Of a stretch of DNA of 64,000 bases, positions 1 through 64,000 are shown in pieces (within the stretch, counting starts at the first letter, position 1; the number at the start of each line of letters is the position of its first letter). The position numbers and the translations under genes are program-made. Source of the stretch: Formosa haliotis (GTDB lineage Bacteria > Bacteroidota > Bacteroidia > Flavobacteriales > Flavobacteriaceae); assembly GCF_001685485.1 (NCBI RefSeq), contig NZ_BDEL01000001.1:3035501-3099500 (forward strand). The letters run 5' to 3'. The notes under the pieces were generated by a model, which was not told the origin of the DNA, did not search any database, and was given only the letters and a program-made list of their open reading frames with translations.

Positions 1-951
1 CCCTTATCATTTGATGATTTTGCTGGTCAAGATCAGGTTTTAGAAAATCTTAGTATTTTCGTAGAAGCTGCAAATAGACGTGGAGACGCCTTAGACCACA
101 CCTTATTTCATGGTCCTCCAGGACTAGGTAAAACCACTTTAGCACACATTTTAGCCAACGAGTTAGGTGTTGGTATTAAAGTTACGTCTGGTCCTGTTTT
201 AGACAAACCTGGCGATTTGGCTGGTTTACTTACCAATTTAGAAGAACGAGATGTGCTGTTTATAGACGAAATCCATAGATTGAGTCCTATTGTAGAAGAA
301 TATTTGTATTCGGCAATGGAAGACTATAAAATAGATATCATGATCGAGTCTGGACCAAATGCTAGAACGGTTCAAATTCATTTAAATCCGTTTACACTAA
401 TAGGCGCAACAACGCGTTCCGGATTGCTAACCGCACCTATGCGTGCACGGTTTGGGATTAGTAGTAGATTACAATATTATTCTACCGAATTATTATCGAC
501 AATCGTCGAACGTAGTGCCGAAATTTTAAATGTACCGATCCATATGGATGCTGCTATAGAAATTGCAGGAAGAAGCCGTGGTACACCACGTATTGCTAAC
601 GCCTTATTACGTCGTGTTCGGGATTTTGCAGAAATTAAAGGTAATGGAACCATAGATTTGGCCATCGCTCAGTTCGGATTAAAAGCCCTTAATGTAGATG
701 CCCACGGTTTAGACGAAATGGATAATAAAATACTAACCACCATAATCGACAAGTTTAAAGGTGGTCCTGTGGGGATTACTACTTTAGCAACTGCCGTTAG
801 TGAAAGTGCCGAAACCATTGAAGAAGTTTACGAACCCTTTTTAATTCAGCAAGGCTTTATAATGCGTACACCACGCGGACGTGAAGTTACCGAAGCGGCT
901 TATTTGCATCTAGGACGCACCAAAGGACCGGTACAAGGCGGTTTGTTTTAA
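1..951 (+). CDS. ruvB: Holliday junction branch migration ATPase RuvB (5' end cut off by window edge)
   Basis: RuvB is the hexameric AAA+ motor that drives branch migration of Holliday junctions together with RuvA. The frame is open from base 1, so about 25 N-terminal residues of the usual ~340 are missing. Visible are the Walker A motif GPPGLGKTT, the Walker B stretch FIDEIHR, the sensor region IGATTR and the C-terminal winged-helix segment ending in GGLF. Its partner ruvA lies 4.4 kb downstream, separated by queG and maeB, so the two are not in the classical ruvAB operon. Identification is secure; only the start is unseen. Confidence 0.97.
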
Positions 952-1032
952 AGCCAATCCTAGTCTTTCAAAAAAGAAAGATAAACAGGCTAAATAGATG
1001 TGTTATTTTAATTAAAATGAGCAATCGACATA

Positions 1033-1160
1033 TACAGGGTTTGGGTGCTCTCTTCCTGGAGTTGAGAGCACTTAAGCCCTGTAGGGGAGAAACAGTTATA
1101 AATAGGATTCAGATTGTAACGGATTTTAAATCCGTGCTTATAGTCTTTTATAACCAGGGC
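1033..1160. repeat. REP/BIME-like foldback: 20-bp hairpin followed by nested palindromes
   Basis: Arms 1033-1052 and 1064-1083 pair over 20 bp (17 Watson-Crick plus 3 G-U) around an 11-nt loop. Immediately 3', 1095-1102 (GTTATAAA) is the perfect reverse complement of 1147-1154, and inside it 1119-1126 (ACGGATTT) pairs perfectly with 1128-1135. GCCCTG at 1076-1081 is also inverted at 1155-1160. The block sits between ruvB and the signal peptide of the next gene. Such nested palindromes resemble REP/BIME elements mobilised by Y1 (RAYT) transposases; no transposase gene is present here, so the origin is inference. It could also act as a transcribed structured leader or a terminator for ruvB. Confidence 0.6.
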
Positions 1161-1193
1161 CTCAATAGATTGACTTTTTTAAAAACTACTTAT

Positions 1194-1871
1194 ATGAAAT
1201 ATTTAATTATCTTTTTTTTATTCATATCCACAGTTTCAGCTCAGGAAAAAGTGCAGAGCCGTCAGTTTGATAAAGTGACCAATATGACGGTTACCGAGTC
1301 TACTGTTATTTATGACTATGATACAGGAAAATTAATTGATATAAGCGATATTAGTAATTTTGGTAAGTTACTTAAAAAGTATCCTAAGGCGGATTTAATG
1401 GTCAAGGACACTGATTTAAATGGTTACCCCACGACGTATTATTTTATTAAAGATGCAAGTCTTGCTCATGATAAAAAAGAAAATCTAAATGTAGTCAAGA
1501 TTAAACAGAAAGATATTACTAATTCAATTTTCGATTTAAGTAATATTGACACGAAATATACCTTAATAATTTTACAGCATGAACTCGAATTTCCTAGAAT
1601 TAATGTAGAAAGCATTAGTGAAGTTGAAAACGCTGCTTTGGATAAAGGATTTACGTCTTTAATATTAACAGAATCTATTTATAATCAGGCAAAAACTTTT
1701 GCCAGTTCCGAAGGATTAAAATCAATAATTATTCCCAACGCTTCTGCATTAATTAGATCTTTCGATACAAATAGATACCCGTTTTTTGTGTTATTAAATG
1801 CAGATAAGGCTATTGTTTTTTCTTGTGTTAGAGATTATGAAATTATTGATAAGTTGTTAACCCTTGAATAA
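1194..1871 (+). CDS. Secreted hypothetical protein, possibly thioredoxin-like fold without cysteines
   Basis: A 225-residue protein. The ATG at 1194 is chosen because it starts a clean signal peptide ([16 protein letters not shown], then QE); the same frame is open upstream to 1017, but that stretch only translates the foldback repeat. I do not recognise a named family. The C-terminal part, with predicted alternating strands and helices and the segment [16 protein letters not shown], looks like the cis-proline strand of thioredoxin/AhpC folds, but no CxxC motif is present. The end overlaps the queG start by 8 bp, suggesting a shared transcript. Function unknown; periplasmic location is inferred from the signal sequence. 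Confidence 0.6.
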
Positions 1872-2784
1872 AAAAGCGGACTATACTCGTTGGATTAAAA
1901 CCGAAGCCAAACGTCTCGGTTTTATGTCTTGTGGTATTAGTAAATCCCAATTTTTAGAAGCCGAAGCCCCACGTTTAGAGCGGTATTTAAATCAGAATTT
2001 CCATGGCGAAATGCAATACATGGAAAATCATTTCGATAAACGTTTAGACCCAACAAAACTAGTAGAAGGTTCTAAATCTGTGATTTCTGTACTGTTGAAT
2101 TATTTTCCTGCAGAGCAACAAATTTCAAGCAGTTATAAATTATCTAAATATGCTTATGGCACCGATTATCATTTCATTATAAAAGATAAGTTAAAAGCAT
2201 TACTGGAGTTTATTCAAACCAAAATAGGCGAGGTCGAGGGCCGTGCTTTTGTAGATTCGGCTCCGGTGTTAGATAAAGCTTGGGCAGCGAAATCGGGTTT
2301 AGGGTGGATTGGGAAACACAGTAATCTGTTAACCCAACAAGTGGGATCTTTTTATTTTATTGCCGAATTGATTGTGGATTTAGAATTAGAATACGATACT
2401 ATTACTACAAACCATTGTGGTACATGTACCAAATGCATCGACGCTTGTCCAACAGAAGCCATTACAGAACCTTATGTAGTTGATGGTAGCAAATGCATTT
2501 CTTACCTAACTATAGAGCTAAAAAACAATATTCCAACAGCATTCAAAGACAAAATGGACGACTGGATGTTTGGTTGCGATGTGTGCCAGGATGTTTGTCC
2601 GTGGAATCGTTTCTCAACCCCACATAACGAACCACTTTTTAATCCGCATCCAGATTTATTTCAAATGACTAAAAACGACTGGGAAGACATAACCACCGAT
2701 ACCTTCAATAAAGTTTTTAAAAAATCGGCAGTAAAACGTACTAAGTTTGCGGGATTAAAACGTAATATTGATTTTTTGAAATAA
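1864..2784 (+). CDS. queG: Epoxyqueuosine reductase QueG
   Basis: QueG carries out the last step of queuosine biosynthesis, reducing epoxyqueuosine to queuosine in tRNA wobble positions, using cobalamin and two [4Fe-4S] clusters. At 306 residues the length is normal. Cluster cysteines are visible at about 185/188/191/195 ([12 protein letters not shown]), 211 and 238/241/245 ([10 protein letters not shown]). The conserved segment [20 protein letters not shown] around residue 131 contains the family's catalytic aspartate. The start is a TTG overlapping the previous stop by 8 bp. A queuosine-precursor transporter of the YhhQ family is encoded at 53.2 kb, so salvage and modification genes share this window. 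Confidence 0.95.
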
Positions 2785-2930
2785 TCTTTTAAAAGACAGC
2801 TTTAAACTATTTTCAGACTATATAAATACGAAAACGATTGCATTTAAATTTTGATAGAATCAATCAAAATAAATCATCAAAAATAAACATCTTCCTATAA
2901 AATAGATTAGAGTTTCACGCATAGGATTGT

Positions 2931-2938
2931 TACATTTG
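2931..2938 (+). promoter_or_regulatory. Putative -7 element TACATTTG upstream of maeB
   Basis: TACATTTG matches the Bacteroidota -7 consensus TANNTTTG and ends 22 bp before the maeB ATG. No clear TTTG lies 17-23 bp upstream, so the -33 half is weak. The 176-bp gap between queG and maeB holds nothing else I can recognise. Confidence 0.5.
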
Positions 2939-2960
2939 TTAGTCATTAACATTTGTAATT

Positions 2961-5234
2961 ATGAGTAAACAGAGCAAGAGAAGAGAAGCACTAATTTATC
3001 ATGCCAAGCCAACACCTGGTAAAATTAAAGTTGTTCCAACTAAAAAATACGCTACCCAAAGAGATTTAGCATTAGCCTATTCGCCAGGAGTAGCAGAGCC
3101 TTGCTTAGAAATAGCAAAAAATAAAGAAAACGCTTATAAATATACCACCAAAGGAAATTTGGTTGCCGTAATCTCTAATGGTACAGCCGTGTTAGGTTTA
3201 GGAAATATAGGTCCAGAAGCCTCTAAACCGGTTATGGAAGGTAAAGGTTTGCTGTTTAAAATATTCGCAGATATTGATGTGTTCGATATTGAAGTGGATA
3301 CCGAAGATGTTGAAACCTTTATTCAAACCGTAAAAATGATTGCTCCAACATTTGGAGGAATTAATTTAGAAGATATTAAAGCTCCAGAAGCTTTTGAAAT
3401 TGAACGTCGTTTAAAAGCAGAATTAGATATTCCTGTAATGCACGACGATCAGCACGGAACGGCAATTATATCGGCGGCAGCTTTAATTAATGCCTTAGAG
3501 CTTTCTGAAAAGAAAATTGAAGATGTACAAATTGTAATTAGTGGGGCTGGTGCAGCAGCTATTTCTTGTACGCGATTATACCAAGCTTTTGGTGCAAGAC
3601 GAGAAAATATCGTGATGTGCGATAGTAAAGGTGTTATTAGAGACGATCGTGAAAATTTAACAGCAGAAAAAGCAGAATTTGCAACCCATAGAAAAATAGA
3701 CACTCTAACCGATGCCATGAAAGATGCCGATGTATTTATTGGCTTATCTATGGCCGATGTGGTTACTCCAGAGATGCTATTAATAATGGCCGAAAACCCA
3801 ATCGTATTTGCTATGGCTAATCCCGATCCAGAAATAGCGTACCAATTAGCAATAGATACTCGTAAAGATATTATTATGGCTACAGGGCGAAGCGATCATC
3901 CTAACCAAGTGAATAATGTTTTAGGATTTCCGTTTATTTTTAGAGGTGCGCTAGATGTACGTGCTACTAAAATTAACGAGGAAATGAAAATGGCAGCGGT
4001 TGTGGCTTTAGCAGAGTTAGCAAAAGAGCCCGTACCAGAACAAGTAAATATTGCCTATGGCGAGACCCGTTTAACTTTTGGTAAAGATTATATCATTCCA
4101 AAACCATTCGACCCTCGATTAATAGCTCAAATACCACCAGCAGTTGCAAAAGCCGCTATGGAAAGTGGTGTTGCTAAAGAGCCTATTTTAGATTGGGAAG
4201 ATTATGAAAACGAATTAGAAAGCCGATTAGGAACAGATAATAAGCTGATTAAATTACTATTTAATCGTGCTAAAATGAATCCGAAACGTGTGGTGTATGC
4301 CGAAGCAGATAAGCTAGAAGTTTTAAAAGCGGCACAAATCGCATTCGATGAAGGGATTGCAAAACCTATTTTACTAGGGCGTCGCGAAACCATTTTAAAA
4401 TTAATGGAAGAAATCGAGTTTGATGCCGAGGTTGAAATTATTGACCCAAAATCTGATGAAGAACAAGATCGTAAATTACGATATGCAAAAGTGTATTGGG
4501 AACAACGTAAGCGTCGCGGAGTAACTTTATATTCTGCAGAAAGCCTTATGCGCGAGCGTAATTATTTTGGTGCCATGATGGTAAACGAAGGCGATGCAGA
4601 TGCTTTAATTTCTGGATTTTCTAGAGCTTACCCAGCAGTAGTAAAACCTATGTTAGAGGTTATCGGGATGGCAAAAGGTGCAACACGTGTAGCAACAACC
4701 AATTTGATGATGACACAACGTGGTCCGATGTTTTTAAGTGATACCGCTATAAATGTAGATCCGTCGGCTAAAGATTTAGCTACTATTGCTAGAATGACTG
4801 CTACGGCAGTAAAAATGTTCGGATTAGAACCTGTAATAGCCATGACTTCATATTCGAATTTTGGATCGTCGACTAACGAACGCGCTTCAAAAATACGTGA
4901 AGCCGTTTCATTTTTACATAGACAATACCCTAATTTAATTGTAGATGGTGAAGTGCAAACAGATTTTGCTTTAAACAGCGAATTGCTTCAAGAAATTTTC
5001 CCATTCTCGAAATTGGCTGGTAAAAAAGTGAATACCTTAATTTTTCCAAATTTAGATGCAGCCAACATCACCTATAAACTATTAAAAGTGATGAACAATG
5101 CAGAGTCGGTAGGACCTATTATGTTAGGAATGCGTAAACCTGTTCATATATTACAATTAGGAGCAAGCGTAGACGAAATTGTAAACATGACGGCCATTGC
5201 TGTTGTTGATGCACAACAAAAAGAAAAGCGATAA
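2961..5234 (+). CDS. maeB: NADP-dependent malic enzyme with phosphotransacetylase-like domain (MaeB)
   Basis: Converts malate to pyruvate, CO2 and NADPH in the cytoplasm. The 757 residues form the typical MaeB-type hybrid: malic enzyme N-terminal domain (about 1-165, with HDDQHGTA at 161-168), NAD(P)-binding domain (GAGAAAISC near 195) and a C-terminal phosphotransacetylase-like domain from about 425 to the end, which in homologues is usually regulatory (acetyl-CoA binding) and not catalytic. It stands alone with its own candidate promoter and a 74-bp gap to ruvA. Length and motifs are complete. Confidence 0.95.
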
Positions 5235-5279
5235 GGAGATTGCATGAAAAGCAATGAGTTAAAATGTGAAAAAAAATGT

Positions 5280-5287
5280 TACATTTG
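5280..5287 (+). promoter_or_regulatory. Putative -7 element TACATTTG upstream of ruvA
   Basis: TACATTTG fits TANNTTTG and ends 21 bp before the ruvA start, nearly the same geometry as upstream of maeB. A -33 TTTG at suitable spacing is not visible. It may drive ruvA and sprA together, since only 6 bp separate those two genes. Confidence 0.5.
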
Positions 5288-5308
5288 GAGCTATAACAAT
5301 CCTAGCTA

Positions 5309-5890
5309 ATGATTTCACATATTCAAGGGAAATTAGTAGAAAAAAATCCAACAAATGTCGTTATAGATTGTAATGGTGTTGGATATTTTTTAAATATTTC
5401 GCTGCATACATATTCGCAAATTCCAGATCTGGAACACATAAAATTATACACACAACTTTTAGTAAAAGAAGACTCCCATACCTTGTATGGGTTTTCTTCT
5501 ATTGCCGAACGCGATATGTTTAGATTGCTTATCTCGGTAAGTGGTATAGGCGCGGGTACTGCGCGTACCATGCTGTCTTCTTTAACTCCAAAACAAGTTC
5601 GTGAAGGTATAGCCAAAGAAGATGTTGCTTTAATACAATCTATAAAAGGAATAGGTGTAAAAACAGCGCAACGAGTTATTATAGATTTAAAGGATAAAGT
5701 TTTAAAGATTTACGATATTGATGAAGTTTCTGCATCATCAAACAATACCAACAAAGATGAAGCGTTATCTGCTTTAGAAGTCCTTGGTTTTGTTAAAAAG
5801 CAAGCAGAGCGTGCTGTAGACAAAATTGTTAAAGCAGAGCCAGATGCATCAGTAGAAACCATTATAAAACAAGCTTTAAAAAATTTATAA
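5309..5890 (+). CDS. ruvA: Holliday junction DNA helicase subunit RuvA
   Basis: RuvA binds four-way junctions as a tetramer and loads RuvB. At 193 residues it shows the N-terminal OB fold (MISHIQGKLVEKNPTNVVID), two helix-hairpin-helix motifs (SVSGIGAGTAR and SIKGIGVKTAQR) and a C-terminal three-helix RuvB-contact domain (SALEVLGFVKKQAERAV) after an Asn/Ser-rich linker. The sprA TTG start follows after 6 bp, so the two are very probably co-transcribed, an arrangement I recall from other flavobacteria. Confidence 0.96.
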   Translation: MISHIQGKLVEKNPTNVVIDCNGVGYFLNISLHTYSQIPDLEHIKLYTQLLVKEDSHTLYGFSSIAERDMFRLLISVSGIGAGTARTMLSSLTPKQVREGIAKEDVALIQSIKGIGVKTAQRVIIDLKDKVLKIYDIDEVSASSNNTNKDEALSALEVLGFVKKQAERAVDKIVKAEPDASVETIIKQALKNL

Positions 5891-5896
5891 TAGATT

Positions 5897-8800
5897 TTGA
5901 ATACAACTCATTTTAACGCTTTTAATCTTACCATAAAAACAGTTGTTGTTTTCTTAGTACTGTTTTTAATTACAGTTACAGGGGTTGCGCAAACAACACC
6001 AACTATACCTCAAGATAGTATTAAAACGGGTCATACTTTAGGGCGTATAAATATGCCAAACCCTACAAGTATTGTTTCAAAATATACTTATGATGCGTTT
6101 ACAAATCGTTATATCTACACCGAGTCTGTAGGCGAGTTCAATATCAATTATCCTATAATTTTAACCCCAGACGAGTTTGAAGAATTGGTGCAAGCCGAAA
6201 ATTTAAAATCGTATTACAAGCAAAAAATTGATGCTTTCGATGGTAAAAAAGAGGGTTCCGAAGACGGAAAGAAAAACCTATTGCCTGCTTTTTATGTGAA
6301 TTCTAGCTTTTTCGAATCTATTTTTGGAGGGAGTACCGTAGAGGTTATTCCACAAGGTTCGGTAGAGATGGATTTGGGAGTTTTGTTTTCAAAGCAAGAC
6401 AATCCGGCGTTTTCTCCTAGAAATAGAAGTAATTTTAGTTTCGATTTCGACCAACGTATTAGTTTAAGTTTACTAGGAAATGTTGGGACACGTTTGCAGG
6501 TTACAGCAAATTACGATACACAATCTACATTCGACTTTCAGAATTTAATAAAATTAGAATACACCCCAACCGAAGACGATATCATTCAAAAAATTGAAGT
6601 CGGTAATGTGAGTATGCCTTTAAATAGTACTTTAATTACAGGTGCACAAAGTTTATTTGGTGTAAAAACGCAATTACAATTTGGTAAAACTACGGTAACC
6701 GGTATTTTTTCTGAACAAAAATCGGAAACGCGTACTGTGGTAGCTCAAGGTGGTGGAACACTAGAAGAATTTGAATTATTTGCGAGAGACTACGACGAAA
6801 ACCGTCACTTTTTCTTAGCACAATACTTTAGAGAAAAATACGATGAGGCTTTATCAAATTATCCGTTTATAAATACAAACGTTCAAATTACCCGTATTGA
6901 AGCCTGGATTACCAACCGTACCAATAGTACAGATAATGTTAGAAATATAGTAGGTTTTCAAGATTTAGGAGAGTCGAATTCTGAATTAATTGGTTCTGCA
7001 GTAAATATTTTTAACAGTCCGGGTGCCTTTCCAGATAACGGAAACAATGCTTACGACCCTACTTTAATAGGTAAGGCTAATGGGCAATTAACATCGGCGG
7101 TAAGAGATATTGCCACCGTACAATCCGGAATTTTAGTTCCAGGAACTAGCGAAGGAAAAGATTATGCAAAACTAGAAAATGCTAAAAAATTAGTTCAGGG
7201 TACAGAATTTATTTTAAATACGCAATTGGGGTATATTTCCTTAAATCAGCGATTAAATAATGATGAAATTTTAGCTGTTGCCTTTCAGTTTACGGTAGGA
7301 GGTAAAGTGTATCAGGTTGGGGAATTTGCCAACGACGGTGTAAATGCTACAGATATTGAAGGCGACGACGATGAGAATGCGCAAACGGTAATTACAAATA
7401 ATAGTTTAGTATTAAAATTACTTAAGAGTCCGATTACAAATGTAAATCAGCCAATTTGGAAGCTGATGATGAAAAACATCTACGATACGGGGGCTTACCA
7501 ATTAACCCAAGAAGATTTTAAATTAAATATATTTTATACAGAAGCATCACCGTTAAACTATATTTCCCCAGTTGGTGGAGATTTTGGAACAACCTTCGAT
7601 GGCGACCCTATTCAAGAAGTACCATTACTGCGTTTATTCAATTTTGATAAATTAAATTATAACGGAGACCCGCAAGCGCGAGGAGATGGATTCTTCGATT
7701 ATGTAAGTGGCATGACTGTTATTCCGTCTAACGGAAAAATTGTGTTTACCAAAGCTGAACCTTTTGGATCGTACCTATTCGATGTGTTACACATCCCTTC
7801 AAGTTCCGAAGATTATAACGATCCTAACACTTACAACCCTAACCAGCAGAAGTATGTATTTAACGAGTTATATGAAGTTACGAAAACGAAGGCTCAAGAT
7901 TATGCCGAGAAAAATAAGTTTCAAATAAAGGGACGTTATAAATCTACCGGAGGCGAAGGTATTCCTATTGGCGCGTTTAATGTACCACGTGGTTCGGTTA
8001 CTGTAACCGCTGGTGGACGTGTGCTAGTAGAAGGTATAGATTATACGGTTAATTACCAGTTGGGACAAGTTCAAATTTTAGATGAAGCTTTAAAAGCATC
8101 AAATACACCAATCCAAGTATCTACAGAAAACAACGCTGTGTTCGGGCAGCAAACAAAACGTTTTATGGGGGTTAATGTAGAGCATCAATTTAGCGATAAA
8201 TTTGTGTTAGGGGCTACCATGTTAAACCTTCACGAACGGCCAATAACGCAAAAAGCAAATTATAGCACAGAACCTATAAATAATACCATTTTTGGGTTTA
8301 ACGGAAATTACTCTACCGAAGTACCTTTTTTAACCCGCTTGGTTAATAAATTACCAAACATAGATACCGATGTGCCCTCAAATTTATCGGTTCGTGGGGA
8401 ATTTGCTTATTTAAAACCTGGAGCCCCAAAAGGAACAGATTTTAATGGAGAAGCTACGGCCTATGTCGATGATTTTGAAGGCTCGCAAAATGCCATTTCT
8501 TTAAAGGCACAACAGTCTTGGTTTTTATCAAGCAGACCTGTAGGTTTAAATGTGCCTAGCAATCCTAACGAAGACCAAAACGGGATTCAAAACGGGTACC
8601 AGCGTGCTATGTTAAACTGGTATATGATCGATCCTATTTTTTATTCGAGTCAACGGCCTTCGGGAATGACAGATAATGATATTTCGGGTTTATACACCAG
8701 TCGTGTGTTTATTCAAGAATTATTTCCAGAACAGGGAATTGCACAAGGGCAATCTACTGTTTTAAACACCCTAGATTTGGCGTATTATCCAGACGAACGT

Positions 8801-11800
8801 GGGCCTTATAATTTCGATCCGAATACAAAAAGTGGAACCATTCCAAATCCAGAAGATAGTTGGGCCGGAATTACTAGAGCTTTAACTTCTACAGATTTTG
8901 AGCAAGCCAATGTTGAATATATCGAATTCTGGTTACAAGATCCGTTTCAAGAAAATGAATCGAATCCTGGAGGAAAACTGGTTTTTAATCTAGGAAATAT
9001 TTCGGAAGACATTATTAAAGACGGAAGAAAACAATACGAAAACGGATTGCCTAAAGACGGAAATTCTTCTTTATTACCAACCACCGAGTGGGGAACAGTT
9101 GTACCACAAAACCAATCGTTAGTTTATGCTTTCGACAGTCAAGGAAACGAACGTACCAATCAAGATGTTGGTTACGATGGGTATAGTGATGAAGAAGAAG
9201 GAATTGCTTTTGGAATTGATTTTGGACCCGACCCGTCGAACGATAATTACACATATTTCCTAAACACAAGTGGAGATATTTTTCAGCGTTATAAAGGTTA
9301 TAATGGAGTGGATGGAAACTCGCCAGAAGTTTTTTCTGATACAAATAGAGGATCGACTACCCAACCCGATGTAGAAGATATTAACCGTGATAACACTATG
9401 AATACCATAGATAGTTATTACGAATACGAGTTAGATTTAAACCCGACGAATTTACCGAAAAGTCCGAGTGATGTTGGAAATATACCACCAACTAACCCAT
9501 TAAGTGAATACATAAAAGATATTAAAGTTGAGCCGAGATTATTGGCCAATGGGCAAACAACAAATGTAAGATGGTATCAATTTAGAATTCCTGTTGAAGG
9601 TTCGAATGTGAAATCGGTAGGGGGTATCACCGATTTAAGATCGATACGATTTGCACGTATGTATGTAAAAGGTTTTATAGAGCCAACCGTATTTCGTTTT
9701 GGAACTTTAGATTTAGTACGAAGCGATTGGAGGCGTTATACTTTAGCGTTAGACAAGGATGACGTTACACCAGACGATCCAGAAACAGAATTTTCTGTAG
9801 GTGTGATTAGCACCTTAGAAAATGATGGTATTTACCAATCTCCTCCAGGTGTAGATCCAGAAGAATTATATAATAACAATACCGTAATTCAGCAAAACGA
9901 GCAATCTTTAGTTCTAAATGTTTGTGGTTTAGAAGAAGCGGATTCTAGAGCTGTTTATAAAAATATTAGCATAGACATGCGTCAATATAAACGTCTGCGT
10001 ATGTTTGTGCATGCCGAAGACGATGGTACGATGGGCTTAGACGATTATCCGGTGGCGTTTATTAGAATGGGTAACGATTTAACTCAGAACTATTATCAGA
10101 TTGAAATTCCGTTAAAAAAGAGCGAAGGCACCTCTAGGGAAGCGCTTTGGCCAGAAGAAAACGAAGTCAATTTAGCCATAGAATTACTTCAGCAAATAAA
10201 ATCGAAAGGTTTAGCCGACGGAAGTTTGGCCAACGAAGATCCCACATTTTACGATGTAGAAGGTAGCGATTTAACTTTGGTTACCGATCCGTATAGTGGT
10301 TATGTGCTAGGGCAGCAACGTATAGGGATAAAAGGAAATCCGAATTTTGGAGATATTAGAACCTTAATGTTAGGAGTTAAAAACGGCGCTAATAGCCCGC
10401 AATGTGGTGTGTTCTGGTTTAACGAATTACGTTTGTCTGATATGGATAACGATGGGGGTTGGGCAGCGATTTTAAGTGTAGATTCTAACTTAGCCGATTT
10501 TGCCAATGTAAGTGCAACAGGAAGACAAAGTACGGCTGGTTTTGGTAGTATAGAACAAGGGCCAAGCGAACGTAGTTTAGAAGATGTGGTGCAATACGAT
10601 GTGGTAACCAATGTAAATATTGGGCAACTACTTCCAAAAAAATGGGGTGTTCAAATTCCATTTAATTTCGGGCAAAGTGAAGAAACCATCACCCCAAAGT
10701 ACGATGCATATTACCGCGATTTAGAATTAGATACACAGTTAGATAATACTAACAATGTGGATTCGGTTTTAAAAGTGAACGAGAATTATACCAAGCGAAA
10801 GAGTATCAACTTTATTGGTGTTAGAAAAATAAGAACCACAGAGGATAAGCCACATTTTTACGATGTAGAGAATTTTACTTTAAACTACTCGTTTAACAAA
10901 ACCGAGCATCGCGATTTCGAAATAGAAAATTCTGTTGATAAGGCGGTACGATTAGGAGCAAATTACGCGTATAATTTCACTCCAAAAACCATAGAGCCTT
11001 TCAAGAAAAACGATTCTTTATTTACAGGTAAATATTGGCAGATTTTAAAAGATTTCAACTTTAATTATTTGCCTACAACTTTTACGGTGAGTTCTAATAT
11101 TTTAAGAAATTACAATAAACAACGATTTAGAGAAGTCGAACTTGGAGAAGGAAATATCGGGTTAGAGGAGCTATACAGACGTAATTATACTTTCGATTTT
11201 CAATATACCTTTAGTTATAATTTAACTCGGGCCTTACAAATTAACTTTACTACCTCGAAGAATAATATTGTAAGGAATTATTTTAAAGACAATATTATTA
11301 ATGGCGAACAAGACCCCACCTTAGATGTTTGGGATGGATTCTTAGATATAGGTGCGCCGAATAGGCAGTATCAGCAATTAGGAATTAATTACGAGTTACC
11401 ATTGTATAAAATCCCATTTTTAAGCTTTTTACAAGCGACGTATGCGTATACCGGAGATTTTCAATGGCAAAAAGGTTCAGATTTATATGGCGATTTAGAA
11501 ATAGATGGCGCTACTTACGACTTAGGGAACACTATTCAGAATGCGAATGTGCATAACCTAAACACGTCTATGGATATGAACAAACTCTATAAATATCTGG
11601 GCTTGGTGAAAAAACCTGCGGCGAGAGCAGCACCAAGACGCCCACAACCGCAAGGCGCAGCAGAAGCTAATCCAGAACAAGCGAGTAATAAAAGTAACGC
11701 TTGGGTAAATGCAGGTATAGATATTTTAACGATGGTTAAACGTATCCAATTAAATTATCAGGAAAATAATGGAACCTATTTACCAGGATATTTACAAACT

Positions 11801-13099
11801 CCAGGATTTTTAGGAACCGTACAACCAACATTTGGATATACGATAGGAAGCCAAAGCGATATTAGAGATTATGTTGCCAAAAAAGGTTGGTTAACTGTGT
11901 ATCCAGATTTTAACGAACAATATACAGAAACACATAATAGACAATTAGATATTTCGGCAAACTTAGAACCTGCCAAAGATTTAAAAATAGATTTAATTTT
12001 TAATCGTTTGTATTCCGAGAGTTTTACAGAAAATTATGTTATCGATCAATTAAATGGTGAATACGAGTATAATGCACTAACGCCAAATACTTATGGTAAT
12101 TTTAATATTTCTACGTTATTGATTAAAACGGCATTTGGAACAAGCGATGAAAACGGTTCGAAAGCGTTTACCGATTTTAGATCGAATCGATTAATTGTAT
12201 CGAGACGTCTAGCTCAACAAGCAGGTGTAGATATGAGTAATCCAGATAACTTTGAAAACGGAGATGTTAATGGATATGCCTTAGGATTTGGTAAAAGTAG
12301 TCAGGCTGTCCTGCTACCATCTTTTTTAGCGGCGTACCAAGGGCAAGATGCCGATGGTGTAAGTTTAAGTGCTTTTAGGAATATGCCTTTACCTAACTGG
12401 GATTTAAAATACACTGGGTTTATGAAAATGGCTTGGTTTAAAAAACACTTTAAACGTTTTTCTGTTGGCCATGGTTACCGTTCTACGTATACCATAAACC
12501 AATTTACTACCAATTTAGATTACAACTCTATTAATTACGATTTAGATTATACGCAACAACCCGACGACGTGTTAAACCAGTCAGGCGATTATAAAAATGA
12601 AAACTTATACAGTAACATCAATTTAACCGAGATGTTTAGTCCGTTAATTCGTTTAGATTTCGAAATGCAGAATTCTATTAAAATTCTTACCGAGATTAGA
12701 AAAGATAGGTTACTGTCTTTAAGTTTCGATAATAATTTAATGACCGAAATTATAGGAAACGAATATATAATAGGTTTAGGGTATCGTATAAAAGATGTAA
12801 GAATGCGTTCTAAATTGGCTGGCCCAAATAGAACGATAGTAAGCGACATTAATATGAAAGCCGATGTGTCTTTAAGAGAAAATAAAACGATTATTAGATA
12901 TTTAGACCTAAATAATAATCAAGTTACTTCCGGACAAACAATATGGGGATTAAAATACACGGCAGATTATGCCTTTAGTAAAAACCTATCGGCGATCTTT
13001 TATTTCGATTATAGTTTTTCAGAATACGCCATTTCTACAGCATTTCCACAAACCACATTGCGCTCTGGTTTAACCGTGCGATATAATTTTGGGAATTAG
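5897..13099 (+). CDS. sprA: Type IX secretion translocon / gliding protein SprA (Sov)
   Basis: SprA is the giant outer-membrane barrel through which the type IX secretion system exports adhesins and enzymes, and it is needed for gliding. The 2400-residue length is right for the family. A TTG start is followed by a charged/hydrophobic signal sequence (TVVVFLVLFLITVTGVAQ), then repeated SprA-type domains rich in Tyr/Asp/Asn, and a C-terminus ending in aromatic beta-strands (LRSGLTVRYNFGN). An Ala/Pro/Gln/Asn-rich low-complexity patch near residues 1910-1940 (nt about 11,630-11,700) probably marks a loop or plug linker. Downstream gcvH has its own promoter, so sprA likely ends the ruvA transcript. 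Other type IX parts (porSV, gldKLMN) are not in the window. Confidence 0.95.
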   Translation: MNTTHFNAFNLTIKTVVVFLVLFLITVTGVAQTTPTIPQDSIKTGHTLGRINMPNPTSIVSKYTYDAFTNRYIYTESVGEFNINYPIILTPDEFEELVQAENLKSYYKQKIDAFDGKKEGSEDGKKNLLPAFYVNSSFFESIFGGSTVEVIPQGSVEMDLGVLFSKQDNPAFSPRNRSNFSFDFDQRISLSLLGNVGTRLQVTANYDTQSTFDFQNLIKLEYTPTEDDIIQKIEVGNVSMPLNSTLITGAQSLFGVKTQLQFGKTTVTGIFSEQKSETRTVVAQGGGTLEEFELFARDYDENRHFFLAQYFREKYDEALSNYPFINTNVQITRIEAWITNRTNSTDNVRNIVGFQDLGESNSELIGSAVNIFNSPGAFPDNGNNAYDPTLIGKANGQLTSAVRDIATVQSGILVPGTSEGKDYAKLENAKKLVQGTEFILNTQLGYISLNQRLNNDEILAVAFQFTVGGKVYQVGEFANDGVNATDIEGDDDENAQTVITNNSLVLKLLKSPITNVNQPIWKLMMKNIYDTGAYQLTQEDFKLNIFYTEASPLNYISPVGGDFGTTFDGDPIQEVPLLRLFNFDKLNYNGDPQARGDGFFDYVSGMTVIPSNGKIVFTKAEPFGSYLFDVLHIPSSSEDYNDPNTYNPNQQKYVFNELYEVTKTKAQDYAEKNKFQIKGRYKSTGGEGIPIGAFNVPRGSVTVTAGGRVLVEGIDYTVNYQLGQVQILDEALKASNTPIQVSTENNAVFGQQTKRFMGVNVEHQFSDKFVLGATMLNLHERPITQKANYSTEPINNTIFGFNGNYSTEVPFLTRLVNKLPNIDTDVPSNLSVRGEFAYLKPGAPKGTDFNGEATAYVDDFEGSQNAISLKAQQSWFLSSRPVGLNVPSNPNEDQNGIQNGYQRAMLNWYMIDPIFYSSQRPSGMTDNDISGLYTSRVFIQELFPEQGIAQGQSTVLNTLDLAYYPDERGPYNFDPNTKSGTIPNPEDSWAGITRALTSTDFEQANVEYIEFWLQDPFQENESNPGGKLVFNLGNISEDIIKDGRKQYENGLPKDGNSSLLPTTEWGTVVPQNQSLVYAFDSQGNERTNQDVGYDGYSDEEEGIAFGIDFGPDPSNDNYTYFLNTSGDIFQRYKGYNGVDGNSPEVFSDTNRGSTTQPDVEDINRDNTMNTIDSYYEYELDLNPTNLPKSPSDVGNIPPTNPLSEYIKDIKVEPRLLANGQTTNVRWYQFRIPVEGSNVKSVGGITDLRSIRFARMYVKGFIEPTVFRFGTLDLVRSDWRRYTLALDKDDVTPDDPETEFSVGVISTLENDGIYQSPPGVDPEELYNNNTVIQQNEQSLVLNVCGLEEADSRAVYKNISIDMRQYKRLRMFVHAEDDGTMGLDDYPVAFIRMGNDLTQNYYQIEIPLKKSEGTSREALWPEENEVNLAIELLQQIKSKGLADGSLANEDPTFYDVEGSDLTLVTDPYSGYVLGQQRIGIKGNPNFGDIRTLMLGVKNGANSPQCGVFWFNELRLSDMDNDGGWAAILSVDSNLADFANVSATGRQSTAGFGSIEQGPSERSLEDVVQYDVVTNVNIGQLLPKKWGVQIPFNFGQSEETITPKYDAYYRDLELDTQLDNTNNVDSVLKVNENYTKRKSINFIGVRKIRTTEDKPHFYDVENFTLNYSFNKTEHRDFEIENSVDKAVRLGANYAYNFTPKTIEPFKKNDSLFTGKYWQILKDFNFNYLPTTFTVSSNILRNYNKQRFREVELGEGNIGLEELYRRNYTFDFQYTFSYNLTRALQINFTTSKNNIVRNYFKDNIINGEQDPTLDVWDGFLDIGAPNRQYQQLGINYELPLYKIPFLSFLQATYAYTGDFQWQKGSDLYGDLEIDGATYDLGNTIQNANVHNLNTSMDMNKLYKYLGLVKKPAARAAPRRPQPQGAAEANPEQASNKSNAWVNAGIDILTMVKRIQLNYQENNGTYLPGYLQTPGFLGTVQPTFGYTIGSQSDIRDYVAKKGWLTVYPDFNEQYTETHNRQLDISANLEPAKDLKIDLIFNRLYSESFTENYVIDQLNGEYEYNALTPNTYGNFNISTLLIKTAFGTSDENGSKAFTDFRSNRLIVSRRLAQQAGVDMSNPDNFENGDVNGYALGFGKSSQAVLLPSFLAAYQGQDADGVSLSAFRNMPLPNWDLKYTGFMKMAWFKKHFKRFSVGHGYRSTYTINQFTTNLDYNSINYDLDYTQQPDDVLNQSGDYKNENLYSNINLTEMFSPLIRLDFEMQNSIKILTEIRKDRLLSLSFDNNLMTEIIGNEYIIGLGYRIKDVRMRSKLAGPNRTIVSDINMKADVSLRENKTIIRYLDLNNNQVTSGQTIWGLKYTADYAFSKNLSAIFYFDYSFSEYAISTAFPQTTLRSGLTVRYNFGN

Positions 13100-13108
13100 T
13101 AATTAAAG

Positions 13109-13139
13109 TTTGATATTCGGTCGCGAATAAATACATTTG
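13109..13139 (+). promoter_or_regulatory. Promoter upstream of gcvH (TTTG-N19-TACATTTG)
   Basis: TTTG at 13109-13112 and TACATTTG at 13132-13139 are separated by 19 bp, matching both halves and the spacing of the flavobacterial sigma-A consensus. The gcvH ATG follows 28 bp after the -7 element. One of the cleanest promoters in the window. Confidence 0.8.
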
Positions 13140-13167
13140 TTAAACCTAATTAAAATAGAAATATAAA

Positions 13168-13548
13168 ATGAATATTCCATCAGAATTAAAGTACACTAAA
13201 GACCACGAGTGGGTAAAAATTGAAGACGACATCGCAACTGTAGGTATCACCGATTTTGCACAAAGCGAATTAGGAGACATCGTTTATGTTGAGGTTGAAA
13301 CCGTAGACGAAACTTTAAATATAGAAGAAGTTTTTGGAACTGTTGAAGCTGTAAAAACAGTTTCAGATTTATTTTTACCATTATCTGGGGAAATTATTGA
13401 ATTTAACGAAAGATTGGAAGACGAGCCTGAAATCGTAAATTCAGATCCTTATAGAGACGGATGGATGATTAAAATTAAATTTAACAACCCATCAGAGTTA
13501 GAAACATTGCTTTCAGATGAAGATTATAAGGCTTTAGTTGGTGCTTAA
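13168..13548 (+). CDS. gcvH: Glycine cleavage system H protein
   Basis: GcvH carries the lipoyl arm that shuttles the aminomethyl group between the P, T and L proteins of glycine cleavage. At 126 residues it is full length; the lipoylated lysine is K63 in [11 protein letters not shown], within the biotinyl/lipoyl domain. No gcvP or gcvT is in the window, so the system is dispersed. It overlaps the next gene by 11 bp and is the first gene after a well-formed promoter. Confidence 0.97.
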
Positions 13549-13921
13549 TAAACGCCTACTAATACCAGCTGCAATTTTTTATACCCTTGTTTTATCAACG
13601 GTAAGCCTAATTAATTTAGGCAATTTAACAGCAGGAACTCCAAAAAACAGCGATAAAGCGTTTCATTTTTTGGCATATTGTTTGTTAGCATTAGTATGGT
13701 ATGTAGTGTTTAAAATAGGTTTTAAATGGCCGAAAACCAAATCATTAGTTACATCTGGTATTGTTTCTATATGTTTTGGAATCTTAATTGAATGCCTTCA
13801 AGGTGGGTTTACCCAAAGCAGACAATTTGATGTTTTAGACATAGTAGCGAATAGCACTGGTGTTTTTTTAATGCTCATTATTTTGGCATTTATTAAAAAA
13901 ACTAATTATAAAAAAATATAA
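13538..13921 (+). CDS. VanZ-like family membrane protein
   Basis: A 127-residue integral membrane protein with about four transmembrane helices. The pattern [17 protein letters not shown], a central helix containing GILIECLQ, and [15 protein letters not shown] are typical of VanZ-like proteins. The family is named after a teicoplanin-resistance accessory gene, but this chromosomal version has no known role and no resistance genes surround it. The start is a TTG at 13538 (or GTG at 13541) inside gcvH, implying translational coupling. Confidence 0.8.
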
Positions 13922-13981
13922 ACGTTTGCTTTTTTGCCAAATAAATGGTTATTTTAGCAATCCTGAAAACAAGATATTATT

Positions 13982-14701
13982 ATGGAACTTAAGAAAAACC
14001 CTAAAGCAAATGTTTCCCGTAACAGCGCTTTATACTTTGCAATTGGTTTAGCTTTAATGTTAGCCTTAACTAATTTTGCAATTAATTACAAAAGCTACGA
14101 TAAAGAGGCTATCGATATTGGTATGATTAATATGGATCAAGAATTGGAAGAAGAAATTCCAATTACTGAACAAATAAAAACGCCACCACCTCCACCACCG
14201 CCACCAGCAGCACCTGAAGTTATTGAGGTTGTAAAAGATGAGGTAGAAGTTGAGGAAACTGTAATTGAGTCTACAGAAACAAGTCAAGAAGAAGAAATTG
14301 CTGAGGTAGAAGAAGTTGTTGTAGAAGAGGTGGAAGAAGATGTTGAGGTACCATTCTCTATTATTGAAAACGTTCCTGTATTCCCAGGATGTGAAAAAGG
14401 AGATAACAATGCTAAAAAAGCTTGTATGTCTGAGAAAATTTCAAAATTCGTAGGGAAAAACTTTAATACAGATTTAGCGGGTGAATTAGGTTTATCAGGA
14501 AGACAACGTATTAATGTGATCTTTAAAATCGACAAAAAAGGAAATATTACAGGGGTACGTGCTAGAGCACCACATCCTAAATTAGAGCAAGAGGCTGCAC
14601 GTGTAATTAATAAATTACCACAAATGAAGCCAGGTATGCAACGTGGTAAGGCGGTAATTGTACCTTACTCACTTCCAATCGTATTCCAAGTACAAGATTA
14701 A
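13982..14701 (+). CDS. TonB-family energy transducer
   Basis: A 239-residue inner-membrane protein. Residues about 18-34 form the anchoring helix, followed by a run of eight prolines near residue 70, a Glu/Val-rich acidic periplasmic spacer (about 80-125) and a C-terminal TonB domain from about 127 (VPVFPGCE) to the end (VPYSLPIVFQVQD). A Cys pair (PGCE...KKACMS) is shared with the protein at 44.3 kb. TonB proteins pass proton-motive energy from ExbBD to outer-membrane receptors; which receptor it serves cannot be told. A strong terminator follows, so the gcvH-vanZ-tonB unit ends here. Confidence 0.9.
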   Translation: MELKKNPKANVSRNSALYFAIGLALMLALTNFAINYKSYDKEAIDIGMINMDQELEEEIPITEQIKTPPPPPPPPAAPEVIEVVKDEVEVEETVIESTETSQEEEIAEVEEVVVEEVEEDVEVPFSIIENVPVFPGCEKGDNNAKKACMSEKISKFVGKNFNTDLAGELGLSGRQRINVIFKIDKKGNITGVRARAPHPKLEQEAARVINKLPQMKPGMQRGKAVIVPYSLPIVFQVQD

Positions 14702-14721
14702 ATTATAAGTGTTTAAATATT

Positions 14722-14756
14722 AAAATCCCGATACATATTGTGTCGGGATTTTTTTT
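14722..14756 (+). terminator. Rho-independent terminator after the TonB gene
   Basis: Stem AAAATCCCGA (14722-14731) pairs with TCGGGATTTT (14743-14752), followed by a T-run to 14756. It separates the TonB gene from the RemB-like gene. Confidence 0.85.
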
Positions 14757-14831
14757 GTCTTCATTTTTTTAATTTCAGAGTACTCAAAAAATAGTATCTT
14801 TCGGCCCTTAACTATCAGCCGCAATTTTTAT

Positions 14832-16943
14832 ATGAGACTATTAATTGTAATGTTACTACTCGTTCTACCAATACGACAGTATGCACAACAACCACAATTA
14901 GAACAACCTTTTTTAGAAAAACCTCCCGTATTTAATCAGTGCGAAAACTCGAATTTCGATGAGCTTCAAGCGTGTTTCGATAAAACGGTTTTCCATACCA
15001 TTTACGATAACTTTCAAGTGCCAGAAGAGGTGGTTAACAACCAGTATAAGGGTGAGATTGTCGTGCTTTTCGAGGTCGATAAAGAAGGGGTTTTTAAAGC
15101 GTTTTACACCGATGCTGTGTACAATTCTCTTCAAGAAGAGGCTAAGCGTGTGTTTACATTACTTCCAAAAATTCAACCGGCTACATTTAACGGGAAACCT
15201 ATAGCTAAACAGTATTCTTTAACTATTAAAATTCCGTTAGTAGCCTATCTGGACCAAACGGAAACGGCAAGCCCTGTTAAAACTGTAAACCCCATAGAGG
15301 AACGTGTAAAAAATGAATTAGACAGTATCAATAAGTCGGTTAAATTCAATACAAAAAAACAGTTTAGTAGTACCTTGAATATTCCGTTTAATCATAGTTA
15401 TTATGCGAAATTCGATAGACAAATAAATCTTGTTGGTACAAATAGTCACACGGCCTCGAAACCTTTAATGTATAGCGATGTCAATACCTACTACGATTTT
15501 GAAGCTGAACAAAATAAAACTAAAAAGGATGTATCAACCTGGTTAGGGCGAAAATTTTGGAACGATCATTTGGTAGAGCTTGAAGGTAAAAACTATTGGT
15601 TTTTATTAGATCCTGTATTCGACCTTCAAATTGGAAAAGATACCGAAGCCGATTTTTCTTCTACATTTATGAATACTAGAGGGATTGTGTTTCAAGGAGG
15701 ATTAGGAAAACATTTTAGTTTTTATACCTCATTCTATGAAAGTCAGGGGCGTTTTGCACAGTATTTTAACACCTATGCCGAAAGCATTAAAGCTTGGGGG
15801 CCAGATCCTGCTTTAATTCCAGGTAGAGGTATTGCCAAAGGTTACAAGGACAATGCATACGATTTTCCGGTGGCGGAAGCATACATGTCTTACACGCCAG
15901 CCAAGTTTCTAAACTTGCAGTTTGGTAGTGGTAAAAATTTTATTGGAGACGGTTACCGATCGCTATTACTTAGCGATGTGGCTACGCCAACACCCTTTTT
16001 AAAACTTAATGTTTCTTTCTGGAAATTAAAATATACAAGTACCTGGATTTGGGGAAAAGATGTTAGGCCAGAAGTTACTGTAGATAAAACCTATTTAACT
16101 AAGTATATGTCGAATCATTATTTGAGTTTAAACATTACCAAACGCTTAAATATTGGGTTGTTTGAATCTGTGGTGTGGAGCAATACTAACGATAGGGGGT
16201 TTGATGTGAATTATTTAAACCCGATAATTTTTTTAAGAGCTGTAGAATTTGAAACTGGACAAGGAGCCGGAAATGCCATACTTGGATTTACCTCTAAATA
16301 TAAGCTGAACGATGACATGAATTTATACGGACAATTTATTTTAGATGAGTTTTCGTTAAGCGATGTTACAGCAGGGGAAAAAAGCTGGAAGAATAAATTT
16401 GGATTTCAATTAGGATATAAGTATTTCAATGCCTTTAAGGTTGATAATTTATTGCTTCAAGCAGAGTATAATCAAGTAAGACCTTATACATATTCTCATA
16501 ATACCATAGTTTTAAACTACGGTAATTATAATCAGTCTATGGCACATTTATGGGGGGCTAATTTTAGAGAGTTTATTTTAATAGGACGATATAATTATAA
16601 ACGCTGGTCGGCAGATGCCAAGTTAATTTTTGGAGTAAGAGGATTAGATTTTGATAAGGCAGAAGACGATTATAGTTATGGAGGCGACATTTATCGCGAT
16701 TATAACGATAGACCTTACGATACCAATGTTAAAATTGGACAAGGAATTAAAACAAAAACTATAAATGCCGAATTGCAAGCTGGCTATTTAATTAACCCTG
16801 CAACAAATTTAAAAGTATTTACAAATATAAGTTACCGAAATTTCAATCCAGACGCTACTACAGCCACCACTTTTAAGAGTAATACCGTGTGGTTTAATGT
16901 TGGATTACGCAGCGATCTATTTAATTGGTATTTTGATTTGTAG
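14832..16943 (+). CDS. remB: RemB-like gliding-associated outer-membrane protein
   Basis: A 703-residue protein with a short signal peptide (about 1-18, ending in QYAQQ), an N-terminal domain of about 110 residues resembling a TonB C-terminal domain (PVFNQCENSNFDELQACF ... EIVVLFEVDKEG), a polar linker, and a long C-terminal half of alternating aromatic beta-strands. Size, architecture and position after sprA-gcvH-vanZ-tonB match my recollection of F. johnsoniae RemB, a redundant gliding-motility protein. Its biochemical function is not established; a role in surface organisation with type IX secretion is inferred from context. A generic outer-membrane barrel of unknown role is the alternative. 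Confidence 0.72.
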   Translation: MRLLIVMLLLVLPIRQYAQQPQLEQPFLEKPPVFNQCENSNFDELQACFDKTVFHTIYDNFQVPEEVVNNQYKGEIVVLFEVDKEGVFKAFYTDAVYNSLQEEAKRVFTLLPKIQPATFNGKPIAKQYSLTIKIPLVAYLDQTETASPVKTVNPIEERVKNELDSINKSVKFNTKKQFSSTLNIPFNHSYYAKFDRQINLVGTNSHTASKPLMYSDVNTYYDFEAEQNKTKKDVSTWLGRKFWNDHLVELEGKNYWFLLDPVFDLQIGKDTEADFSSTFMNTRGIVFQGGLGKHFSFYTSFYESQGRFAQYFNTYAESIKAWGPDPALIPGRGIAKGYKDNAYDFPVAEAYMSYTPAKFLNLQFGSGKNFIGDGYRSLLLSDVATPTPFLKLNVSFWKLKYTSTWIWGKDVRPEVTVDKTYLTKYMSNHYLSLNITKRLNIGLFESVVWSNTNDRGFDVNYLNPIIFLRAVEFETGQGAGNAILGFTSKYKLNDDMNLYGQFILDEFSLSDVTAGEKSWKNKFGFQLGYKYFNAFKVDNLLLQAEYNQVRPYTYSHNTIVLNYGNYNQSMAHLWGANFREFILIGRYNYKRWSADAKLIFGVRGLDFDKAEDDYSYGGDIYRDYNDRPYDTNVKIGQGIKTKTINAELQAGYLINPATNLKVFTNISYRNFNPDATTATTFKSNTVWFNVGLRSDLFNWYFDL

Positions 16944-16967
16944 AATTAACTTTTCAAAGTATATTTG
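16937..16967 (+). promoter_or_regulatory. Promoter of the ctaB/cox operon (TTTG-N19-TATATTTG)
   Basis: TTTG at 16937-16940 lies inside the last codons of the RemB-like gene and TATATTTG at 16960-16967 follows at 19 bp. The ctaB TTG start is 40 bp further on. Both halves and the spacing match the consensus. Confidence 0.75.
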
Positions 16968-17007
16968 CGCACTTTGAATTTATTAAAACGATTAAGTAAT
17001 CGATACC

Positions 17008-17900
17008 TTGGCTAGTACACAAACGTCCGTAAAGACACATTCCCTAATTTCAGATTTTAAAGAAATCACCAAGATGCGCTTATCTTTAAGTGTGGTGTTT
17101 TCTTCATTAGCCGGTTATTTATTGGGGGTAGATGTGGTAGATTTAAAAACATTGGTGCTTTTGGCCTTTGGAGGATACTTTATGGTAGGAGCATCGAATG
17201 CGTTTAATCAAATTATAGAAAAGGACCTCGATGCTTTAATGGATCGTACAAAAGATCGTCCGGTACCGGCAGGAAGAATGTCTGTTAATACAGCTTTTAT
17301 AATTGCATCTATATTCACCCTTCTAGGCGTTATCGTTTTATATGCTATAAACCCTAAAACAGCTATGTTTGGGGCTATTTCTATATTTATTTACACCTGC
17401 GTCTATACGCCTTTAAAAACCAAAACACCATTATCTGTTTTTGTAGGCGCTATTCCCGGAGCAATACCTTTCATGTTAGGATGGGTTGCAGCAACCAATA
17501 ATTTTGGAATTGAACCGGGGGTATTATTTATGTTGCAATTTTTCTGGCAATTCCCTCACTTTTGGGCTATTGGTTGGTTTTTATACGACGATTATAAGAA
17601 AGGTGGATTTTTTATGTTGCCAACCGGGAAACGAGACAAAGGGACTGCGGTACAAACCATAATGTATACCATTTGGACCATTATAATTTCTATTATCCCT
17701 GCTTTTGGCTTTACAGGTAAATTATTTTTAACGCCATTCGCTGCAGTTATTGTATTTTTGTTCGGATTGGTTATGCTTTACTATGCATTGCAGTTATTTA
17801 AAAAATGACGGCTGTTGCTGCAAAGCAATTAATGTTGGCGAGTGTTTCGTACATCACACTAATACAAATCATTTACGTATTAGATAAATTTTTAAGATAG
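17008..17900 (+). CDS. ctaB: Protohaem IX farnesyltransferase CtaB, with a frameshift near the 3' end
   Basis: CtaB (haem O synthase) attaches the farnesyl group to haem B for haem-copper oxidases. Multiple membrane helices and the prenyltransferase aspartate motif DLDALMDRTKDRP are present. As read, translation stops at 17806 after 266 residues. Adding one A to the A6 run at 17800-17805 restores the frame and adds a family-like last helix (QLMLASVSYITLIQIIYVLD) ending at TAG 17898-17900, giving 297 residues, normal for the family. The restored stop lies 1 bp before the next gene, as expected in an operon. The indel is therefore probably a sequencing error or a recent mutation. The start is a TTG; the promoter is at 16937-16967. 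Confidence 0.93.
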
Positions 17901-17901
17901 C

Positions 17902-18483
17902 ATGGATTTAACACAGGGTACTATAGAAGAAAAAACATACAGAGCTAAAAAAGTAATGCTTTGGTTTGGTATTATTTCTTTAATTATGTCGTTTGCAGGA
18001 TGGACAAGTGCGTTTATTGTTAGTAGTACACGCCCAGATTGGCTATCAGATTTTCAACTTCCAAATGCTTTTTTAGTTAGTACCATTTTAATTTTATTAA
18101 GTAGTGCCACCTTCTTTATGGCAAAACAAATGCTTAAAAAAGGGAATAGACAAGCTACAACGATACTCTTGTTGGTAACCTTAGGCCTAGGGATTGCATT
18201 TGTTGTTAACCAATTTGCAGGGTTCAGACAAATTATAGAAGCAGGTTACAATTTTACCGGTCCAACTAGTAATATTACAATGTCTTATGTGTATATTATT
18301 GCAGTAATGCATATTATTCACGTTATTGTGGGCTTAATTTGCCTTATAGTTGTAATTTATAATCATTTTAAACAAAAGTATAGTGCCTCGAAAATGCTTG
18401 GTTTTGAACTTGCAGCGACTTTCTGGCATTTCGTAGATTTTCTATGGGTTTACCTCTTTTTGTTTTTATATTTCTTTAAATAA
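17902..18483 (+). CDS. Cytochrome c oxidase subunit III-type protein (short form)
   Basis: A 193-residue, five-helix membrane protein of the haem-copper oxidase subunit III family. The pattern IIAVMHIIHVIVGL and the C-terminal FWHFVDFLWVYLFLFLYFFK are family hallmarks. Subunit III stabilises the catalytic core but carries no redox centre. It is followed by a second, longer subunit III gene. The catalytic subunits I and II are not in this window; in related genomes they often lie just upstream of ruvB. Confidence 0.88.
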   Translation: MDLTQGTIEEKTYRAKKVMLWFGIISLIMSFAGWTSAFIVSSTRPDWLSDFQLPNAFLVSTILILLSSATFFMAKQMLKKGNRQATTILLLVTLGLGIAFVVNQFAGFRQIIEAGYNFTGPTSNITMSYVYIIAVMHIIHVIVGLICLIVVIYNHFKQKYSASKMLGFELAATFWHFVDFLWVYLFLFLYFFK

Positions 18484-18493
18484 ATAATTTGTA

Positions 18494-18501
18494 TATTTTT
18501 G
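18494..18501 (+). promoter_or_regulatory. Possible -7 element TATTTTTG before the long subunit III gene
   Basis: TATTTTTG fits TANNTTTG and ends 26 bp before the ATG at 18528, in the only sizeable gap among the oxidase genes. No -33 TTTG is correctly spaced, so it may be an internal or spurious site. Confidence 0.3.
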
Positions 18502-18527
18502 ACTAACCATAAAACCAATTAATTAAT

Positions 18528-19508
18528 ATGAATACTACAGTTGTAAATACTGGAACCGAAGGTAAAACTTGGGGCGGTGGTAACGAACCACTTCGCGCAA
18601 GTTATGGTAAAATGATGATGTGGTTTTTCATCGTTTCCGATGCCTTAACTTTCTCTGGCTTTTTAGCAGCCTACGGATTTTCAAGATTTAAATTTATCGA
18701 TTCATGGCCTATAGCAGATGAGGTGTTTACACACGTTCCGTTTCTACATGGTCAGGATTTACCAATGATTTATGTTGCTTTCATGACGTTTATCTTAATT
18801 ATGTCGTCTGTTACTATGGTACTTGCCGTAGATGCAGGACATCATTTAAATAAACAAAAAGTAACGATTTACATGTTTTTAACCATTATAGGTGGTATCA
18901 TTTTCGTTGGATCTCAAGCTTGGGAATGGAAAACATTTATTACAGGTGAATATGGTGCTGTACAAACACGTTCTGGTAACTTACTTCAATTTGTAGATAC
19001 AGATGGTCATCGTGTAGCTATTAGCGATTTCGCTATACCAGCACACGGAGAACGTGTACAACATGAAAGAAATAAAGGACTTTGGTTTACAAATGAAGCA
19101 TCGCTTCCTCCATTTTCTGTAGATGAAGTTGTAAAAGGTTTAGAGGCTAACGAACATGTTTTAGTAAGAACAGAATTACTAAACGAAGAAGGTCAAAAAA
19201 CAGTATTATCAAGAGCAGAATCTTTAAGACAATTAAAATCTCACGGACAGCTAGTTGTTCAAGGTGCTAATCTTGAAGTAAACGAATATGGGAAACCTAT
19301 TTTTGCAGATTTCTTCTTCTTCATTACAGGATTCCACGGGTTTCACGTACTTTCTGGAGTGATCTTAAACATTATTATTTTCTTTAATGTTATTATTGGT
19401 ACTTACGAAAGACGTAGAAGTTACGAAATGGTTGAAAAGGTTGGTTTATACTGGCACTTTGTAGATTTAGTTTGGGTATTTGTATTTACATTCTTCTACC
19501 TAGTTTAA
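18528..19508 (+). CDS. Cytochrome c oxidase subunit III (long form with extramembrane insert)
   Basis: A 326-residue subunit III homologue. Membrane helices at about 25-130 are followed by a hydrophilic insert of roughly 110 residues (about 145-255, rich in Glu/Arg/His), then the conserved GFHGFHVLSG and a C-terminal YWHFVDLVWVFVFTFFYLV. The insert distinguishes it from the short paralogue directly upstream. The two probably occupy the same oxidase as N- and C-complementing parts or serve different complexes; the sequence does not decide this. Confidence 0.9.
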   Translation: MNTTVVNTGTEGKTWGGGNEPLRASYGKMMMWFFIVSDALTFSGFLAAYGFSRFKFIDSWPIADEVFTHVPFLHGQDLPMIYVAFMTFILIMSSVTMVLAVDAGHHLNKQKVTIYMFLTIIGGIIFVGSQAWEWKTFITGEYGAVQTRSGNLLQFVDTDGHRVAISDFAIPAHGERVQHERNKGLWFTNEASLPPFSVDEVVKGLEANEHVLVRTELLNEEGQKTVLSRAESLRQLKSHGQLVVQGANLEVNEYGKPIFADFFFFITGFHGFHVLSGVILNIIIFFNVIIGTYERRRSYEMVEKVGLYWHFVDLVWVFVFTFFYLV

Positions 19509-19533
19509 TTTTAAAATATAATCTTTTAGAAAA

Positions 19534-19914
19534 ATGGCACACGCACATAAATTAGAAATATTTAGAGGGGCAATTAAATTTAAATCGAATACAGATAAAA
19601 TCTGGGGTGTATTAATTTTATTGTCGGTAGTTACCGCTGTAGAAGTTGTTTTGGGTATTTACAAGCCTGAAATTCTTATGGGGCATATTTTTGGAATGAA
19701 AATTTTAAACTGGATTTTCATTATTTTAACCTTAGTTAAAGCCTATTATATTACATGGGACTTTATGCATATGCGAGATGAAACTCCAGGACTAAGACGT
19801 GCTGTAGTTTGGACGGCTATATTCTTAATCTGCTATTTAATGTTTATTTTATTAACTGAAGGTGGATATATAGAACATGTGTATTCTTCAGGATATATGA
19901 CTCACGATTTTTAA
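19534..19914 (+). CDS. Cytochrome c oxidase subunit IV (bacterial type)
   Basis: A 126-residue protein with three membrane helices (about 24-42, 50-68, 90-110) and the sequence KAYYITWDFMHMRDE, characteristic of small prokaryotic subunit IV proteins. It helps assemble the oxidase and binds no cofactor. It lies 25 bp after subunit III and is followed by a terminator-like hairpin that closes the oxidase transcript. Confidence 0.88.
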   Translation: MAHAHKLEIFRGAIKFKSNTDKIWGVLILLSVVTAVEVVLGIYKPEILMGHIFGMKILNWIFIILTLVKAYYITWDFMHMRDETPGLRRAVVWTAIFLICYLMFILLTEGGYIEHVYSSGYMTHDF

Positions 19915-19944
19915 AATACTTTAAGTGTTAAAAGATAGTATAAG

Positions 19945-19970
19945 GGCGGTTTATTAAACCGTCTTTTTTA
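19945..19970 (+). terminator. Rho-independent terminator after subunit IV
   Basis: GGCGGTTT (19945-19952) pairs with AAACCGTC (19956-19963, one G-U) around a 3-nt loop, followed by six T before an A at 19970. Confidence 0.75.
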
Positions 19971-20055
19971 TTTTTGCCCGAGATTTAAAACTGTCTTAAA
20001 TAGTTTTTGTCGGCATCAGAATAAAATGTCTAATGCCATTATTAAAGCCCAAATT

Positions 20056-20772
20056 ATGAACACGAAACAAATAAAAAGAAATGCGATATTAGGTATTTTG
20101 TTTTTTCTGCCTGTTACCTTTTTATTGTTTTTATATCCAGCAAAACACAATTACAATACTTTAGATGTGTTAACTAATGGAGTTCTCGATTTAAACGGGT
20201 TTTCTTCAGATGCCGATGCACCAATTCTTTTAGAAGATCATTTAACGGTTTTAGGATTCTTCGGAATGCATCCTATAGGAAAACATACTACGGCTTCAAA
20301 TCTTAAAGAACTCGTTTACGATAAATTTAAAGGATTTAAAAAATTTCAAATAGTTATAGTACTTCCTGAAGGCACCGAAGAAGAAGCCCGAACTTTAAAG
20401 GCAGAACTAATGAAATACGAAGAACTTAAATTCTGGCATTTTGTATATGGCTCGCCTAATAGTATTAAAGCCATTCACCAAAGCCTTAATGTACCCGATG
20501 CATTAGATGCCAATTTAGCCACAGACCATGTTTATATTATAGATAACGAGTTAAGTTTAAGAGGGCGTTTAGATGATAGAACAGATAACGAATTGGCAAG
20601 TAAAAAGCCAGTCTACCAAAAAGCGTCTTACGATGCGATTAAAGTAGCCGATTTAAAAAATAAAATGAGTGAAGATGTTAGAGTCTTGTTTACCGAATAT
20701 CGTCAAAAACGTAAAGGTAATTTCGATTCTACATCGCGCCGAGCAAACGATTTAAAAGGAACAGATGAGTAG
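20056..20772 (+). CDS. Membrane-anchored SCO-like protein lacking the copper-binding cysteines
   Basis: A 238-residue protein from ATG 20056; the frame also has an ATG at 20026, but 20056 gives a compact anchor (KRNAILGILFFLPVTFLLFL). After the helix comes a thioredoxin-like region (LEDHLTVLGFFGMHP ... FQIVIVLPEGTEEE ... DHVYIIDNELSLRGRLDD) that parallels the SCO protein encoded next, but the CxxxC position is occupied by non-cysteine residues. It overlaps the SCO gene by 8 bp. I infer a degenerate or accessory partner in CuA assembly; this is context-based and unproven. The family has no name I can give. Confidence 0.6.
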   Translation: MNTKQIKRNAILGILFFLPVTFLLFLYPAKHNYNTLDVLTNGVLDLNGFSSDADAPILLEDHLTVLGFFGMHPIGKHTTASNLKELVYDKFKGFKKFQIVIVLPEGTEEEARTLKAELMKYEELKFWHFVYGSPNSIKAIHQSLNVPDALDANLATDHVYIIDNELSLRGRLDDRTDNELASKKPVYQKASYDAIKVADLKNKMSEDVRVLFTEYRQKRKGNFDSTSRRANDLKGTDE

Positions 20773-21511
20773 TAAAACTAATTATTCGTATATAGGTATA
20801 GCCTTTATTATTTTAGTATTCGGAATTATTTTTATTCCGAAAATTGTCGACAGAATTAAAAATAACGATGTCTCGCGTAGCGATAGAATGAGTAATGTGC
20901 CCGATAATCATTATTCATCTAAAGAAAAATTAGCATTTTTAGAAATAAACGGTGAAGCAAAAAAAGTACCTGAATTTAGCTTTACTAATCAGGATGGAAA
21001 AACCATTACCAACACCGACTATCTAGGGAAAGTCTATGTGGTTGAATTTTTCTTTACTACATGCCCAACTATTTGCCCGATTATGAGCGAGAATTTAATT
21101 CAAATTCAAGATCGATTTAAATCTATAGACAATTTTGGGGTAGCGTCATTTACCATAAACCCAAGTCATGATACCCCAGAAGTTTTAAAAGAGTATGCCG
21201 AAAAATATGGGATCACCAATCCGAATTGGAATTTACTTACCGGAGATCGCGAAGCTATTTACAATTTAGCTAATCTTGGTTTTAATTTATATACTGCCGA
21301 AGAGGAGGGAGCTGCAGGTGGCTTCGAGCATTCTGGAAATTTCGCTTTAATAGATAAAAATGGATTTATAAGATCTAGAACAGATGCTTATGGGAATCCT
21401 AAAATATACTATAGAGGAACCATTACCGAAAAAGCAAAGTACGATGAAGATGGGGAAGAGGAAGAAATCACGATGCTTAAAGAAGATATTAAAAAGCTAT
21501 TAAATGAATAA
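20765..21511 (+). CDS. SCO1/SenC-type copper chaperone for cytochrome oxidase
   Basis: A 248-residue membrane-anchored thioredoxin-fold protein. The N-terminal helix is at about 8-25; the copper ligands are C100 and C104 in TTCPTICPIM, with the conserved histidine in GGFEHSGNFALIDKNG near residue 190. SCO proteins deliver copper to, or keep reduced, the CuA site of subunit II. Overlaps of 8 bp on both sides show tight coupling with the SCO-like gene and the DUF420 gene. Confidence 0.92.
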   Translation: MSSKTNYSYIGIAFIILVFGIIFIPKIVDRIKNNDVSRSDRMSNVPDNHYSSKEKLAFLEINGEAKKVPEFSFTNQDGKTITNTDYLGKVYVVEFFFTTCPTICPIMSENLIQIQDRFKSIDNFGVASFTINPSHDTPEVLKEYAEKYGITNPNWNLLTGDREAIYNLANLGFNLYTAEEEGAAGGFEHSGNFALIDKNGFIRSRTDAYGNPKIYYRGTITEKAKYDEDGEEEEITMLKEDIKKLLNE

Positions 21512-22052
21512 TTCAGAATACATTGTAGATTCTAAAAAGGCAGCAAAATATAATAAATGGATTATTGTTTTATCTGTTGTTATCCCTATTGCGGTGGCTG
21601 TTTTATTTGGTGTTAAAATTCCAAATGTAGAGCCTTTATGGTTTTTACCTCCAATTTATGCGAGTATAAACGCTATAACTGCCGTTGTTTTGGTGCTCGC
21701 CTTTCTGGCAATTAAAAAGAAAAATGTAAAAAAGCACGAGTTGTTAATTAAGGTAGCCATGACGTTATCTGTTATATTTTTAGTGTTGTACGTGGCATAC
21801 CATATGACTAGCGATTCTACAAAATTTGGTGGTGAAGGGGCTATAAAATATGTGTACTACTTTATTTTATTTACTCATATAGTGCTATCTATAGTTGTTA
21901 TTCCGTTTGTGCTAATTACGTATGTACGCGGTATTACAAACGATATTGCCCGACATAGAAAAATTGCAAAAATTACGTTTCCACTGTGGTTATATGTAGC
22001 CGTAACAGGAGTGTTGGTTTATGCTTTAATATCACCTTATTATACATTTTAA
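21504..22052 (+). CDS. DUF420 family membrane protein
   Basis: A 182-residue protein with five predicted helices (about 18-38, 48-68, 82-100, 118-140, 155-178). The motif YVAYHMTSDSTKFGG and the helix VYYFILFTHIVLSIVVIPFV resemble DUF420 proteins, which regularly accompany SCO and oxidase genes. Conserved histidines in membrane helices hint at haem or copper binding, but the role is unknown. It shares its last base with the next ATG. Confidence 0.85.
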   Translation: MNNSEYIVDSKKAAKYNKWIIVLSVVIPIAVAVLFGVKIPNVEPLWFLPPIYASINAITAVVLVLAFLAIKKKNVKKHELLIKVAMTLSVIFLVLYVAYHMTSDSTKFGGEGAIKYVYYFILFTHIVLSIVVIPFVLITYVRGITNDIARHRKIAKITFPLWLYVAVTGVLVYALISPYYTF

Positions 22053-22273
22053 TGAAAAAACGCTATATCATTTTAATGGTTTTCATTTTGGCGGTCTCAC
22101 TTTCTGCAGAGGCCCAATGTGCCATGTGTAGAGCTGTCTTAGAAACTGAAGAGGGTCAAGGTACAGCAAAAGGAATAAATGATGGTATAGTGTATTTAAT
22201 GGCTATTCCGTACATATTGGTAGGGGGAATTAGTTATGTAATGTATATGAAATTCTTCAGAACAAAAAAATAA
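22052..22273 (+). CDS. Small CxxC membrane protein in the cytochrome oxidase cluster
   Basis: A 73-residue protein; the ATG at 22052 overlaps the preceding stop (TAATG), which decides the start. The signal peptide MKKRYIILMVFILAVSLSAEA is followed at once by QCAMCRA, so a CxxC pair sits at the mature N-terminus; one helix (about 46-66) and a Lys/Arg tail complete it. The layout implies a periplasmic CxxC tethered to the inner membrane. I infer a copper or thiol role in oxidase assembly from context only. It ends the cluster; 130 bp without another gene follow. Confidence 0.7.
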   Translation: MKKRYIILMVFILAVSLSAEAQCAMCRAVLETEEGQGTAKGINDGIVYLMAIPYILVGGISYVMYMKFFRTKK

Positions 22274-22403
22274 TTCACTTTAGGGTGTAACAATTTTCCA
22301 GATTAGCAGTCTAATTAATGATTGTATATACAAAAGTCTTAACACTTTTTTAGTATACAATAATTTGGGTTTTGTTTAACATTGCACCTCTAAGCTAGCT
22401 AAT

Positions 22404-23105
22404 ATGATTGAAATTAAAGATTTACATAAATCTTACCATATGGGAAGTAACACACTTCACGTTTTAAAAGGTATAGATTTTAGTGTTAAAGAAGGCGAAT
22501 TGGTTTCTATAATGGGGTCTTCAGGATCTGGTAAATCTACACTACTTAATATCTTAGGAATGCTAGACGAAGCCGATTCTGGTAGTTATACACTAGATGG
22601 TTTTCCTATTAAAAATTTAAACGAAAAGATTGCGGCGAACTACCGTAATAAATTTCTTGGTTTTATATTCCAATCCTTTAATCTTATCAATTATAAATCT
22701 GCTCTAGATAATGTTGCTATGCCTTTATATTATCAAGGTATGAAACGTAAAGAGCGTATAGATAAAGCAGCACATTATTTAGAAAAAGTAGGCTTGGCAG
22801 ATTGGTCTCATCACTTACCAAACGAAATGTCTGGAGGTCAAAAACAACGTGTGGCGATAGCTCGAGCTTTGGCAAGCGATCCGAAAGTACTTTTAGCCGA
22901 TGAGCCAACGGGAGCTTTAGATACAAAAACATCTTACGAGGTTATGGACCTTATTCAGGGGATTAACGAGGAAGGAAAAACCATTCTTATTGTAACTCAC
23001 GAGCCCGATATTGCACAAATGACGAAGCGTATTGTGAATTTAAAAGATGGCTTAATTATAAATGACACCAAAGTAGAACAAGTTAGAGCTTTAGCAAATG
23101 TTTGA
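22404..23105 (+). CDS. ABC transporter ATPase, MacB/LolD type
   Basis: A 233-residue nucleotide-binding subunit with Walker A GSSGSGKST, signature MSGGQKQRVAIARAL, Walker B VLLADEPTGALD and H-loop VTHE. It belongs to the MacB/LolD group, which powers mechanotransmission exporters and does not move substrates through a channel of its own. It overlaps the first permease by 8 bp and begins a six-gene exporter operon running to 29.5 kb. Confidence 0.93.
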   Translation: MIEIKDLHKSYHMGSNTLHVLKGIDFSVKEGELVSIMGSSGSGKSTLLNILGMLDEADSGSYTLDGFPIKNLNEKIAANYRNKFLGFIFQSFNLINYKSALDNVAMPLYYQGMKRKERIDKAAHYLEKVGLADWSHHLPNEMSGGQKQRVAIARALASDPKVLLADEPTGALDTKTSYEVMDLIQGINEEGKTILIVTHEPDIAQMTKRIVNLKDGLIINDTKVEQVRALANV

Positions 23106-24342
23106 TATTGAACGTTGGCAAGAAATTTTTGAAACCTTAAGAAAAAACAAGCTAAGAACCTTTCTTACTGGGCTTTCTGTGGCTTCGGGTATTTTTATTT
23201 TGGTTATTCTTTTAGGTTTCAGTAAAGGTATTCAAAATGGTGTAACCTCTCAGTTTGAACGCGATGCATCAAACTTGATAAGTATCCGGCCGGGACTAAC
23301 CACCAAGGAGTATAAAGGTTTAAACCCTGGACGACAAATTCAATTTAAAAACAGCGATTTTAATACCATATCAAGGAAATACGCTAACGAAATAGAATAT
23401 AAATCTGCCTACTATACCATTTGGGGTGGATTGGTAAATTATAAAAATGAATCGGGGAATTACAGAATTCAAGGTATTTTACCTGGCAATCAGTTTATAG
23501 AAAATGCAGATATTGGCCAAGGGCGTTTCATAAATTATTCCGATGTAGAAGAATCTAAAAAAGTGGCTGTAATAGGAAATCGGGTAAAAAAGGATTTGTT
23601 TAAAGACGAAGATCCTATAAATAAAGACATTTCGGTTTACGGTATAAGTTATAAGGTGGTAGGTGTGTTTTTTGATCCAGGAGGAGAACGCGACGAAAGT
23701 AAAGTCTTTCTGCCATTATCATCGGCACAGCTTGCTTTTAATGGTTCCGATAAAATTAGAAACATGATGTTTACTCTAAAAATGTCGGACAATTTTGATA
23801 CGGCAGTCGAAGAATCAGAGGCGATAACTCAAGCTATGTTAACCGATTTAAGAGCGCAACATACCGTTTCTCCAGACGATATTAGTGCCATTCGTGTACA
23901 TAATACCATGGAAGAAGCTAAGAAAATTTATACACTTATTGGAACCATTTCTGCGGTCTTTTGGTTTGTAGGTATTGGTACCATTATCGCTGGTGTAGTA
24001 GGGGTGGGAAATATCATGCTTATTATTGTGAAAGAGCGAACCAAAGAGATAGGAATACGTAAAGCATTGGGTGCCCAGCCGTGGTCTATTGTTGGTATGA
24101 TTCTTCAGGAATCTGTTTTTGTAACTATGTTTTCGGGTTTGTTTGGGTTAATTCTAGGACTCGGTTTGCTGGAAATAGCAGGGCCATTAATTGAAAGTGA
24201 TTTTATAAAATATCCGCAAGTAGATTTCAACACCGCTTTAACAACCGTGTTTATTTTGGTGTTTGCGGGCGCATTAGCAGGATTCTTTCCGGCGTATCGT
24301 GCGGCACAAATTAAACCAATAATAGCTTTAAGAGACGAGTAA
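23098..24342 (+). CDS. MacB-type ABC transporter permease (first copy)
   Basis: A 414-residue permease with an N-terminal helix (about 20-42), a large periplasmic MacB core domain and three C-terminal helices. The motif KERTKEIGIRKALGAQPWSI before the penultimate helices and the end FFPAYRAAQIKPIIALR are typical. It lacks a fused ATPase, so it relies on the upstream gene. A similar but distinct permease follows after 1 bp, suggesting a heterodimer. Confidence 0.9.
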   Translation: MFDIERWQEIFETLRKNKLRTFLTGLSVASGIFILVILLGFSKGIQNGVTSQFERDASNLISIRPGLTTKEYKGLNPGRQIQFKNSDFNTISRKYANEIEYKSAYYTIWGGLVNYKNESGNYRIQGILPGNQFIENADIGQGRFINYSDVEESKKVAVIGNRVKKDLFKDEDPINKDISVYGISYKVVGVFFDPGGERDESKVFLPLSSAQLAFNGSDKIRNMMFTLKMSDNFDTAVEESEAITQAMLTDLRAQHTVSPDDISAIRVHNTMEEAKKIYTLIGTISAVFWFVGIGTIIAGVVGVGNIMLIIVKERTKEIGIRKALGAQPWSIVGMILQESVFVTMFSGLFGLILGLGLLEIAGPLIESDFIKYPQVDFNTALTTVFILVFAGALAGFFPAYRAAQIKPIIALRDE

Positions 24343-24343
24343 T

Positions 24344-25603
24344 ATGTTTAGTAAAGATAGATGGGATGAAATATTAGAAGCCTTAAGTGCAAACAAGTTT
24401 AGAACCTTGTTAACTGCTTTTGGTGTCTTTTGGGGTATTACAATTTTGGTGCTTTTATTGGCGTTAACCAATGGTTTAAAAAATGGAGTAACTGCCGATT
24501 TCGGAAATTTTGCTACAAACTCCATGTTTATGTGGACGCAGCGAACTTCCATTTCGTATAAAGGAATGCCAAAAGGACGGACCTTCAATTATAAATTAGA
24601 AGATGTTGAAGCTTTAAAATCTGAAATTCCAGAACTTAAATATGTGTCGCCAAGAAATCAGTTAGGCGGATTTAACGGAGCGAATAATGTAACTCGTGGT
24701 ACCAAAACAGGAGCTTTCCAAGTAAACGGAGATTACCCCGAATTTATTAAACAACAACCCTTAGATATAACCGATGGACGTTTTATAAGCTATTCCGATA
24801 TTAATGCGAAACGTAAATCGTGCGTTATTGGTACCGACGTTGTAAAAGGGCTTTACAATAAAGGCGAAAATCCATTGGGTACCTATATTAAAATTAACGG
24901 AGTAAACTTTATGGTGGTTGGTACGTTTAAAACGAGTAATTCTCAAGGCGACCAAGAAGAAGACGCTAATACTATTTATGTGCCATTTACATCGTTTGGC
25001 CAAGCTTTTAATACAGGAAATAATGTGGGCTGGATGGCTATTACGGGGCAAGATGGCATAAGTATAACAAGTTTAAAACCTAAAATTTTCGATGTTATAA
25101 AAGCGAGACATAAAATAGATCCCAAAGACGATCGCGCCATAGGGAATTTCGACTTGTCTGAAGCCTTTGGTCGTGTAAACGGTTTGTTTGCAATCTTAGG
25201 TTTTGTAGGCTATTTTGTAGGGTCTTTAGTCCTTATGTCTGGTGTAATTGGTATTAGTAATATCATGCTAATCGTAGTAAAAGAGCGTACTAAAGAAATT
25301 GGTGTACGTCGTGCTTTAGGAGCTTCTCCATGGAGTATAAAATCGCAAATATTACAAGAGAGTTTAATTTTAACTATAGTTTCGGGTATGGTAGGGATTT
25401 CGTTTGCTGCCGGAATTATTTGGTTAATGAACTATATTTTAGATGCCAATGGCCCTGTAGAAAATTTCGCAAACCCTAGTGTTAGCATGAGTGTGGTATT
25501 TACAGCCCTATTTATATTAGTAGTTTCTGGATTATTAGCAGGTTTAATACCGGCAAATAGCGCCACAAAAATGAAACCCGTAGACGCCTTAAGAATTGAT
25601 TAA
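24344..25603 (+). CDS. MacB-type ABC transporter permease (second copy)
   Basis: A 419-residue paralogue of the preceding permease with the same topology: helix at about 20-40, periplasmic domain, then KERTKEIGVRRALGASPWSI and a C-terminal AGLIPANSATKMKPVDALR. The two share the coupling motif but differ strongly in the periplasmic domain, as expected if they form a heterodimer recognising substrate asymmetrically. Substrate unknown; lipoproteins, peptides or siderophores are typical for the family. Confidence 0.9.
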   Translation: MFSKDRWDEILEALSANKFRTLLTAFGVFWGITILVLLLALTNGLKNGVTADFGNFATNSMFMWTQRTSISYKGMPKGRTFNYKLEDVEALKSEIPELKYVSPRNQLGGFNGANNVTRGTKTGAFQVNGDYPEFIKQQPLDITDGRFISYSDINAKRKSCVIGTDVVKGLYNKGENPLGTYIKINGVNFMVVGTFKTSNSQGDQEEDANTIYVPFTSFGQAFNTGNNVGWMAITGQDGISITSLKPKIFDVIKARHKIDPKDDRAIGNFDLSEAFGRVNGLFAILGFVGYFVGSLVLMSGVIGISNIMLIVVKERTKEIGVRRALGASPWSIKSQILQESLILTIVSGMVGISFAAGIIWLMNYILDANGPVENFANPSVSMSVVFTALFILVVSGLLAGLIPANSATKMKPVDALRID

Positions 25604-25624
25604 AAAGTAAAGAAGTACATAAAC

Positions 25625-26782
25625 ATGAAAAGAACATCAACCGTAGTCGTATTAGTCCTAATTGTTGTCATTTTTGCAACATCTCTGTTTTATTTATGGA
25701 ATAAAAATCAGGAAGATCCAATTACTTATGTTACAGAATCGCCAGTAGACCAAACCATTATTGTAAAAACGGTGGCTACAGGAAATATTGTACCTAAAGA
25801 AGAGGTACTTATTAAACCCAATATTTCGGGAGTTATAGAAGATATTTATATTGAAGCAGGAGAGTATGTTAAGTCGGGAGATTTAATAGCTAAAATTCGT
25901 GTTATTCCTAATGTGTCTTCTCTAACAAGTGCAAAAAATACTATTGCAAGTAATGAAACAGCCTTACAAACAGCAAAAATTAATTTTGAAACGCAAGAGT
26001 CGAATTATTTAAGACAAAAAACATTATTTGAAAAGGGCGTGATTTCAGAGAATGATTTTGAAGGCGTTAAAAATACCTATTTACAAACCAAGCAAGCGGT
26101 GTCGCAAGCAGAAATCAATGTAAAATCGGCAAAACAAAACTTCGATATTATTAAAACAGGAACCACTTCCGGATTAGGAAATATAGCCCAAACCTTAATT
26201 CGTTCTACGGTTTCAGGAATGGTTTTAGATGTGCCTGTTAAAGCAGGAAATCAGGTTATAGAAGCAAATAATTTTAACGAAGGGACTTCGATTGCCTCTT
26301 TGGCCGATATTAATAAAATGATTTTTGAAGGTAAAGTTGATGAAAGTGAAGTAGGAAAAATAAAAGAAAATTTGCCTTTAGAAATTACGGTTGGAGCCAT
26401 TGAAAACAAGAAATTCGATGCGGTTTTAGATTATATCGCGCCAAAAGGGGTTGAAGAAAACGGAGCCATTCAATTTGAAATAAAAGGAAGTTTAAAAAAG
26501 ACAGATAGTACATTTATCCGTGCAGGCTTAAGTGCCAATGCTTCTATTATTTTAGATAAGGCAGAAAATGTTTTAGCCATAAAAGAAGCTTTGGTGCAAT
26601 ACGATGATAAAACCAAAAAACCATTTGTAGAAGTGGAAACTGCCAATCAGAAATTTGAAAGAAAAGATGTGGATTTGGGTATTAGCGATGGTATTTTTGT
26701 ACAGGTAAAAAACGGAATTTCGAAAGACGATAAGATTAAAGTTTGGAACCAAATTCAAGGGACTCCAAAATATGCGCAATAA
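25625..26782 (+). CDS. Periplasmic adaptor (HlyD/RND-MFP family), first copy
   Basis: A 385-residue membrane-fusion protein with an N-terminal anchor (TVVVLVLIVVIFATSLFYLW), a lipoyl-like half-motif (ISGVIEDIYIEAGEYVKSG), an alpha-helical hairpin (about 95-180), the returning lipoyl half (STVSGMVLDVPVKAG) and a beta-barrel domain. It bridges the MacB-like permeases and the outer-membrane tunnel. It lies 21 bp after the second permease. Confidence 0.9.
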   Translation: MKRTSTVVVLVLIVVIFATSLFYLWNKNQEDPITYVTESPVDQTIIVKTVATGNIVPKEEVLIKPNISGVIEDIYIEAGEYVKSGDLIAKIRVIPNVSSLTSAKNTIASNETALQTAKINFETQESNYLRQKTLFEKGVISENDFEGVKNTYLQTKQAVSQAEINVKSAKQNFDIIKTGTTSGLGNIAQTLIRSTVSGMVLDVPVKAGNQVIEANNFNEGTSIASLADINKMIFEGKVDESEVGKIKENLPLEITVGAIENKKFDAVLDYIAPKGVEENGAIQFEIKGSLKKTDSTFIRAGLSANASIILDKAENVLAIKEALVQYDDKTKKPFVEVETANQKFERKDVDLGISDGIFVQVKNGISKDDKIKVWNQIQGTPKYAQ

Positions 26783-26833
26783 AATGACTTTGCGTGTAAC
26801 ACTTTTAACTATTTTTAGACTGATAATGTAATT

Positions 26834-28186
26834 ATGAAAAAAATAACCCTTTTAGGCCTTTTCCTTTTTAGTGGAATAACGATATATGCCCAAGACCATA
26901 AAAAATGGACCATTGAAGAATGTGTCGATTATGCCCTAGAAAATAATATTACCATTAAGCAATCGGAATTAGATACGCAATTAGCCGATATCGATAAATC
27001 GCAAGCGGTTATGAATTTCCTACCGTCATTAAGTGCAAACACATCGTTTAACATTAATACTGGTGCCAACGTAAACCCGGCAACAAACCAGTTCGAAAAT
27101 CAGACGTTTAGATCGGCTAATGGAGGCGTAAATTCCGGCGTGAATTTATTTTCTGGATTACAAAATTGGAAAAATTTACAGCGTTCAAAAATTAATATAA
27201 TCGCATCGCAATATCAACTAGATAAAATGCGCGATGATATTTCAATTTTTGTTGCCAATGCCTTTGTTCAGATTTTATTCAACAAAGAACAAATAAAAGT
27301 ATTAGAAGCACAGAATAAAATCACCAAAGAAAATTTAGAACGTACTAAAGAATTAGTAGAAGCGGGTGTGTTACCACAAGGTGATATGCTAGAAATTAAA
27401 GCTACAGATGCCACACAAATACAACAAATAATAGCAGCCGAAAACGATTTGTTTATCTCAAAAATAGGTTTGGCTCAACTCTTATTAATAGAAGATTATA
27501 AGAATTTCGATATTGCAGAAGTCGATTATGGTTTATTTCCAGATGCCATTTTAAATGAAGATGCTTCCACGATTATAGCTAAAGCCAAACAAGTGGTTTA
27601 CGATGTTAAAGTAGCAGAAGCGAGTTTAGAATTGGCCGAGAAGGATTTAGAGTTAGCAAGAACACAATATTACCCAAAGTTAAGTGCGTTTATGGGGTAT
27701 AGCACACGTTGGTCGAGTACCAATATAGATCCTGTTACGGGAGGTAACATGGCGTTTATAGATCAATTATATACTTTCGATGGAACTTCTTTTGGGGTGC
27801 AACTTAGCGTGCCAATTTTTAGTAATTTAACAACTAGAAATAATGTAAAACGAAGCAAAGTTAATGTTGAGCGTAACAAATACTTGTTAGAACAGGCCAA
27901 TTTAGATTTAGAATCTAAAGTTTACCAAGCTTATAACGATGCTAAAAACGCAAAAAAATCTTACGAAGCAGCTATGCAAACTGCCGAAGCTAGAAAATTA
28001 GCATTCGAATATGCAGAAGAGCGCTATACGGTAGGATTAACCAATGCATTCGATTTTAACCAATCGTCAATTCAGTATGAAAATGCGCAATCTGATGTGG
28101 TTAGAACCAAATATGAATATATATTTAAAGTGAAAGTTTTAGAATTCTATTTCGGAATTCCTATCGATCAAATAAACCCTAACTAA
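26834..28186 (+). CDS. TolC-family outer-membrane efflux protein
   Basis: A 450-residue tunnel protein with the signal peptide MKKITLLGLFLFSGITIYAQ, the start motif WTIEECVDYALENNITIKQ and two repeats of long helical hairpins. It supplies the outer-membrane exit duct for the exporter. It sits between the two adaptor genes and ends 3 bp before the second, so all are clearly one operon. Confidence 0.93.
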   Translation: MKKITLLGLFLFSGITIYAQDHKKWTIEECVDYALENNITIKQSELDTQLADIDKSQAVMNFLPSLSANTSFNINTGANVNPATNQFENQTFRSANGGVNSGVNLFSGLQNWKNLQRSKINIIASQYQLDKMRDDISIFVANAFVQILFNKEQIKVLEAQNKITKENLERTKELVEAGVLPQGDMLEIKATDATQIQQIIAAENDLFISKIGLAQLLLIEDYKNFDIAEVDYGLFPDAILNEDASTIIAKAKQVVYDVKVAEASLELAEKDLELARTQYYPKLSAFMGYSTRWSSTNIDPVTGGNMAFIDQLYTFDGTSFGVQLSVPIFSNLTTRNNVKRSKVNVERNKYLLEQANLDLESKVYQAYNDAKNAKKSYEAAMQTAEARKLAFEYAEERYTVGLTNAFDFNQSSIQYENAQSDVVRTKYEYIFKVKVLEFYFGIPIDQINPN

Positions 28187-28189
28187 ACC

Positions 28190-29458
28190 ATGAACAGGAA
28201 AAAGTTAATTCTTATTATTTCAATAATTGTTGTGTTACTAGCGCTGCTTGTCTTCGGAAAAAAAGCAGGTTGGTTCGGAAAACAAAACAATTTTAAAACG
28301 GTTGAAATTCAAGAAATATCAAAATTAGATATTATACAAACCGTGTCTGCGACTGGTAAAATTCAGCCAGAAATAGAGGTTAAACTTTCTAGTGAGGTAT
28401 CTGGTGAGGTTATTGAACTACCTGTAAGAGAGGGGCAAGAAATTAAAAAAGGAGATTTATTGGTTAAAATAAATCCAGACATTTATCAGTCTAGTTTAAA
28501 TCGTTCTCAAGCGACTTTACAAAATGCAAAATCTGGTTTAGACCAAGCCGAAGCATCTTTAAGAGAAGCTAAAGCTAATTATGAACGAAATAAAACATTG
28601 TTTGAAAAAGGTATTATAGCAAAAGCCGATTGGGATAAAGCTATTTCTGCTTACGAAATTGCCGAAGCTACAAAGGCATCTGCATATTATAACGTACAAA
28701 GCGCTGGAGCTACAGTTAACGAAGCAAACGATAACTTAAACAGAACCACTATTTTTTCACCAATGAGTGGTACCATCTCTAAATTAGATGTAGAATTAGG
28801 CGAGCGTGTTGTTGGTACACAACAAATGGCAGGTACCGAAATTATGCGTGTGGCCAATTTAAATAACATGGAGGTTGAGGTTGATGTCAATGAAAATGAT
28901 ATTGTAAAGGTTAGTATTGGCGATTCTACAATTGTAGAGGTTGATGCCTATTTAAAGAAAGAATTTAAAGGAATTGTTACTGAAATTGCAAACTCTGCCG
29001 ATGGCACCTTAACCGCAGATCAGGTTACAAATTTTAAAGTAAAAGTTAGAATTTTAGAAGAATCTTATAAAGATTTAATTGAAGGGAAACCTAACTCTTA
29101 CTCTCCTTTCCGTCCAGGAATGACGGCTACTGTAGATATTATTACCAAATCTCGTAAAGGTATCGTTGGAGTGCCTATTAGTGCTATTGTAATTAAAAAT
29201 GATACAACAACAACCCAAACGGTAACCGATACACCAAAATCTCCTTCAGGATTAACAGAAAAGTTTGAATGTGTTTTTGTAAAAGAAGGTGAACAGGCTA
29301 AACTTCGCGTGGTTAAAACAGGAATTCAAGATAATTCTAATATCGAAATTATTTCAGGATTAGCAGAAGGCGACCAAGTTATTACCGGACCGTATAATAT
29401 GGTTACCAAAACTCTAAAAAGTGGAGATAAGGTAGGTGTAGAAGAACATGGTAAATAA
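28190..29458 (+). CDS. Periplasmic adaptor (HlyD/MacA type), second copy
   Basis: A 422-residue adaptor: N-terminal helix (about 5-22), lipoyl half-motif (SSEVSGEVIELPVREGQEIK), helical hairpin (about 105-190), second lipoyl half (FSPMSGTISKLDVELGE), beta-barrel (to about 330) and a membrane-proximal domain. It is closer to MacA in layout than the first adaptor. Two different adaptors in one operon could match the two different permeases. It is the last exporter gene; tsaB follows after 28 bp. Confidence 0.9.
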   Translation: MNRKKLILIISIIVVLLALLVFGKKAGWFGKQNNFKTVEIQEISKLDIIQTVSATGKIQPEIEVKLSSEVSGEVIELPVREGQEIKKGDLLVKINPDIYQSSLNRSQATLQNAKSGLDQAEASLREAKANYERNKTLFEKGIIAKADWDKAISAYEIAEATKASAYYNVQSAGATVNEANDNLNRTTIFSPMSGTISKLDVELGERVVGTQQMAGTEIMRVANLNNMEVEVDVNENDIVKVSIGDSTIVEVDAYLKKEFKGIVTEIANSADGTLTADQVTNFKVKVRILEESYKDLIEGKPNSYSPFRPGMTATVDIITKSRKGIVGVPISAIVIKNDTTTTQTVTDTPKSPSGLTEKFECVFVKEGEQAKLRVVKTGIQDNSNIEIISGLAEGDQVITGPYNMVTKTLKSGDKVGVEEHGK

Positions 29459-29486
29459 GAGTATTAATTTAAAGTAAACATACATC

Positions 29487-30161
29487 GTGGCATTACTATT
29501 AAATATAGAAACAGCAACAACAAATTGTTCGGTCTCATTATCTAAAGATGGTGAGACTTTTGCATTAAAGGAAGATAACGATAAAGGCTATTCGCATGCC
29601 GAAAGACTTCACGTTTATATTAAAGCACTATGCGATGAAAATAATATAAAACAATCTCAAATAGATGCTGTAGCGGTTAGTAAAGGCCCAGGATCTTATA
29701 CAGGCTTAAGGATTGGAGTTTCTGCCGCTAAGGGGCTTTGTTTTGCGTTAGATAAACCTTTAATTTCGGTTTCTACTTTAGAAGCCTTAGCACATCAAGT
29801 AAAAACAGTGGAAGGCGTTATCGTAGCCATGTTAGACGCCCGAAGAATGGAAGTATACTCCGCTGTATACGATTCAAATTATAATGAAATTCGTCACATA
29901 GAAGCAGAAATTTTGGATGCTCATTCTTTCGAATCGTTTTTAAATGCGGGTAAAGTGTATTTTGTTGGAAATGGTGTTGAAAAAACAAAAACCCTAATTA
30001 CGCATCCCAATGCTGTTTTTGTAGAGGATAAATTACCGTCTGCAAGAGAAATGGGATTATTGGCAGAGGCAAAGTACAACGCAAAGGACCTAGAAGATGT
30101 TGCGTATTTTGAACCGTATTATTTAAAAGATTTTGTGGCATTAAAGCCAAAAGCGAAATAG
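29487..30161 (+). CDS. tsaB: tRNA threonylcarbamoyladenosine biosynthesis protein TsaB
   Basis: TsaB is the ASKHA-fold partner that TsaD needs to place t6A at position 37 of ANN-decoding tRNAs. At 224 residues it has the family starts NIETATTNCSVSLS and SKGPGSYTGLRIGVSAAKGL. The start is a GTG. It may be read through from the exporter operon (28-bp gap) and is followed by a strong bidirectional terminator. Confidence 0.94.
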   Translation: MALLLNIETATTNCSVSLSKDGETFALKEDNDKGYSHAERLHVYIKALCDENNIKQSQIDAVAVSKGPGSYTGLRIGVSAAKGLCFALDKPLISVSTLEALAHQVKTVEGVIVAMLDARRMEVYSAVYDSNYNEIRHIEAEILDAHSFESFLNAGKVYFVGNGVEKTKTLITHPNAVFVEDKLPSAREMGLLAEAKYNAKDLEDVAYFEPYYLKDFVALKPKAK

Positions 30162-30257
30162 AGAAATTACAACATCCGTCATTCTCGTTTCGTTTAAATG
30201 AAGGTTGATATTCGCTTTTAAAGTAAATTAATATTAAGCCGGCGAGATATAAAAATT

Positions 30258-30300
30258 AAACAGCCGTTATCCTGAAAAGTTTCAGAATAACGGCTGTTTT
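30258..30300. terminator. Bidirectional terminator between tsaB and mscS
   Basis: A 13-bp perfect stem, AAACAGCCGTTAT (30258-30270) with its complement at 30287-30299, extended by CTGAA/TTCAG inside. It is flanked by A-rich sequence on the left and TTTT on the right, so it can stop both convergent transcripts. Confidence 0.85.
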
Positions 30301-30324
30301 GTTTATTAAGTTTAATGTTTAAAC

Positions 30325-31143
30325 TTATCCTTCTTTTTGAATCTCGACAGAGTGTGGGTAAGGAATTTCAATTCCAGCAGCATCAAGATCTAATTTAATT
30401 CTTTCAGTATTTTCAAAATGAACATCCCAATAGTCTGAAGTATTAACCCAACCTCTTACAGCAAAGTTAACAGAACTTTCGCCTAATTCGGTAACAGCTA
30501 CCATTGGAGCTGGTTCTTTTAATACTTTAGGGTTAGAGGTTAAAACATTCATTAATACCTCTTTGGTTTTCTTAATATCATCATCGTAACTAACACCTAC
30601 AACCATATCTAAACGAATTTTATCTTCGGCACTATAGTTTGTAATGTTTCCGTTAGATAATGCCCCATTAGGAACAATGACTAAACGGTTTTGTGGCGTA
30701 TTAAGTTGGGTTGTGAAAATGTGAATCTCTTTAACTGTACCAGCTTCACCTTGTGCTTCAATATAGTCACCAACCTTAAAAGGCTTAAATAACATTATTA
30801 ATACACCTCCTGCAAAATTACCAAGAGAACCTTGTAAAGCTAAACCAATAGCTAAACCAGCGGCACCAATTATTGCAGCGAACGATGTTGTTGGTACACC
30901 TAGTATACCTAAAAGGGTGATAATTAATAATATTTTTAGAATCCAGCTAACTAGGTTTAAAAGAAAGGATTGAAGACCTTCTTCGTAATTACTTCTAGTC
31001 ATTAATTTTCTAGATGTATTTACTAGTTTCTTAATTATCCACGATCCAATGATCCAAATAACTATGGCTCCTATAATCTTTAAACCATAAGTTGTTGCAA
31101 ATACCATAATCTGGTCAGTCCAGTACTGTAAATCCTTTTCCAT
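30325..31143 (-). CDS. mscS: Small-conductance mechanosensitive channel (MscS family)
   Basis: A 272-residue three-helix MscS channel that releases solutes under hypo-osmotic shock. TM3 shows the Gly/Ala-packed pore helix (AAIIGAAGLAIGLALQGSLGNFAGG) and is followed by the beta domain (FKVGDYIEAQGEAGTVKEI) and the C-terminal alpha/beta vestibule. Length is minimal and complete. A well-formed promoter lies directly upstream. Confidence 0.94.
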   Translation of the reverse strand: MEKDLQYWTDQIMVFATTYGLKIIGAIVIWIIGSWIIKKLVNTSRKLMTRSNYEEGLQSFLLNLVSWILKILLIITLLGILGVPTTSFAAIIGAAGLAIGLALQGSLGNFAGGVLIMLFKPFKVGDYIEAQGEAGTVKEIHIFTTQLNTPQNRLVIVPNGALSNGNITNYSAEDKIRLDMVVGVSYDDDIKKTKEVLMNVLTSNPKVLKEPAPMVAVTELGESSVNFAVRGWVNTSDYWDVHFENTERIKLDLDAAGIEIPYPHSVEIQKEG

Positions 31144-31162
31144 ATTTTATATTGATTTTTTA

Positions 31163-31192
31163 CAAATCTATAAAAATCAAATAAAAAACAAA
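31163..31192 (-). promoter_or_regulatory. mscS promoter (TTTG-N18-TAGATTTG, minus strand)
   Basis: On the minus strand TTTG (31192-31189) and TAGATTTG (31170-31163) are 18 bp apart; the ATG at 31143 follows 19 bp after the -7 element. All parts fit the flavobacterial consensus. Confidence 0.75.
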
Positions 31193-31232
31193 TGAAATCT
31201 AGGTGAAAGAAATGTTGATTTTGTTTAAAAAT

Positions 31233-31271
31233 ATAAAAGCGCATAACTTCCATGAAGTTATGCGCTTTTAT
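31233..31271 (-). terminator. Terminator downstream of the dodecin gene
   Basis: A perfect 17-bp stem (31233-31249 with 31255-31271) around a 5-nt loop, followed on the minus strand by a T-rich stretch. It closes the dodecin transcript before the mscS promoter. Confidence 0.85.
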
Positions 31272-31288
31272 AAGCTGTAATTTTTTGA

Positions 31289-31492
31289 TTAGGAGTTAAC
31301 CTCGAATGTGATTTTTACATCAACTCGATATTGATCTAATTCTCCATCTTTTACTGTTACACTGTGTTCTTTAACGTATACAGATTTAATGTTTTTCACT
31401 GTTTTGGACGCTTCCTTTACAGCTTTTCTTGTTGCGTCTTCCCAACTTTTATCAGAGTTTGATAATACTTCAATTACTTTTAAAATTGCCAT
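31289..31492 (-). CDS. Dodecin family flavin-binding protein
   Basis: A 67-residue protein matching dodecins: MAILKVIEVLSNSDKSWEDA, a single helix, then strands with KSVYVKEHSVTVKDG and QYRVDVKITFEV. Dodecins assemble as hollow dodecamers that store flavins or protect against their photochemistry. Single-gene unit between a terminator and the Nfu gene. Confidence 0.93.
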   Translation of the reverse strand: MAILKVIEVLSNSDKSWEDATRKAVKEASKTVKNIKSVYVKEHSVTVKDGELDQYRVDVKITFEVNS

Positions 31493-31569
31493 GGTTGTAA
31501 TGTTTTATTGATTTCTTTAAAATTACAACTTAAGGAGATAAATCTCTGATAATGAAATGTTAAATTCCG

Positions 31570-32472
31570 TTATCCGTTTATAGCCTCTACAATTTCAACT
31601 TTGTCTTTTAGCATTTCCTTCAACATATTTTCGATACCATTTTTTAGAGTAAATGTTGAAGATGGGCAACCACTACAAGCACCTTGTAAAATGACTTTAA
31701 CCGTTTTTGTGTTTGGGTCGTAAGACTGAAATTGAATATTACCACCATCGCTAGCAACAGCAGGTTTTACGTATTCTTCTAAAATATTAATGATTTCTTT
31801 AGACACATCGTCTAGAGCTTCAAAAGTTTCATCGATTTGCACCGTCGTTTTTCCTAAAGCTTCTGAGGCTTCTGGACGAACAACATCTTTGCCTTGCTCT
31901 ATATAACCACGAATAAATTCTCGAAGTTCAAGGGTAATATCTTGCCATTCCGCAATGTCATATTTTGTAATAGACACATAATTTTCGTCAATGAAAATAC
32001 TTTTCACAAACGGGAAATGAAATAATTCTGTGGCTAGTGGCGATAATTTAGCATCGTCTATAGAGGTAAATTCAAACATCGCTGTTACTAATTTTTTATT
32101 CGCAACAAACTTTTGTACAGCAGGGTTAGGCGTACTTTCAGCATATACCGTAACGGCTGTTTTTTTAGGAGCAGCAGCTTCAATAACTACAACACCATCA
32201 TTGTTTAAATAATCTTCAATCTGTTTTGCAACTTCATCCTGAACATCTGCCCATTCTACAATATTAAAGCGCTCTACTGCAATAAAGTTGGCAGAGATAT
32301 ATACTTTTTTTACAAACGGTAAATAGAATAATTGCTGAGCTAAAGGAGATGTTTTGGCTTCATCGATATTATGAAATTCAAAACTCTGGTATTTGGTTAT
32401 GAATTGGTTTAATTCAAATTTTATTATCGCTGGATTCGTGGTTTCATGTACAGAAACGCTAAATGTCTTCAT
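31570..32472 (-). CDS. Nfu-type iron-sulfur scaffold with duplicated N-terminal domain
   Basis: A 300-residue protein from ATG 32472; an upstream in-frame start at 32490 would fall inside the likely -7 element. Two tandem Nfu N-terminal domains (about 1-85 and 100-185; each with PLA..LF..PFVK and the I.EW motif) precede one C-terminal NifU domain with the cluster-binding GACSGCPSS near residue 270. Nfu proteins deliver assembled [4Fe-4S] clusters to targets. The N-terminal duplication is the notable feature and recurs, as I recall, in other Bacteroidota. Confidence 0.9.
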   Translation of the reverse strand: MKTFSVSVHETTNPAIIKFELNQFITKYQSFEFHNIDEAKTSPLAQQLFYLPFVKKVYISANFIAVERFNIVEWADVQDEVAKQIEDYLNNDGVVVIEAAAPKKTAVTVYAESTPNPAVQKFVANKKLVTAMFEFTSIDDAKLSPLATELFHFPFVKSIFIDENYVSITKYDIAEWQDITLELREFIRGYIEQGKDVVRPEASEALGKTTVQIDETFEALDDVSKEIINILEEYVKPAVASDGGNIQFQSYDPNTKTVKVILQGACSGCPSSTFTLKNGIENMLKEMLKDKVEIVEAING

Positions 32473-32487
32473 TTTCAAATGTTTTTG

Positions 32488-32495
32488 CAAAAATA
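32488..32495 (-). promoter_or_regulatory. Putative -7 element TATTTTTG of the Nfu gene (minus strand)
   Basis: Minus-strand TATTTTTG ends 15 bp before ATG 32472. No -33 TTTG is properly spaced. The 281-bp divergent gap between this gene and the porP-like gene (32491-32771) otherwise shows only AT-rich sequence. Confidence 0.45.
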
Positions 32496-32771
32496 ATAAA
32501 ACTAAATTTTAGTTATGTAGTAATAGGTCTTAAATTAAAGCGTTATTTAGAGAGATGTGATATTGAAATATTGTTAGTTTTTTAGGCAGTTTTATTCAAT
32601 AACATTTTTATAACGAATCATTAATGTTTAATTATCAATTAATTTATGGTAAACCGTAATTGATATAGGTTGAAGTTACCATTTAATTTATATATTTAGA
32701 ATCGCATTTTTCTTACTCCCCGAAAAGAAACATAGCGACTACAATAAAACTAATAGCAAACATATATTTAC

Positions 32772-33773
32772 ATGAAGTTTAGAATAATTAGGCTCGTTCT
32801 CATTTTTATTTTTATGAGTCCAATTTGTATAGCGCAAGAAGGTTTACCCATTTATTCTGATTATTTAACAGATAATTACTACTTAATTCACCCCTCTATG
32901 GCTGGGGCGGCAAATTGTGCCAAACTTAGATTAACAGCGAGACAACAATGGTTAGGTCAGGATGAAGCTCCGGCATTAATGACTGCTAGTGTTAATGGAA
33001 GAATAGGCGAATCGCCATCTGCTGTTGGAGCTATTTTTTATGCCGATAAAAATGGGTATCATTCGCAAAACGGAGCTTATGCCACCTATGCACATCATTT
33101 AATGTTTTCTAGGAATGAAATAGATTTAAATATGCTGTCGTTTGGATTAAGTGCTGGGTTTGTGCAATACCGATTAGATGAATCTGCATTTATTAATTCT
33201 GGATTCGACCCTATTATATCTGGAATTCAGCAAAGCTCACCCAATTTTAATATGGATTTTGGGATGTCTTATCATCTTATTAATGCTTATGCTCATTTTA
33301 CGGTGAAGAATTTATTGAAGAATGATGGTATTAATAATGATATTGAAATTACTAGCAATTTAAGACGCTATTTGCTTTCGGTAGGGAATGTCTTTAAAAC
33401 ACGACGCGAGGGTTTAACTTTAGAACCTTCGATACTGTATCAATATAGAGAAGGGACCAGAGAATCTACTATAGATGTAAACTTTAAAGCCTACCAAGAT
33501 TTTGAAAAAGCAAAAATGTGGTTAGGGTTGTCGTACAGACAAAGTTTAGACGGTGCCGAATATCTTGATGGTTCTGGGGTGAGTTCGCAAAGATCCATGT
33601 ATATAACTCCTATTATGGGTGTTAATTATAAGCAGTTTATGTTTGCTTATAACTATACCTATCAAGCAAATTCTATAGTGTTTAATAATGGCGGCTTTCA
33701 TCAATTTACTTTAGGATATAACTTTAATTGTAGAAAAGTGAAATATGAATGCGATTGTCCAGCAGTCAATTAA
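32772..33773 (+). CDS. PorP/SprF family type IX secretion outer-membrane protein
   Basis: A 333-residue barrel protein: signal peptide (MKFRIIRLVLIFIFMSPICIAQ), then the family start GLPIYSDYLTDNYYLIHPSMAGAANC and LRLTARQQWLGQDEAP, and a C-terminus of beta-strands. PorP/SprF proteins pair with particular giant adhesins (SprB-like) to export or anchor them through the type IX system. Usually the partner adhesin is adjacent; here it is not, so the partner is unknown. A Cys-rich tail (CRKVKYECDCPAVN) ends the protein. Confidence 0.9.
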   Translation: MKFRIIRLVLIFIFMSPICIAQEGLPIYSDYLTDNYYLIHPSMAGAANCAKLRLTARQQWLGQDEAPALMTASVNGRIGESPSAVGAIFYADKNGYHSQNGAYATYAHHLMFSRNEIDLNMLSFGLSAGFVQYRLDESAFINSGFDPIISGIQQSSPNFNMDFGMSYHLINAYAHFTVKNLLKNDGINNDIEITSNLRRYLLSVGNVFKTRREGLTLEPSILYQYREGTRESTIDVNFKAYQDFEKAKMWLGLSYRQSLDGAEYLDGSGVSSQRSMYITPIMGVNYKQFMFAYNYTYQANSIVFNNGGFHQFTLGYNFNCRKVKYECDCPAVN

Positions 33774-33807
33774 AATCCGTTTAGTGACAACTAATTGTTA
33801 GCCTTAT

Positions 33808-33841
33808 TTTGAGGTCTAAATAGCTTTAATGACTAACTTTG
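33808..33841 (+). promoter_or_regulatory. Promoter of the gamma-carbonic-anhydrase-like gene (TTTG-N22-TAACTTTG)
   Basis: TTTG at 33808-33811 and TAACTTTG at 33834-33841 with 22 bp between them; the ATG follows 17 bp later. Matches the consensus with a long but allowed spacer. Confidence 0.65.
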
Positions 33842-33858
33842 TAATTAAAACTTAGATT

Positions 33859-34374
33859 ATGATTATAAAAGCTGTAAACGGAAAATCTCCTCAAATTCCA
33901 GACGATTGTTTTATAGCCGAAAATGCTACCATTTTAGGTGAAGTGAGCATGGGCGAAAATTGCAGTATATGGTATAATGCCGTTATTCGTGGAGATGTTC
34001 ATTTTATAAAAATGGGAAATAAAGTGAATGTTCAAGATGGAGCGGTTATACATGCTACGTACCAAAAATCTCCAACTACTATTGGAAATAATGTATCTAT
34101 AGGACATAATGCTTTGGTTCATGGTTGTACGATTCACGATAATGTTTTAATAGGTATGGGAAGCATTGTTATGGACGATTGTATTATTGAAAGTAATTCT
34201 ATTATCGCGGCAGGAGCCGTGGTTACTAAAAATACTCATGTAAAATCTGGAAGTATTTACGCAGGAGTTCCGGCTAAAAAAGTAAAAGATATTAGTGAGG
34301 AATTAATCTCTGGAGAAATCAATAGAATAGCAGATAATTATGTGAAGTATTCGAGTTGGTTTAAAGAGGATTAG
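33859..34374 (+). CDS. Gamma-carbonic-anhydrase-like hexapeptide repeat protein
   Basis: A 171-residue left-handed beta-helix protein (YrdA/PaaY-like). Hexapeptide repeats run from about 15 to 140, and the metal-ligand histidines appear in VIHATY and SIGHNALVHGC. Related proteins are zinc or iron carbonic anhydrases or thioesterases; the exact activity is unassigned. The stop overlaps that of convergent murI (shared TTAG at 34371-34374). Confidence 0.88.
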   Translation: MIIKAVNGKSPQIPDDCFIAENATILGEVSMGENCSIWYNAVIRGDVHFIKMGNKVNVQDGAVIHATYQKSPTTIGNNVSIGHNALVHGCTIHDNVLIGMGSIVMDDCIIESNSIIAAGAVVTKNTHVKSGSIYAGVPAKKVKDISEELISGEINRIADNYVKYSSWFKED

Positions 34375-35150
34375 AAATTCAAGAACTTAACAGTATGCTT
34401 CTCGTTTAAAAGTGCCTGCATCACCTTAGTAGATCCGTTTGTAAAAAACTCGTGATGTCCTAATTTGGTGCTTGTGTTTAGTAAGTTTTGTTGCTCAAGT
34501 ATCGCTTTTGTTTGTCTGGCAACCGCTTCACCTGAATCAATTATTTTCACATGTTTTGGTAATAATTCTAAAAGCAGAGGTAGTAGGTAAGGGTAGTGCG
34601 TGCAACCCAAAACGAGATAGTCTATATTAGCATCTAGCATTGGTTTTAAGTACGGTTTTAATAAGGTACGCATGGTGTCACTTAAAGTCTCTCCTGCTTC
34701 TATAAGCTGTACTATACCTTCCCCGACCTGTTCTATAACTTCTACGTCGTTTCTGTATAAATCGGTTGTTTTATGAAACAAGTCACTGCTTAAAGTACCT
34801 TTTGTAGCTAGAATTCCAACAGCTTTTGTTTTGCTATTTAAAGACGCTGGCTTTATTGCTGGCTCTATACCTATAAAAGGAATGCTATAGGTTTCTCTTA
34901 ATACTTTAATAGCATTGGTAGTGGCTGTATTGCACGCTACAACAATAAGCTTACAGTTTTTGTTTAAGAGGTACTCTGTGTTTTTTATGCTTAATTTTAA
35001 AATGTCTTCGGCCGATTTATTGCCATAAGGTGCATTTGCACTATCGGCGAGATAAATGGTGTTTTCAAAAGGGAGTAGAGCCTCTATTTCTTTGTAAACA
35101 GAAGTGCCACCAACGCCAGAATCGAATATGCCTATAGCTTGTGTGTTCAT
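34371..35150 (-). CDS. murI: Glutamate racemase MurI
   Basis: MurI makes D-glutamate for peptidoglycan. The 259 residues contain IGIFDSGVGG, the first catalytic cysteine in VVACNTATT and the second in LGCTHYPYL, all complete. It is the last gene of the minus-strand envelope cluster (bamA, two ompH) but is separated from ompH by a terminator-like hairpin, so it may be expressed partly on its own. Confidence 0.95.
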   Translation of the reverse strand: MNTQAIGIFDSGVGGTSVYKEIEALLPFENTIYLADSANAPYGNKSAEDILKLSIKNTEYLLNKNCKLIVVACNTATTNAIKVLRETYSIPFIGIEPAIKPASLNSKTKAVGILATKGTLSSDLFHKTTDLYRNDVEVIEQVGEGIVQLIEAGETLSDTMRTLLKPYLKPMLDANIDYLVLGCTHYPYLLPLLLELLPKHVKIIDSGEAVARQTKAILEQQNLLNTSTKLGHHEFFTNGSTKVMQALLNEKHTVKFLNF

Positions 35151-35162
35151 GGGTTCAAAAAT

Positions 35163-35193
35163 AAAAAAAGCCGCTTAAAAAGCAGCTTTTTTT
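35163..35193 (-). terminator. Terminator between ompH and murI
   Basis: AAAAAAAGC (35163-35171) pairs with GCTTTTTTT (35185-35193), with an inner GCTT/AAGC stem and one mismatch. On the minus strand it ends in a T-run, positioned to stop or attenuate transcription after ompH. Confidence 0.75.
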
Positions 35194-35212
35194 GTATTCT
35201 TAAAGGTTTAAA

Positions 35213-35722
35213 TTAGAAACCTAATTCTTTTTTAACATCGTTTAAAAGATCTTTCCCATCGGCCATAATAACACCACCACCTTGAGAAGCATCTAATACA
35301 TAGTCAAAACCTTGAGCTCTTGCAACTTTTAAAATAGCAGCTTTTGCTTTTTCAGTAATAGGCTTTAATAAGTCTATTTCTTTTTGTTGCATGTCTTTTT
35401 GTGCTTGTTGTTGGTATTGACGGATGTTTTGCTCCATGGTTTGAACTTCTTGCACACGCTTAGCATTCTCTTCTTGAGTTTTTGTAGAAGATTCAGCGTC
35501 GTATTGCTTTACTTTAGTATCAAGTTCTGTTGCCATATTTTTAATGTCAGCCTCATACGTCTTCCCTAATTTTTCCATTTGCCCTTGAGCAGCCTTCATT
35601 TCTGGCATAGAAGAAACTAATTCTTGAGTATTAATATGAGCAACTTTACTTTGTGCTTGTACAAAAGATGATGCGCCAATAAATAAAGCTGTTGCAATTA
35701 AAAGTGTTTTAATTTGTTTCAT
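35213..35722 (-). CDS. OmpH/Skp family periplasmic chaperone
   Basis: A 169-residue protein with signal peptide (IKTLLIATALFIGASSFVQAQ) and the Skp fold: KVAHINTQELVSSMPEMKAAQ, a Lys/Gln/Glu-rich coiled coil (about 50-120) and the end GFDYVLDASQGGGVIM. Skp holds outer-membrane proteins unfolded on the way to BamA. It is the second of two adjacent Skp-like genes downstream of bamA. Confidence 0.93.
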   Translation of the reverse strand: MKQIKTLLIATALFIGASSFVQAQSKVAHINTQELVSSMPEMKAAQGQMEKLGKTYEADIKNMATELDTKVKQYDAESSTKTQEENAKRVQEVQTMEQNIRQYQQQAQKDMQQKEIDLLKPITEKAKAAILKVARAQGFDYVLDASQGGGVIMADGKDLLNDVKKELGF

Positions 35723-35755
35723 TTTTAAAGTATTAATTTGTGTTATAAATTTTAG

Positions 35756-36802
35756 TTAATTACTGTCTTCGGTATTTTCAGTGTTATTTTCTTTTTCTTC
35801 ACGTTCTTGTTGTGCTTTCTCGCGTTCTTCCAAGATACGTTGTTTTCTTGCTTCTAATTCTAATTTTCTTGCTTCGCGATCTCTTAATTTTTGTTGTTTA
35901 CGCTCTTCAAGAATTTCTTCTCTAGTTTTAGGCTCTGATTCTGACGCATTTTCATCGTTTTCATCTGAGGGCGCTAATGTATCATTATTTTCTGAATTAT
36001 CAGAAACTTTATTTCTTGCAGCCAACTTTTCTTGTTTAGCAGCTTCTCGTTCGGCTAAAATTCTTTCGCGACGTTCTTGAGCTTCTAGTTTGTTTGCTGC
36101 GCGTTCGTCTAGAATTGCTTGCCGGCGTTCTTCTTCTAAGCGCTCGCGTTCTAATCGTTTATCTTCAAGAGCTTTTTCTCTGGCTTCAAGTTCTGGATTA
36201 TATTCTGGAACCGTATCTTCTAGCGCAGCATTTTTACGTTGTTCTTTGGTTTGTGCTTGTTGGCGTTTCGATGTTCTATTAATACTTCTTAATACCAATT
36301 CGCTAATATCGTAACGTTCGGCAGAATATAACATGACTAAATCTGCAGATTTATCGAAGATAAAATCATATTGCTTTGAAGCTGCGATATCTTGAACTGC
36401 CGAAAAAATTTGATCTTGGATGGGTTGAAGTAATTGTTTCTTCTGAATCATTAAATCGCCATTAGGACCAAATCGTTTTTGTTGATGATCTAAAATCTCT
36501 TTTTCTTCAAAATCTATATCTTCCTTACGTTCTTCATAAAGCTCTGGTGTTAACAGTGCTTTTTCGTTACTTAAATCTTTGCGTTTTTGGGCAACATCGT
36601 TAAGTCTTAATTCGATGTCTGCTTTCCAACGTTTTACTTTATCAGCTAATTGAGATGAAGCATCTTGATATTCAGGAACATGTTCTAAAATATATTCTGT
36701 GTCTATGTAACCAATTCTTACGCCACGCTGGGCATGTGTATTAAGAGTTAGAAGACATATTACAGTCATTAAAAAAAGAACGTTTATTTTCATCTGTTTC
36801 AT
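35756..36802 (-). CDS. OmpH/Skp family protein with long charged helical tail
   Basis: A 348-residue protein (ATG 36802; ATG 36793 is an alternative giving the same signal peptide, FLMTVICLLTLNTHAQ). Residues about 25-175 are a normal Skp domain (RVGYIDTEYILEHVPEYQ to YDFIFDKSADLVMLYS). Residues about 190-348 are two Glu/Arg/Lys-rich blocks, predicted to form long single helices or coiled coils, separated by an acidic Asp/Glu/Asn/Ser linker. Ordinary Skp proteins end at about 170 residues. The tail could reach across the periplasm or bind peptidoglycan; this is inference. The gap of 161 bp to bamA holds no gene. Confidence 0.88.
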   Translation of the reverse strand: MKQMKINVLFLMTVICLLTLNTHAQRGVRIGYIDTEYILEHVPEYQDASSQLADKVKRWKADIELRLNDVAQKRKDLSNEKALLTPELYEERKEDIDFEEKEILDHQQKRFGPNGDLMIQKKQLLQPIQDQIFSAVQDIAASKQYDFIFDKSADLVMLYSAERYDISELVLRSINRTSKRQQAQTKEQRKNAALEDTVPEYNPELEAREKALEDKRLERERLEEERRQAILDERAANKLEAQERRERILAEREAAKQEKLAARNKVSDNSENNDTLAPSDENDENASESEPKTREEILEERKQQKLRDREARKLELEARKQRILEEREKAQQEREEKENNTENTEDSN

Positions 36803-36963
36803 ATTAAAAAAATTATTAACTGCTGAACTTTATAAACGACAGATGCTTAAAAATATTCTGTCTGTTCGAGAATTAAAGTGGCTAAAATTAACAAATTTTA
36901 ACTTTATAACTTTTAAAACATGAGACAAATCATGAGTAGGTTAATAGAAAATATCATGCCAAA

Positions 36964-39558
36964 TTAAAATTGTTGTCCAATAATAAAGTGTGTTTCCCAT
37001 CCGTTAGGTGTATTTTGACCAGGAAGCGGATCGAAACCGTAACCAAAATCTATTCCTAATAATCCAAATGCAGGCATAAATACACGTAATCCAGCACCAG
37101 CAGATCGTTTTAATTGGAATGGGTTATAATCTCTAAACGTGTTGAAAGCAGCACCTCCTTCTACAAACGTAAGGGCATATATTTTAGCTGAAGCCGCTAA
37201 GGTAATTGGGTAACGTAATTCTAAAGAGAATTTGTTATAAATCGCGGCACCATCGTTGGTTGTATTTCCATTTCTATCTACAGGTTGTATAGATTGATTA
37301 GGATAACCACGTAAGGCAACAGCTTCTCTACCATCTAAACTAAAGCTACCTAAACCATCACCTCCTAAAAAGAAACGTTCGAAAGGAATTACTCCTCTAG
37401 ATTGATTGTAGGCGCCTAAATATCCAAACTCTACATTTGGTTTTAAAACTAATTTACCAATGATACTCGTATACCATTCTCCTTTAAATTTAATTTTATA
37501 AAATTCTAACCAATTAAAACGTTCTTGGTCAATTTCTCCCATACGTGCGTAAGCATCATTTCTAGCCGCTGCAGAAGCATCTGGGTCATTATAAATTAAT
37601 TCTTCTTCTGCACGCTCCACTTCTAGTGCTTCGTAATCTACATTGTTAAATAGCGAGTACGGTAAAGATAACTTAGCACTTACACTAAAGTTAGATCCTC
37701 CAAGCGGGAAAATTGGATCGTTCCAGGTATTGTTTCTTGTTAAGCCTATTGTGTAAGCTAAACTGTTAGAGTACCCATCGGAAAACGTAAATAATCCGGT
37801 GCTATAGTTTTTTAGATTATAGTGTTGGTAACTTACGGCTTGAGATAGGGTGAAATAATCATCTGGTACCGATAATCGTTTTGCTAAACCAACCGTAACT
37901 CCCGTAATATTGAAACGTTTGTCTTTATCTGCTTGTCCCGTAGATGAGTCGTATAAAAACTGATTAGAGTGCGAGATAGAAGTAGAAAATTGTACTGGTT
38001 TTTTACCTCCTAACCATGGTTCTGAGAACGAGAAACTATACGTTCTGTAGAACTGACTGGCTTGTAAACGAAGCGCTAATTGTTGACCATCTCCCATTGG
38101 AACGGGCTTATAAGCGTCTTTATTAAAAATATTTTTTAATGAAAAGTTGTTAAATGAAAGCCCTAAGGTCCCAATGAAACCACCTCCACCGTAACCACCT
38201 TGTAGCTCGATTTGGCTAGATCCTGTTTCTTCAACCTTATACTCCATGTCTACCGTTCCTTCATTAGGATTTACGTTTTTAAAGTCGGGTGTTAATGTTT
38301 CAGCATCAAAGAAGCCTAACTGACTTAATTCACGAACCGTTCTAACCACGTTGGCTTTACTGTATAATTCTCCTGGACGCGTACGGATTTCGCGATAAAT
38401 AACATGGTCGTTTGTTTTTTCGTTACCTACTACAGTAACATTGTTGAAGTAGGCCGGTTTACCTTCAGAAATTCTAATTTCCATATCGATAACCTGTCCG
38501 TCGGCATTAGTTTCTACAGGGTTAATTGTAGAGAATAAATACCCGTTATTTTGGTATAAGTTGGTAATGTCATTTCCATCTGGTTTAGTATCGTCTGCAA
38601 TTCCTTTTGCCAATAGTACCCCGTTATATGTATCGCCTTTTCTAACTCTTAAAATGGCATTTAAATACTGGTCTGTATATACTGTGTTTCCTATAAAATT
38701 AATGTCTCCGAAAATATATTTTTTACCTTCTTCAACTTTTAAATTAATAGAAATAGATTCGTCTTTATTAACAAATATGCTATCTGAAACGATACGAGCA
38801 TCTCTATATCCGTTTTCTTTATAGGTGTCTATAACACTTACTAAATCCGCTTTATAGTCCTCTTCAATAAATTTTGAACGTTTCCAAACACGATAGAATT
38901 GCTTTTTCTTGGTGTTTTTCATACTAGCCTGCAACTTTTTGTCGCTAAGCACTGTATTGCCAATAAAGTTAATATCTTTAATTTTTACTTTTGGTCCTTT
39001 GTCTATGGCAACAACCATGTTTACTCGAGGTTTTTCTATAGAATCTACAATAGGAATAACGTTTATGTTAACTTTTGCAGAGTAAAACCCATCCTTCGAG
39101 TATTTGTTTTCTAGGTAATTTTTGGTAGTAGTAATTAGGTTTTCGGTTACTTTAACCCCCTCGTTAAGGTTGTTTTCAGTAATAATTTCTTCCATCTTAC
39201 TTTTCTTGATTCCCGTTATTTTTACATCGCGTAATTCTGGTAAATCGTACAAGTGTATTTCTAAACTTGCGACATTATCGTGTACGTCTTTAATGTAAAT
39301 TTCGATATCGCTAAAAAGGCCAGATTTCCAAAGTTTTTTAATTGCTCCGCTTATTTCTTCGCCCGGAATTAAAAGTTCTTCACCTTTTCTAAGCCCGGAA
39401 TAGGTTACAATAGTTTGTTCGCTAAAGCTAGAATTTCCTGATACTGTGATTTCTGAAATGGTATATTTTTTACCTTGTATCCCCGGTGCTTGGGCATTAA
39501 CTATAGCAGAAGTTAACGAAAAAAGTAAGATAAAAATAAAAGGTAAATATGTTTTCAA
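36964..39558 (-). CDS. bamA: Outer-membrane assembly factor BamA
   Basis: BamA is the essential Omp85 insertase. From TTG 39558 (GTG 39585 is an alternative) it has 864 residues: signal peptide (FIFILLFSLTSAIVNAQ), POTRA repeats over about 30-440 and a 16-strand barrel with the Omp85 motif ALRGYP near the C-terminus. The frame is continuous with uppS only because of a one-base deletion in that gene; a cytoplasmic UppS domain before the signal peptide would be incompatible with export. Its neighbours uppS, the two ompH genes and the DUF6089 barrel form the usual flavobacterial cluster. Confidence 0.93.
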   Translation of the reverse strand: MKTYLPFIFILLFSLTSAIVNAQAPGIQGKKYTISEITVSGNSSFSEQTIVTYSGLRKGEELLIPGEEISGAIKKLWKSGLFSDIEIYIKDVHDNVASLEIHLYDLPELRDVKITGIKKSKMEEIITENNLNEGVKVTENLITTTKNYLENKYSKDGFYSAKVNINVIPIVDSIEKPRVNMVVAIDKGPKVKIKDINFIGNTVLSDKKLQASMKNTKKKQFYRVWKRSKFIEEDYKADLVSVIDTYKENGYRDARIVSDSIFVNKDESISINLKVEEGKKYIFGDINFIGNTVYTDQYLNAILRVRKGDTYNGVLLAKGIADDTKPDGNDITNLYQNNGYLFSTINPVETNADGQVIDMEIRISEGKPAYFNNVTVVGNEKTNDHVIYREIRTRPGELYSKANVVRTVRELSQLGFFDAETLTPDFKNVNPNEGTVDMEYKVEETGSSQIELQGGYGGGGFIGTLGLSFNNFSLKNIFNKDAYKPVPMGDGQQLALRLQASQFYRTYSFSFSEPWLGGKKPVQFSTSISHSNQFLYDSSTGQADKDKRFNITGVTVGLAKRLSVPDDYFTLSQAVSYQHYNLKNYSTGLFTFSDGYSNSLAYTIGLTRNNTWNDPIFPLGGSNFSVSAKLSLPYSLFNNVDYEALEVERAEEELIYNDPDASAAARNDAYARMGEIDQERFNWLEFYKIKFKGEWYTSIIGKLVLKPNVEFGYLGAYNQSRGVIPFERFFLGGDGLGSFSLDGREAVALRGYPNQSIQPVDRNGNTTNDGAAIYNKFSLELRYPITLAASAKIYALTFVEGGAAFNTFRDYNPFQLKRSAGAGLRVFMPAFGLLGIDFGYGFDPLPGQNTPNGWETHFIIGQQF

Positions 39559-39568
39559 TGATAATGAA

Positions 39569-40302
39569 TTAGCTAAGTTGTTCACTTGTTTTTCCAAAAC
39601 GGCGTTCTCTTTTTGATAGTCAATAATAGCATCATACAAATGTTGCTTGGTAAAGTCAGGCCAAAGTACATCTGTAAAATATAATTCGGCATAGGCTATT
39701 TGCCAAAGTAAAAAATTGCTTATGCGTTTTTCGCCGCTAGTGCGTATAAGCAAGTCTACGTCTGGTAAATTTTGCGTGTAAAGATGCTTATTTATAACTG
39801 ATTCGTCAATACTTTCTGAAGAAATTATATTATTTTTAACTTTATTACTAATTTCTTTAACCGCCTGAATGAGTTCTTCCTGCGAACCGTAGCTTAAGGC
39901 CAGGGTGAGTGTCATTCTAGTATTGTTTTCAGTTTTAGTAATAACCTCTTGTAATTCCTTAAACACTTTTTTAGGTAAAGTAGATAAATTACCTATAGCA
40001 TTTAACTTTATATTGTTGTCTTGAAGTGTTTTAATTTCTTTTCGTAGCGAGCTTACTAGAAGCTTCATTAGAGTGTCTACTTCAAGCTTTGGGCGGTTCC
40101 AGTTCTCTGTAGAGAAGGCGTAAAGAGTAAGGTTTTCTACTCCTAGTTCGGCGCAGGATTCTACAGTTGTTCTTACAGATTTTGTTCCATTTTCATGACC
40201 GATAGCACGAAGTAAACCTTTTTGTTTAGCCCAGCGCCCGTTACCATCCATAATTATGGCGATATGCTTAGGTAATCTTTTTATGTCGATGTTGTCGTTC
40301 AA
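39569..40302 (-). CDS. uppS: Undecaprenyl diphosphate synthase UppS, with a frameshift near the 3' end
   Basis: UppS (cis-isoprenyltransferase) makes the C55 lipid carrier for peptidoglycan. Motifs are complete: IIMDGNGRWAKQKG with the catalytic aspartate, AFSTENWNRP, DLLIRTSGEKRISNFLLWQ and ELYFTD. As read, the frame shifts at a T5 run (39610-39614; A5 on the coding strand) and runs into bamA. One extra A gives the usual ending YQKRERRFGKTSEQL and a stop at 39569-39571, for 244 residues, the normal length. Sequencing error is the likeliest cause; a real mutation in an essential gene is less plausible. It starts 9 bp after the DUF6089 gene. Confidence 0.92.
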
Positions 40303-40311
40303 AATAAAGTG

Positions 40312-41013
40312 TTAATTAATGCAATAACATGGATTTCTTCCAAAGGTATAAGTTAAGGTAATCCCGGTAAATACATACCAATCGTTATTGTTTATATTTC
40401 CGTAACGGTGATCTTCAGTAATTTCTCCATCTACTTTAACCGTGTAATCGCTACCATCTATATTGTCAGAAAAAGTGTAACGTGCAGCTACTTCTGCTCC
40501 AAGGATTAAGGAATGAGATATCCGGAACTTATAACCAAAAGCCATTGGAATACCAAGTATCCAACTTTCAGAATCATCAGAAACTAGCCTACTAGATTCA
40601 TAGTGGAAATCGCGAGTTAAACCAGCCGATACTCCTAAAAATAAATAAGGTGTATGAACACGATCTGATTTGTTTAAATCGAATTCAAAAAAATTAAATT
40701 CCAGACCTGCCGAAGCCTCTGCAATACGGTTTTTTGTAACTTTATAACCTCTTTGTTCTCTACTCGGGTCATCAGATTTAGTATCGTCGAAAACTAAATT
40801 TGAAATCATACCCGTAGCTCTCCATGTTACTCTAGGGGTTCTATTCCATTTATACACTCCACCAACGGCAAGTTTAGACGGATTAATAAATACAGTACTA
40901 CCAGCGTCGCCAATAAAGTTACTACCTCCTAAAAACACACCAATTTCATGGTTTTGGGCATAACTATGTTGTAGACAAAAAATTGAAATAATAAGTACGA
41001 TTAGATACCTCAT
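40312..41013 (-). CDS. DUF6089 family outer-membrane beta-barrel
   Basis: A 233-residue protein with signal peptide (YLIVLIISIFCLQHSYAQ) and a small barrel built from strands such as HEIGVFLGGSNFIGDAG and a C-terminal FTGITLTYTFGRNPCYC. The family is conserved beside nadK, uppS and bamA in Flavobacteriia; function unknown. It is first after a good promoter and probably leads the uppS-bamA-ompH transcript. Two cysteines at the very C-terminus may form a disulfide. Confidence 0.82.
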   Translation of the reverse strand: MRYLIVLIISIFCLQHSYAQNHEIGVFLGGSNFIGDAGSTVFINPSKLAVGGVYKWNRTPRVTWRATGMISNLVFDDTKSDDPSREQRGYKVTKNRIAEASAGLEFNFFEFDLNKSDRVHTPYLFLGVSAGLTRDFHYESSRLVSDDSESWILGIPMAFGYKFRISHSLILGAEVAARYTFSDNIDGSDYTVKVDGEITEDHRYGNINNNDWYVFTGITLTYTFGRNPCYCIN

Positions 41014-41029
41014 AAAGTTTTAAAGTTTG

Positions 41030-41062
41030 CAAATATAACAAATAAGATTAGCTCTTAACAAA
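41030..41062 (-). promoter_or_regulatory. Promoter of the DUF6089-uppS-bamA-ompH unit (minus strand)
   Basis: On the minus strand TTTG (41062-41059) and TATATTTG (41037-41030) lie 21 bp apart, and the DUF6089 ATG follows 16 bp later. This separates the bamA unit from the upstream CBS-nadK pair. Confidence 0.75.
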
Positions 41063-41112
41063 TTGAATAAATTTGTATTAGATTAAAAACAGAAATTGAG
41101 TCATATTATTGT

Positions 41113-41997
41113 TTAATTGCGTTTATCTTCTCCCCACAATAATTTTTTTCTCAATGTATTTAGAAAGCTTTCATTTAGTAATTCTATCATTTTAACTTTA
41201 AAATTTGCTTTTTTTATGGTTAATATCGTTTCATTATCTATAGTTGCTATTCTGGAGTCTAAAGAAACTAAATAATTATTCTCCCTACCACTAACTTTTA
41301 GTTTAATTTCTGTAGAATCGGTAATTATTAGTGGTCTAGCATTTAAATTATGAGGGGCAATTGGTGTTAGAGCCAAACTATTTGTGTCTGGGGTAATGAC
41401 TGGTCCGCCGCAACTTAAAGAATATCCAGTAGATCCTGTTGGTGTTGCTATAATAAGACCATCGCTCCAATACGATGTTAAATACTCGTCGTTTAAGTAG
41501 GTTTCTACCGTAATCATAGACGTTGTATCTTTTCTGCTAACTGCAATTTCGTTTAAAGCAAAATTCATCTTTGCAATGTCTTCGTTTTCTGGCGAGGTGG
41601 AAATTGCCAGGAGGCTACGTTCAGAGATTTTGTAATTTCCATTTAATATATCGTCTATAGCTTTTTCGATATATTCTTTTGGTATGGTTGCTAAAAATCC
41701 TAAACGGCCAGCATTTATACCCACAATAGGAATGCCTAAATCTTTAACAAAAGTTACTGCTCGTAAAATTGTACCATCGCCTCCAATACTAATAAGTAGA
41801 TCGAAAGTGGCGTCTAAGGCATCAAAAGTTTTAAACACATCGTATTTCTGATCATCTTCTAATTCATCGTGAATTAAATCGAAAAAATGACGTTCTATAT
41901 AAATATCGGCATGTTTCTTTAGCAGATGTCTAAGTAGAATTTCAACAGGAACATCAGAGTTTTTATGATAAAATTGTCCGAAAATGGCGATTTTCAT
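41113..41997 (-). CDS. nadK: NAD kinase
   Basis: Phosphorylates NAD+ to NADP+. The 294-residue protein carries the signature GGDGT (SIGGDGTILRAVT), INAGRLGFL, the substrate region NEIAVSRKDT and the glycine-rich PTGSTGYSLSCGGP. It begins 2 bp after the CBS-domain gene ends, so the two are coupled. It also supplies NADP for enzymes such as the malic enzyme encoded at 3-5 kb. Confidence 0.95.
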   Translation of the reverse strand: MKIAIFGQFYHKNSDVPVEILLRHLLKKHADIYIERHFFDLIHDELEDDQKYDVFKTFDALDATFDLLISIGGDGTILRAVTFVKDLGIPIVGINAGRLGFLATIPKEYIEKAIDDILNGNYKISERSLLAISTSPENEDIAKMNFALNEIAVSRKDTTSMITVETYLNDEYLTSYWSDGLIIATPTGSTGYSLSCGGPVITPDTNSLALTPIAPHNLNARPLIITDSTEIKLKVSGRENNYLVSLDSRIATIDNETILTIKKANFKVKMIELLNESFLNTLRKKLLWGEDKRN

Positions 41998-41999
41998 GC

Positions 42000-42659
42000 T
42001 TACATGTTTAGGTATTTGTTCAAATAATCTGAACGTTCTTTAAGATTCTCTAGGTAACTATCGTCTTCTGTTCCAGAAATAATATTGTAGTTGTAGCGTC
42101 TAAAACTTTGTATAATATCGTTTAATCCAGTGTTTCCTATTTTTAAAGTAAACTGTACTAAGTCGTTTTCCATTTTCGAAATAAATACGCCAAGCAGCTT
42201 TCCTTTGTTCGATTCTATAATTTGGGTAATTTCACTAAACGAGTAATCGTTAATGCCTTTTTCAATTATTAGTGTGCCTCCATCTTCCGCAAAAAATGGC
42301 GTTTGGTTAAACAATGTAATTACATCATTCAATTCATAATACCCTAAATAGGTGTTGTTGGCACTTAAAACAGGCATAATATTAGTGGCGTTTTGTGCAA
42401 AGGTTTCTAAAACATCTAACCAATTTGCTGTTTCCCGTACAAAAAAGCCTTCTGCGGCATAGCTGTAATCTTGAACAAATTTATCGCTTTCAAAACAGTA
42501 TACATCGGTCTCAGACAGGCAACCAATATAGGTGTTGTCCTGGTTTTTAATAGGCATGTGGGTATAGGTAAGCTGATTGAATAGCAGTTGCATATCGCTA
42601 ATTTTATCAGCTGTACTTAACGGCTTGATGTCGTTTATAATATATTCGGAAAGATTCAT
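42000..42659 (-). CDS. CBS-domain protein
   Basis: A 219-residue soluble protein with a CBS pair (about 10-130: QLTYTHMPIKNQDNTYIGCL and NIMPVLSANNTYLGYYELND) and a C-terminal segment (about 140-215) with ACT-like strand/helix order. CBS pairs bind adenine nucleotides, which fits its coupling to nadK, but the actual role is unknown. The conserved order CBS-nadK-DUF6089-uppS-bamA supports its being real and stable. Confidence 0.82.
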   Translation of the reverse strand: MNLSEYIINDIKPLSTADKISDMQLLFNQLTYTHMPIKNQDNTYIGCLSETDVYCFESDKFVQDYSYAAEGFFVRETANWLDVLETFAQNATNIMPVLSANNTYLGYYELNDVITLFNQTPFFAEDGGTLIIEKGINDYSFSEITQIIESNKGKLLGVFISKMENDLVQFTLKIGNTGLNDIIQSFRRYNYNIISGTEDDSYLENLKERSDYLNKYLNM

Positions 42660-42723
42660 TATATCCTAATTTACTTGTGTGCAAATTAATTAAAAAATAG
42701 TACAATAAGCCTGTTCTACTTTG

Positions 42724-42731
42724 TATTTTTG
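42724..42731 (+). promoter_or_regulatory. Putative -7 element TATTTTTG upstream of pdxJ
   Basis: TATTTTTG ends 19 bp before ATG 42751, supporting that start over an upstream in-frame TTG at 42721, which would lie at or before the promoter. No correctly spaced -33 TTTG is visible. Confidence 0.5.
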
Positions 42732-42750
42732 CGTTATTAAAATAGGATTT

Positions 42751-43464
42751 ATGACAAAATTAAGTGTAAATATTAATAAAATAGCAACGTTAAGAAACTC
42801 TCGAGGGGGTGATTTACCTAATGTTGTTCAGTTTGCAAAAGATGTTCAGCGTTTTGGAGCCGAGGGGGTAACGATTCATCCAAGGCCAGACGAACGTCAT
42901 ATTCGATACCAAGATGCATTCGATTTAAAGGCAGAAGTGTATACCGAATATAATATTGAAGGAAATCCTATTAAAAAATTTATGGATATGGTTTTAGAGA
43001 TACAACCTACCCAAGTCACCCTTGTTCCGGATGCTGATGATGCCATCACGTCTAACGCAGGTTGGGATACCATAAAACACAAAGATTTTTTAATAGATAT
43101 TATAACAGAATGTAAACGAAACCAAATTCGTACTTCTATTTTTGTAGATCCCGATTTAAAGCAAATTGAAGGTGCAAAAGCAACTGGAACAGATCGTATC
43201 GAGTTGTATACGGAAGCCTTTGCGCATCAATTCGGTTTAGGAAACTCGGATAGTATTTTGCCTTATACCGAATGTGCTGTGTTAGCAAATAGTTTAGGGT
43301 TAGGTATTAATGCTGGGCACGATTTGTCTTTAGATAATATTAAATTTTTCAAAGATAATATCCCAGGGTTGTTAGAAGTTTCTATAGGTCATGCTTTAAT
43401 TTCGGAAAGTTTGTATCTGGGCATAGAAAACGTAGTGAATATGTATTTAAATAAACTGAAATAA
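42751..43464 (+). CDS. pdxJ: Pyridoxine 5'-phosphate synthase PdxJ
   Basis: PdxJ condenses 1-deoxyxylulose 5-phosphate and 3-amino-2-oxopropyl phosphate to pyridoxine 5'-phosphate. The 237-residue TIM barrel starts with KLSVNINKIATLRNSRGG, and shows EGVTIHPRPDERHI, VTLVPD and the end ISIGHALISESL-type phosphate site (VSIGHALISESLYLG). The start at 42751 is fixed by the -7 element just upstream. It is transcribed divergently from the CBS-nadK pair. Confidence 0.95.
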   Translation: MTKLSVNINKIATLRNSRGGDLPNVVQFAKDVQRFGAEGVTIHPRPDERHIRYQDAFDLKAEVYTEYNIEGNPIKKFMDMVLEIQPTQVTLVPDADDAITSNAGWDTIKHKDFLIDIITECKRNQIRTSIFVDPDLKQIEGAKATGTDRIELYTEAFAHQFGLGNSDSILPYTECAVLANSLGLGINAGHDLSLDNIKFFKDNIPGLLEVSIGHALISESLYLGIENVVNMYLNKLK

Positions 43465-43487
43465 AGCGATTAATTAAATAAAAAGTA

Positions 43488-44252
43488 ATGCAATTACATT
43501 CAAATATAATAGGCGAAGGCACAGCTTTTGTTATTCTTCACGGTTTTTTAGGAATGAGCGATAACTGGAAAACTCTTGGCTTACGTTTTAGCGAACATAA
43601 TTATCAAGTACATTTAGTAGACCAGCGTAATCACGGAAGAAGTTTTCATAGCGACGATTTTAGTTACGAAGTGTTAGCAGAAGATTTAAAAGCCTATTGC
43701 GATGAACATCATTTAAAAAACATTGTGCTTTTAGGGCATTCTATGGGAGGAAAAACAGCCATGTTATTTGCTTCTAAATACCCAGAATATATTTCAAAAT
43801 TGCTTGTGGCAGATATTTCACCGCGTTTTTATCCGGTACATCACGATGCTATTTTAAATGGCTTAGGAGCTTTAGACTTTTCTGAAATCAAATCGCGGGG
43901 AGCAGCAGATAAAGCATTAGCCCAATATGTTCCAGATCTAGGTACACGTCAATTTCTTCTTAAGAATTTATATTGGGTAGAACAAGGGCAATTAGGCTTG
44001 CGAATAAATGTAGAAGCCTTAACAGAGCACGTTTCAGAAGTTGGTGAAGCCTTACCAATTCATGCCCAGTTTGATGGTGAAACATTGTTTTTACGCGGTG
44101 ATAAATCAGAATATATTGCGCTTCAAGATGAAAGCATCATAAAAACTCATTTTCCAAACGCCAAAATAGTGACCATAAAAAATGCTGGACACTGGTTACA
44201 TGCCGAAAATCCAGAAGATTTTTTTCAAGCGGTTATCCATTTTATTAAATAG
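43488..44252 (+). CDS. Alpha/beta-hydrolase (YbfF-like esterase)
   Basis: A 254-residue hydrolase of the alpha/beta fold: oxyanion region LHGFLGMSDNW, DQRNHGRS, nucleophile elbow GHSMGGKTAM with the catalytic serine, and the late histidine in NAGHWLHAE. Closest in appearance to YbfF/YchK-type acyl esterases; the natural substrate is unknown. It follows pdxJ by 23 bp and is probably co-transcribed. Confidence 0.88.
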   Translation: MQLHSNIIGEGTAFVILHGFLGMSDNWKTLGLRFSEHNYQVHLVDQRNHGRSFHSDDFSYEVLAEDLKAYCDEHHLKNIVLLGHSMGGKTAMLFASKYPEYISKLLVADISPRFYPVHHDAILNGLGALDFSEIKSRGAADKALAQYVPDLGTRQFLLKNLYWVEQGQLGLRINVEALTEHVSEVGEALPIHAQFDGETLFLRGDKSEYIALQDESIIKTHFPNAKIVTIKNAGHWLHAENPEDFFQAVIHFIK

Positions 44253-44292
44253 AAGTTTATCTTTACTAGAACTAAATTTTAACTACTTCTAA

Positions 44293-45351
44293 ATGAAACG
44301 CTTTGTATTATATCTGTTTGTTTTGTTTGCTATAAATATTTTTGCACAGAACAAGCATGAAGATGGTCCTTTTAAAGAATATTACAAAAATGGAACGTTA
44401 AAAGCAGAAGGCACCTATAAATCAGATAAGAAGATAGGACGATGGCAGTATTATTACGATAATGGTCAAATCGAAAAAGAGGATATGTTTTTACCTAATG
44501 GAAGTTGGTCTGGATTGAGCCGAACGTATACCCAAGCAGGTGTTTTAAAAAGTGAAACTAAAACTGATCCTGCAGAACACGGAAGTTATATTGAAAAGGA
44601 GTTTTTTGGCGACGGAAGTGTTCATCGAGAATTTATATTGAAATCTGTTGAAGGCAAAAATTATCAAACCAGAAAAGGACCTTATAAGGAGTATTATGCC
44701 AATGGTAATATTAAGGTTGAATGTATGTTAGATCAAGGAAATGTAGTTGGTGTGTGGAAACAGTATTATCCTACCACAGAATTAGAGTGGGAAGTTAATT
44801 ATACAAATGGTTATAAACAAGGAAGCTATAAACAGTACTATACTGATGGAACCGTTCAAATTGAAGGGACTACTGATTTAGATTTGAAAGATGGAGAGGA
44901 ACAAAGGTTTGATACTGAAGGGAAGAGTGTTCAGAAATTAAAATATAAAAAAGGGGTGCTTAAAAATAGCTCAAAAAATGCCGATGCAATTATCGCTAAT
45001 ATTCCTGATGGCGTATTAGAAAAAGTGCCTGTGTATCCAGGTTGCGAAACGGTATTGGGGAATATGGCTAGGAGAAAATGTATGTCTTTAGAAATTTCTA
45101 AATTTGTAGCAGGAAAATTTAATACCACTTTTGCAGGAGATACTAATTTAAAGGGTGTTCAGAAAATTTATGTCATTTTTAAGATCAATGAAACAGGTAA
45201 TGTTGTAGATATCCGGTCTCGAGCAGAGCATAAAGCATTTGAGGCTGAAGCAATTCGTGTATTAGCTTTATTACCAAAAATGAAACCAGGTTATGTTTAT
45301 GGAAAGCCGGTAGAAGTGCCGTATAGCCTGCCAATAGTTTTTAAAATATAA
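44293..45351 (+). CDS. Secreted YwqK/MORN-like repeat protein with TonB C-terminal domain
   Basis: A 352-residue protein with signal peptide (FVLYLFVLFAINIFAQ), then several YwqK/MORN-like repeats over about 20-215 (GPFKEYYKNGTLKAEGTY, GPYKEYYANGNIKVEC, GSYKQYYTDGTVQIEG) and a C-terminal TonB-like domain from about 243 (VPVYPGCE) to VPYSLPIVFKI. That domain is strikingly similar to the one in the TonB protein at 14 kb, including the Cys pair. There is no membrane anchor or proline spacer, so it is unlikely to be a working energy transducer; a periplasmic or outer-membrane interaction role is inferred. Confidence 0.8.
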   Translation: MKRFVLYLFVLFAINIFAQNKHEDGPFKEYYKNGTLKAEGTYKSDKKIGRWQYYYDNGQIEKEDMFLPNGSWSGLSRTYTQAGVLKSETKTDPAEHGSYIEKEFFGDGSVHREFILKSVEGKNYQTRKGPYKEYYANGNIKVECMLDQGNVVGVWKQYYPTTELEWEVNYTNGYKQGSYKQYYTDGTVQIEGTTDLDLKDGEEQRFDTEGKSVQKLKYKKGVLKNSSKNADAIIANIPDGVLEKVPVYPGCETVLGNMARRKCMSLEISKFVAGKFNTTFAGDTNLKGVQKIYVIFKINETGNVVDIRSRAEHKAFEAEAIRVLALLPKMKPGYVYGKPVEVPYSLPIVFKI

Positions 45352-45383
45352 TTTTAATACATCTTAAAATATAGAGTTAGAGT

Positions 45384-45731
45384 ATGAAACAAATCATTAA
45401 ATTTTTATTAAACGCCTTATTGGTAGTTTTACTGGCTAATTTTTTTTCAGGAATACATGTCGATGGGTTTATGACAGGGTTGCTTGTTGTACTAGTATTA
45501 GCCATTTTAGATTTTTTAGTAAAGCCTATTTTAAAAATATTAACGTTTCCCATTACCGTGGTAACTTTCGGGTTATTTCTGTTTGTTATTAATGGGTTAA
45601 TTATATTATTGGCGAGTAAATTGGTAAGCGGTTTTCATGTCGATTCTATTTGGTCTGGTATCCTGTTTAGTATTTTATTGGCCATACTTCAATCTGTAAT
45701 AGCCGGTCTTATAGGAGACGATAAAAAATAG
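45384..45731 (+). CDS. Small four-helix membrane protein, phage-holin family IV-like
   Basis: A 115-residue protein with four predicted helices (about 5-22, 30-48, 55-78, 88-110) and the sequence LDFLVKPILKILTFPITVVTFGLFLFVINGL, family hallmarks here spanning two helices. Despite the name, members occur widely on bacterial chromosomes without prophage genes, as here, and no lysis genes are nearby. Function unknown. Confidence 0.82.
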   Translation: MKQIIKFLLNALLVVLLANFFSGIHVDGFMTGLLVVLVLAILDFLVKPILKILTFPITVVTFGLFLFVINGLIILLASKLVSGFHVDSIWSGILFSILLAILQSVIAGLIGDDKK

Positions 45732-45755
45732 TCTGAAATACAAGACGTTAAAAAC

Positions 45756-45786
45756 TTTGTAGGGTTGTAAAAATGTTTTATTTTTG
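45756..45786 (+). promoter_or_regulatory. Promoter of tig-clpP-clpX (TTTG-N19-TATTTTTG)
   Basis: TTTG at 45756-45759 and TATTTTTG at 45779-45786, spaced by 19 bp. The tig ATG at 45892 leaves a leader of about 100 nt, unusually long compared with the other promoters here. Confidence 0.75.
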
Positions 45787-45891
45787 CAGCCCGTTTTTAA
45801 TTAGAAAAATCAAGGAGAATCTGTAAGTTTTACACTAAAAAACACAGAAACTTTATGTTAAATGCCCAAGCTGGGTTTTATATCATTTAAA

Positions 45892-47220
45892 ATGAATATT
45901 ACAAGAGAGAACATCGATGCATTAAATGCTGTAGTAAAAGTTGATATCGCTAAAGAAGATTATAGTGATAAAGTAGAAAAAATCTTATCAGATTATCGCA
46001 AAACAGCTAACATTCCTGGATTTAGAAAAGGGCATGTGCCAATGGGAATGGTAAAAAAACAGTACGGTAAAGCAGTTTTAGTAGATGAGGTAAATAAATT
46101 ACTTCAAGACGCATTAAACAAATATTTAACCGAAGAAAAATTAGATGTTTTAGGTCAGCCACTTCCTAAAGCTCAAGATGCTATAGATTGGGATTCTGAT
46201 GCATTTTCATTCGAATTTGAATTAGGTTTAACTCCAGAATTCGATGTAGAATTAAAAGGTAAAAAAGCAATTACACAATACAATATTGTTGCCGATGATA
46301 AAATGATCGACGAACAAATTGAGCGCATCCAAAAACAATACGGAAAATTAGTATCTCAAGATATTGTAGAAGAAGACAGTGAAATTACTGGAACTTTTAA
46401 AAACGAAGAGAAGGAAATTGAAAACACCATTACGTTAACTTTAGATAAATTAAAAGGAAAAGCAAATCCAAAGAAATTTATTGGAGCTAAAGTTGGAGAT
46501 GTAATAAAACTTAAAACAAAAGGTTTATATAGCGACGATCATGATTTAATGCATGCATTAAAAGTATCTCACGACGAGGTTCATGGTTTAGAAATTGAAG
46601 TAACATTTACAATTACAGAAATTAACAAGCGTGAACTTGCAGAATTAGACCAAGAGTTATTCGATAAGTTATTTGGAGAAGGTACTGTAAAAACGGTAAC
46701 AGAATTAAAAGAAAAGATTAAAGAAGATACAGAAAAGCAATTCGTGCAACAAGCAGATCAAAAGCTTTTAAATGATGTTACAGAATATTTAGTAGATAAC
46801 ACTAAGTTCGATTTACCAGCAGAATTCTTACAAAAATGGATTCAAGCTGCTGGCGAAACACCTTTAGATGATGCAGCTGCTAAAGAAGAGTACGAAAAGT
46901 CTGAAAAAAGCATGCGTTACCAATTAATCGAAGGGAAATTAATTACAGCTAACGACATCCAAGTATCAATGGATGATATTAAAGATCATGCTAAAAACAT
47001 GATTAAAGCTCAAATGGCACAATTCGGTCAATTAAATCCTTCAGATGAAGAATTAGAAGGTATTGCTGCACGTGTTTTAGGAAACCAAGAAGAAGCACGT
47101 CGTATTTCTGAGCAAATCATTAGCCAGAAATTATTAGAACTTTACAAAGAAAAAGCGAATTTAAAAGTTAAAGAAGTGACTTACGAAAACTTTGTTAAAG
47201 AGGTTTACGGCGATAAATAA
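45892..47220 (+). CDS. tig: Trigger factor (ribosome-associated chaperone)
   Basis: Trigger factor binds the ribosome exit tunnel and shields nascent chains. The ATG at 45892 gives 442 residues beginning MNITRENIDALNAVVKV; an ATG-free extension upstream is unlikely. The ribosome-binding motif appears as PGFRKGHVPMGMVKKQYG, followed by a divergent peptidyl-prolyl isomerase region and a helical C-terminal domain. It heads the tig-clpP-clpX set, coupling folding with proteolysis. Confidence 0.93.
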   Translation: MNITRENIDALNAVVKVDIAKEDYSDKVEKILSDYRKTANIPGFRKGHVPMGMVKKQYGKAVLVDEVNKLLQDALNKYLTEEKLDVLGQPLPKAQDAIDWDSDAFSFEFELGLTPEFDVELKGKKAITQYNIVADDKMIDEQIERIQKQYGKLVSQDIVEEDSEITGTFKNEEKEIENTITLTLDKLKGKANPKKFIGAKVGDVIKLKTKGLYSDDHDLMHALKVSHDEVHGLEIEVTFTITEINKRELAELDQELFDKLFGEGTVKTVTELKEKIKEDTEKQFVQQADQKLLNDVTEYLVDNTKFDLPAEFLQKWIQAAGETPLDDAAAKEEYEKSEKSMRYQLIEGKLITANDIQVSMDDIKDHAKNMIKAQMAQFGQLNPSDEELEGIAARVLGNQEEARRISEQIISQKLLELYKEKANLKVKEVTYENFVKEVYGDK

Positions 47221-47251
47221 GTCAACTGTTTAAAAGAATAATCATTATATT

Positions 47252-47283
47252 TAGGCGTTGAATAGATTTTTATTCATCGCCTA
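47252..47283 (+). other. Hairpin between tig and clpP
   Basis: A 13-bp stem with one mismatch (47252-47264 with 47271-47283) around the 6-nt loop GATTTT. Only a weak T-rich stretch follows, so it is more likely an attenuator or mRNA-stability element than a full terminator. It lies 30 bp before the clpP start. Confidence 0.55.
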
Positions 47284-47312
47284 ATTTGTTTTCAATTAAA
47301 TTAAGATACACT

Positions 47313-47987
47313 ATGGATTACGGAAAAGAATTCGAAAAATTTGCTATAAAAGATCAAGGGATTAACAGCATGTACTACAATAAAATTATTAGTAGTATGT
47401 ACCCAACAAATTTAACCCCAAATATTATTGAAGAACGCCAAATGAACATCGCTATTTTCGATGTGTTTTCGCGTTTAATGATGGATCGTATTATATTTTT
47501 AGGAACAGGGATTAACGACCAAGTGGCTAATATAATTCAGGCACAATTATTGTTCTTAGAGAGTACAGATGCTTCAAAAGACATCCAAATTTACATTAAC
47601 TCTCCAGGAGGAAGTGTATATGCAGGTCTTGGTATTTACGATACCATGCAATTTATTAAGCCAGATGTAGCAACTATTTGTACAGGTATGGCAGCCTCTA
47701 TGGGAGCTGTATTATTATGTGCAGGAGCTAAAGGAAAACGTAGCGGTTTAACACATTCTCGTGTTATGATTCACCAGCCATTAGGTGGAGCACAAGGACA
47801 AGCAAGTGATATTGAAATTACTGCACGTGAAATTTTAATATTAAAAGAAGAGCTTTACAAAATTATTAGTAAGCATTCTGGGCAAGACTACGACAAAGTA
47901 TACGCAGATAGTGATCGTGATTACTGGATGAAAGCAGATAAAGCTAAAGAATACGGAATGATTGATGAAATATTAGTTAGAAGCTAA
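47313..47987 (+). CDS. clpP: ATP-dependent Clp protease proteolytic subunit
   Basis: ClpP forms the 14-mer serine protease chamber. From ATG 47313 it has 224 residues, with catalytic S129 ([11 protein letters not shown]), H154 (VMIHQPLGG) and D203 (SDRDYWM). The frame is open for nine more codons upstream to a TTG, but the ATG gives the family-typical [11 protein letters not shown] start. clpX follows 60 bp later, giving the usual tig-clpP-clpX order. Confidence 0.96.
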
Positions 47988-48047
47988 TACCAATCAAAAC
48001 AAATAATAGCATGTTGTTATTATTTTAAGTGAAATTTAAAAAGATTT

Positions 48048-49280
48048 ATGGCAAAGGAAGAATTAGAATGTTCGTTTTGTGGAAGAAAAAAGCCTGATAC
48101 CAATTTATTAATTGCAGGTTTAGATGCGCATATTTGCGACCGTTGTATCGAACAAGCACATGGAATAGTTGTAGAGGAATCTAAACAGTCGGGTAATAGT
48201 GAATTGTCTGACGAATTAATGCTGCGTAAACCACTTCAAATTAAACAATTTTTAGATGAGTACATTATTGGTCAGGATATGACTAAAAAAGTAATGTCTG
48301 TAGCAGTATATAATCACTATAAACGTTTGTTACAATCGCCATCTAAAGATGATATTGAAATTCAAAAAAGTAATATCATGATGGTTGGACAAACGGGTAC
48401 TGGTAAAACCTTAATGGCGAAAACCATAGCTAAAATGTTAAACGTACCGTTAGCTATTGTAGACGCTACTGTTTTAACAGAAGCAGGTTACGTAGGAGAA
48501 GATGTTGAAAGTATTTTAACACGTTTGTTACAAGCAGCCGATTACAATTTAGAAAAAGCTGAAAGAGGTATCGTATTTATAGACGAGATTGATAAAATAG
48601 CGCGTAAGAGCGATAACCCATCTATTACTCGAGATGTTTCGGGAGAAGGTGTTCAGCAAGCCTTATTAAAACTTTTAGAAGGTACCGTAGTTAACGTACC
48701 GCCAAAAGGAGGTAGAAAGCATCCAGACCAGAAGTTTATAGAAGTAAATACCGAAAACATCTTATTTATTGCAGGTGGAGCTTTTGATGGTATTGAACGT
48801 CATATTTCTAAACGTTTAAATATGCAAGCGGTAGGGTATAGTGCTTCAAAATCAGACGAGGTTATCGATCAAAATCATTTGTTGCAATATATCATTCCTA
48901 AAGATTTAAAAGATTTCGGATTAATTCCTGAAATTATCGGACGTTTACCGGTGTTAACCTATATGGATCCTCTTGATGCTAAAACGTTAAGAGCGATTCT
49001 TACTCAGCCTAAAAATGCTATTATTAAGCAATATGAAAAATTATTCGAAATGGATGATATCGATTTTCATATTACAGATGGGGCGCTAGATTTTATAGTA
49101 GAAAAAGCTATAGAATATAAGTTAGGAGCTCGTGGGTTACGTTCGTTATGCGAAGAGATCTTAACCGATGCCATGTTTGAACTTCCAAGTTCTGAAAGCA
49201 AAGAGCTTAAGGTTACAAAAACTTATGCCGAAAATAAATTGAATAAAACAATCATTAAAAAACTGAAAGCTGTTTCTTAA
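48048..49280 (+). CDS. clpX: ClpX unfoldase
   Basis: AAA+ unfoldase that feeds substrates to ClpP. The 410 residues have the N-terminal zinc-binding domain ([10 protein letters not shown] ... [11 protein letters not shown]), Walker [10 protein letters not shown], Walker [11 protein letters not shown], the pore-loop region and the ClpP-contact IGF-type position ([13 protein letters not shown] region upstream of the small domain). Complete, and followed by a strong palindromic terminator. Confidence 0.97.
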
Positions 49281-49304
49281 ACAGTTTACTTTATTTTATA
49301 AGCT

Positions 49305-49334
49305 AAAAAAACCACTCAATTGAGTGGTTTTTTT
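49305..49334. terminator. Terminator after clpX, usable from both sides
   Basis: A 14-bp perfect inverted repeat (49305-49318 with 49321-49334) with an A-run on the left and a T-run on the right. It ends clpX and can also stop the convergent gh3 transcript. The rest of the 49281-49516 gap shows nothing recognisable. Confidence 0.88.
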
Positions 49335-49516
49335 ATTTTGGTTGCTATGAAATAACATTGCAACATACTGTGTTTAAACAGATTTAGATTAATAGCACAC
49401 TAAAAGTATAGGGATTCCAACTAAATTAAAAGTAATATTTAATATTTTAGTTATATGTATTCTAATTAACGATAAACAGACAAATAACCTGTATTTGGGT
49501 GTTGAAATTCAATAGG

Positions 49517-51033
49517 TTAATTGTTGTTTAATGTTAGTAGTTCATCCATATATTGTCTAGAGTTAGACAGTCTAGGTATTTTATGTTGGCCACCCAATTT
49601 ATTATTTTGTTTTAGCCAATCGTAGAAAAGGTTAGCGCGTGCAATATGAATGGTTGGTTTGTTAAGCGTAATATTATTGTACCGTTTTGCTTCGTAATCA
49701 GAATTTAATGCTTTTAGAGCGTTATCAAATAGTTCGTTAAAATAGTTTATGTCTGCTGGCGCTTTTTAAATTCAATAATCCATTCATGGGCACCTTTTTC
49801 TTTATCCTTCATAAAAATAGGAGCGGCTGTAAAGTCTACAATTTCGGCTTTGGTACGTTTGCATACTTTTTTAAGCGCATCTTCAGCATTTTCAATAATT
49901 AATTCTTCACCAAATACATTAATATGGTGTTTAGTACGGCCGGAAACCTTAATTCGGTAAGGCGATATAGATGTAAATCTAACTGTATCTCCAATTTTAT
50001 AACGCCAAAGCCCCGCATTGGTGGTAATTACCATCGCGTAGTTTTTTTTAAGTTCAACTTCACTTAAAGGAATAATTTTTTGGCCTAAAGTGTTATAAGT
50101 ATCCATAGGTATAAACTCATAAAAGATACCGTAATCTAACATAAGTAAAAGCTCTTTGGAGTCGTTATGATCTTGAATAGCAAAAAAACCTTCAGATGCA
50201 TTATAAATTTCGTAATATTTAAATTTATTGTTGGGTAATATGTTTTTGTATTGATCGGCATAAGGTGTAAAGCTCACTCCGCCATGAAAATAAACTTCTA
50301 TATTAGGCCAAACTTCAAATATGTCTTTTTTGCCTGTGCTTTCTAAAACATTATTTAGTAGAACCAGCATCCAAGAAGGAACACCAGCTAAACTAGTTAC
50401 GTTTTCCAGAATGGTTTCGTCAACAATGGCTTGCATTTTTCTTTCCCAATCGCTCATTAAAGACACCTTATTGCTTGGCGTGCTGCTAAATTCTGCCCAT
50501 AGTGGCATATTGTCTATCAGTATGGCCGACAAGTCGCCGAACACCGTTCCGTTTTCTTTATAAAGCTCTTTACTTCCTCCTAAGCGTAAACTCTTTCCTG
50601 TAAAAAGTTGCGAATCTTCGTTATTGTTTAGGTACATGCATAATAAATCTTTGCTTGCCGCATAATGACAATCTTCAAGCGATTCTGAACTCACGGGAAT
50701 AAATTTACTTTTAGCATTTGTAGTTCCGCTAGATTTAGCAAACCATTTTATATGCGATGGCCAAAACACATTTTGCTCGCCAAGACGAGAACGTTCTATT
50801 AAATCTTGATAATCTTCGTAAGTCGAAACAGGGACACGTTCTGCAAATGTTTTATAATTTTTTATAGAACTAAACTCGTGTTTACGTCCAATTTGAGTGT
50901 CTTTGGCGGTTTGAATTAAATGTAATAATAATTCGTATTGTACCTCGTTTGGGTATTTTAGAAATAATTCAATTTGATGAAAACGCTTTTTCAGAAACCA
51001 AGAGGCAATTGAATTTACTAAAGGAATTGACAT
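49517..51033 (-). CDS. GH3-family acyl-adenylating enzyme, with a frameshift near the 3' end
   Basis: GH3-type proteins are ANL-fold adenylating enzymes; plant members conjugate auxin or jasmonate to amino acids, while bacterial substrates are unknown. Visible are AKSSGTTNAKSKFIPVS (nucleotide loop), NASEGFFAIQD and TTNAGLWRYKIGDTVRFT. As read, it stops at 49747 after 428 residues. Adding one A to the A5 run (T5 at 49763-49767 on the plus strand) restores EFKKAPADINYFNELFDNAL and a further 78 residues to a stop at 49517-49519, giving 505 residues, normal for the family. It is convergent with clpX and divergent from the DUF2797 gene. Confidence 0.88.
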
Positions 51034-51073
51034 AATTACATTATCTTTAAGAACTAAAAATAATACTTTTTTT

Positions 51074-51868
51074 ATGACTTACGAAGGTGTTCTAACAAAA
51101 ATGGAAACCGAATATGCTAATCCTATTCAATATTACTTAGTGTTTGAATCTGACTTTTTAAATATGAATCAGTTACTAAATAAAACATTAAATATTAAAT
51201 TTCTGAAATATCAGTGTTTAAATTGCGGATTAGATAAAAAAATATACCGACAAGGGTATTGTAAAAGCTGCTTTTTTGAAATTCCTCAGGCGGCAGATTG
51301 GATTATGAAGCCGGAATTAAGTAAAGCACATTTAGATGAGGAAGATCGCGATTTGGCTTTCGAGAAGAAAGTGCAATTACAACCCCATATTGTGTACTTG
51401 GCAAATTCTGGCAGTGTAAAAGTAGGCGTAACTAGGAAAGGGCAGGTACCTACCAGATGGATAGATCAAGGGGCTCATGAAGCCATAGAAATTGTAGAAG
51501 TTCCTAACAGATATTTAGCAGGAATTACCGAAGTTGCTTTAAAAGACCACGTGTCCGATAAAACCAATTGGCGTACCATGCTTAAAAATGAAATTCAAGA
51601 CGAAAATTTAGTAGCATGGCGCGACAAGTTAAAACCTTTTATTCCCGAGGAAGCTGAGCCCTACTTTATAGATTTTAACTCGGAAACCGAGATGGAGTTT
51701 CCCGTGCTTCAGTACCCTAAAAAACCTAAATCTTTAAATATCGAGAAAGCACAACATTATACTGGGGTGTTAAAAGGTATAAAAGGACAGTACCTTATTT
51801 TTGAAGATGAAACCGTTTGCAATATTCGTGGAAACGAGGGAATGTATGTGTCTATTAGTATTGATTAA
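51074..51868 (+). CDS. DUF2797 family protein
   Basis: A 264-residue cytoplasmic protein. An N-terminal half carries a four-cysteine zinc-ribbon-like motif (CLNCGLDKKIYRQGYCKSC, about 49-67), followed by HIVYLANSGSVKVGVTRKG and RWIDQGAHEAIEI, which recall a GIY-YIG-like fold and are characteristic of DUF2797. Function unknown. It is a single gene between the divergent gh3 and a bidirectional terminator. Confidence 0.82.
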   Translation: MTYEGVLTKMETEYANPIQYYLVFESDFLNMNQLLNKTLNIKFLKYQCLNCGLDKKIYRQGYCKSCFFEIPQAADWIMKPELSKAHLDEEDRDLAFEKKVQLQPHIVYLANSGSVKVGVTRKGQVPTRWIDQGAHEAIEIVEVPNRYLAGITEVALKDHVSDKTNWRTMLKNEIQDENLVAWRDKLKPFIPEEAEPYFIDFNSETEMEFPVLQYPKKPKSLNIEKAQHYTGVLKGIKGQYLIFEDETVCNIRGNEGMYVSISID

Positions 51869-51871
51869 AAC

Positions 51872-51911
51872 AAAAAACACGCCTGAGATGAATATCTGAG
51901 GCGTGTTTTTT
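51872..51911. terminator. Bidirectional terminator between the DUF2797 gene and rpsU
   Basis: AAAAAACACGCCT (51872-51884) pairs with its complement at 51899-51911, with A- and T-runs at either end. It serves both convergent transcripts. Confidence 0.87.
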
Positions 51912-51929
51912 TACTATATAAAGTCGACA

Positions 51930-52124
51930 TTAAATATCTTCTTGATCTCTCAAGTTTTGGATATAAGCCGCTTTTTGATTTTCTCTTCTTCTTTTAACTG
52001 AAGGCTTAGTGAAAAACTGATTTTCTCTTAAGTTTTGCATCACCTTTACATTTCTGTGTTTTCTCTTGTAACGTTTAAGAGCGCGATCAATTTGCTCGCC
52101 TTCTTTTACTATAATTTTAAGCAT
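51930..52124 (-). CDS. rpsU: 30S ribosomal protein S21
   Basis: A 64-residue basic protein matching S21: KEGEQIDRALKRYKRKHR, then RENQFFTKPSVKRRREN. S21 sits near the anti-Shine-Dalgarno region of 16S rRNA; in Bacteroidota it is part of a pocket that hides that region, which fits the lack of Shine-Dalgarno signals in this window. It lies 38 bp after the sigma-factor gene. Confidence 0.96.
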   Translation of the reverse strand: MLKIIVKEGEQIDRALKRYKRKHRNVKVMQNLRENQFFTKPSVKRRRENQKAAYIQNLRDQEDI

Positions 52125-52162
52125 TTAAATTCTGGTTTTAGTATTTATTATAAGATTTAGGA

Positions 52163-53026
52163 TTATCCTAAATACGTTTTTAAAATTTTATTTTTAGAGC
52201 TGTGGCGTAAACGTCTAATGCCCTTTTCTTTTATTTGTCTAACACGCTCGCGTGTTAAATCGAATGTTTCGCCAATTTCGTCCAAACTCATCGGAGCTTC
52301 ATTACTTAATCCAAAAAATAAGCGTAAAACATCACTTTCTCTCGGCGATAAGGTATCTAAAGCTCTGTTAATTTCTAGGTTTAACGATTCGTACATTAAG
52401 TTGTTGTCTGGGTTTGGCGATTCGCCAGATTTAACAACATCGTATAAGCTCGAAGTTTCTCCTTCTTTTAATGGTGCATCCATAGAAAGATGACGCCCAG
52501 AATTTTTTAGAGACTGTTTTACTTCGCTTACAGTCATGTCTAATTCGTTAGCAATCTCGTCTGCACTTGGCGGACGTTCGTGAGATTGTTCTAAAAAAGA
52601 ATACGCTTTATTAATTTTATTAATAGAACCAATTTTGTTTAAAGGCAATCTTACAATTCTAGACTGTTCTGCTAAAGCTTGTAAAATGGCTTGACGAATC
52701 CACCAAACGGCGTACGAAATAAATTTAAATCCACGGGTTTCATCGAAACGCTTAGCTGCCTTTACCAAACCGGCATTACCTTCATTTATTAAATCGGGTA
52801 GGGTTAAACCTTGATTTTGGTATTGTTTTGCAACAGAAACTACAAATCTTAAATTAGATGTTGTTAACTTATCTAATGCTACTTGGTCTCCTTCTCGTAT
52901 ACGCTGCGCTAATTCTACCTCTTCTTCGGCAGTAATTAGTGGCATTTTACTTATATCTTGTAAGTATTTATCTAACGATTTAGACTCCCTGTTAGTTACT
53001 TGCTTTGTAATCTTTAATTGCCTCAT
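52163..53026 (-). CDS. rpoD: Primary RNA polymerase sigma factor (RpoD/SigA)
   Basis: A 287-residue group 1 sigma factor without the long acidic region 1.1, as usual in Bacteroidota. Region 1.2 starts at [15 protein letters not shown]; region 2 contains [16 protein letters not shown] and [15 protein letters not shown]; region 4 ends with [19 protein letters not shown]. It should recognise the TTTG / TANNTTTG promoters listed here. It precedes rpsU, an association between rpsU and the primary sigma factor also seen in other phyla. Confidence 0.96.
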
Positions 53027-53165
53027 GTATCTTTTTAGTTTTATGCGTATCTATCAATGTAAACTAATTTTTAACAAATCCTAATAAAATACAACTTAAT
53101 TCATTAAAAATGAACAAATAAGCTAATTTTATGTAAATACAAGTCAGCAGGGCGGGTAATGAGCG

Positions 53166-53870
53166 CTAAATAAGATGTATTTCTTCGTTTACTTTTAGAT
53201 TGAAACGCCTTCTAAACAGATAAACGCCTAAATATAAAAACGGTGTGTCAATTAAAGCCATTAAAACTTTAAACAAAAAACCGCTGATCAATAACCCTGC
53301 AAATTTAGTCCATTCTATTTTACCAAAAAAACAAAGTAGCAATAAAACAGTAAGTGTATCAATAAATTGTGATAAAAAGGTTGAAAAATTGTTTCTTAAC
53401 CACAAATGTTTCCCTTTTGTAAGAGTTTTCCAGTAGTGATAAATCTGAATATCGACAAATTGCGCAAATAAATACGCCATCATACTTGCAAACACCGCAA
53501 TAATTGTGCTTCCAAACACATTTGTAAACTGAGAATCGTTAACCGGAGACCAATTTGTTGCCGGAACAACATCTGCTGTGTAAACAATGAGCATTGAAAA
53601 TACGGAAGCAAATATGCCGGTTACCACAATTTGGTTAGCTGCTTTTTTACCATAAATCTCACTTATTAAATCGGTAATTAGAAATGTAATGGGATAGGGT
53701 AGAATGCCTACAGACACCTCAAATAGGCTTGCACCAAAAATATTAAGATTAAATGGATACCAATAAAAGAATTTTTGAAAAATTAAATTAGAAACTACCA
53801 AAGAAGTCATAAATAGCGCACCTAATAAAAGGTAAACACGATGGGCTACAAATACATCTTTTTTATTCAT
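53166..53870 (-). CDS. Queuosine precursor transporter, YhhQ/VUT family
   Basis: A 234-residue membrane protein with six or seven helices and the family stretches EVSVGILPYPITFLITDLISEI and FAQFVDIQIYHYWK. YhhQ-type proteins import preQ0/preQ1 for queuosine synthesis. No preQ1 riboswitch is evident in the 181 bp upstream. It pairs functionally with queG at 1.9 kb, though the genes are not adjacent. Confidence 0.9.
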   Translation of the reverse strand: MNKKDVFVAHRVYLLLGALFMTSLVVSNLIFQKFFYWYPFNLNIFGASLFEVSVGILPYPITFLITDLISEIYGKKAANQIVVTGIFASVFSMLIVYTADVVPATNWSPVNDSQFTNVFGSTIIAVFASMMAYLFAQFVDIQIYHYWKTLTKGKHLWLRNNFSTFLSQFIDTLTVLLLLCFFGKIEWTKFAGLLISGFLFKVLMALIDTPFLYLGVYLFRRRFNLKVNEEIHLI

Positions 53871-53888
53871 GATACATACTTTCTAAAA

Positions 53889-53896
53889 CAAACCTA
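53889..53896 (-). promoter_or_regulatory. Putative -7 element TAGGTTTG of the YhhQ gene (minus strand)
   Basis: Minus-strand TAGGTTTG ends 18 bp before the ATG at 53870. A -33 TTTG at suitable distance is not visible. The divergent gap to folK (53871-54051) holds nothing else. Confidence 0.45.
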
Positions 53897-54051
53897 CATA
53901 TTTATTTTTGAAATAGCATTTTTAGTAGTAAAACTTGAATTCCAGAGAGGTAATTATAAAGCTAATTTGAAATCAAATTTTTCTAACTGTTTAATGTCAA
54001 AATTTAAGTTTAAGTAAATTACTTTTCTTTAATTTGCCCATATTTTGGTAC

Positions 54052-55188
54052 ATGACAAAACGCGTTTACATATCTATAGGAAGTAATAAAGGAGAACGAT
54101 TTCAGCATTTACAACATGCAGTAAATCGCATTTTTGAAAATATTGGGACTATAGAGTTTATTTCGAAAGTATATACCTCCCCTGCTTTTGGCTTTGAAAG
54201 CGACGAGTTTTTAAATGCCTGTTTAGTGGTTAAAACCGACTTGCTTCCTGAAACGGTAATGAAAACCTTACTCGATATTGAAGCAGAATTAGGTCGTACC
54301 CGAACGGATAGCAACGGATACGAAGCACGTGTCATAGATTTAGATATTATTTTTATTGATGACGATATCATTGAAACGACTTTACTACAAGTGCCGCATC
54401 CAGAAATGCATAAACGTCGTTTTGTGCTACAACCTTTAAACGATGTAGCACCACGAGTGGTACATCCTGTTTTTAAGCAATTAGTATGTGAATTGTTACA
54501 AAGTTGTACAGACGATAGCGTTTTACAGCCAATTAATGAATGTTTAAAGAATCCGATAGAGAGGTTCAATTTTTCTCATCATAACTATATCGCTATCGAA
54601 GGGAATATAGGTGCTGGTAAAACCAGTTTGTCTACTAAAATGTCTGAAGATTTTAATGCTAAATTAGTTTTAGAACGTTTTGCCGACAATCCGTTTTTAC
54701 CTAAATTTTACGAAGATGCATCACGTTATGCTTTTCCGCTAGAAATGTCTTTTCTTGCAGACAGATACCAACAAATTAGCGACGATTTATCTCAGCTTGA
54801 TTTGTTTAAAGATTTTATTGTAAGCGATTACGATGTGTTTAAATCGTTGATTTTTTCAAGAATTACGCTCGAAGAAGACGAGTTTAAACTCTACAGAAAA
54901 TTGTTCTACATTATGTATAAAGAGATTGCAAAACCAGATTTATACGTGTATTTATATCAAAATACAGAACGCCTGCAACAAAATATAAAAAAGAGAGGCC
55001 GCCAATACGAGCAGCAAATTGCCGACGATTATTTGAATAAAATCAACTTAGGGTATTTAGAATTTCTAAAAAATCAAAAGGACTTTAAAGTAAAAATCAT
55101 CGATATATCAAACAAAGATTTCGTAAATAATAGAGCCGATTACTTATGGGTTCTAGGCGAAATAAGTAATGAATTTAGTACAAATTAG
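54052..55188 (+). CDS. folK: Bifunctional FolK / deoxynucleoside kinase fusion
   Basis: From ATG 54052 the protein has 378 residues. Residues 1 to about 160 are FolK (hydroxymethylpterin pyrophosphokinase of folate synthesis): ISIGSNKGER, RTRTDSNGYEARVIDLDIIF, VPHPEMHKRRFVLQPL. Residues about 178-378 are a deoxynucleoside kinase with P-loop EGNIGAGKTS (183-192), the DR-x motif FLADRYQQ and a lid sequence KKRGRQYEQ. The junction is in frame with no homopolymer anomaly, and such fusions are known in Bacteroidota, so it appears real. The stop shares TTAG with the convergent gene. Confidence 0.9.
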   Translation: MTKRVYISIGSNKGERFQHLQHAVNRIFENIGTIEFISKVYTSPAFGFESDEFLNACLVVKTDLLPETVMKTLLDIEAELGRTRTDSNGYEARVIDLDIIFIDDDIIETTLLQVPHPEMHKRRFVLQPLNDVAPRVVHPVFKQLVCELLQSCTDDSVLQPINECLKNPIERFNFSHHNYIAIEGNIGAGKTSLSTKMSEDFNAKLVLERFADNPFLPKFYEDASRYAFPLEMSFLADRYQQISDDLSQLDLFKDFIVSDYDVFKSLIFSRITLEEDEFKLYRKLFYIMYKEIAKPDLYVYLYQNTERLQQNIKKRGRQYEQQIADDYLNKINLGYLEFLKNQKDFKVKIIDISNKDFVNNRADYLWVLGEISNEFSTN

Positions 55189-56009
55189 TCCTCATCGGTC
55201 TTATGAGTTTTTAACCATTCTTCTCCTTTTTTATCTAAAAAGAAATCCATCCAAACGTAGTACATTTTATTGTTGTCTTTAACAGCCACAGAATGGTTAG
55301 ACCCTAAAGGAATGTGAAGTAATGAATATTCTGGAAAATCTACTTTGGCATCGTCTGCAAATACAATAGTCTGATTATTAGTAAGGCCTAAGAATAATTG
55401 TTCTAGCATAGGGTGTTTGTGTGCACCAACCTCGTCTGGTCCTATGGTTTCAACGGTTCCCATGGCTACACGCGGAATGTATTTGTTAGATAGTATGGTT
55501 CTGCTTGTAGTTTGCGGACTTTTAATAGCCTCGGTATAAGGTTTACAATCTATGAATTTTTTAAAATAGATGGTCTCAATGTTTTCCTTAGGAAAGCTTT
55601 TTAAATCCTGAATATCTTGTTCGCTAAGTAAAACAGATATTTTTACATATTGAAGCGTATCGTTTTTATTGGCACGCATCGTAATACCTTCAACTGTATT
55701 TGGGAGCAGGATAGATTCTGGTACAATATCGTAAGTTTTAGTTTTCGATGTTATTTTTCCATGTCCTTTAATAAATAAGTAAATGGTTCTGTAAGCTTTA
55801 TCAATGCTTATGTTTTTAGTAAGTTCATCGGTTACGACTTCATAATCAGCTTGCACACCATTAATCTCATTTTTAAGTACCGTTTTACTGTACTCATGCT
55901 CGTTGCTTTGTAAATCCATAGTGAGTAATTCAATAGGAATTTCTTGGGCAAAAAGAGTTACATTAGAAATTAGAAATGCTAAAAATAAGAATGTGGATTT
56001 TATATTCAT
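55185..56009 (-). CDS. Secreted bicupin-like hypothetical protein
   Basis: A 274-residue protein with signal peptide (STFLFLAFLISNVTLFAQ). Two cupin-like halves are suggested: the first around IYLFIKGHGKITSKTKTY, the second with metal-ligand pattern GAHKHPMLEQLFLGL and HIPLGSNHSVAV. Only the second half has histidine ligands, so one metal site is likely. I do not recognise a named function; sugar- or sensor-type cupins are possible. It overlaps the stop of the folK fusion by 4 bp. Confidence 0.65.
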   Translation of the reverse strand: MNIKSTFLFLAFLISNVTLFAQEIPIELLTMDLQSNEHEYSKTVLKNEINGVQADYEVVTDELTKNISIDKAYRTIYLFIKGHGKITSKTKTYDIVPESILLPNTVEGITMRANKNDTLQYVKISVLLSEQDIQDLKSFPKENIETIYFKKFIDCKPYTEAIKSPQTTSRTILSNKYIPRVAMGTVETIGPDEVGAHKHPMLEQLFLGLTNNQTIVFADDAKVDFPEYSLLHIPLGSNHSVAVKDNNKMYYVWMDFFLDKKGEEWLKTHKTDED

Positions 56010-56121
56010 GACGTGTAAATTGGTTTACCAATTTAGTCAAAAACATTCAAACCACAAGGGAGAACTGTAAATAAGCGTCTAAAAACTTTAATTTTAAATC
56101 GGTTTAAAGTATAATTCTTAG

Positions 56122-56661
56122 TTATTTTAAAACTGGTGAAAGTTTACTAAACAAGTCCCAAACAACCACACCACAACTCACCGAGATATTTAAAGAATGT
56201 TTGGTGCCAAACTGAGGAATTTCAATTACCATATCGCTAGCATTTACGACGTTTTGTGCTACCCCTTTAACCTCGTTCCCGAATACAAGTGCGTAAGTGG
56301 TGTCGGTTTCCGGAGTAAATTGGTTTAACATGGTTGCGTTTACGGCTTGTTCTATACTTAAAACTCTTATGTTTTGGGCCTGAAGTTTTTCTATAACCTC
56401 CAAGGTGTTTTCCGCATACTCCCAAGCAACCGTATCTGTGCTTCCCAATGCCGTTTTATGAATGTCTTTATGCGGAGGCGTAGCCGTAATGCCACATAAA
56501 TATATTTTTTCTATCAAAAATGCATCACTTGTTCTAAATACAGATCCAATATTGTTAAGACTTCTAATGTTGTCTAAAACAATAATCAGTGGTGTTTTTT
56601 TTGTCTCTTTAAAATCTTCAACACTCAATCGGTCTAACTCACTGTTTTTTAGTTTGCGCAT
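56122..56661 (-). CDS. SpoU/TrmH-family RNA 2'-O-methyltransferase
   Basis: A 179-residue SPOUT methyltransferase; ATG 56661 is chosen over a TTG three codons upstream. Motif 1 is NIRSLNNIGSVFRTSDAF, motif 2 ALVFGNEVKGV and motif 3 IEIPQFGTKHSLNISVSCGV, which form the SAM-binding trefoil knot. There is no extra N-terminal RNA-binding domain, so the target (tRNA or rRNA) cannot be decided. It is divergent from mutS. Confidence 0.9.
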   Translation of the reverse strand: MRKLKNSELDRLSVEDFKETKKTPLIIVLDNIRSLNNIGSVFRTSDAFLIEKIYLCGITATPPHKDIHKTALGSTDTVAWEYAENTLEVIEKLQAQNIRVLSIEQAVNATMLNQFTPETDTTYALVFGNEVKGVAQNVVNASDMVIEIPQFGTKHSLNISVSCGVVVWDLFSKLSPVLK

Positions 56662-56794
56662 ACTTTTCAATCTATTTTTTGAAATGATTTCGATTTTTTT
56701 AAATGGCGGGCCACATATTTTTAAAAAATCAAATTATGGTTACATTAGCAACCTTACTAGAAGGCAAAAATAATATTTAAAAATCACTTTACCA

Positions 56795-59416
56795 TTGGCA
56801 AAAAAAACTAAAAAGGAAACGCCGTTAATGAAACAGTATAACGCGATTAAAGCGAAGTATCCCGACGCTTTATTGCTATTTCGTGTAGGCGATTTTTACG
56901 AAACCTTTGGTGAAGACGCCATTAAAACGGCTGGTATTTTAGGAATTATTCTAACAAAACGTGGTGCTGGAAGTGAAAGTGAAATAGAATTGGCAGGTTT
57001 TCCGCATCATTCTATAAACACGTATTTGCCAAAACTGGTAAAAGCGGGAGAACGTGTTGCCATTTGCGACCAGTTAGAAGATCCGAAGCAAACAAAAACG
57101 ATTGTTAAACGTGGGGTTACTGAATTAATAACACCTGGAGTATCGTTAAATGATGAGGTTTTAAAATCGAAATCGAATAACTTTTTATGTTCGGTTCATT
57201 TTGGTAAAACCCATATCGGGATTTCTTTTTTAGATATTTCTACCGGAGAATTTTTAACCTCGCAAGGGAATGATGAATACATAGATAAACTCCTTCAAAA
57301 TTTTAATCCTAGCGAAATTTTAGTGTCTAAACCAAAACGTAATACGTTTAAAGACACGTTTGGCGACGATTATCATGTGTTTTATTTGGAAGATTGGGTA
57401 TATCAAACCGATTACACCAATGAAACTCTTTTAAAACATTTTAATACCAAATCGTTAAAAGGGTTTGGGGTCGAAAATTTAGAAGATGGAATTATTGCTT
57501 CAGGGTCTATTTTACATTATCTAAGCGAAACCCAGCATAATAAATTAGAGCATATTGCATCTATTTCGCGTATTGCCGAAGATGATTATGTGTGGATGGA
57601 TCGCTTTACTATGCGAAATTTAGAGTTGTACAACTCTACCAATAACAATGCCGTTACCTTATTGCATGTTATAGATAAAACCATTTCGCCTATGGGCGGA
57701 CGTATGTTAAAACGTTGGTTGGCTCTGCCTTTAAAAACCGCAGAAAAAATTAAGCAGCGCCATGAAGTGGTTGATTTTTTAACAAAAACAACAGAATCGC
57801 ATCAAAAGATTCGAAATTATATTAAAAATATAGGCGATTTAGAGCGCTTGATTTCAAAAGTAGCAACGGCTAAAGTGAATCCTCGAGAGGTTATTCAGCT
57901 TAAAAATTCATTGGAAGCCATTGTGCCTATAAAAACATTAGCATCAGATTCTACCAACGAGGCTTTAAAAATTATAGGCGATAAATTGCAGAGTTGCGAT
58001 TTGCTAAGAGAACGCATCAAGAAAACTTTAAATGAAGACGCTCCAGTAAATGTGTTAAAAGGAAATACAATTGCTGTAGGATTTTCAGAAGAATTAGACG
58101 AATTACGTGGTTTATCTACTTCGGGAAAAAATTATCTCGATGATATGTTGGAGCGCGAAAGTGCTAGAACCGGAATTACATCTTTAAAAATAGCCTCGAA
58201 TAATGTATTTGGCTATTATATTGAAGTGCGGAATACACATAAAGATAAGGTGCCGGAGGAGTGGATTAGAAAACAAACACTCGTAAATGCCGAGCGCTAT
58301 ATTACTGAAGAGTTAAAGGAATACGAAGCCAAAATATTAGGAGCAGAAGAACGTATTTTAGCTATTGAGCAAAAATTGTTTTCAGATTTAGTGGCATGGA
58401 TGAGCCAGTATATTAAACCGGTACAGCAAAATGCATTTTTAATTGGACAATTAGATTGTTTATGCGGATTTGCGCAACTGGCAACCGATAACGATTATGT
58501 GTATCCTACTATAGACGATACATTTGATTTGGAAATTACAGAAGGGCGTCACCCGGTGATAGAAAAGCAACTACCAATAGGCGAGCCTTATATCGCGAAC
58601 GATGTGTTTTTAGATCGCTCGTCGCAACAAATCATCATGATTACAGGGCCTAATATGTCTGGTAAATCGGCTATTTTGCGTCAGACAGCTTTAATTGTTT
58701 TATTGGCGCAAATAGGAAGTTTTGTTCCGGCAAAAGCAGCGAGAATAGGAGTAGTCGACAAAATATTTACCCGAGTAGGTGCTAGTGATAATATTTCGAT
58801 GGGAGAATCGACATTTATGGTCGAGATGAATGAAACGGCATCTATTCTTAATAATATGTCTGAACGTAGTTTAGTGTTGCTTGACGAGATAGGACGTGGT
58901 ACAAGTACTTACGATGGGATTTCTATTGCTTGGGCTATTAGCGAATATTTGCACGAGCATCCTGCTAAAGCAAAAACACTGTTTGCTACGCATTATCATG
59001 AATTGAATGAAATGACCGAAACGTTTTCTAGAATCAAGAATTTTAATGTATCGGTGAAAGAACTAAAAGATAATGTTTTATTCTTGCGTAAGTTGGTTGA
59101 AGGCGGGAGCGAACATAGTTTTGGAATTCATGTGGCAAAGATGGCAGGAATGCCTCAACAAGTGTTACATCGTGCCAATACAATTTTAAAGAAATTAGAG
59201 AAATCGCATTCTAGTGAAGAACTAACCGATAAGGTAAAAACAATATCAGACGATTTGCAATTAAGCTTTTTTAATCTTGACGACCCTTTATTAGAAAACA
59301 TAAAAGAGGAAATTGTTAACACCGATATCGATACCTTAACACCGGTAGAGGCCTTAATGAAGCTAAACGAGATTAAAAGAATGCTTGTTAAGCCCAGTAA
59401 AACCGTAAAAAGTTAG
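56795..59416 (+). CDS. mutS: DNA mismatch repair protein MutS
   Basis: MutS recognises mismatches and starts repair. It has 873 residues from a TTG start ([16 protein letters not shown]). The mismatch-binding FxE appears near residue 37 ([14 protein letters not shown]), Walker A is [11 protein letters not shown], and [20 protein letters not shown] gives the Walker B and signature. The C-terminal helix-turn-helix is complete. The frame is intact, so there is no sign here of a mutator phenotype. Confidence 0.96.
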
Positions 59417-59476
59417 AATTTTTAATATTGATTTTCAGTAGATTAAAAAATATTTTAAAATTTTTTTAAAAAAAGC

Positions 59477-59506
59477 TTTGGGAAGCCAAGAAAAGTCCTA
59501 AATTTG
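59477..59506 (+). promoter_or_regulatory. Promoter of the tRNA cluster (TTTG-N18-TAAATTTG)
   Basis: TTTG at 59477-59480 and TAAATTTG at 59499-59506 with an 18-bp spacer; tRNA-Gly begins 41 bp further on. Both halves match the consensus. Confidence 0.8.
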
Positions 59507-59547
59507 CATCCGCAATAGTAATGTTGCAACGTTCATTAAAACACTAC

Positions 59548-59619
59548 GCGAAAGTAGCTCAGGGGTAGAGCATCACCTTGCCAAGGTGAGGGTCGCGGGT
59601 TCAAATCCCGTCTTTCGCT
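59548..59619 (+). tRNA. tRNA-Gly (GCC)
   Basis: A 72-nt cloverleaf: acceptor GCGAAAG (59548-59554) with CTTTCGC, D-arm GCTC...GAGC, anticodon stem TCACC/GGTGA around TTGCCAA (anticodon GCC), T-arm GCGGG/CCCGT with TTCAAAT, discriminator T. CCA is not encoded, as usual in many Bacteroidota tRNA genes. Confidence 0.96.
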
Positions 59620-59639
59620 CTGAGAACATATACCAAAAT

Positions 59640-59725
59640 GCTGAAGTGGTGGAATTGGTAGACACGTTGGACTTAAAATCCAATGGGTAGTAATGCCCGT
59701 GCGGGTTCAAGTCCCGCCTTCAGTA
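59640..59725 (+). tRNA. tRNA-Leu (TAA), first copy
   Basis: An 86-nt class II tRNA with a long variable arm (GGGTAGTAATGCCC). Anticodon loop CTTAAAA within stem TTGGA/TCCAA gives anticodon TAA. Acceptor GCTGAAG pairs with CTTCAGT with G-U at pair 1. CCA not encoded. A terminator follows directly. Confidence 0.96.
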
Positions 59726-59726
59726 C

Positions 59727-59759
59727 AAAAGCCTTTATCGAAAGATAGAGGCTTTTTTT
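59727..59759 (+). terminator. Terminator after first tRNA-Leu
   Basis: AAAAGCCTTTATC (59727-59739) pairs with GATAGAGGCTTTT (from 59744, one G-U) across the tetraloop GAAA, followed by a T-run. The same hairpin is repeated after the second tRNA-Leu. Confidence 0.85.
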
Positions 59760-59816
59760 ATTATTAAATTCAGTTTTATTAATTTAAAAACTAATTTAAT
59801 ACAAATTGCATACCAC

Positions 59817-59902
59817 GCAGAAGTGGTGGAATTGGTAGACACGTTGGACTTAAAATCCAATGGGTAGTAATGCCCGTGCGGGTTCAAGTCCCGCCTTCTG
59901 TA
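59817..59902 (+). tRNA. tRNA-Leu (TAA), second copy
   Basis: An 86-nt near-identical copy of the preceding tRNA. It differs only at acceptor pair 3, where T-A of the first copy is A-T here (59819 with 59899), so the structure is conserved. Anticodon TAA, CCA not encoded. Confidence 0.96.
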
Positions 59903-59904
59903 CT

Positions 59905-59938
59905 AAAAGCCTTTATCGAAAGATAGAGGCTTTTTTTT
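59905..59938 (+). terminator. Terminator after second tRNA-Leu
   Basis: The same hairpin sequence as after the first copy, followed by eight T (59931-59938). It shows that the duplicated unit includes tRNA and terminator. Confidence 0.87.
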
Positions 59939-59949
59939 GTTTCTGCTAT

Positions 59950-60306
59950 TTAGTTGTCAAACGTGGTACTTACGTGAATAATTCCATTATGAATACTATC
60001 TAAAACATATGAAACTCGTCTAATATTATTTGGAGGTATTTTTAAGTATCTAGCATAATTTATTTCCCCTACTGAACAATAAATTAAAGTATCGTCTCGC
60101 AAATCATCCAGTAATAGAACTTGATAAACTGAAGTGTCTTTAGGTTTAAGATTTCCAAAAGAAATGGAAAACAGGGAGACATTCGAAAATAGTATCTCGC
60201 TCTGATTTATTACTCTGATTTTAGTAGAGTCAGTTACGGTTGTCGTTGATTTATATACCCAAAGTATAATAGAAATAAATAGAGCTAGAATGATTCCAAT
60301 TTTCAT
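59950..60306 (-). CDS. Small hypothetical protein with N-terminal anchor
   Basis: A 118-residue protein with one N-terminal hydrophobic segment (IGIILALFISIILWVY), probably a membrane anchor or uncleaved signal, and a soluble remainder with predicted beta-strands (TKIRVINQSEILFSNVSLFS). No family recognised. It sits in an AT-rich stretch after the tRNA cluster, a common site for lineage-specific genes. The 213-bp gap to the next gene holds nothing recognisable. Confidence 0.5.
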   Translation of the reverse strand: MKIGIILALFISIILWVYKSTTTVTDSTKIRVINQSEILFSNVSLFSISFGNLKPKDTSVYQVLLLDDLRDDTLIYCSVGEINYARYLKIPPNNIRRVSYVLDSIHNGIIHVSTTFDN

Positions 60307-60525
60307 AATACTATGTTTTTATATCCTGATTATTCTATTTAAATATACCAAATAAAATGTAGATTAGTGTGCTAATCTATTGATAGGAAGTAGTTGTAAA
60401 AAAAACTAAAATGTAAATGATTCCTATTTTATAATTAAATAAAAAAATAATATCGCTATAATTAATATTATTGATAAATTGTTAGTTAACCAATTCACTG
60501 ATTTATTAAGTTTTTTCTTTTGAAA

Positions 60526-62778
60526 ATGTCACACAAGAAGATTTGTTTTTTATCTCTATTTGTAGTAATTCATGCTCTTATGCATTGCCAGGTACAAATT
60601 ACCGGTACCGTTTTAGAGTTCAATTCTGATAAAAATGAAAAAGTGATACCGCAGGCCAATGTTATTTGGTTAAATAGTACTATTGGAACGTCTACTGATG
60701 AAAATGGAAATTTTAGTGTTCCATATAAAAATGAATTTAAAAAGATAATAATAAGTTCAGTAGGATATAGAACCGATACAATAACTGTTAATAGGCCTAA
60801 TTTGGGAAAAATATGGCTGCATCCTAATTTGGAGTTAGAAGAGATTCTAATACGGAAAAAACTTAATCCTATTCAAAAATCTTTATTCCAAATTCAAAAT
60901 GTAGTTAATGTGGATAGCCGAGAAATGCTTAAGGCGGCATGTTGTAATCTATCTGAATCTTTTGAAACAAATCCAGCTGTGGATGTAAATATTTCAGATG
61001 CTATTACAGGGGCAAAACAAATACAGATGTTAGGTTTAAATAGTCCTTATTTGTTATTTACTCAAGAAAATATGCCTTCCATAAGAGGGGCTTCTCAAAT
61101 TTATGGGCTTTCATTTATTCCTGGCTCTTGGATAGAAAGTATTCAAATTACAAAAGGAGCAGGAAATGTTTTGAATGGTTTTGAAAGTATTTCAGGACAA
61201 ATAAACACAGAATTAGTAAAACCTCTAACCGACTATAAATTTTTTCTGAATATGTATGCTAATATTTTTGAGCGTTATGAATTTAATGCCCGTTACAATA
61301 AAAAATTATCGGAGAAATTAGCAACTGGTTTTTATTTACATTCTAATTTAAGAAATGGGAAAATAGATCACAATTCTGATAATTTTTTAGATATTCCATT
61401 GGCTAAGCAAATCAATTTTATGAATAGGTGGCAATATGTAGATCCTTTAAAGGGTTGGGTTAGTTTTTTTAACGCCCAATATCTTTTTGATGAAAAACAG
61501 ACAGGAGAAAAATCTTTTAATCCTGATATAGATAAATTTACAAATAACGCTTGGGGTAGTGAGGTAAAATCTAGTAGGTTAGATTTATTTGCAAAATTAG
61601 GATACGTATTTCCCGATTTGCCTTATCAAAGTGTTGGGTATCAAATGGCCTTTAGTCATCATAATCAGTATTCATATTACGGATTGAACGAATATAACAT
61701 AGAACAACAGTCGTATTATTCTAATCTTATTTTTAATAGTATTATAGGAAGTACACAGCATAAATTTAAAACAGGACTAAATTTTACTTTTGACAATTTT
61801 AACGAAGATGTTAACCGACACAGCTGGGATAGGAGAGATAACTCTGTCGGTGCTTTCTTTGAGTATACTTACGATAATCTTGATAAATTAAGTTTTGTTT
61901 TAGGAATAAGGGTCGATAATCATAATAGATTAGGTGCTTTTATAACTCCTAGGTTGCATTTAAGGTATTCCTTATGGAATCGTGCTAGTTTAAGGTTTTC
62001 TGGAGGGAGAGGTAAAAGAGCAGCAAATATATTTACAGAAAACCAGCAGTTTTTCGCTTCATCTAGATCTGTAAATATTGAAAATAATGGAGGTAATATA
62101 TATTCACTTGATTCAGAAATAGCTTGGAATACTGGTATCGGATTAATTCAAAAATTATATTTATGGGATAGAGCATTCGATTTTTCTGTAGATTATTATA
62201 TTACTGATTTTGAGGAACAGGTCGTGGTAGATTGGGAGAATCCGCGAGAGATATCATTTTATAATTTAAAAGGAAATAGTGTGTCTAAAAGTTTGCAGTT
62301 AGATATAAATTATGAGTTATTTCAAAATTTAAACTTGAGGTTAACTTATAAAAATTATGATGTTAAAATAGATTATAATTCAGGTACGTTACAAAAGCCT
62401 TTACAACCAGAACATCGGTTTTTTATGAATATCAGTTATGAAACACCTAGAAAAACGAGAGAATCTCAATGGAAAATTGATTTCACGATACATTGGACTG
62501 GAGAACAAAGATTACCAAATACGGTTTCTAATCCTATAGAGTATCAATTAGGAACTTATTCGGAGTCATATAGCATAATGAATTTTAACCTTACTCGTGT
62601 TCTTAATGAAAAAATTGATTTATATTTAGGGGGAGAGAATATTGGGAATTCTGTGCAAAAAAATCCTATTCTTGGCGCCGATGATCCTTTTGGTTCTTAC
62701 TTTGATAGTACACTTCTATATGCCCCTGTTTTAGGAGGAACTTATTATTTAGGATTTCGGTTTAAGTTGAGACATTAA
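60526..62778 (+). CDS. TonB-dependent receptor with carboxypeptidase-like N-terminal domain
   Basis: A 750-residue outer-membrane receptor (ATG 60526; a TTG two codons upstream is less likely). After the signal peptide (ICFLSLFVVIHALMHCQ) comes a CarboxypepD_reg-like domain (about 24-105: GTSTDENGNFSVPY, IIISSVGYRTDTI), then the plug (about 125-235: LSESFETNPAVDVNISDAI, SIRGASQIYGLSFIPG) and a 22-strand barrel ending in YYLGFRFKLRH. The Cys pair KAACCNLSES begins the plug. The adjoining metal-binding protein suggests a metal, perhaps copper, as substrate; this is inference. Confidence 0.92.
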   Translation: MSHKKICFLSLFVVIHALMHCQVQITGTVLEFNSDKNEKVIPQANVIWLNSTIGTSTDENGNFSVPYKNEFKKIIISSVGYRTDTITVNRPNLGKIWLHPNLELEEILIRKKLNPIQKSLFQIQNVVNVDSREMLKAACCNLSESFETNPAVDVNISDAITGAKQIQMLGLNSPYLLFTQENMPSIRGASQIYGLSFIPGSWIESIQITKGAGNVLNGFESISGQINTELVKPLTDYKFFLNMYANIFERYEFNARYNKKLSEKLATGFYLHSNLRNGKIDHNSDNFLDIPLAKQINFMNRWQYVDPLKGWVSFFNAQYLFDEKQTGEKSFNPDIDKFTNNAWGSEVKSSRLDLFAKLGYVFPDLPYQSVGYQMAFSHHNQYSYYGLNEYNIEQQSYYSNLIFNSIIGSTQHKFKTGLNFTFDNFNEDVNRHSWDRRDNSVGAFFEYTYDNLDKLSFVLGIRVDNHNRLGAFITPRLHLRYSLWNRASLRFSGGRGKRAANIFTENQQFFASSRSVNIENNGGNIYSLDSEIAWNTGIGLIQKLYLWDRAFDFSVDYYITDFEEQVVVDWENPREISFYNLKGNSVSKSLQLDINYELFQNLNLRLTYKNYDVKIDYNSGTLQKPLQPEHRFFMNISYETPRKTRESQWKIDFTIHWTGEQRLPNTVSNPIEYQLGTYSESYSIMNFNLTRVLNEKIDLYLGGENIGNSVQKNPILGADDPFGSYFDSTLLYAPVLGGTYYLGFRFKLRH

Positions 62779-62899
62779 AGGTTTTTTTTAGAGATGATTG
62801 TTGGTAAGGTTGGTGGAGTTCAGTGTTTTGACTATATTTATATAGTGTGGTAATATCTCCAATTATTTTGTGTAATTTTTTTAATCTAAAAAAGGAAAT

Positions 62900-63301
62900 A
62901 TGGGAAGATCAATTAATATAATAACAGTTCTCTTTTCTATTATTGTGCTTTTTATAGTTAGTAAAGTCAATGCTCAGGAGGAATACGGAGTTAAGCAAAA
63001 AAATAAAAGTATTGTTATACAAGTAATGGGTAATTGCGGAATGTGTAAATCTCGGATAGAAAAAGCTTCAATAAAAGTAAAGGGAGTAAAATATGCTAGC
63101 TGGGATATTCCTTCGAAAGAATTGAGTTTGGTTATAGATGAACGAAAATGCTCTCCTATAGATATTAAAAAAGCTATAGCTGCAGTAGGACACGATACCG
63201 ATTTAGAGATTGCAAGAGATGCAGTTTATAATGAGCTTCCACCGTGTTGTAAATTTAGGGATCCAAATAGTATTAAATTGGATCATGGGTCTGGGCATTA
63301 A
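62900..63301 (+). CDS. Secreted heavy-metal-associated (HMA) domain protein
   Basis: A 133-residue protein with signal peptide (IITVLFSIIVLFIVSKVNAQ) and an HMA ferredoxin-like fold (about 36-105). The metal motif is GNCGMCKSR with C46 and C49; extra cysteines occur in ERKCSPID and PPCCKFRD, and the tail is His-rich (DHGSGH). It probably binds copper or a related soft metal in the periplasm and hands it on from the receptor encoded 121 bp upstream. Pairing of such a receptor with an HMA protein is common in Flavobacteriia, as I recall. Confidence 0.85.
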   Translation: MGRSINIITVLFSIIVLFIVSKVNAQEEYGVKQKNKSIVIQVMGNCGMCKSRIEKASIKVKGVKYASWDIPSKELSLVIDERKCSPIDIKKAIAAVGHDTDLEIARDAVYNELPPCCKFRDPNSIKLDHGSGH

Positions 63302-63342
63302 ATTTCTTGTGTCTAAAAGTAATTTGAAGTTTAAAATAGTAA

Positions 63343-64000
63343 TTACATTTTTATTACACGTTTGGCGAGAATGATATTTCCTTGTGTATCCACTACATTA
63401 ATAACATAAAATCCAGTTGAAAGGCCATATAAATTATTAATAATTATGGTATTAGTGTTTTCAAAGACTTCTTCACGAATTAAACCACCCATCATATTAT
63501 ATACTCCAACAGTGCAATTAGTTTTCTTGTTAAGTTTTATTGTGATTTTTTCAGTAAAAGGATTTGGATAGGTGTCTATAATTATTGGAGTATCGTCTTT
63601 ATTATCTTCTTCCCAAATAATAGTAGCATTTATATTTTTATCAAAATTATATGGTTTTATTTCTCTCGCTTTCTTACTTGTTCTTTGTAAGCTAGTATTA
63701 GTATCTATTGTTGCTAATAAATTAGATCCGGCATGGGCTTCGAAACCAGGAAGGAAATTAATCTCATTCATAGATTCTATTCTGCAATTTGATTCATTTG
63801 GCACTACAAAATTATTGCCTACTTCTATAAGGTATTGATAATAAAAGTACTCTTGTGGTCTAAATGTGTTACTTACAATATAGTTGTTTAGATTTGCCAC
63901 CCCATTGGTTCCATAGAATACTCCAAGTGATCTGGTGTCTATAATGTCATTAGGATTCACTGCTGGTAGAGTTTCTCCATTAAAAATATAAGTTCCATCA
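63343..64000 (-). CDS. C-terminus of a type IX-secreted protein with type A sorting domain (5' end cut off)
   Basis: The frame is open past the right window edge, so only the last 218 residues are seen. The final ~80 residues are a type A sorting domain: DTYPNPFTEKITIKL, VGVYNMMGGLIREE and the end TQGNIILAKRVIKM. This directs export through SprA and attachment to the cell surface. Before it, EINFLPGFEAHAGSNLLATID resembles the bactofilin-free beta segment commonly found ahead of such domains in flavobacterial surface proteins. The enzymatic or adhesive part lies outside the window. Confidence 0.85.
   Translation of the reverse strand, partial: DGTYIFNGETLPAVNPNDIIDTRSLGVFYGTNGVANLNNYIVSNTFRPQEYFYYQYLIEVGNNFVVPNESNCRIESMNEINFLPGFEAHAGSNLLATIDTNTSLQRTSKKAREIKPYNFDKNINATIIWEEDNKDDTPIIIDTYPNPFTEKITIKLNKKTNCTVGVYNMMGGLIREEVFENTNTIIINNLYGLSTGFYVINVVDTQGNIILAKRVIKM

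What the first reader, a model, noticed from the sequence alone, without database searches (positions are those of the whole stretch)
17008..51033. Three one-base deletions, all in short A-runs, break ctaB, uppS and gh3
ctaB (A6 at 17800-17805), uppS (T5 at 39610-39614, minus-strand gene) and gh3 (T5 at 49763-49767, minus-strand gene) each recover a full, family-like C-terminus if one A is added on the coding strand. Restored lengths (297, 244 and 505 residues) match the families. The same error type three times in about 32 kb, including in an essential gene, points to homopolymer undercalling in the assembly. If instead they are real, the organism carries three simultaneous lesions affecting oxidase maturation and lipid-carrier synthesis.
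Basis: partly seen in the sequence, partly recalled or inferred. Interest (0 to 1): 0.75.

Follow-up and report, generated by a model that had tools for sequence, protein, structure and literature searches.

The report
Sequencing errors in a seaweed bacterium
Three genes that look broken in this marine bacterium's genome are almost certainly intact in the living cell, and the apparent breaks are single missing letters left by a long-read-only sequencing project, so this is an ordinary artefact but a useful warning about that public genome.

Summary
At the three sites the run is one base shorter than in the same-genus orthologues compared, and a conserved tail follows in another frame. The contig length, 4,305,801 bases, equals that of Formosa haliotis MA1, announced as a PacBio RS2-only assembly (PMC5114390); a later table gives it the lowest CheckM completeness of eight Formosa genomes (PMC12943765).

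The signature goes beyond the window. In 800 kb compared with two Formosa relatives, 16 isolated one-base shifts are supported by both; all 16 are losses, hitting among others single-copy uppS and hemB. By the same criterion each relative has one. The window's three fit the wider rate (1.9 expected). Protein identity beyond the shifts (88%) is no lower than before them (85%). MutS and MutL frames are open.

One addition: the uppS shift does not end the frame but joins UppS to BamA in a spurious 1,112-residue ORF. Verdict: assembly artefact. No reads were seen.

The parts
17008..17808 (+). ctaB (heme o synthase / protoheme IX farnesyltransferase), 5' part in frame, 266 aa as read
   Evidence: TIGR01473 233 bits, above its cut-off of 210; the other 119 listed homologues are 296-316 aa
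17800..17805 (+). A6 run at which the ctaB frame shifts; the tail to about 17900 is conserved in another frame
   Evidence: 32 of 32 aligned residues identical to G001 beyond the shift; purine run one shorter than in 4 of 4 relatives read
36964..40302 (-). spurious 1,112-aa ORF joining uppS in frame to bamA
   Evidence: Pfam Prenyltransf 17-233, POTRA, Omp85; relatives' UppS frames end at 233-284 aa; among the best 120 listed of 2810 database hits none covers more than 80% of it
39610..39614 (-). run of five A (coding strand) at which the uppS frame shifts, just before a conserved C-terminal RERRFG/YG stretch
   Evidence: run of 6 in 5 of 5 same-genus genomes; the stretch is in 29 of 29 relatives examined and absent from the frame here
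49747..51033 (-). GH3-family gene, 428 aa as read
   Evidence: Pfam GH3, GH3_M and the first 43 of 119 positions of GH3_C; the other 119 listed homologues are 476-512 aa
49763..49767 (-). run of five A (coding strand) at which the gh3 frame shifts
   Evidence: 68 of 91 aligned residues identical to G004 beyond the shift; purine run one shorter than in 5 of 5 relatives
56795..59416 (+). mutS, intact, 873 aa (bears on the mutator rival)
   Evidence: TIGR01070 907 bits, above its cut-off of 642; five MutS Pfam domains

Best explanation
The three breaks are residual one-base losses in short homopolymers in a PacBio RS2-only, single-contig assembly of Formosa haliotis MA1. The genes ctaB, uppS and gh3 are very probably intact in the organism. 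They are 3 of 16 such losses with two-reference support in 800 kb; scaling to the whole coding sequence gives something on the order of 140. Shown: the shifts, their one direction, their link to runs, their spread over 800 kb, the conservation of the tails, the match of the record's exact length to a published assembly, and that assembly's method. Inferred: that the true molecules carry the longer runs.
For: Exact length match, 4,305,801 bases in one contig, to the F. haliotis MA1 announcement: Pac Bio RS2, SMRT Analysis 2.3, no other reads mentioned (PMC5114390, whole text). A later paper lists this assembly (BDEL01) with 95.07% CheckM against 99.01-100% for seven others; by my arithmetic on its Table 1, 3711 genes minus 3542 protein-coding minus 58 rRNA/tRNA leaves 111, against 0-36 in the other seven (PMC12943765). 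16 two-reference sites in this genome, all losses, against 1 in each of the two relatives by the same criterion (read off). 15 of 16 leave a run of 4 or more. Identity beyond the shifts 3511/3977 (88%) against 2890/3385 (85%) before them. uppS and hemB have one family match each in the genome and are hit. A published error profile of a long-read assembly matches: mostly false deletions, most often after runs of four to five (PMC12007338, passages); residual homopolymer errors are usual in long-read-only bacterial assemblies (PMC8812927, abstract and passages).
Against: No reads were seen. Long A/T runs are not scarcer here than in G001 (runs of 7, 8, 9: 575, 157, 30 here; 700, 204, 40 in G004; 523, 138, 24 in G001), so there is no general shortening. 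The session's own completeness figure for this genome is 100%, unlike 95.07% in the paper. Depth is unclear: the later table says 25x, but the announcement's 173,359 reads of 4,030 bases on average come to roughly 160x raw, at which depth errors should be rarer. A few of the 16 sites cannot be placed in a run with certainty (for example 2970330 and 3273315). Eleven further single-reference sites in this genome are mixed: 4 losses of one, 5 gains of one, 2 gains of two.
Confidence: 0.95

Rival explanations
1. The losses are real and recent: the sequenced culture was a mutator lineage that gained many one-base slips in runs.
For: Losses sit in runs, as replication slippage would place them; no decay beyond the shifts would also fit very recent events.
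Against: MutS is above its NCBIfam cut-off and 873 aa long, and the MutL_C match lies in an open frame of 620 aa; other repair genes were not tested. All 16 two-reference sites are losses and none is a gain; slippage without repair is expected to give both signs (recalled). Single-copy uppS and hemB would be damaged; UppS is expected to be essential (family knowledge). The assembly is long-read only.
Confidence: 0.03
2. The runs are real and RNA polymerase or the ribosome slips there, so full-length proteins are made from shifted genes.
For: Such rescue is known: an 11-A run in tssM1 of Citrobacter rodentium (PMC4256274, passages).
Against: Runs at the three sites are 5-6 long, not 11. None of the same-genus genomes read shares the shortened run. 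Sixteen unrelated genes are involved. I did not search for stimulatory signals.
Confidence: 0.01
3. uppS is truly fused to bamA in this species and works as a two-domain protein.
For: The ORF is continuous over 1,112 residues, with a Prenyltransf match over residues 17-233 and POTRA/Omp85 after it.
Against: The join replaces the conserved C-terminal RERRFG/YG stretch found in 29 of 29 relatives examined. In the human cis-prenyltransferase a C-terminal RxG motif reaches into the active site (PMC7573591, passages); that the bacterial stretch is its equivalent is my reading. A signal-peptide-like start of BamA would sit mid-protein (read by eye, no predictor run). None of the best 120 listed hits covers more than 80%. 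The bases after the run still spell the relatives' uppS end in the other frame.
Confidence: 0.01

Closest known systems
Residual homopolymer deletions in long-read-only bacterial assemblies (as described for Kastor, PMC12007338, and Polypolish, PMC8812927; passages seen)
   Same: One-base false deletions, mostly after short runs, spread over the sequence and breaking genes; a single contig without short-read polishing.
   Different: The rate here is low (16 two-reference sites in 432,294 comparable coding bases), and I have not seen the reads.
Transcriptional slippage rescue of an interrupted gene (tssM1 of C. rodentium, PMC4256274; passages seen)
   Same: A run of A precedes a frame change and the tail is conserved.
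   Different: That run is 11 long and slippage there was shown; here the three runs are 5-6 long, many genes are hit, and same-genus relatives do not share the state.

Membership tests
Long-read homopolymer deletion artefact | Assembly built from long reads without short-read polishing | tested here: met
   Exact length match to an assembly announced as PacBio RS2-only; no short reads are mentioned there
Long-read homopolymer deletion artefact | Excess of losses over gains | tested here: met
   16 of 16 two-reference sites are losses; the 11 single-reference sites are mixed, 4 losses and 7 gains
Long-read homopolymer deletion artefact | Losses lie in homopolymers | tested here: met
   15 of 16 leave a run of at least 4; about 5% of coding bases lie in runs of 5 or more; aligner placement may favour runs
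Long-read homopolymer deletion artefact | Spread over the genome, not confined to one locus | tested here: met
   16 sites over 2.51-3.29 Mb; 1.9 expected in the window, 3 seen, P 0.26; 800 kb of 4.3 Mb examined
Long-read homopolymer deletion artefact | Accurate reads show a longer run | not testable with these tools
   No reads on hand
Pseudogenes by real mutation | Relaxed constraint beyond the lesion | tested here: not met
   Identity 88% beyond against 85% before, summed over 16 sites; a very recent event would not show it
Mismatch-repair-deficient mutator | Loss of mutS or mutL | tested here: not met
   Open frames of 880 and 620 aa, stop to stop; MutS above its NCBIfam cut-off. Other repair genes not tested
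Programmed frameshift or slippage gene | Shifted state conserved in relatives | tested here: not met
   Open frame of the best match long enough to pass the site in 37 of 37, 32 of 32 and 36 of 36 relatives with matches, one gh3 with an internal TAA; run lengths read base by base only in the five same-genus genomes

The most novel reading that the evidence does not exclude
Some of the losses are real, so that the sequenced culture of F. haliotis carries a UppS-BamA fused protein and altered CtaB and GH3, the cell coping by slippage or belonging to a slippage-prone lineage.
Probability: 0.03. Interest if true: 0.6.

Novelty: not a real feature. Interest (0 to 1): 0.08.

Why it matters
The biology is ordinary, but the record is a type-strain genome used in comparative work. 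Its genes are partly split or falsely joined. One paper reports the largest number of singleton gene clusters (755) for F. haliotis among the Formosa genomes compared (PMC12943765, passage); part of that may stem from such errors (inference). Anyone reading enzyme loss, gene fusion or pseudogenes from this assembly should polish it first.

Tried and rejected
Same-species intact copy: the best protein hits other than the window's own are 87% (UppS-BamA ORF), 89% (GH3) and 91% (CtaB) identical, from other Formosa or unnamed sources, so no near-identical intact copy appears in those listings. General shortening of long homopolymers: not seen. Local cluster in the window: no (P 0.26). Mutator rival: MutS and MutL only. 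True UppS-BamA fusion: rejected. The preliminary alignment gave many paired noise gaps and was replaced by the stricter. Rows dropped before the 16: 11 of 27 site clusters in this genome had one reference only. For the two relatives I read the one-site figure off by eye, keeping sites where both references agree in sign and which lie at least 45 bases from both ends of the ORF used. That drops one site of 22 clusters in G004 and two of 21 in G001 that lie about 30 bases from an ORF start, and one in G004 where the references disagree; most other clusters there are the G000 sites seen from the other side or single-reference. By the same criterion all 16 stay in G000. The G001 stretch holds three very long single-letter runs, presumably masked letters, that distort its run statistics; I did not use those figures. 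A further same-genus genome (G003) that I wanted as arbiter was not obtained as a long stretch. In the protein family searches the orthologues of G004 or G001 were used for the sites outside the window, two of them only in part (173 and 60 residues).

Full report
What was claimed.

The observation. Beyond each run the sequence goes on to spell a conserved tail in another frame. Same-genus genomes have the longer run: uppS in 5 of 5, gh3 in 5 of 5, ctaB in the 4 of 5 that the search pattern caught. In wider relatives the open frame of the best match is long enough to pass the site in 37 of 37 (uppS), 32 of 32 (ctaB) and 36 of 36 (gh3, one with an internal TAA) genomes that had a match among 38 relatives searched. 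The listed family lengths fit: CtaB 297 aa and GH3 505-512 aa in Formosa. The junction falls just before a stretch that reads RERRFG, in one genome RERRYG, in 29 of 29 relatives examined, of 37 with a match. In the human cis-prenyltransferase a C-terminal RxG motif takes part in the active site (PMC7573591, passages); that the bacterial stretch is its equivalent is my reading. A real lesion here should therefore disable a gene with a single family match in the genome (PF01255).

Which genome it is. The window lies in a single contig of 4,305,801 bases, and the close named protein hits are Formosa. The announcement of Formosa haliotis MA1, which I read whole, reports 4,305,801 bp in one contig, Pac Bio RS2 reads only, SMRT Analysis 2.3 (PMC5114390). 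Table 1 of a later paper lists the assembly (BDEL01) at 25x with CheckM completeness 95.07%, the lowest of eight (PMC12943765, section 25 part 1 and passages). The announcement's read count and mean length come to roughly 160x raw by my arithmetic, so the depth behind the consensus is unclear. Again by arithmetic on that table, genes minus protein-coding minus rRNA and tRNA leaves 111 in F. haliotis and 0-36 in the other seven, which points to many pseudogene calls. The session's own completeness figure is 100%. The relatives G004 and G001 have contig lengths that the protein listing ties to F. sediminum and F. agariphila.

Is it wider than the window? I took 800 kb of this genome around the window and about the corresponding 800 kb of G004 and G001, aligned each ORF of 60 aa or more with its best counterpart at 65% protein identity or more, and kept isolated shifts of one or two bases with flanks at least 70% identical. 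In this genome 27 site clusters appeared: 16 supported by both references and 11 by one. All 16 are one-base losses. The 11 are mixed: four losses of one, five gains of one, two gains of two. Keeping only sites where both references agree and which lie at least 45 bases from both ORF ends, all 16 stay here and one remains in each relative (read off). With gains and losses equally likely, 16 of 16 has a chance of about 0.000015.

Run context. 15 of the 16 leave a run of at least four equal letters at the placed gap, while about 5% of coding bases lie in runs of five or more. The binomial value, 8e-19 at 5.2%, is only indicative because the aligner may drift into runs. Long runs are not scarcer here than in G001, so the losses are sporadic rather than a general shortening. 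A published profile of one long-read assembly also finds mostly false deletions, most often after four to five equal letters (PMC12007338, passages).

What is hit. Besides the three window genes, judged on the relatives' orthologues: a Mn/Fe superoxide dismutase, a FabH-type ketoacyl-ACP synthase, an acylglycerol-phosphate acyltransferase, a CNNM/CBS protein near GldE but below its cut-off, porphobilinogen synthase HemB, an AraC-type regulator, an HTTM/carboxylase-like protein, a MetX-aspartate kinase-homoserine dehydrogenase fusion, an argininosuccinate synthase-type protein (Pfam domains met, just under the NCBIfam cut-offs), a DUF6909 protein, one protein with weak PurF similarity (first 173 residues searched) and two without a family (one searched with its first 60 residues only). 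HemB has one match in the genome and is shifted at about codon 30; a downstream start could spare most of it. Cytochrome oxidase subunit III genes beside ctaB suggest that heme is needed. Loss of UppS should be lethal (family knowledge).

No decay. Summed over the 16 sites, 2890 of 3385 aligned residues (85%) match before the shift and 3511 of 3977 (88%) after it.

Local or general. The rate is 16 in 432,294 coding bases comparable with both references; the window should hold 1.9 and holds 3 (P 0.26). The window is not special. Scaling to an assumed 3.8 Mb of coding sequence gives about 140, of the same order as the 111 above.

Rivals. A mutator: MutS and MutL frames are open and gains are absent from the two-reference set. 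Slippage rescue: the known case seen here has 11 A (PMC4256274, passages); the three runs are 5-6 long, and the same-genus relatives read do not share the state. A true UppS-BamA protein: none of the best 120 listed of 2810 hits covers more than 80% of it.

Verdict. What remains is to see the reads.

Noticed in passing
window 36964-40302: The uppS shift creates a continuous UppS-BamA ORF; automatic annotation could report a false gene fusion here. The database entry from this contig starts downstream (877 aa).
   Followed up: yes
window 49747-51033: The GH3-family gene is nearest to NCBIfam OlsH (lyso-ornithine lipid synthetase) but far below its cut-off even in the G004 counterpart with an open frame (412 of 620 bits), so its substrate is open; two more GH3 matches lie elsewhere in the genome.
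   Followed up: partly
G000:C1 around 3291606; counterpart L218:16385-19786: G004 has a 1,133-aa protein joining a MetX-like acyltransferase, an aspartate kinase and a homoserine dehydrogenase; the G000 copy carries one of the 16 shifts.
   Followed up: no
G004:C1:804256 (L235) and L268 about 19867 (G001): Each relative also shows one isolated one-base loss against the other two genomes, perhaps a real lesion or an error.
   Followed up: no
G036, L090: The best gh3 match in this order-level relative has an internal TAA.
   Followed up: no
window 40312-41010 (-) and 5897-13099 (+): Upstream of uppS lies porG of the type IX secretion system (NF052316, 237 bits over a cut-off of 130); a 2,400-aa SprA-type gene lies at 5897-13099.
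   Followed up: no
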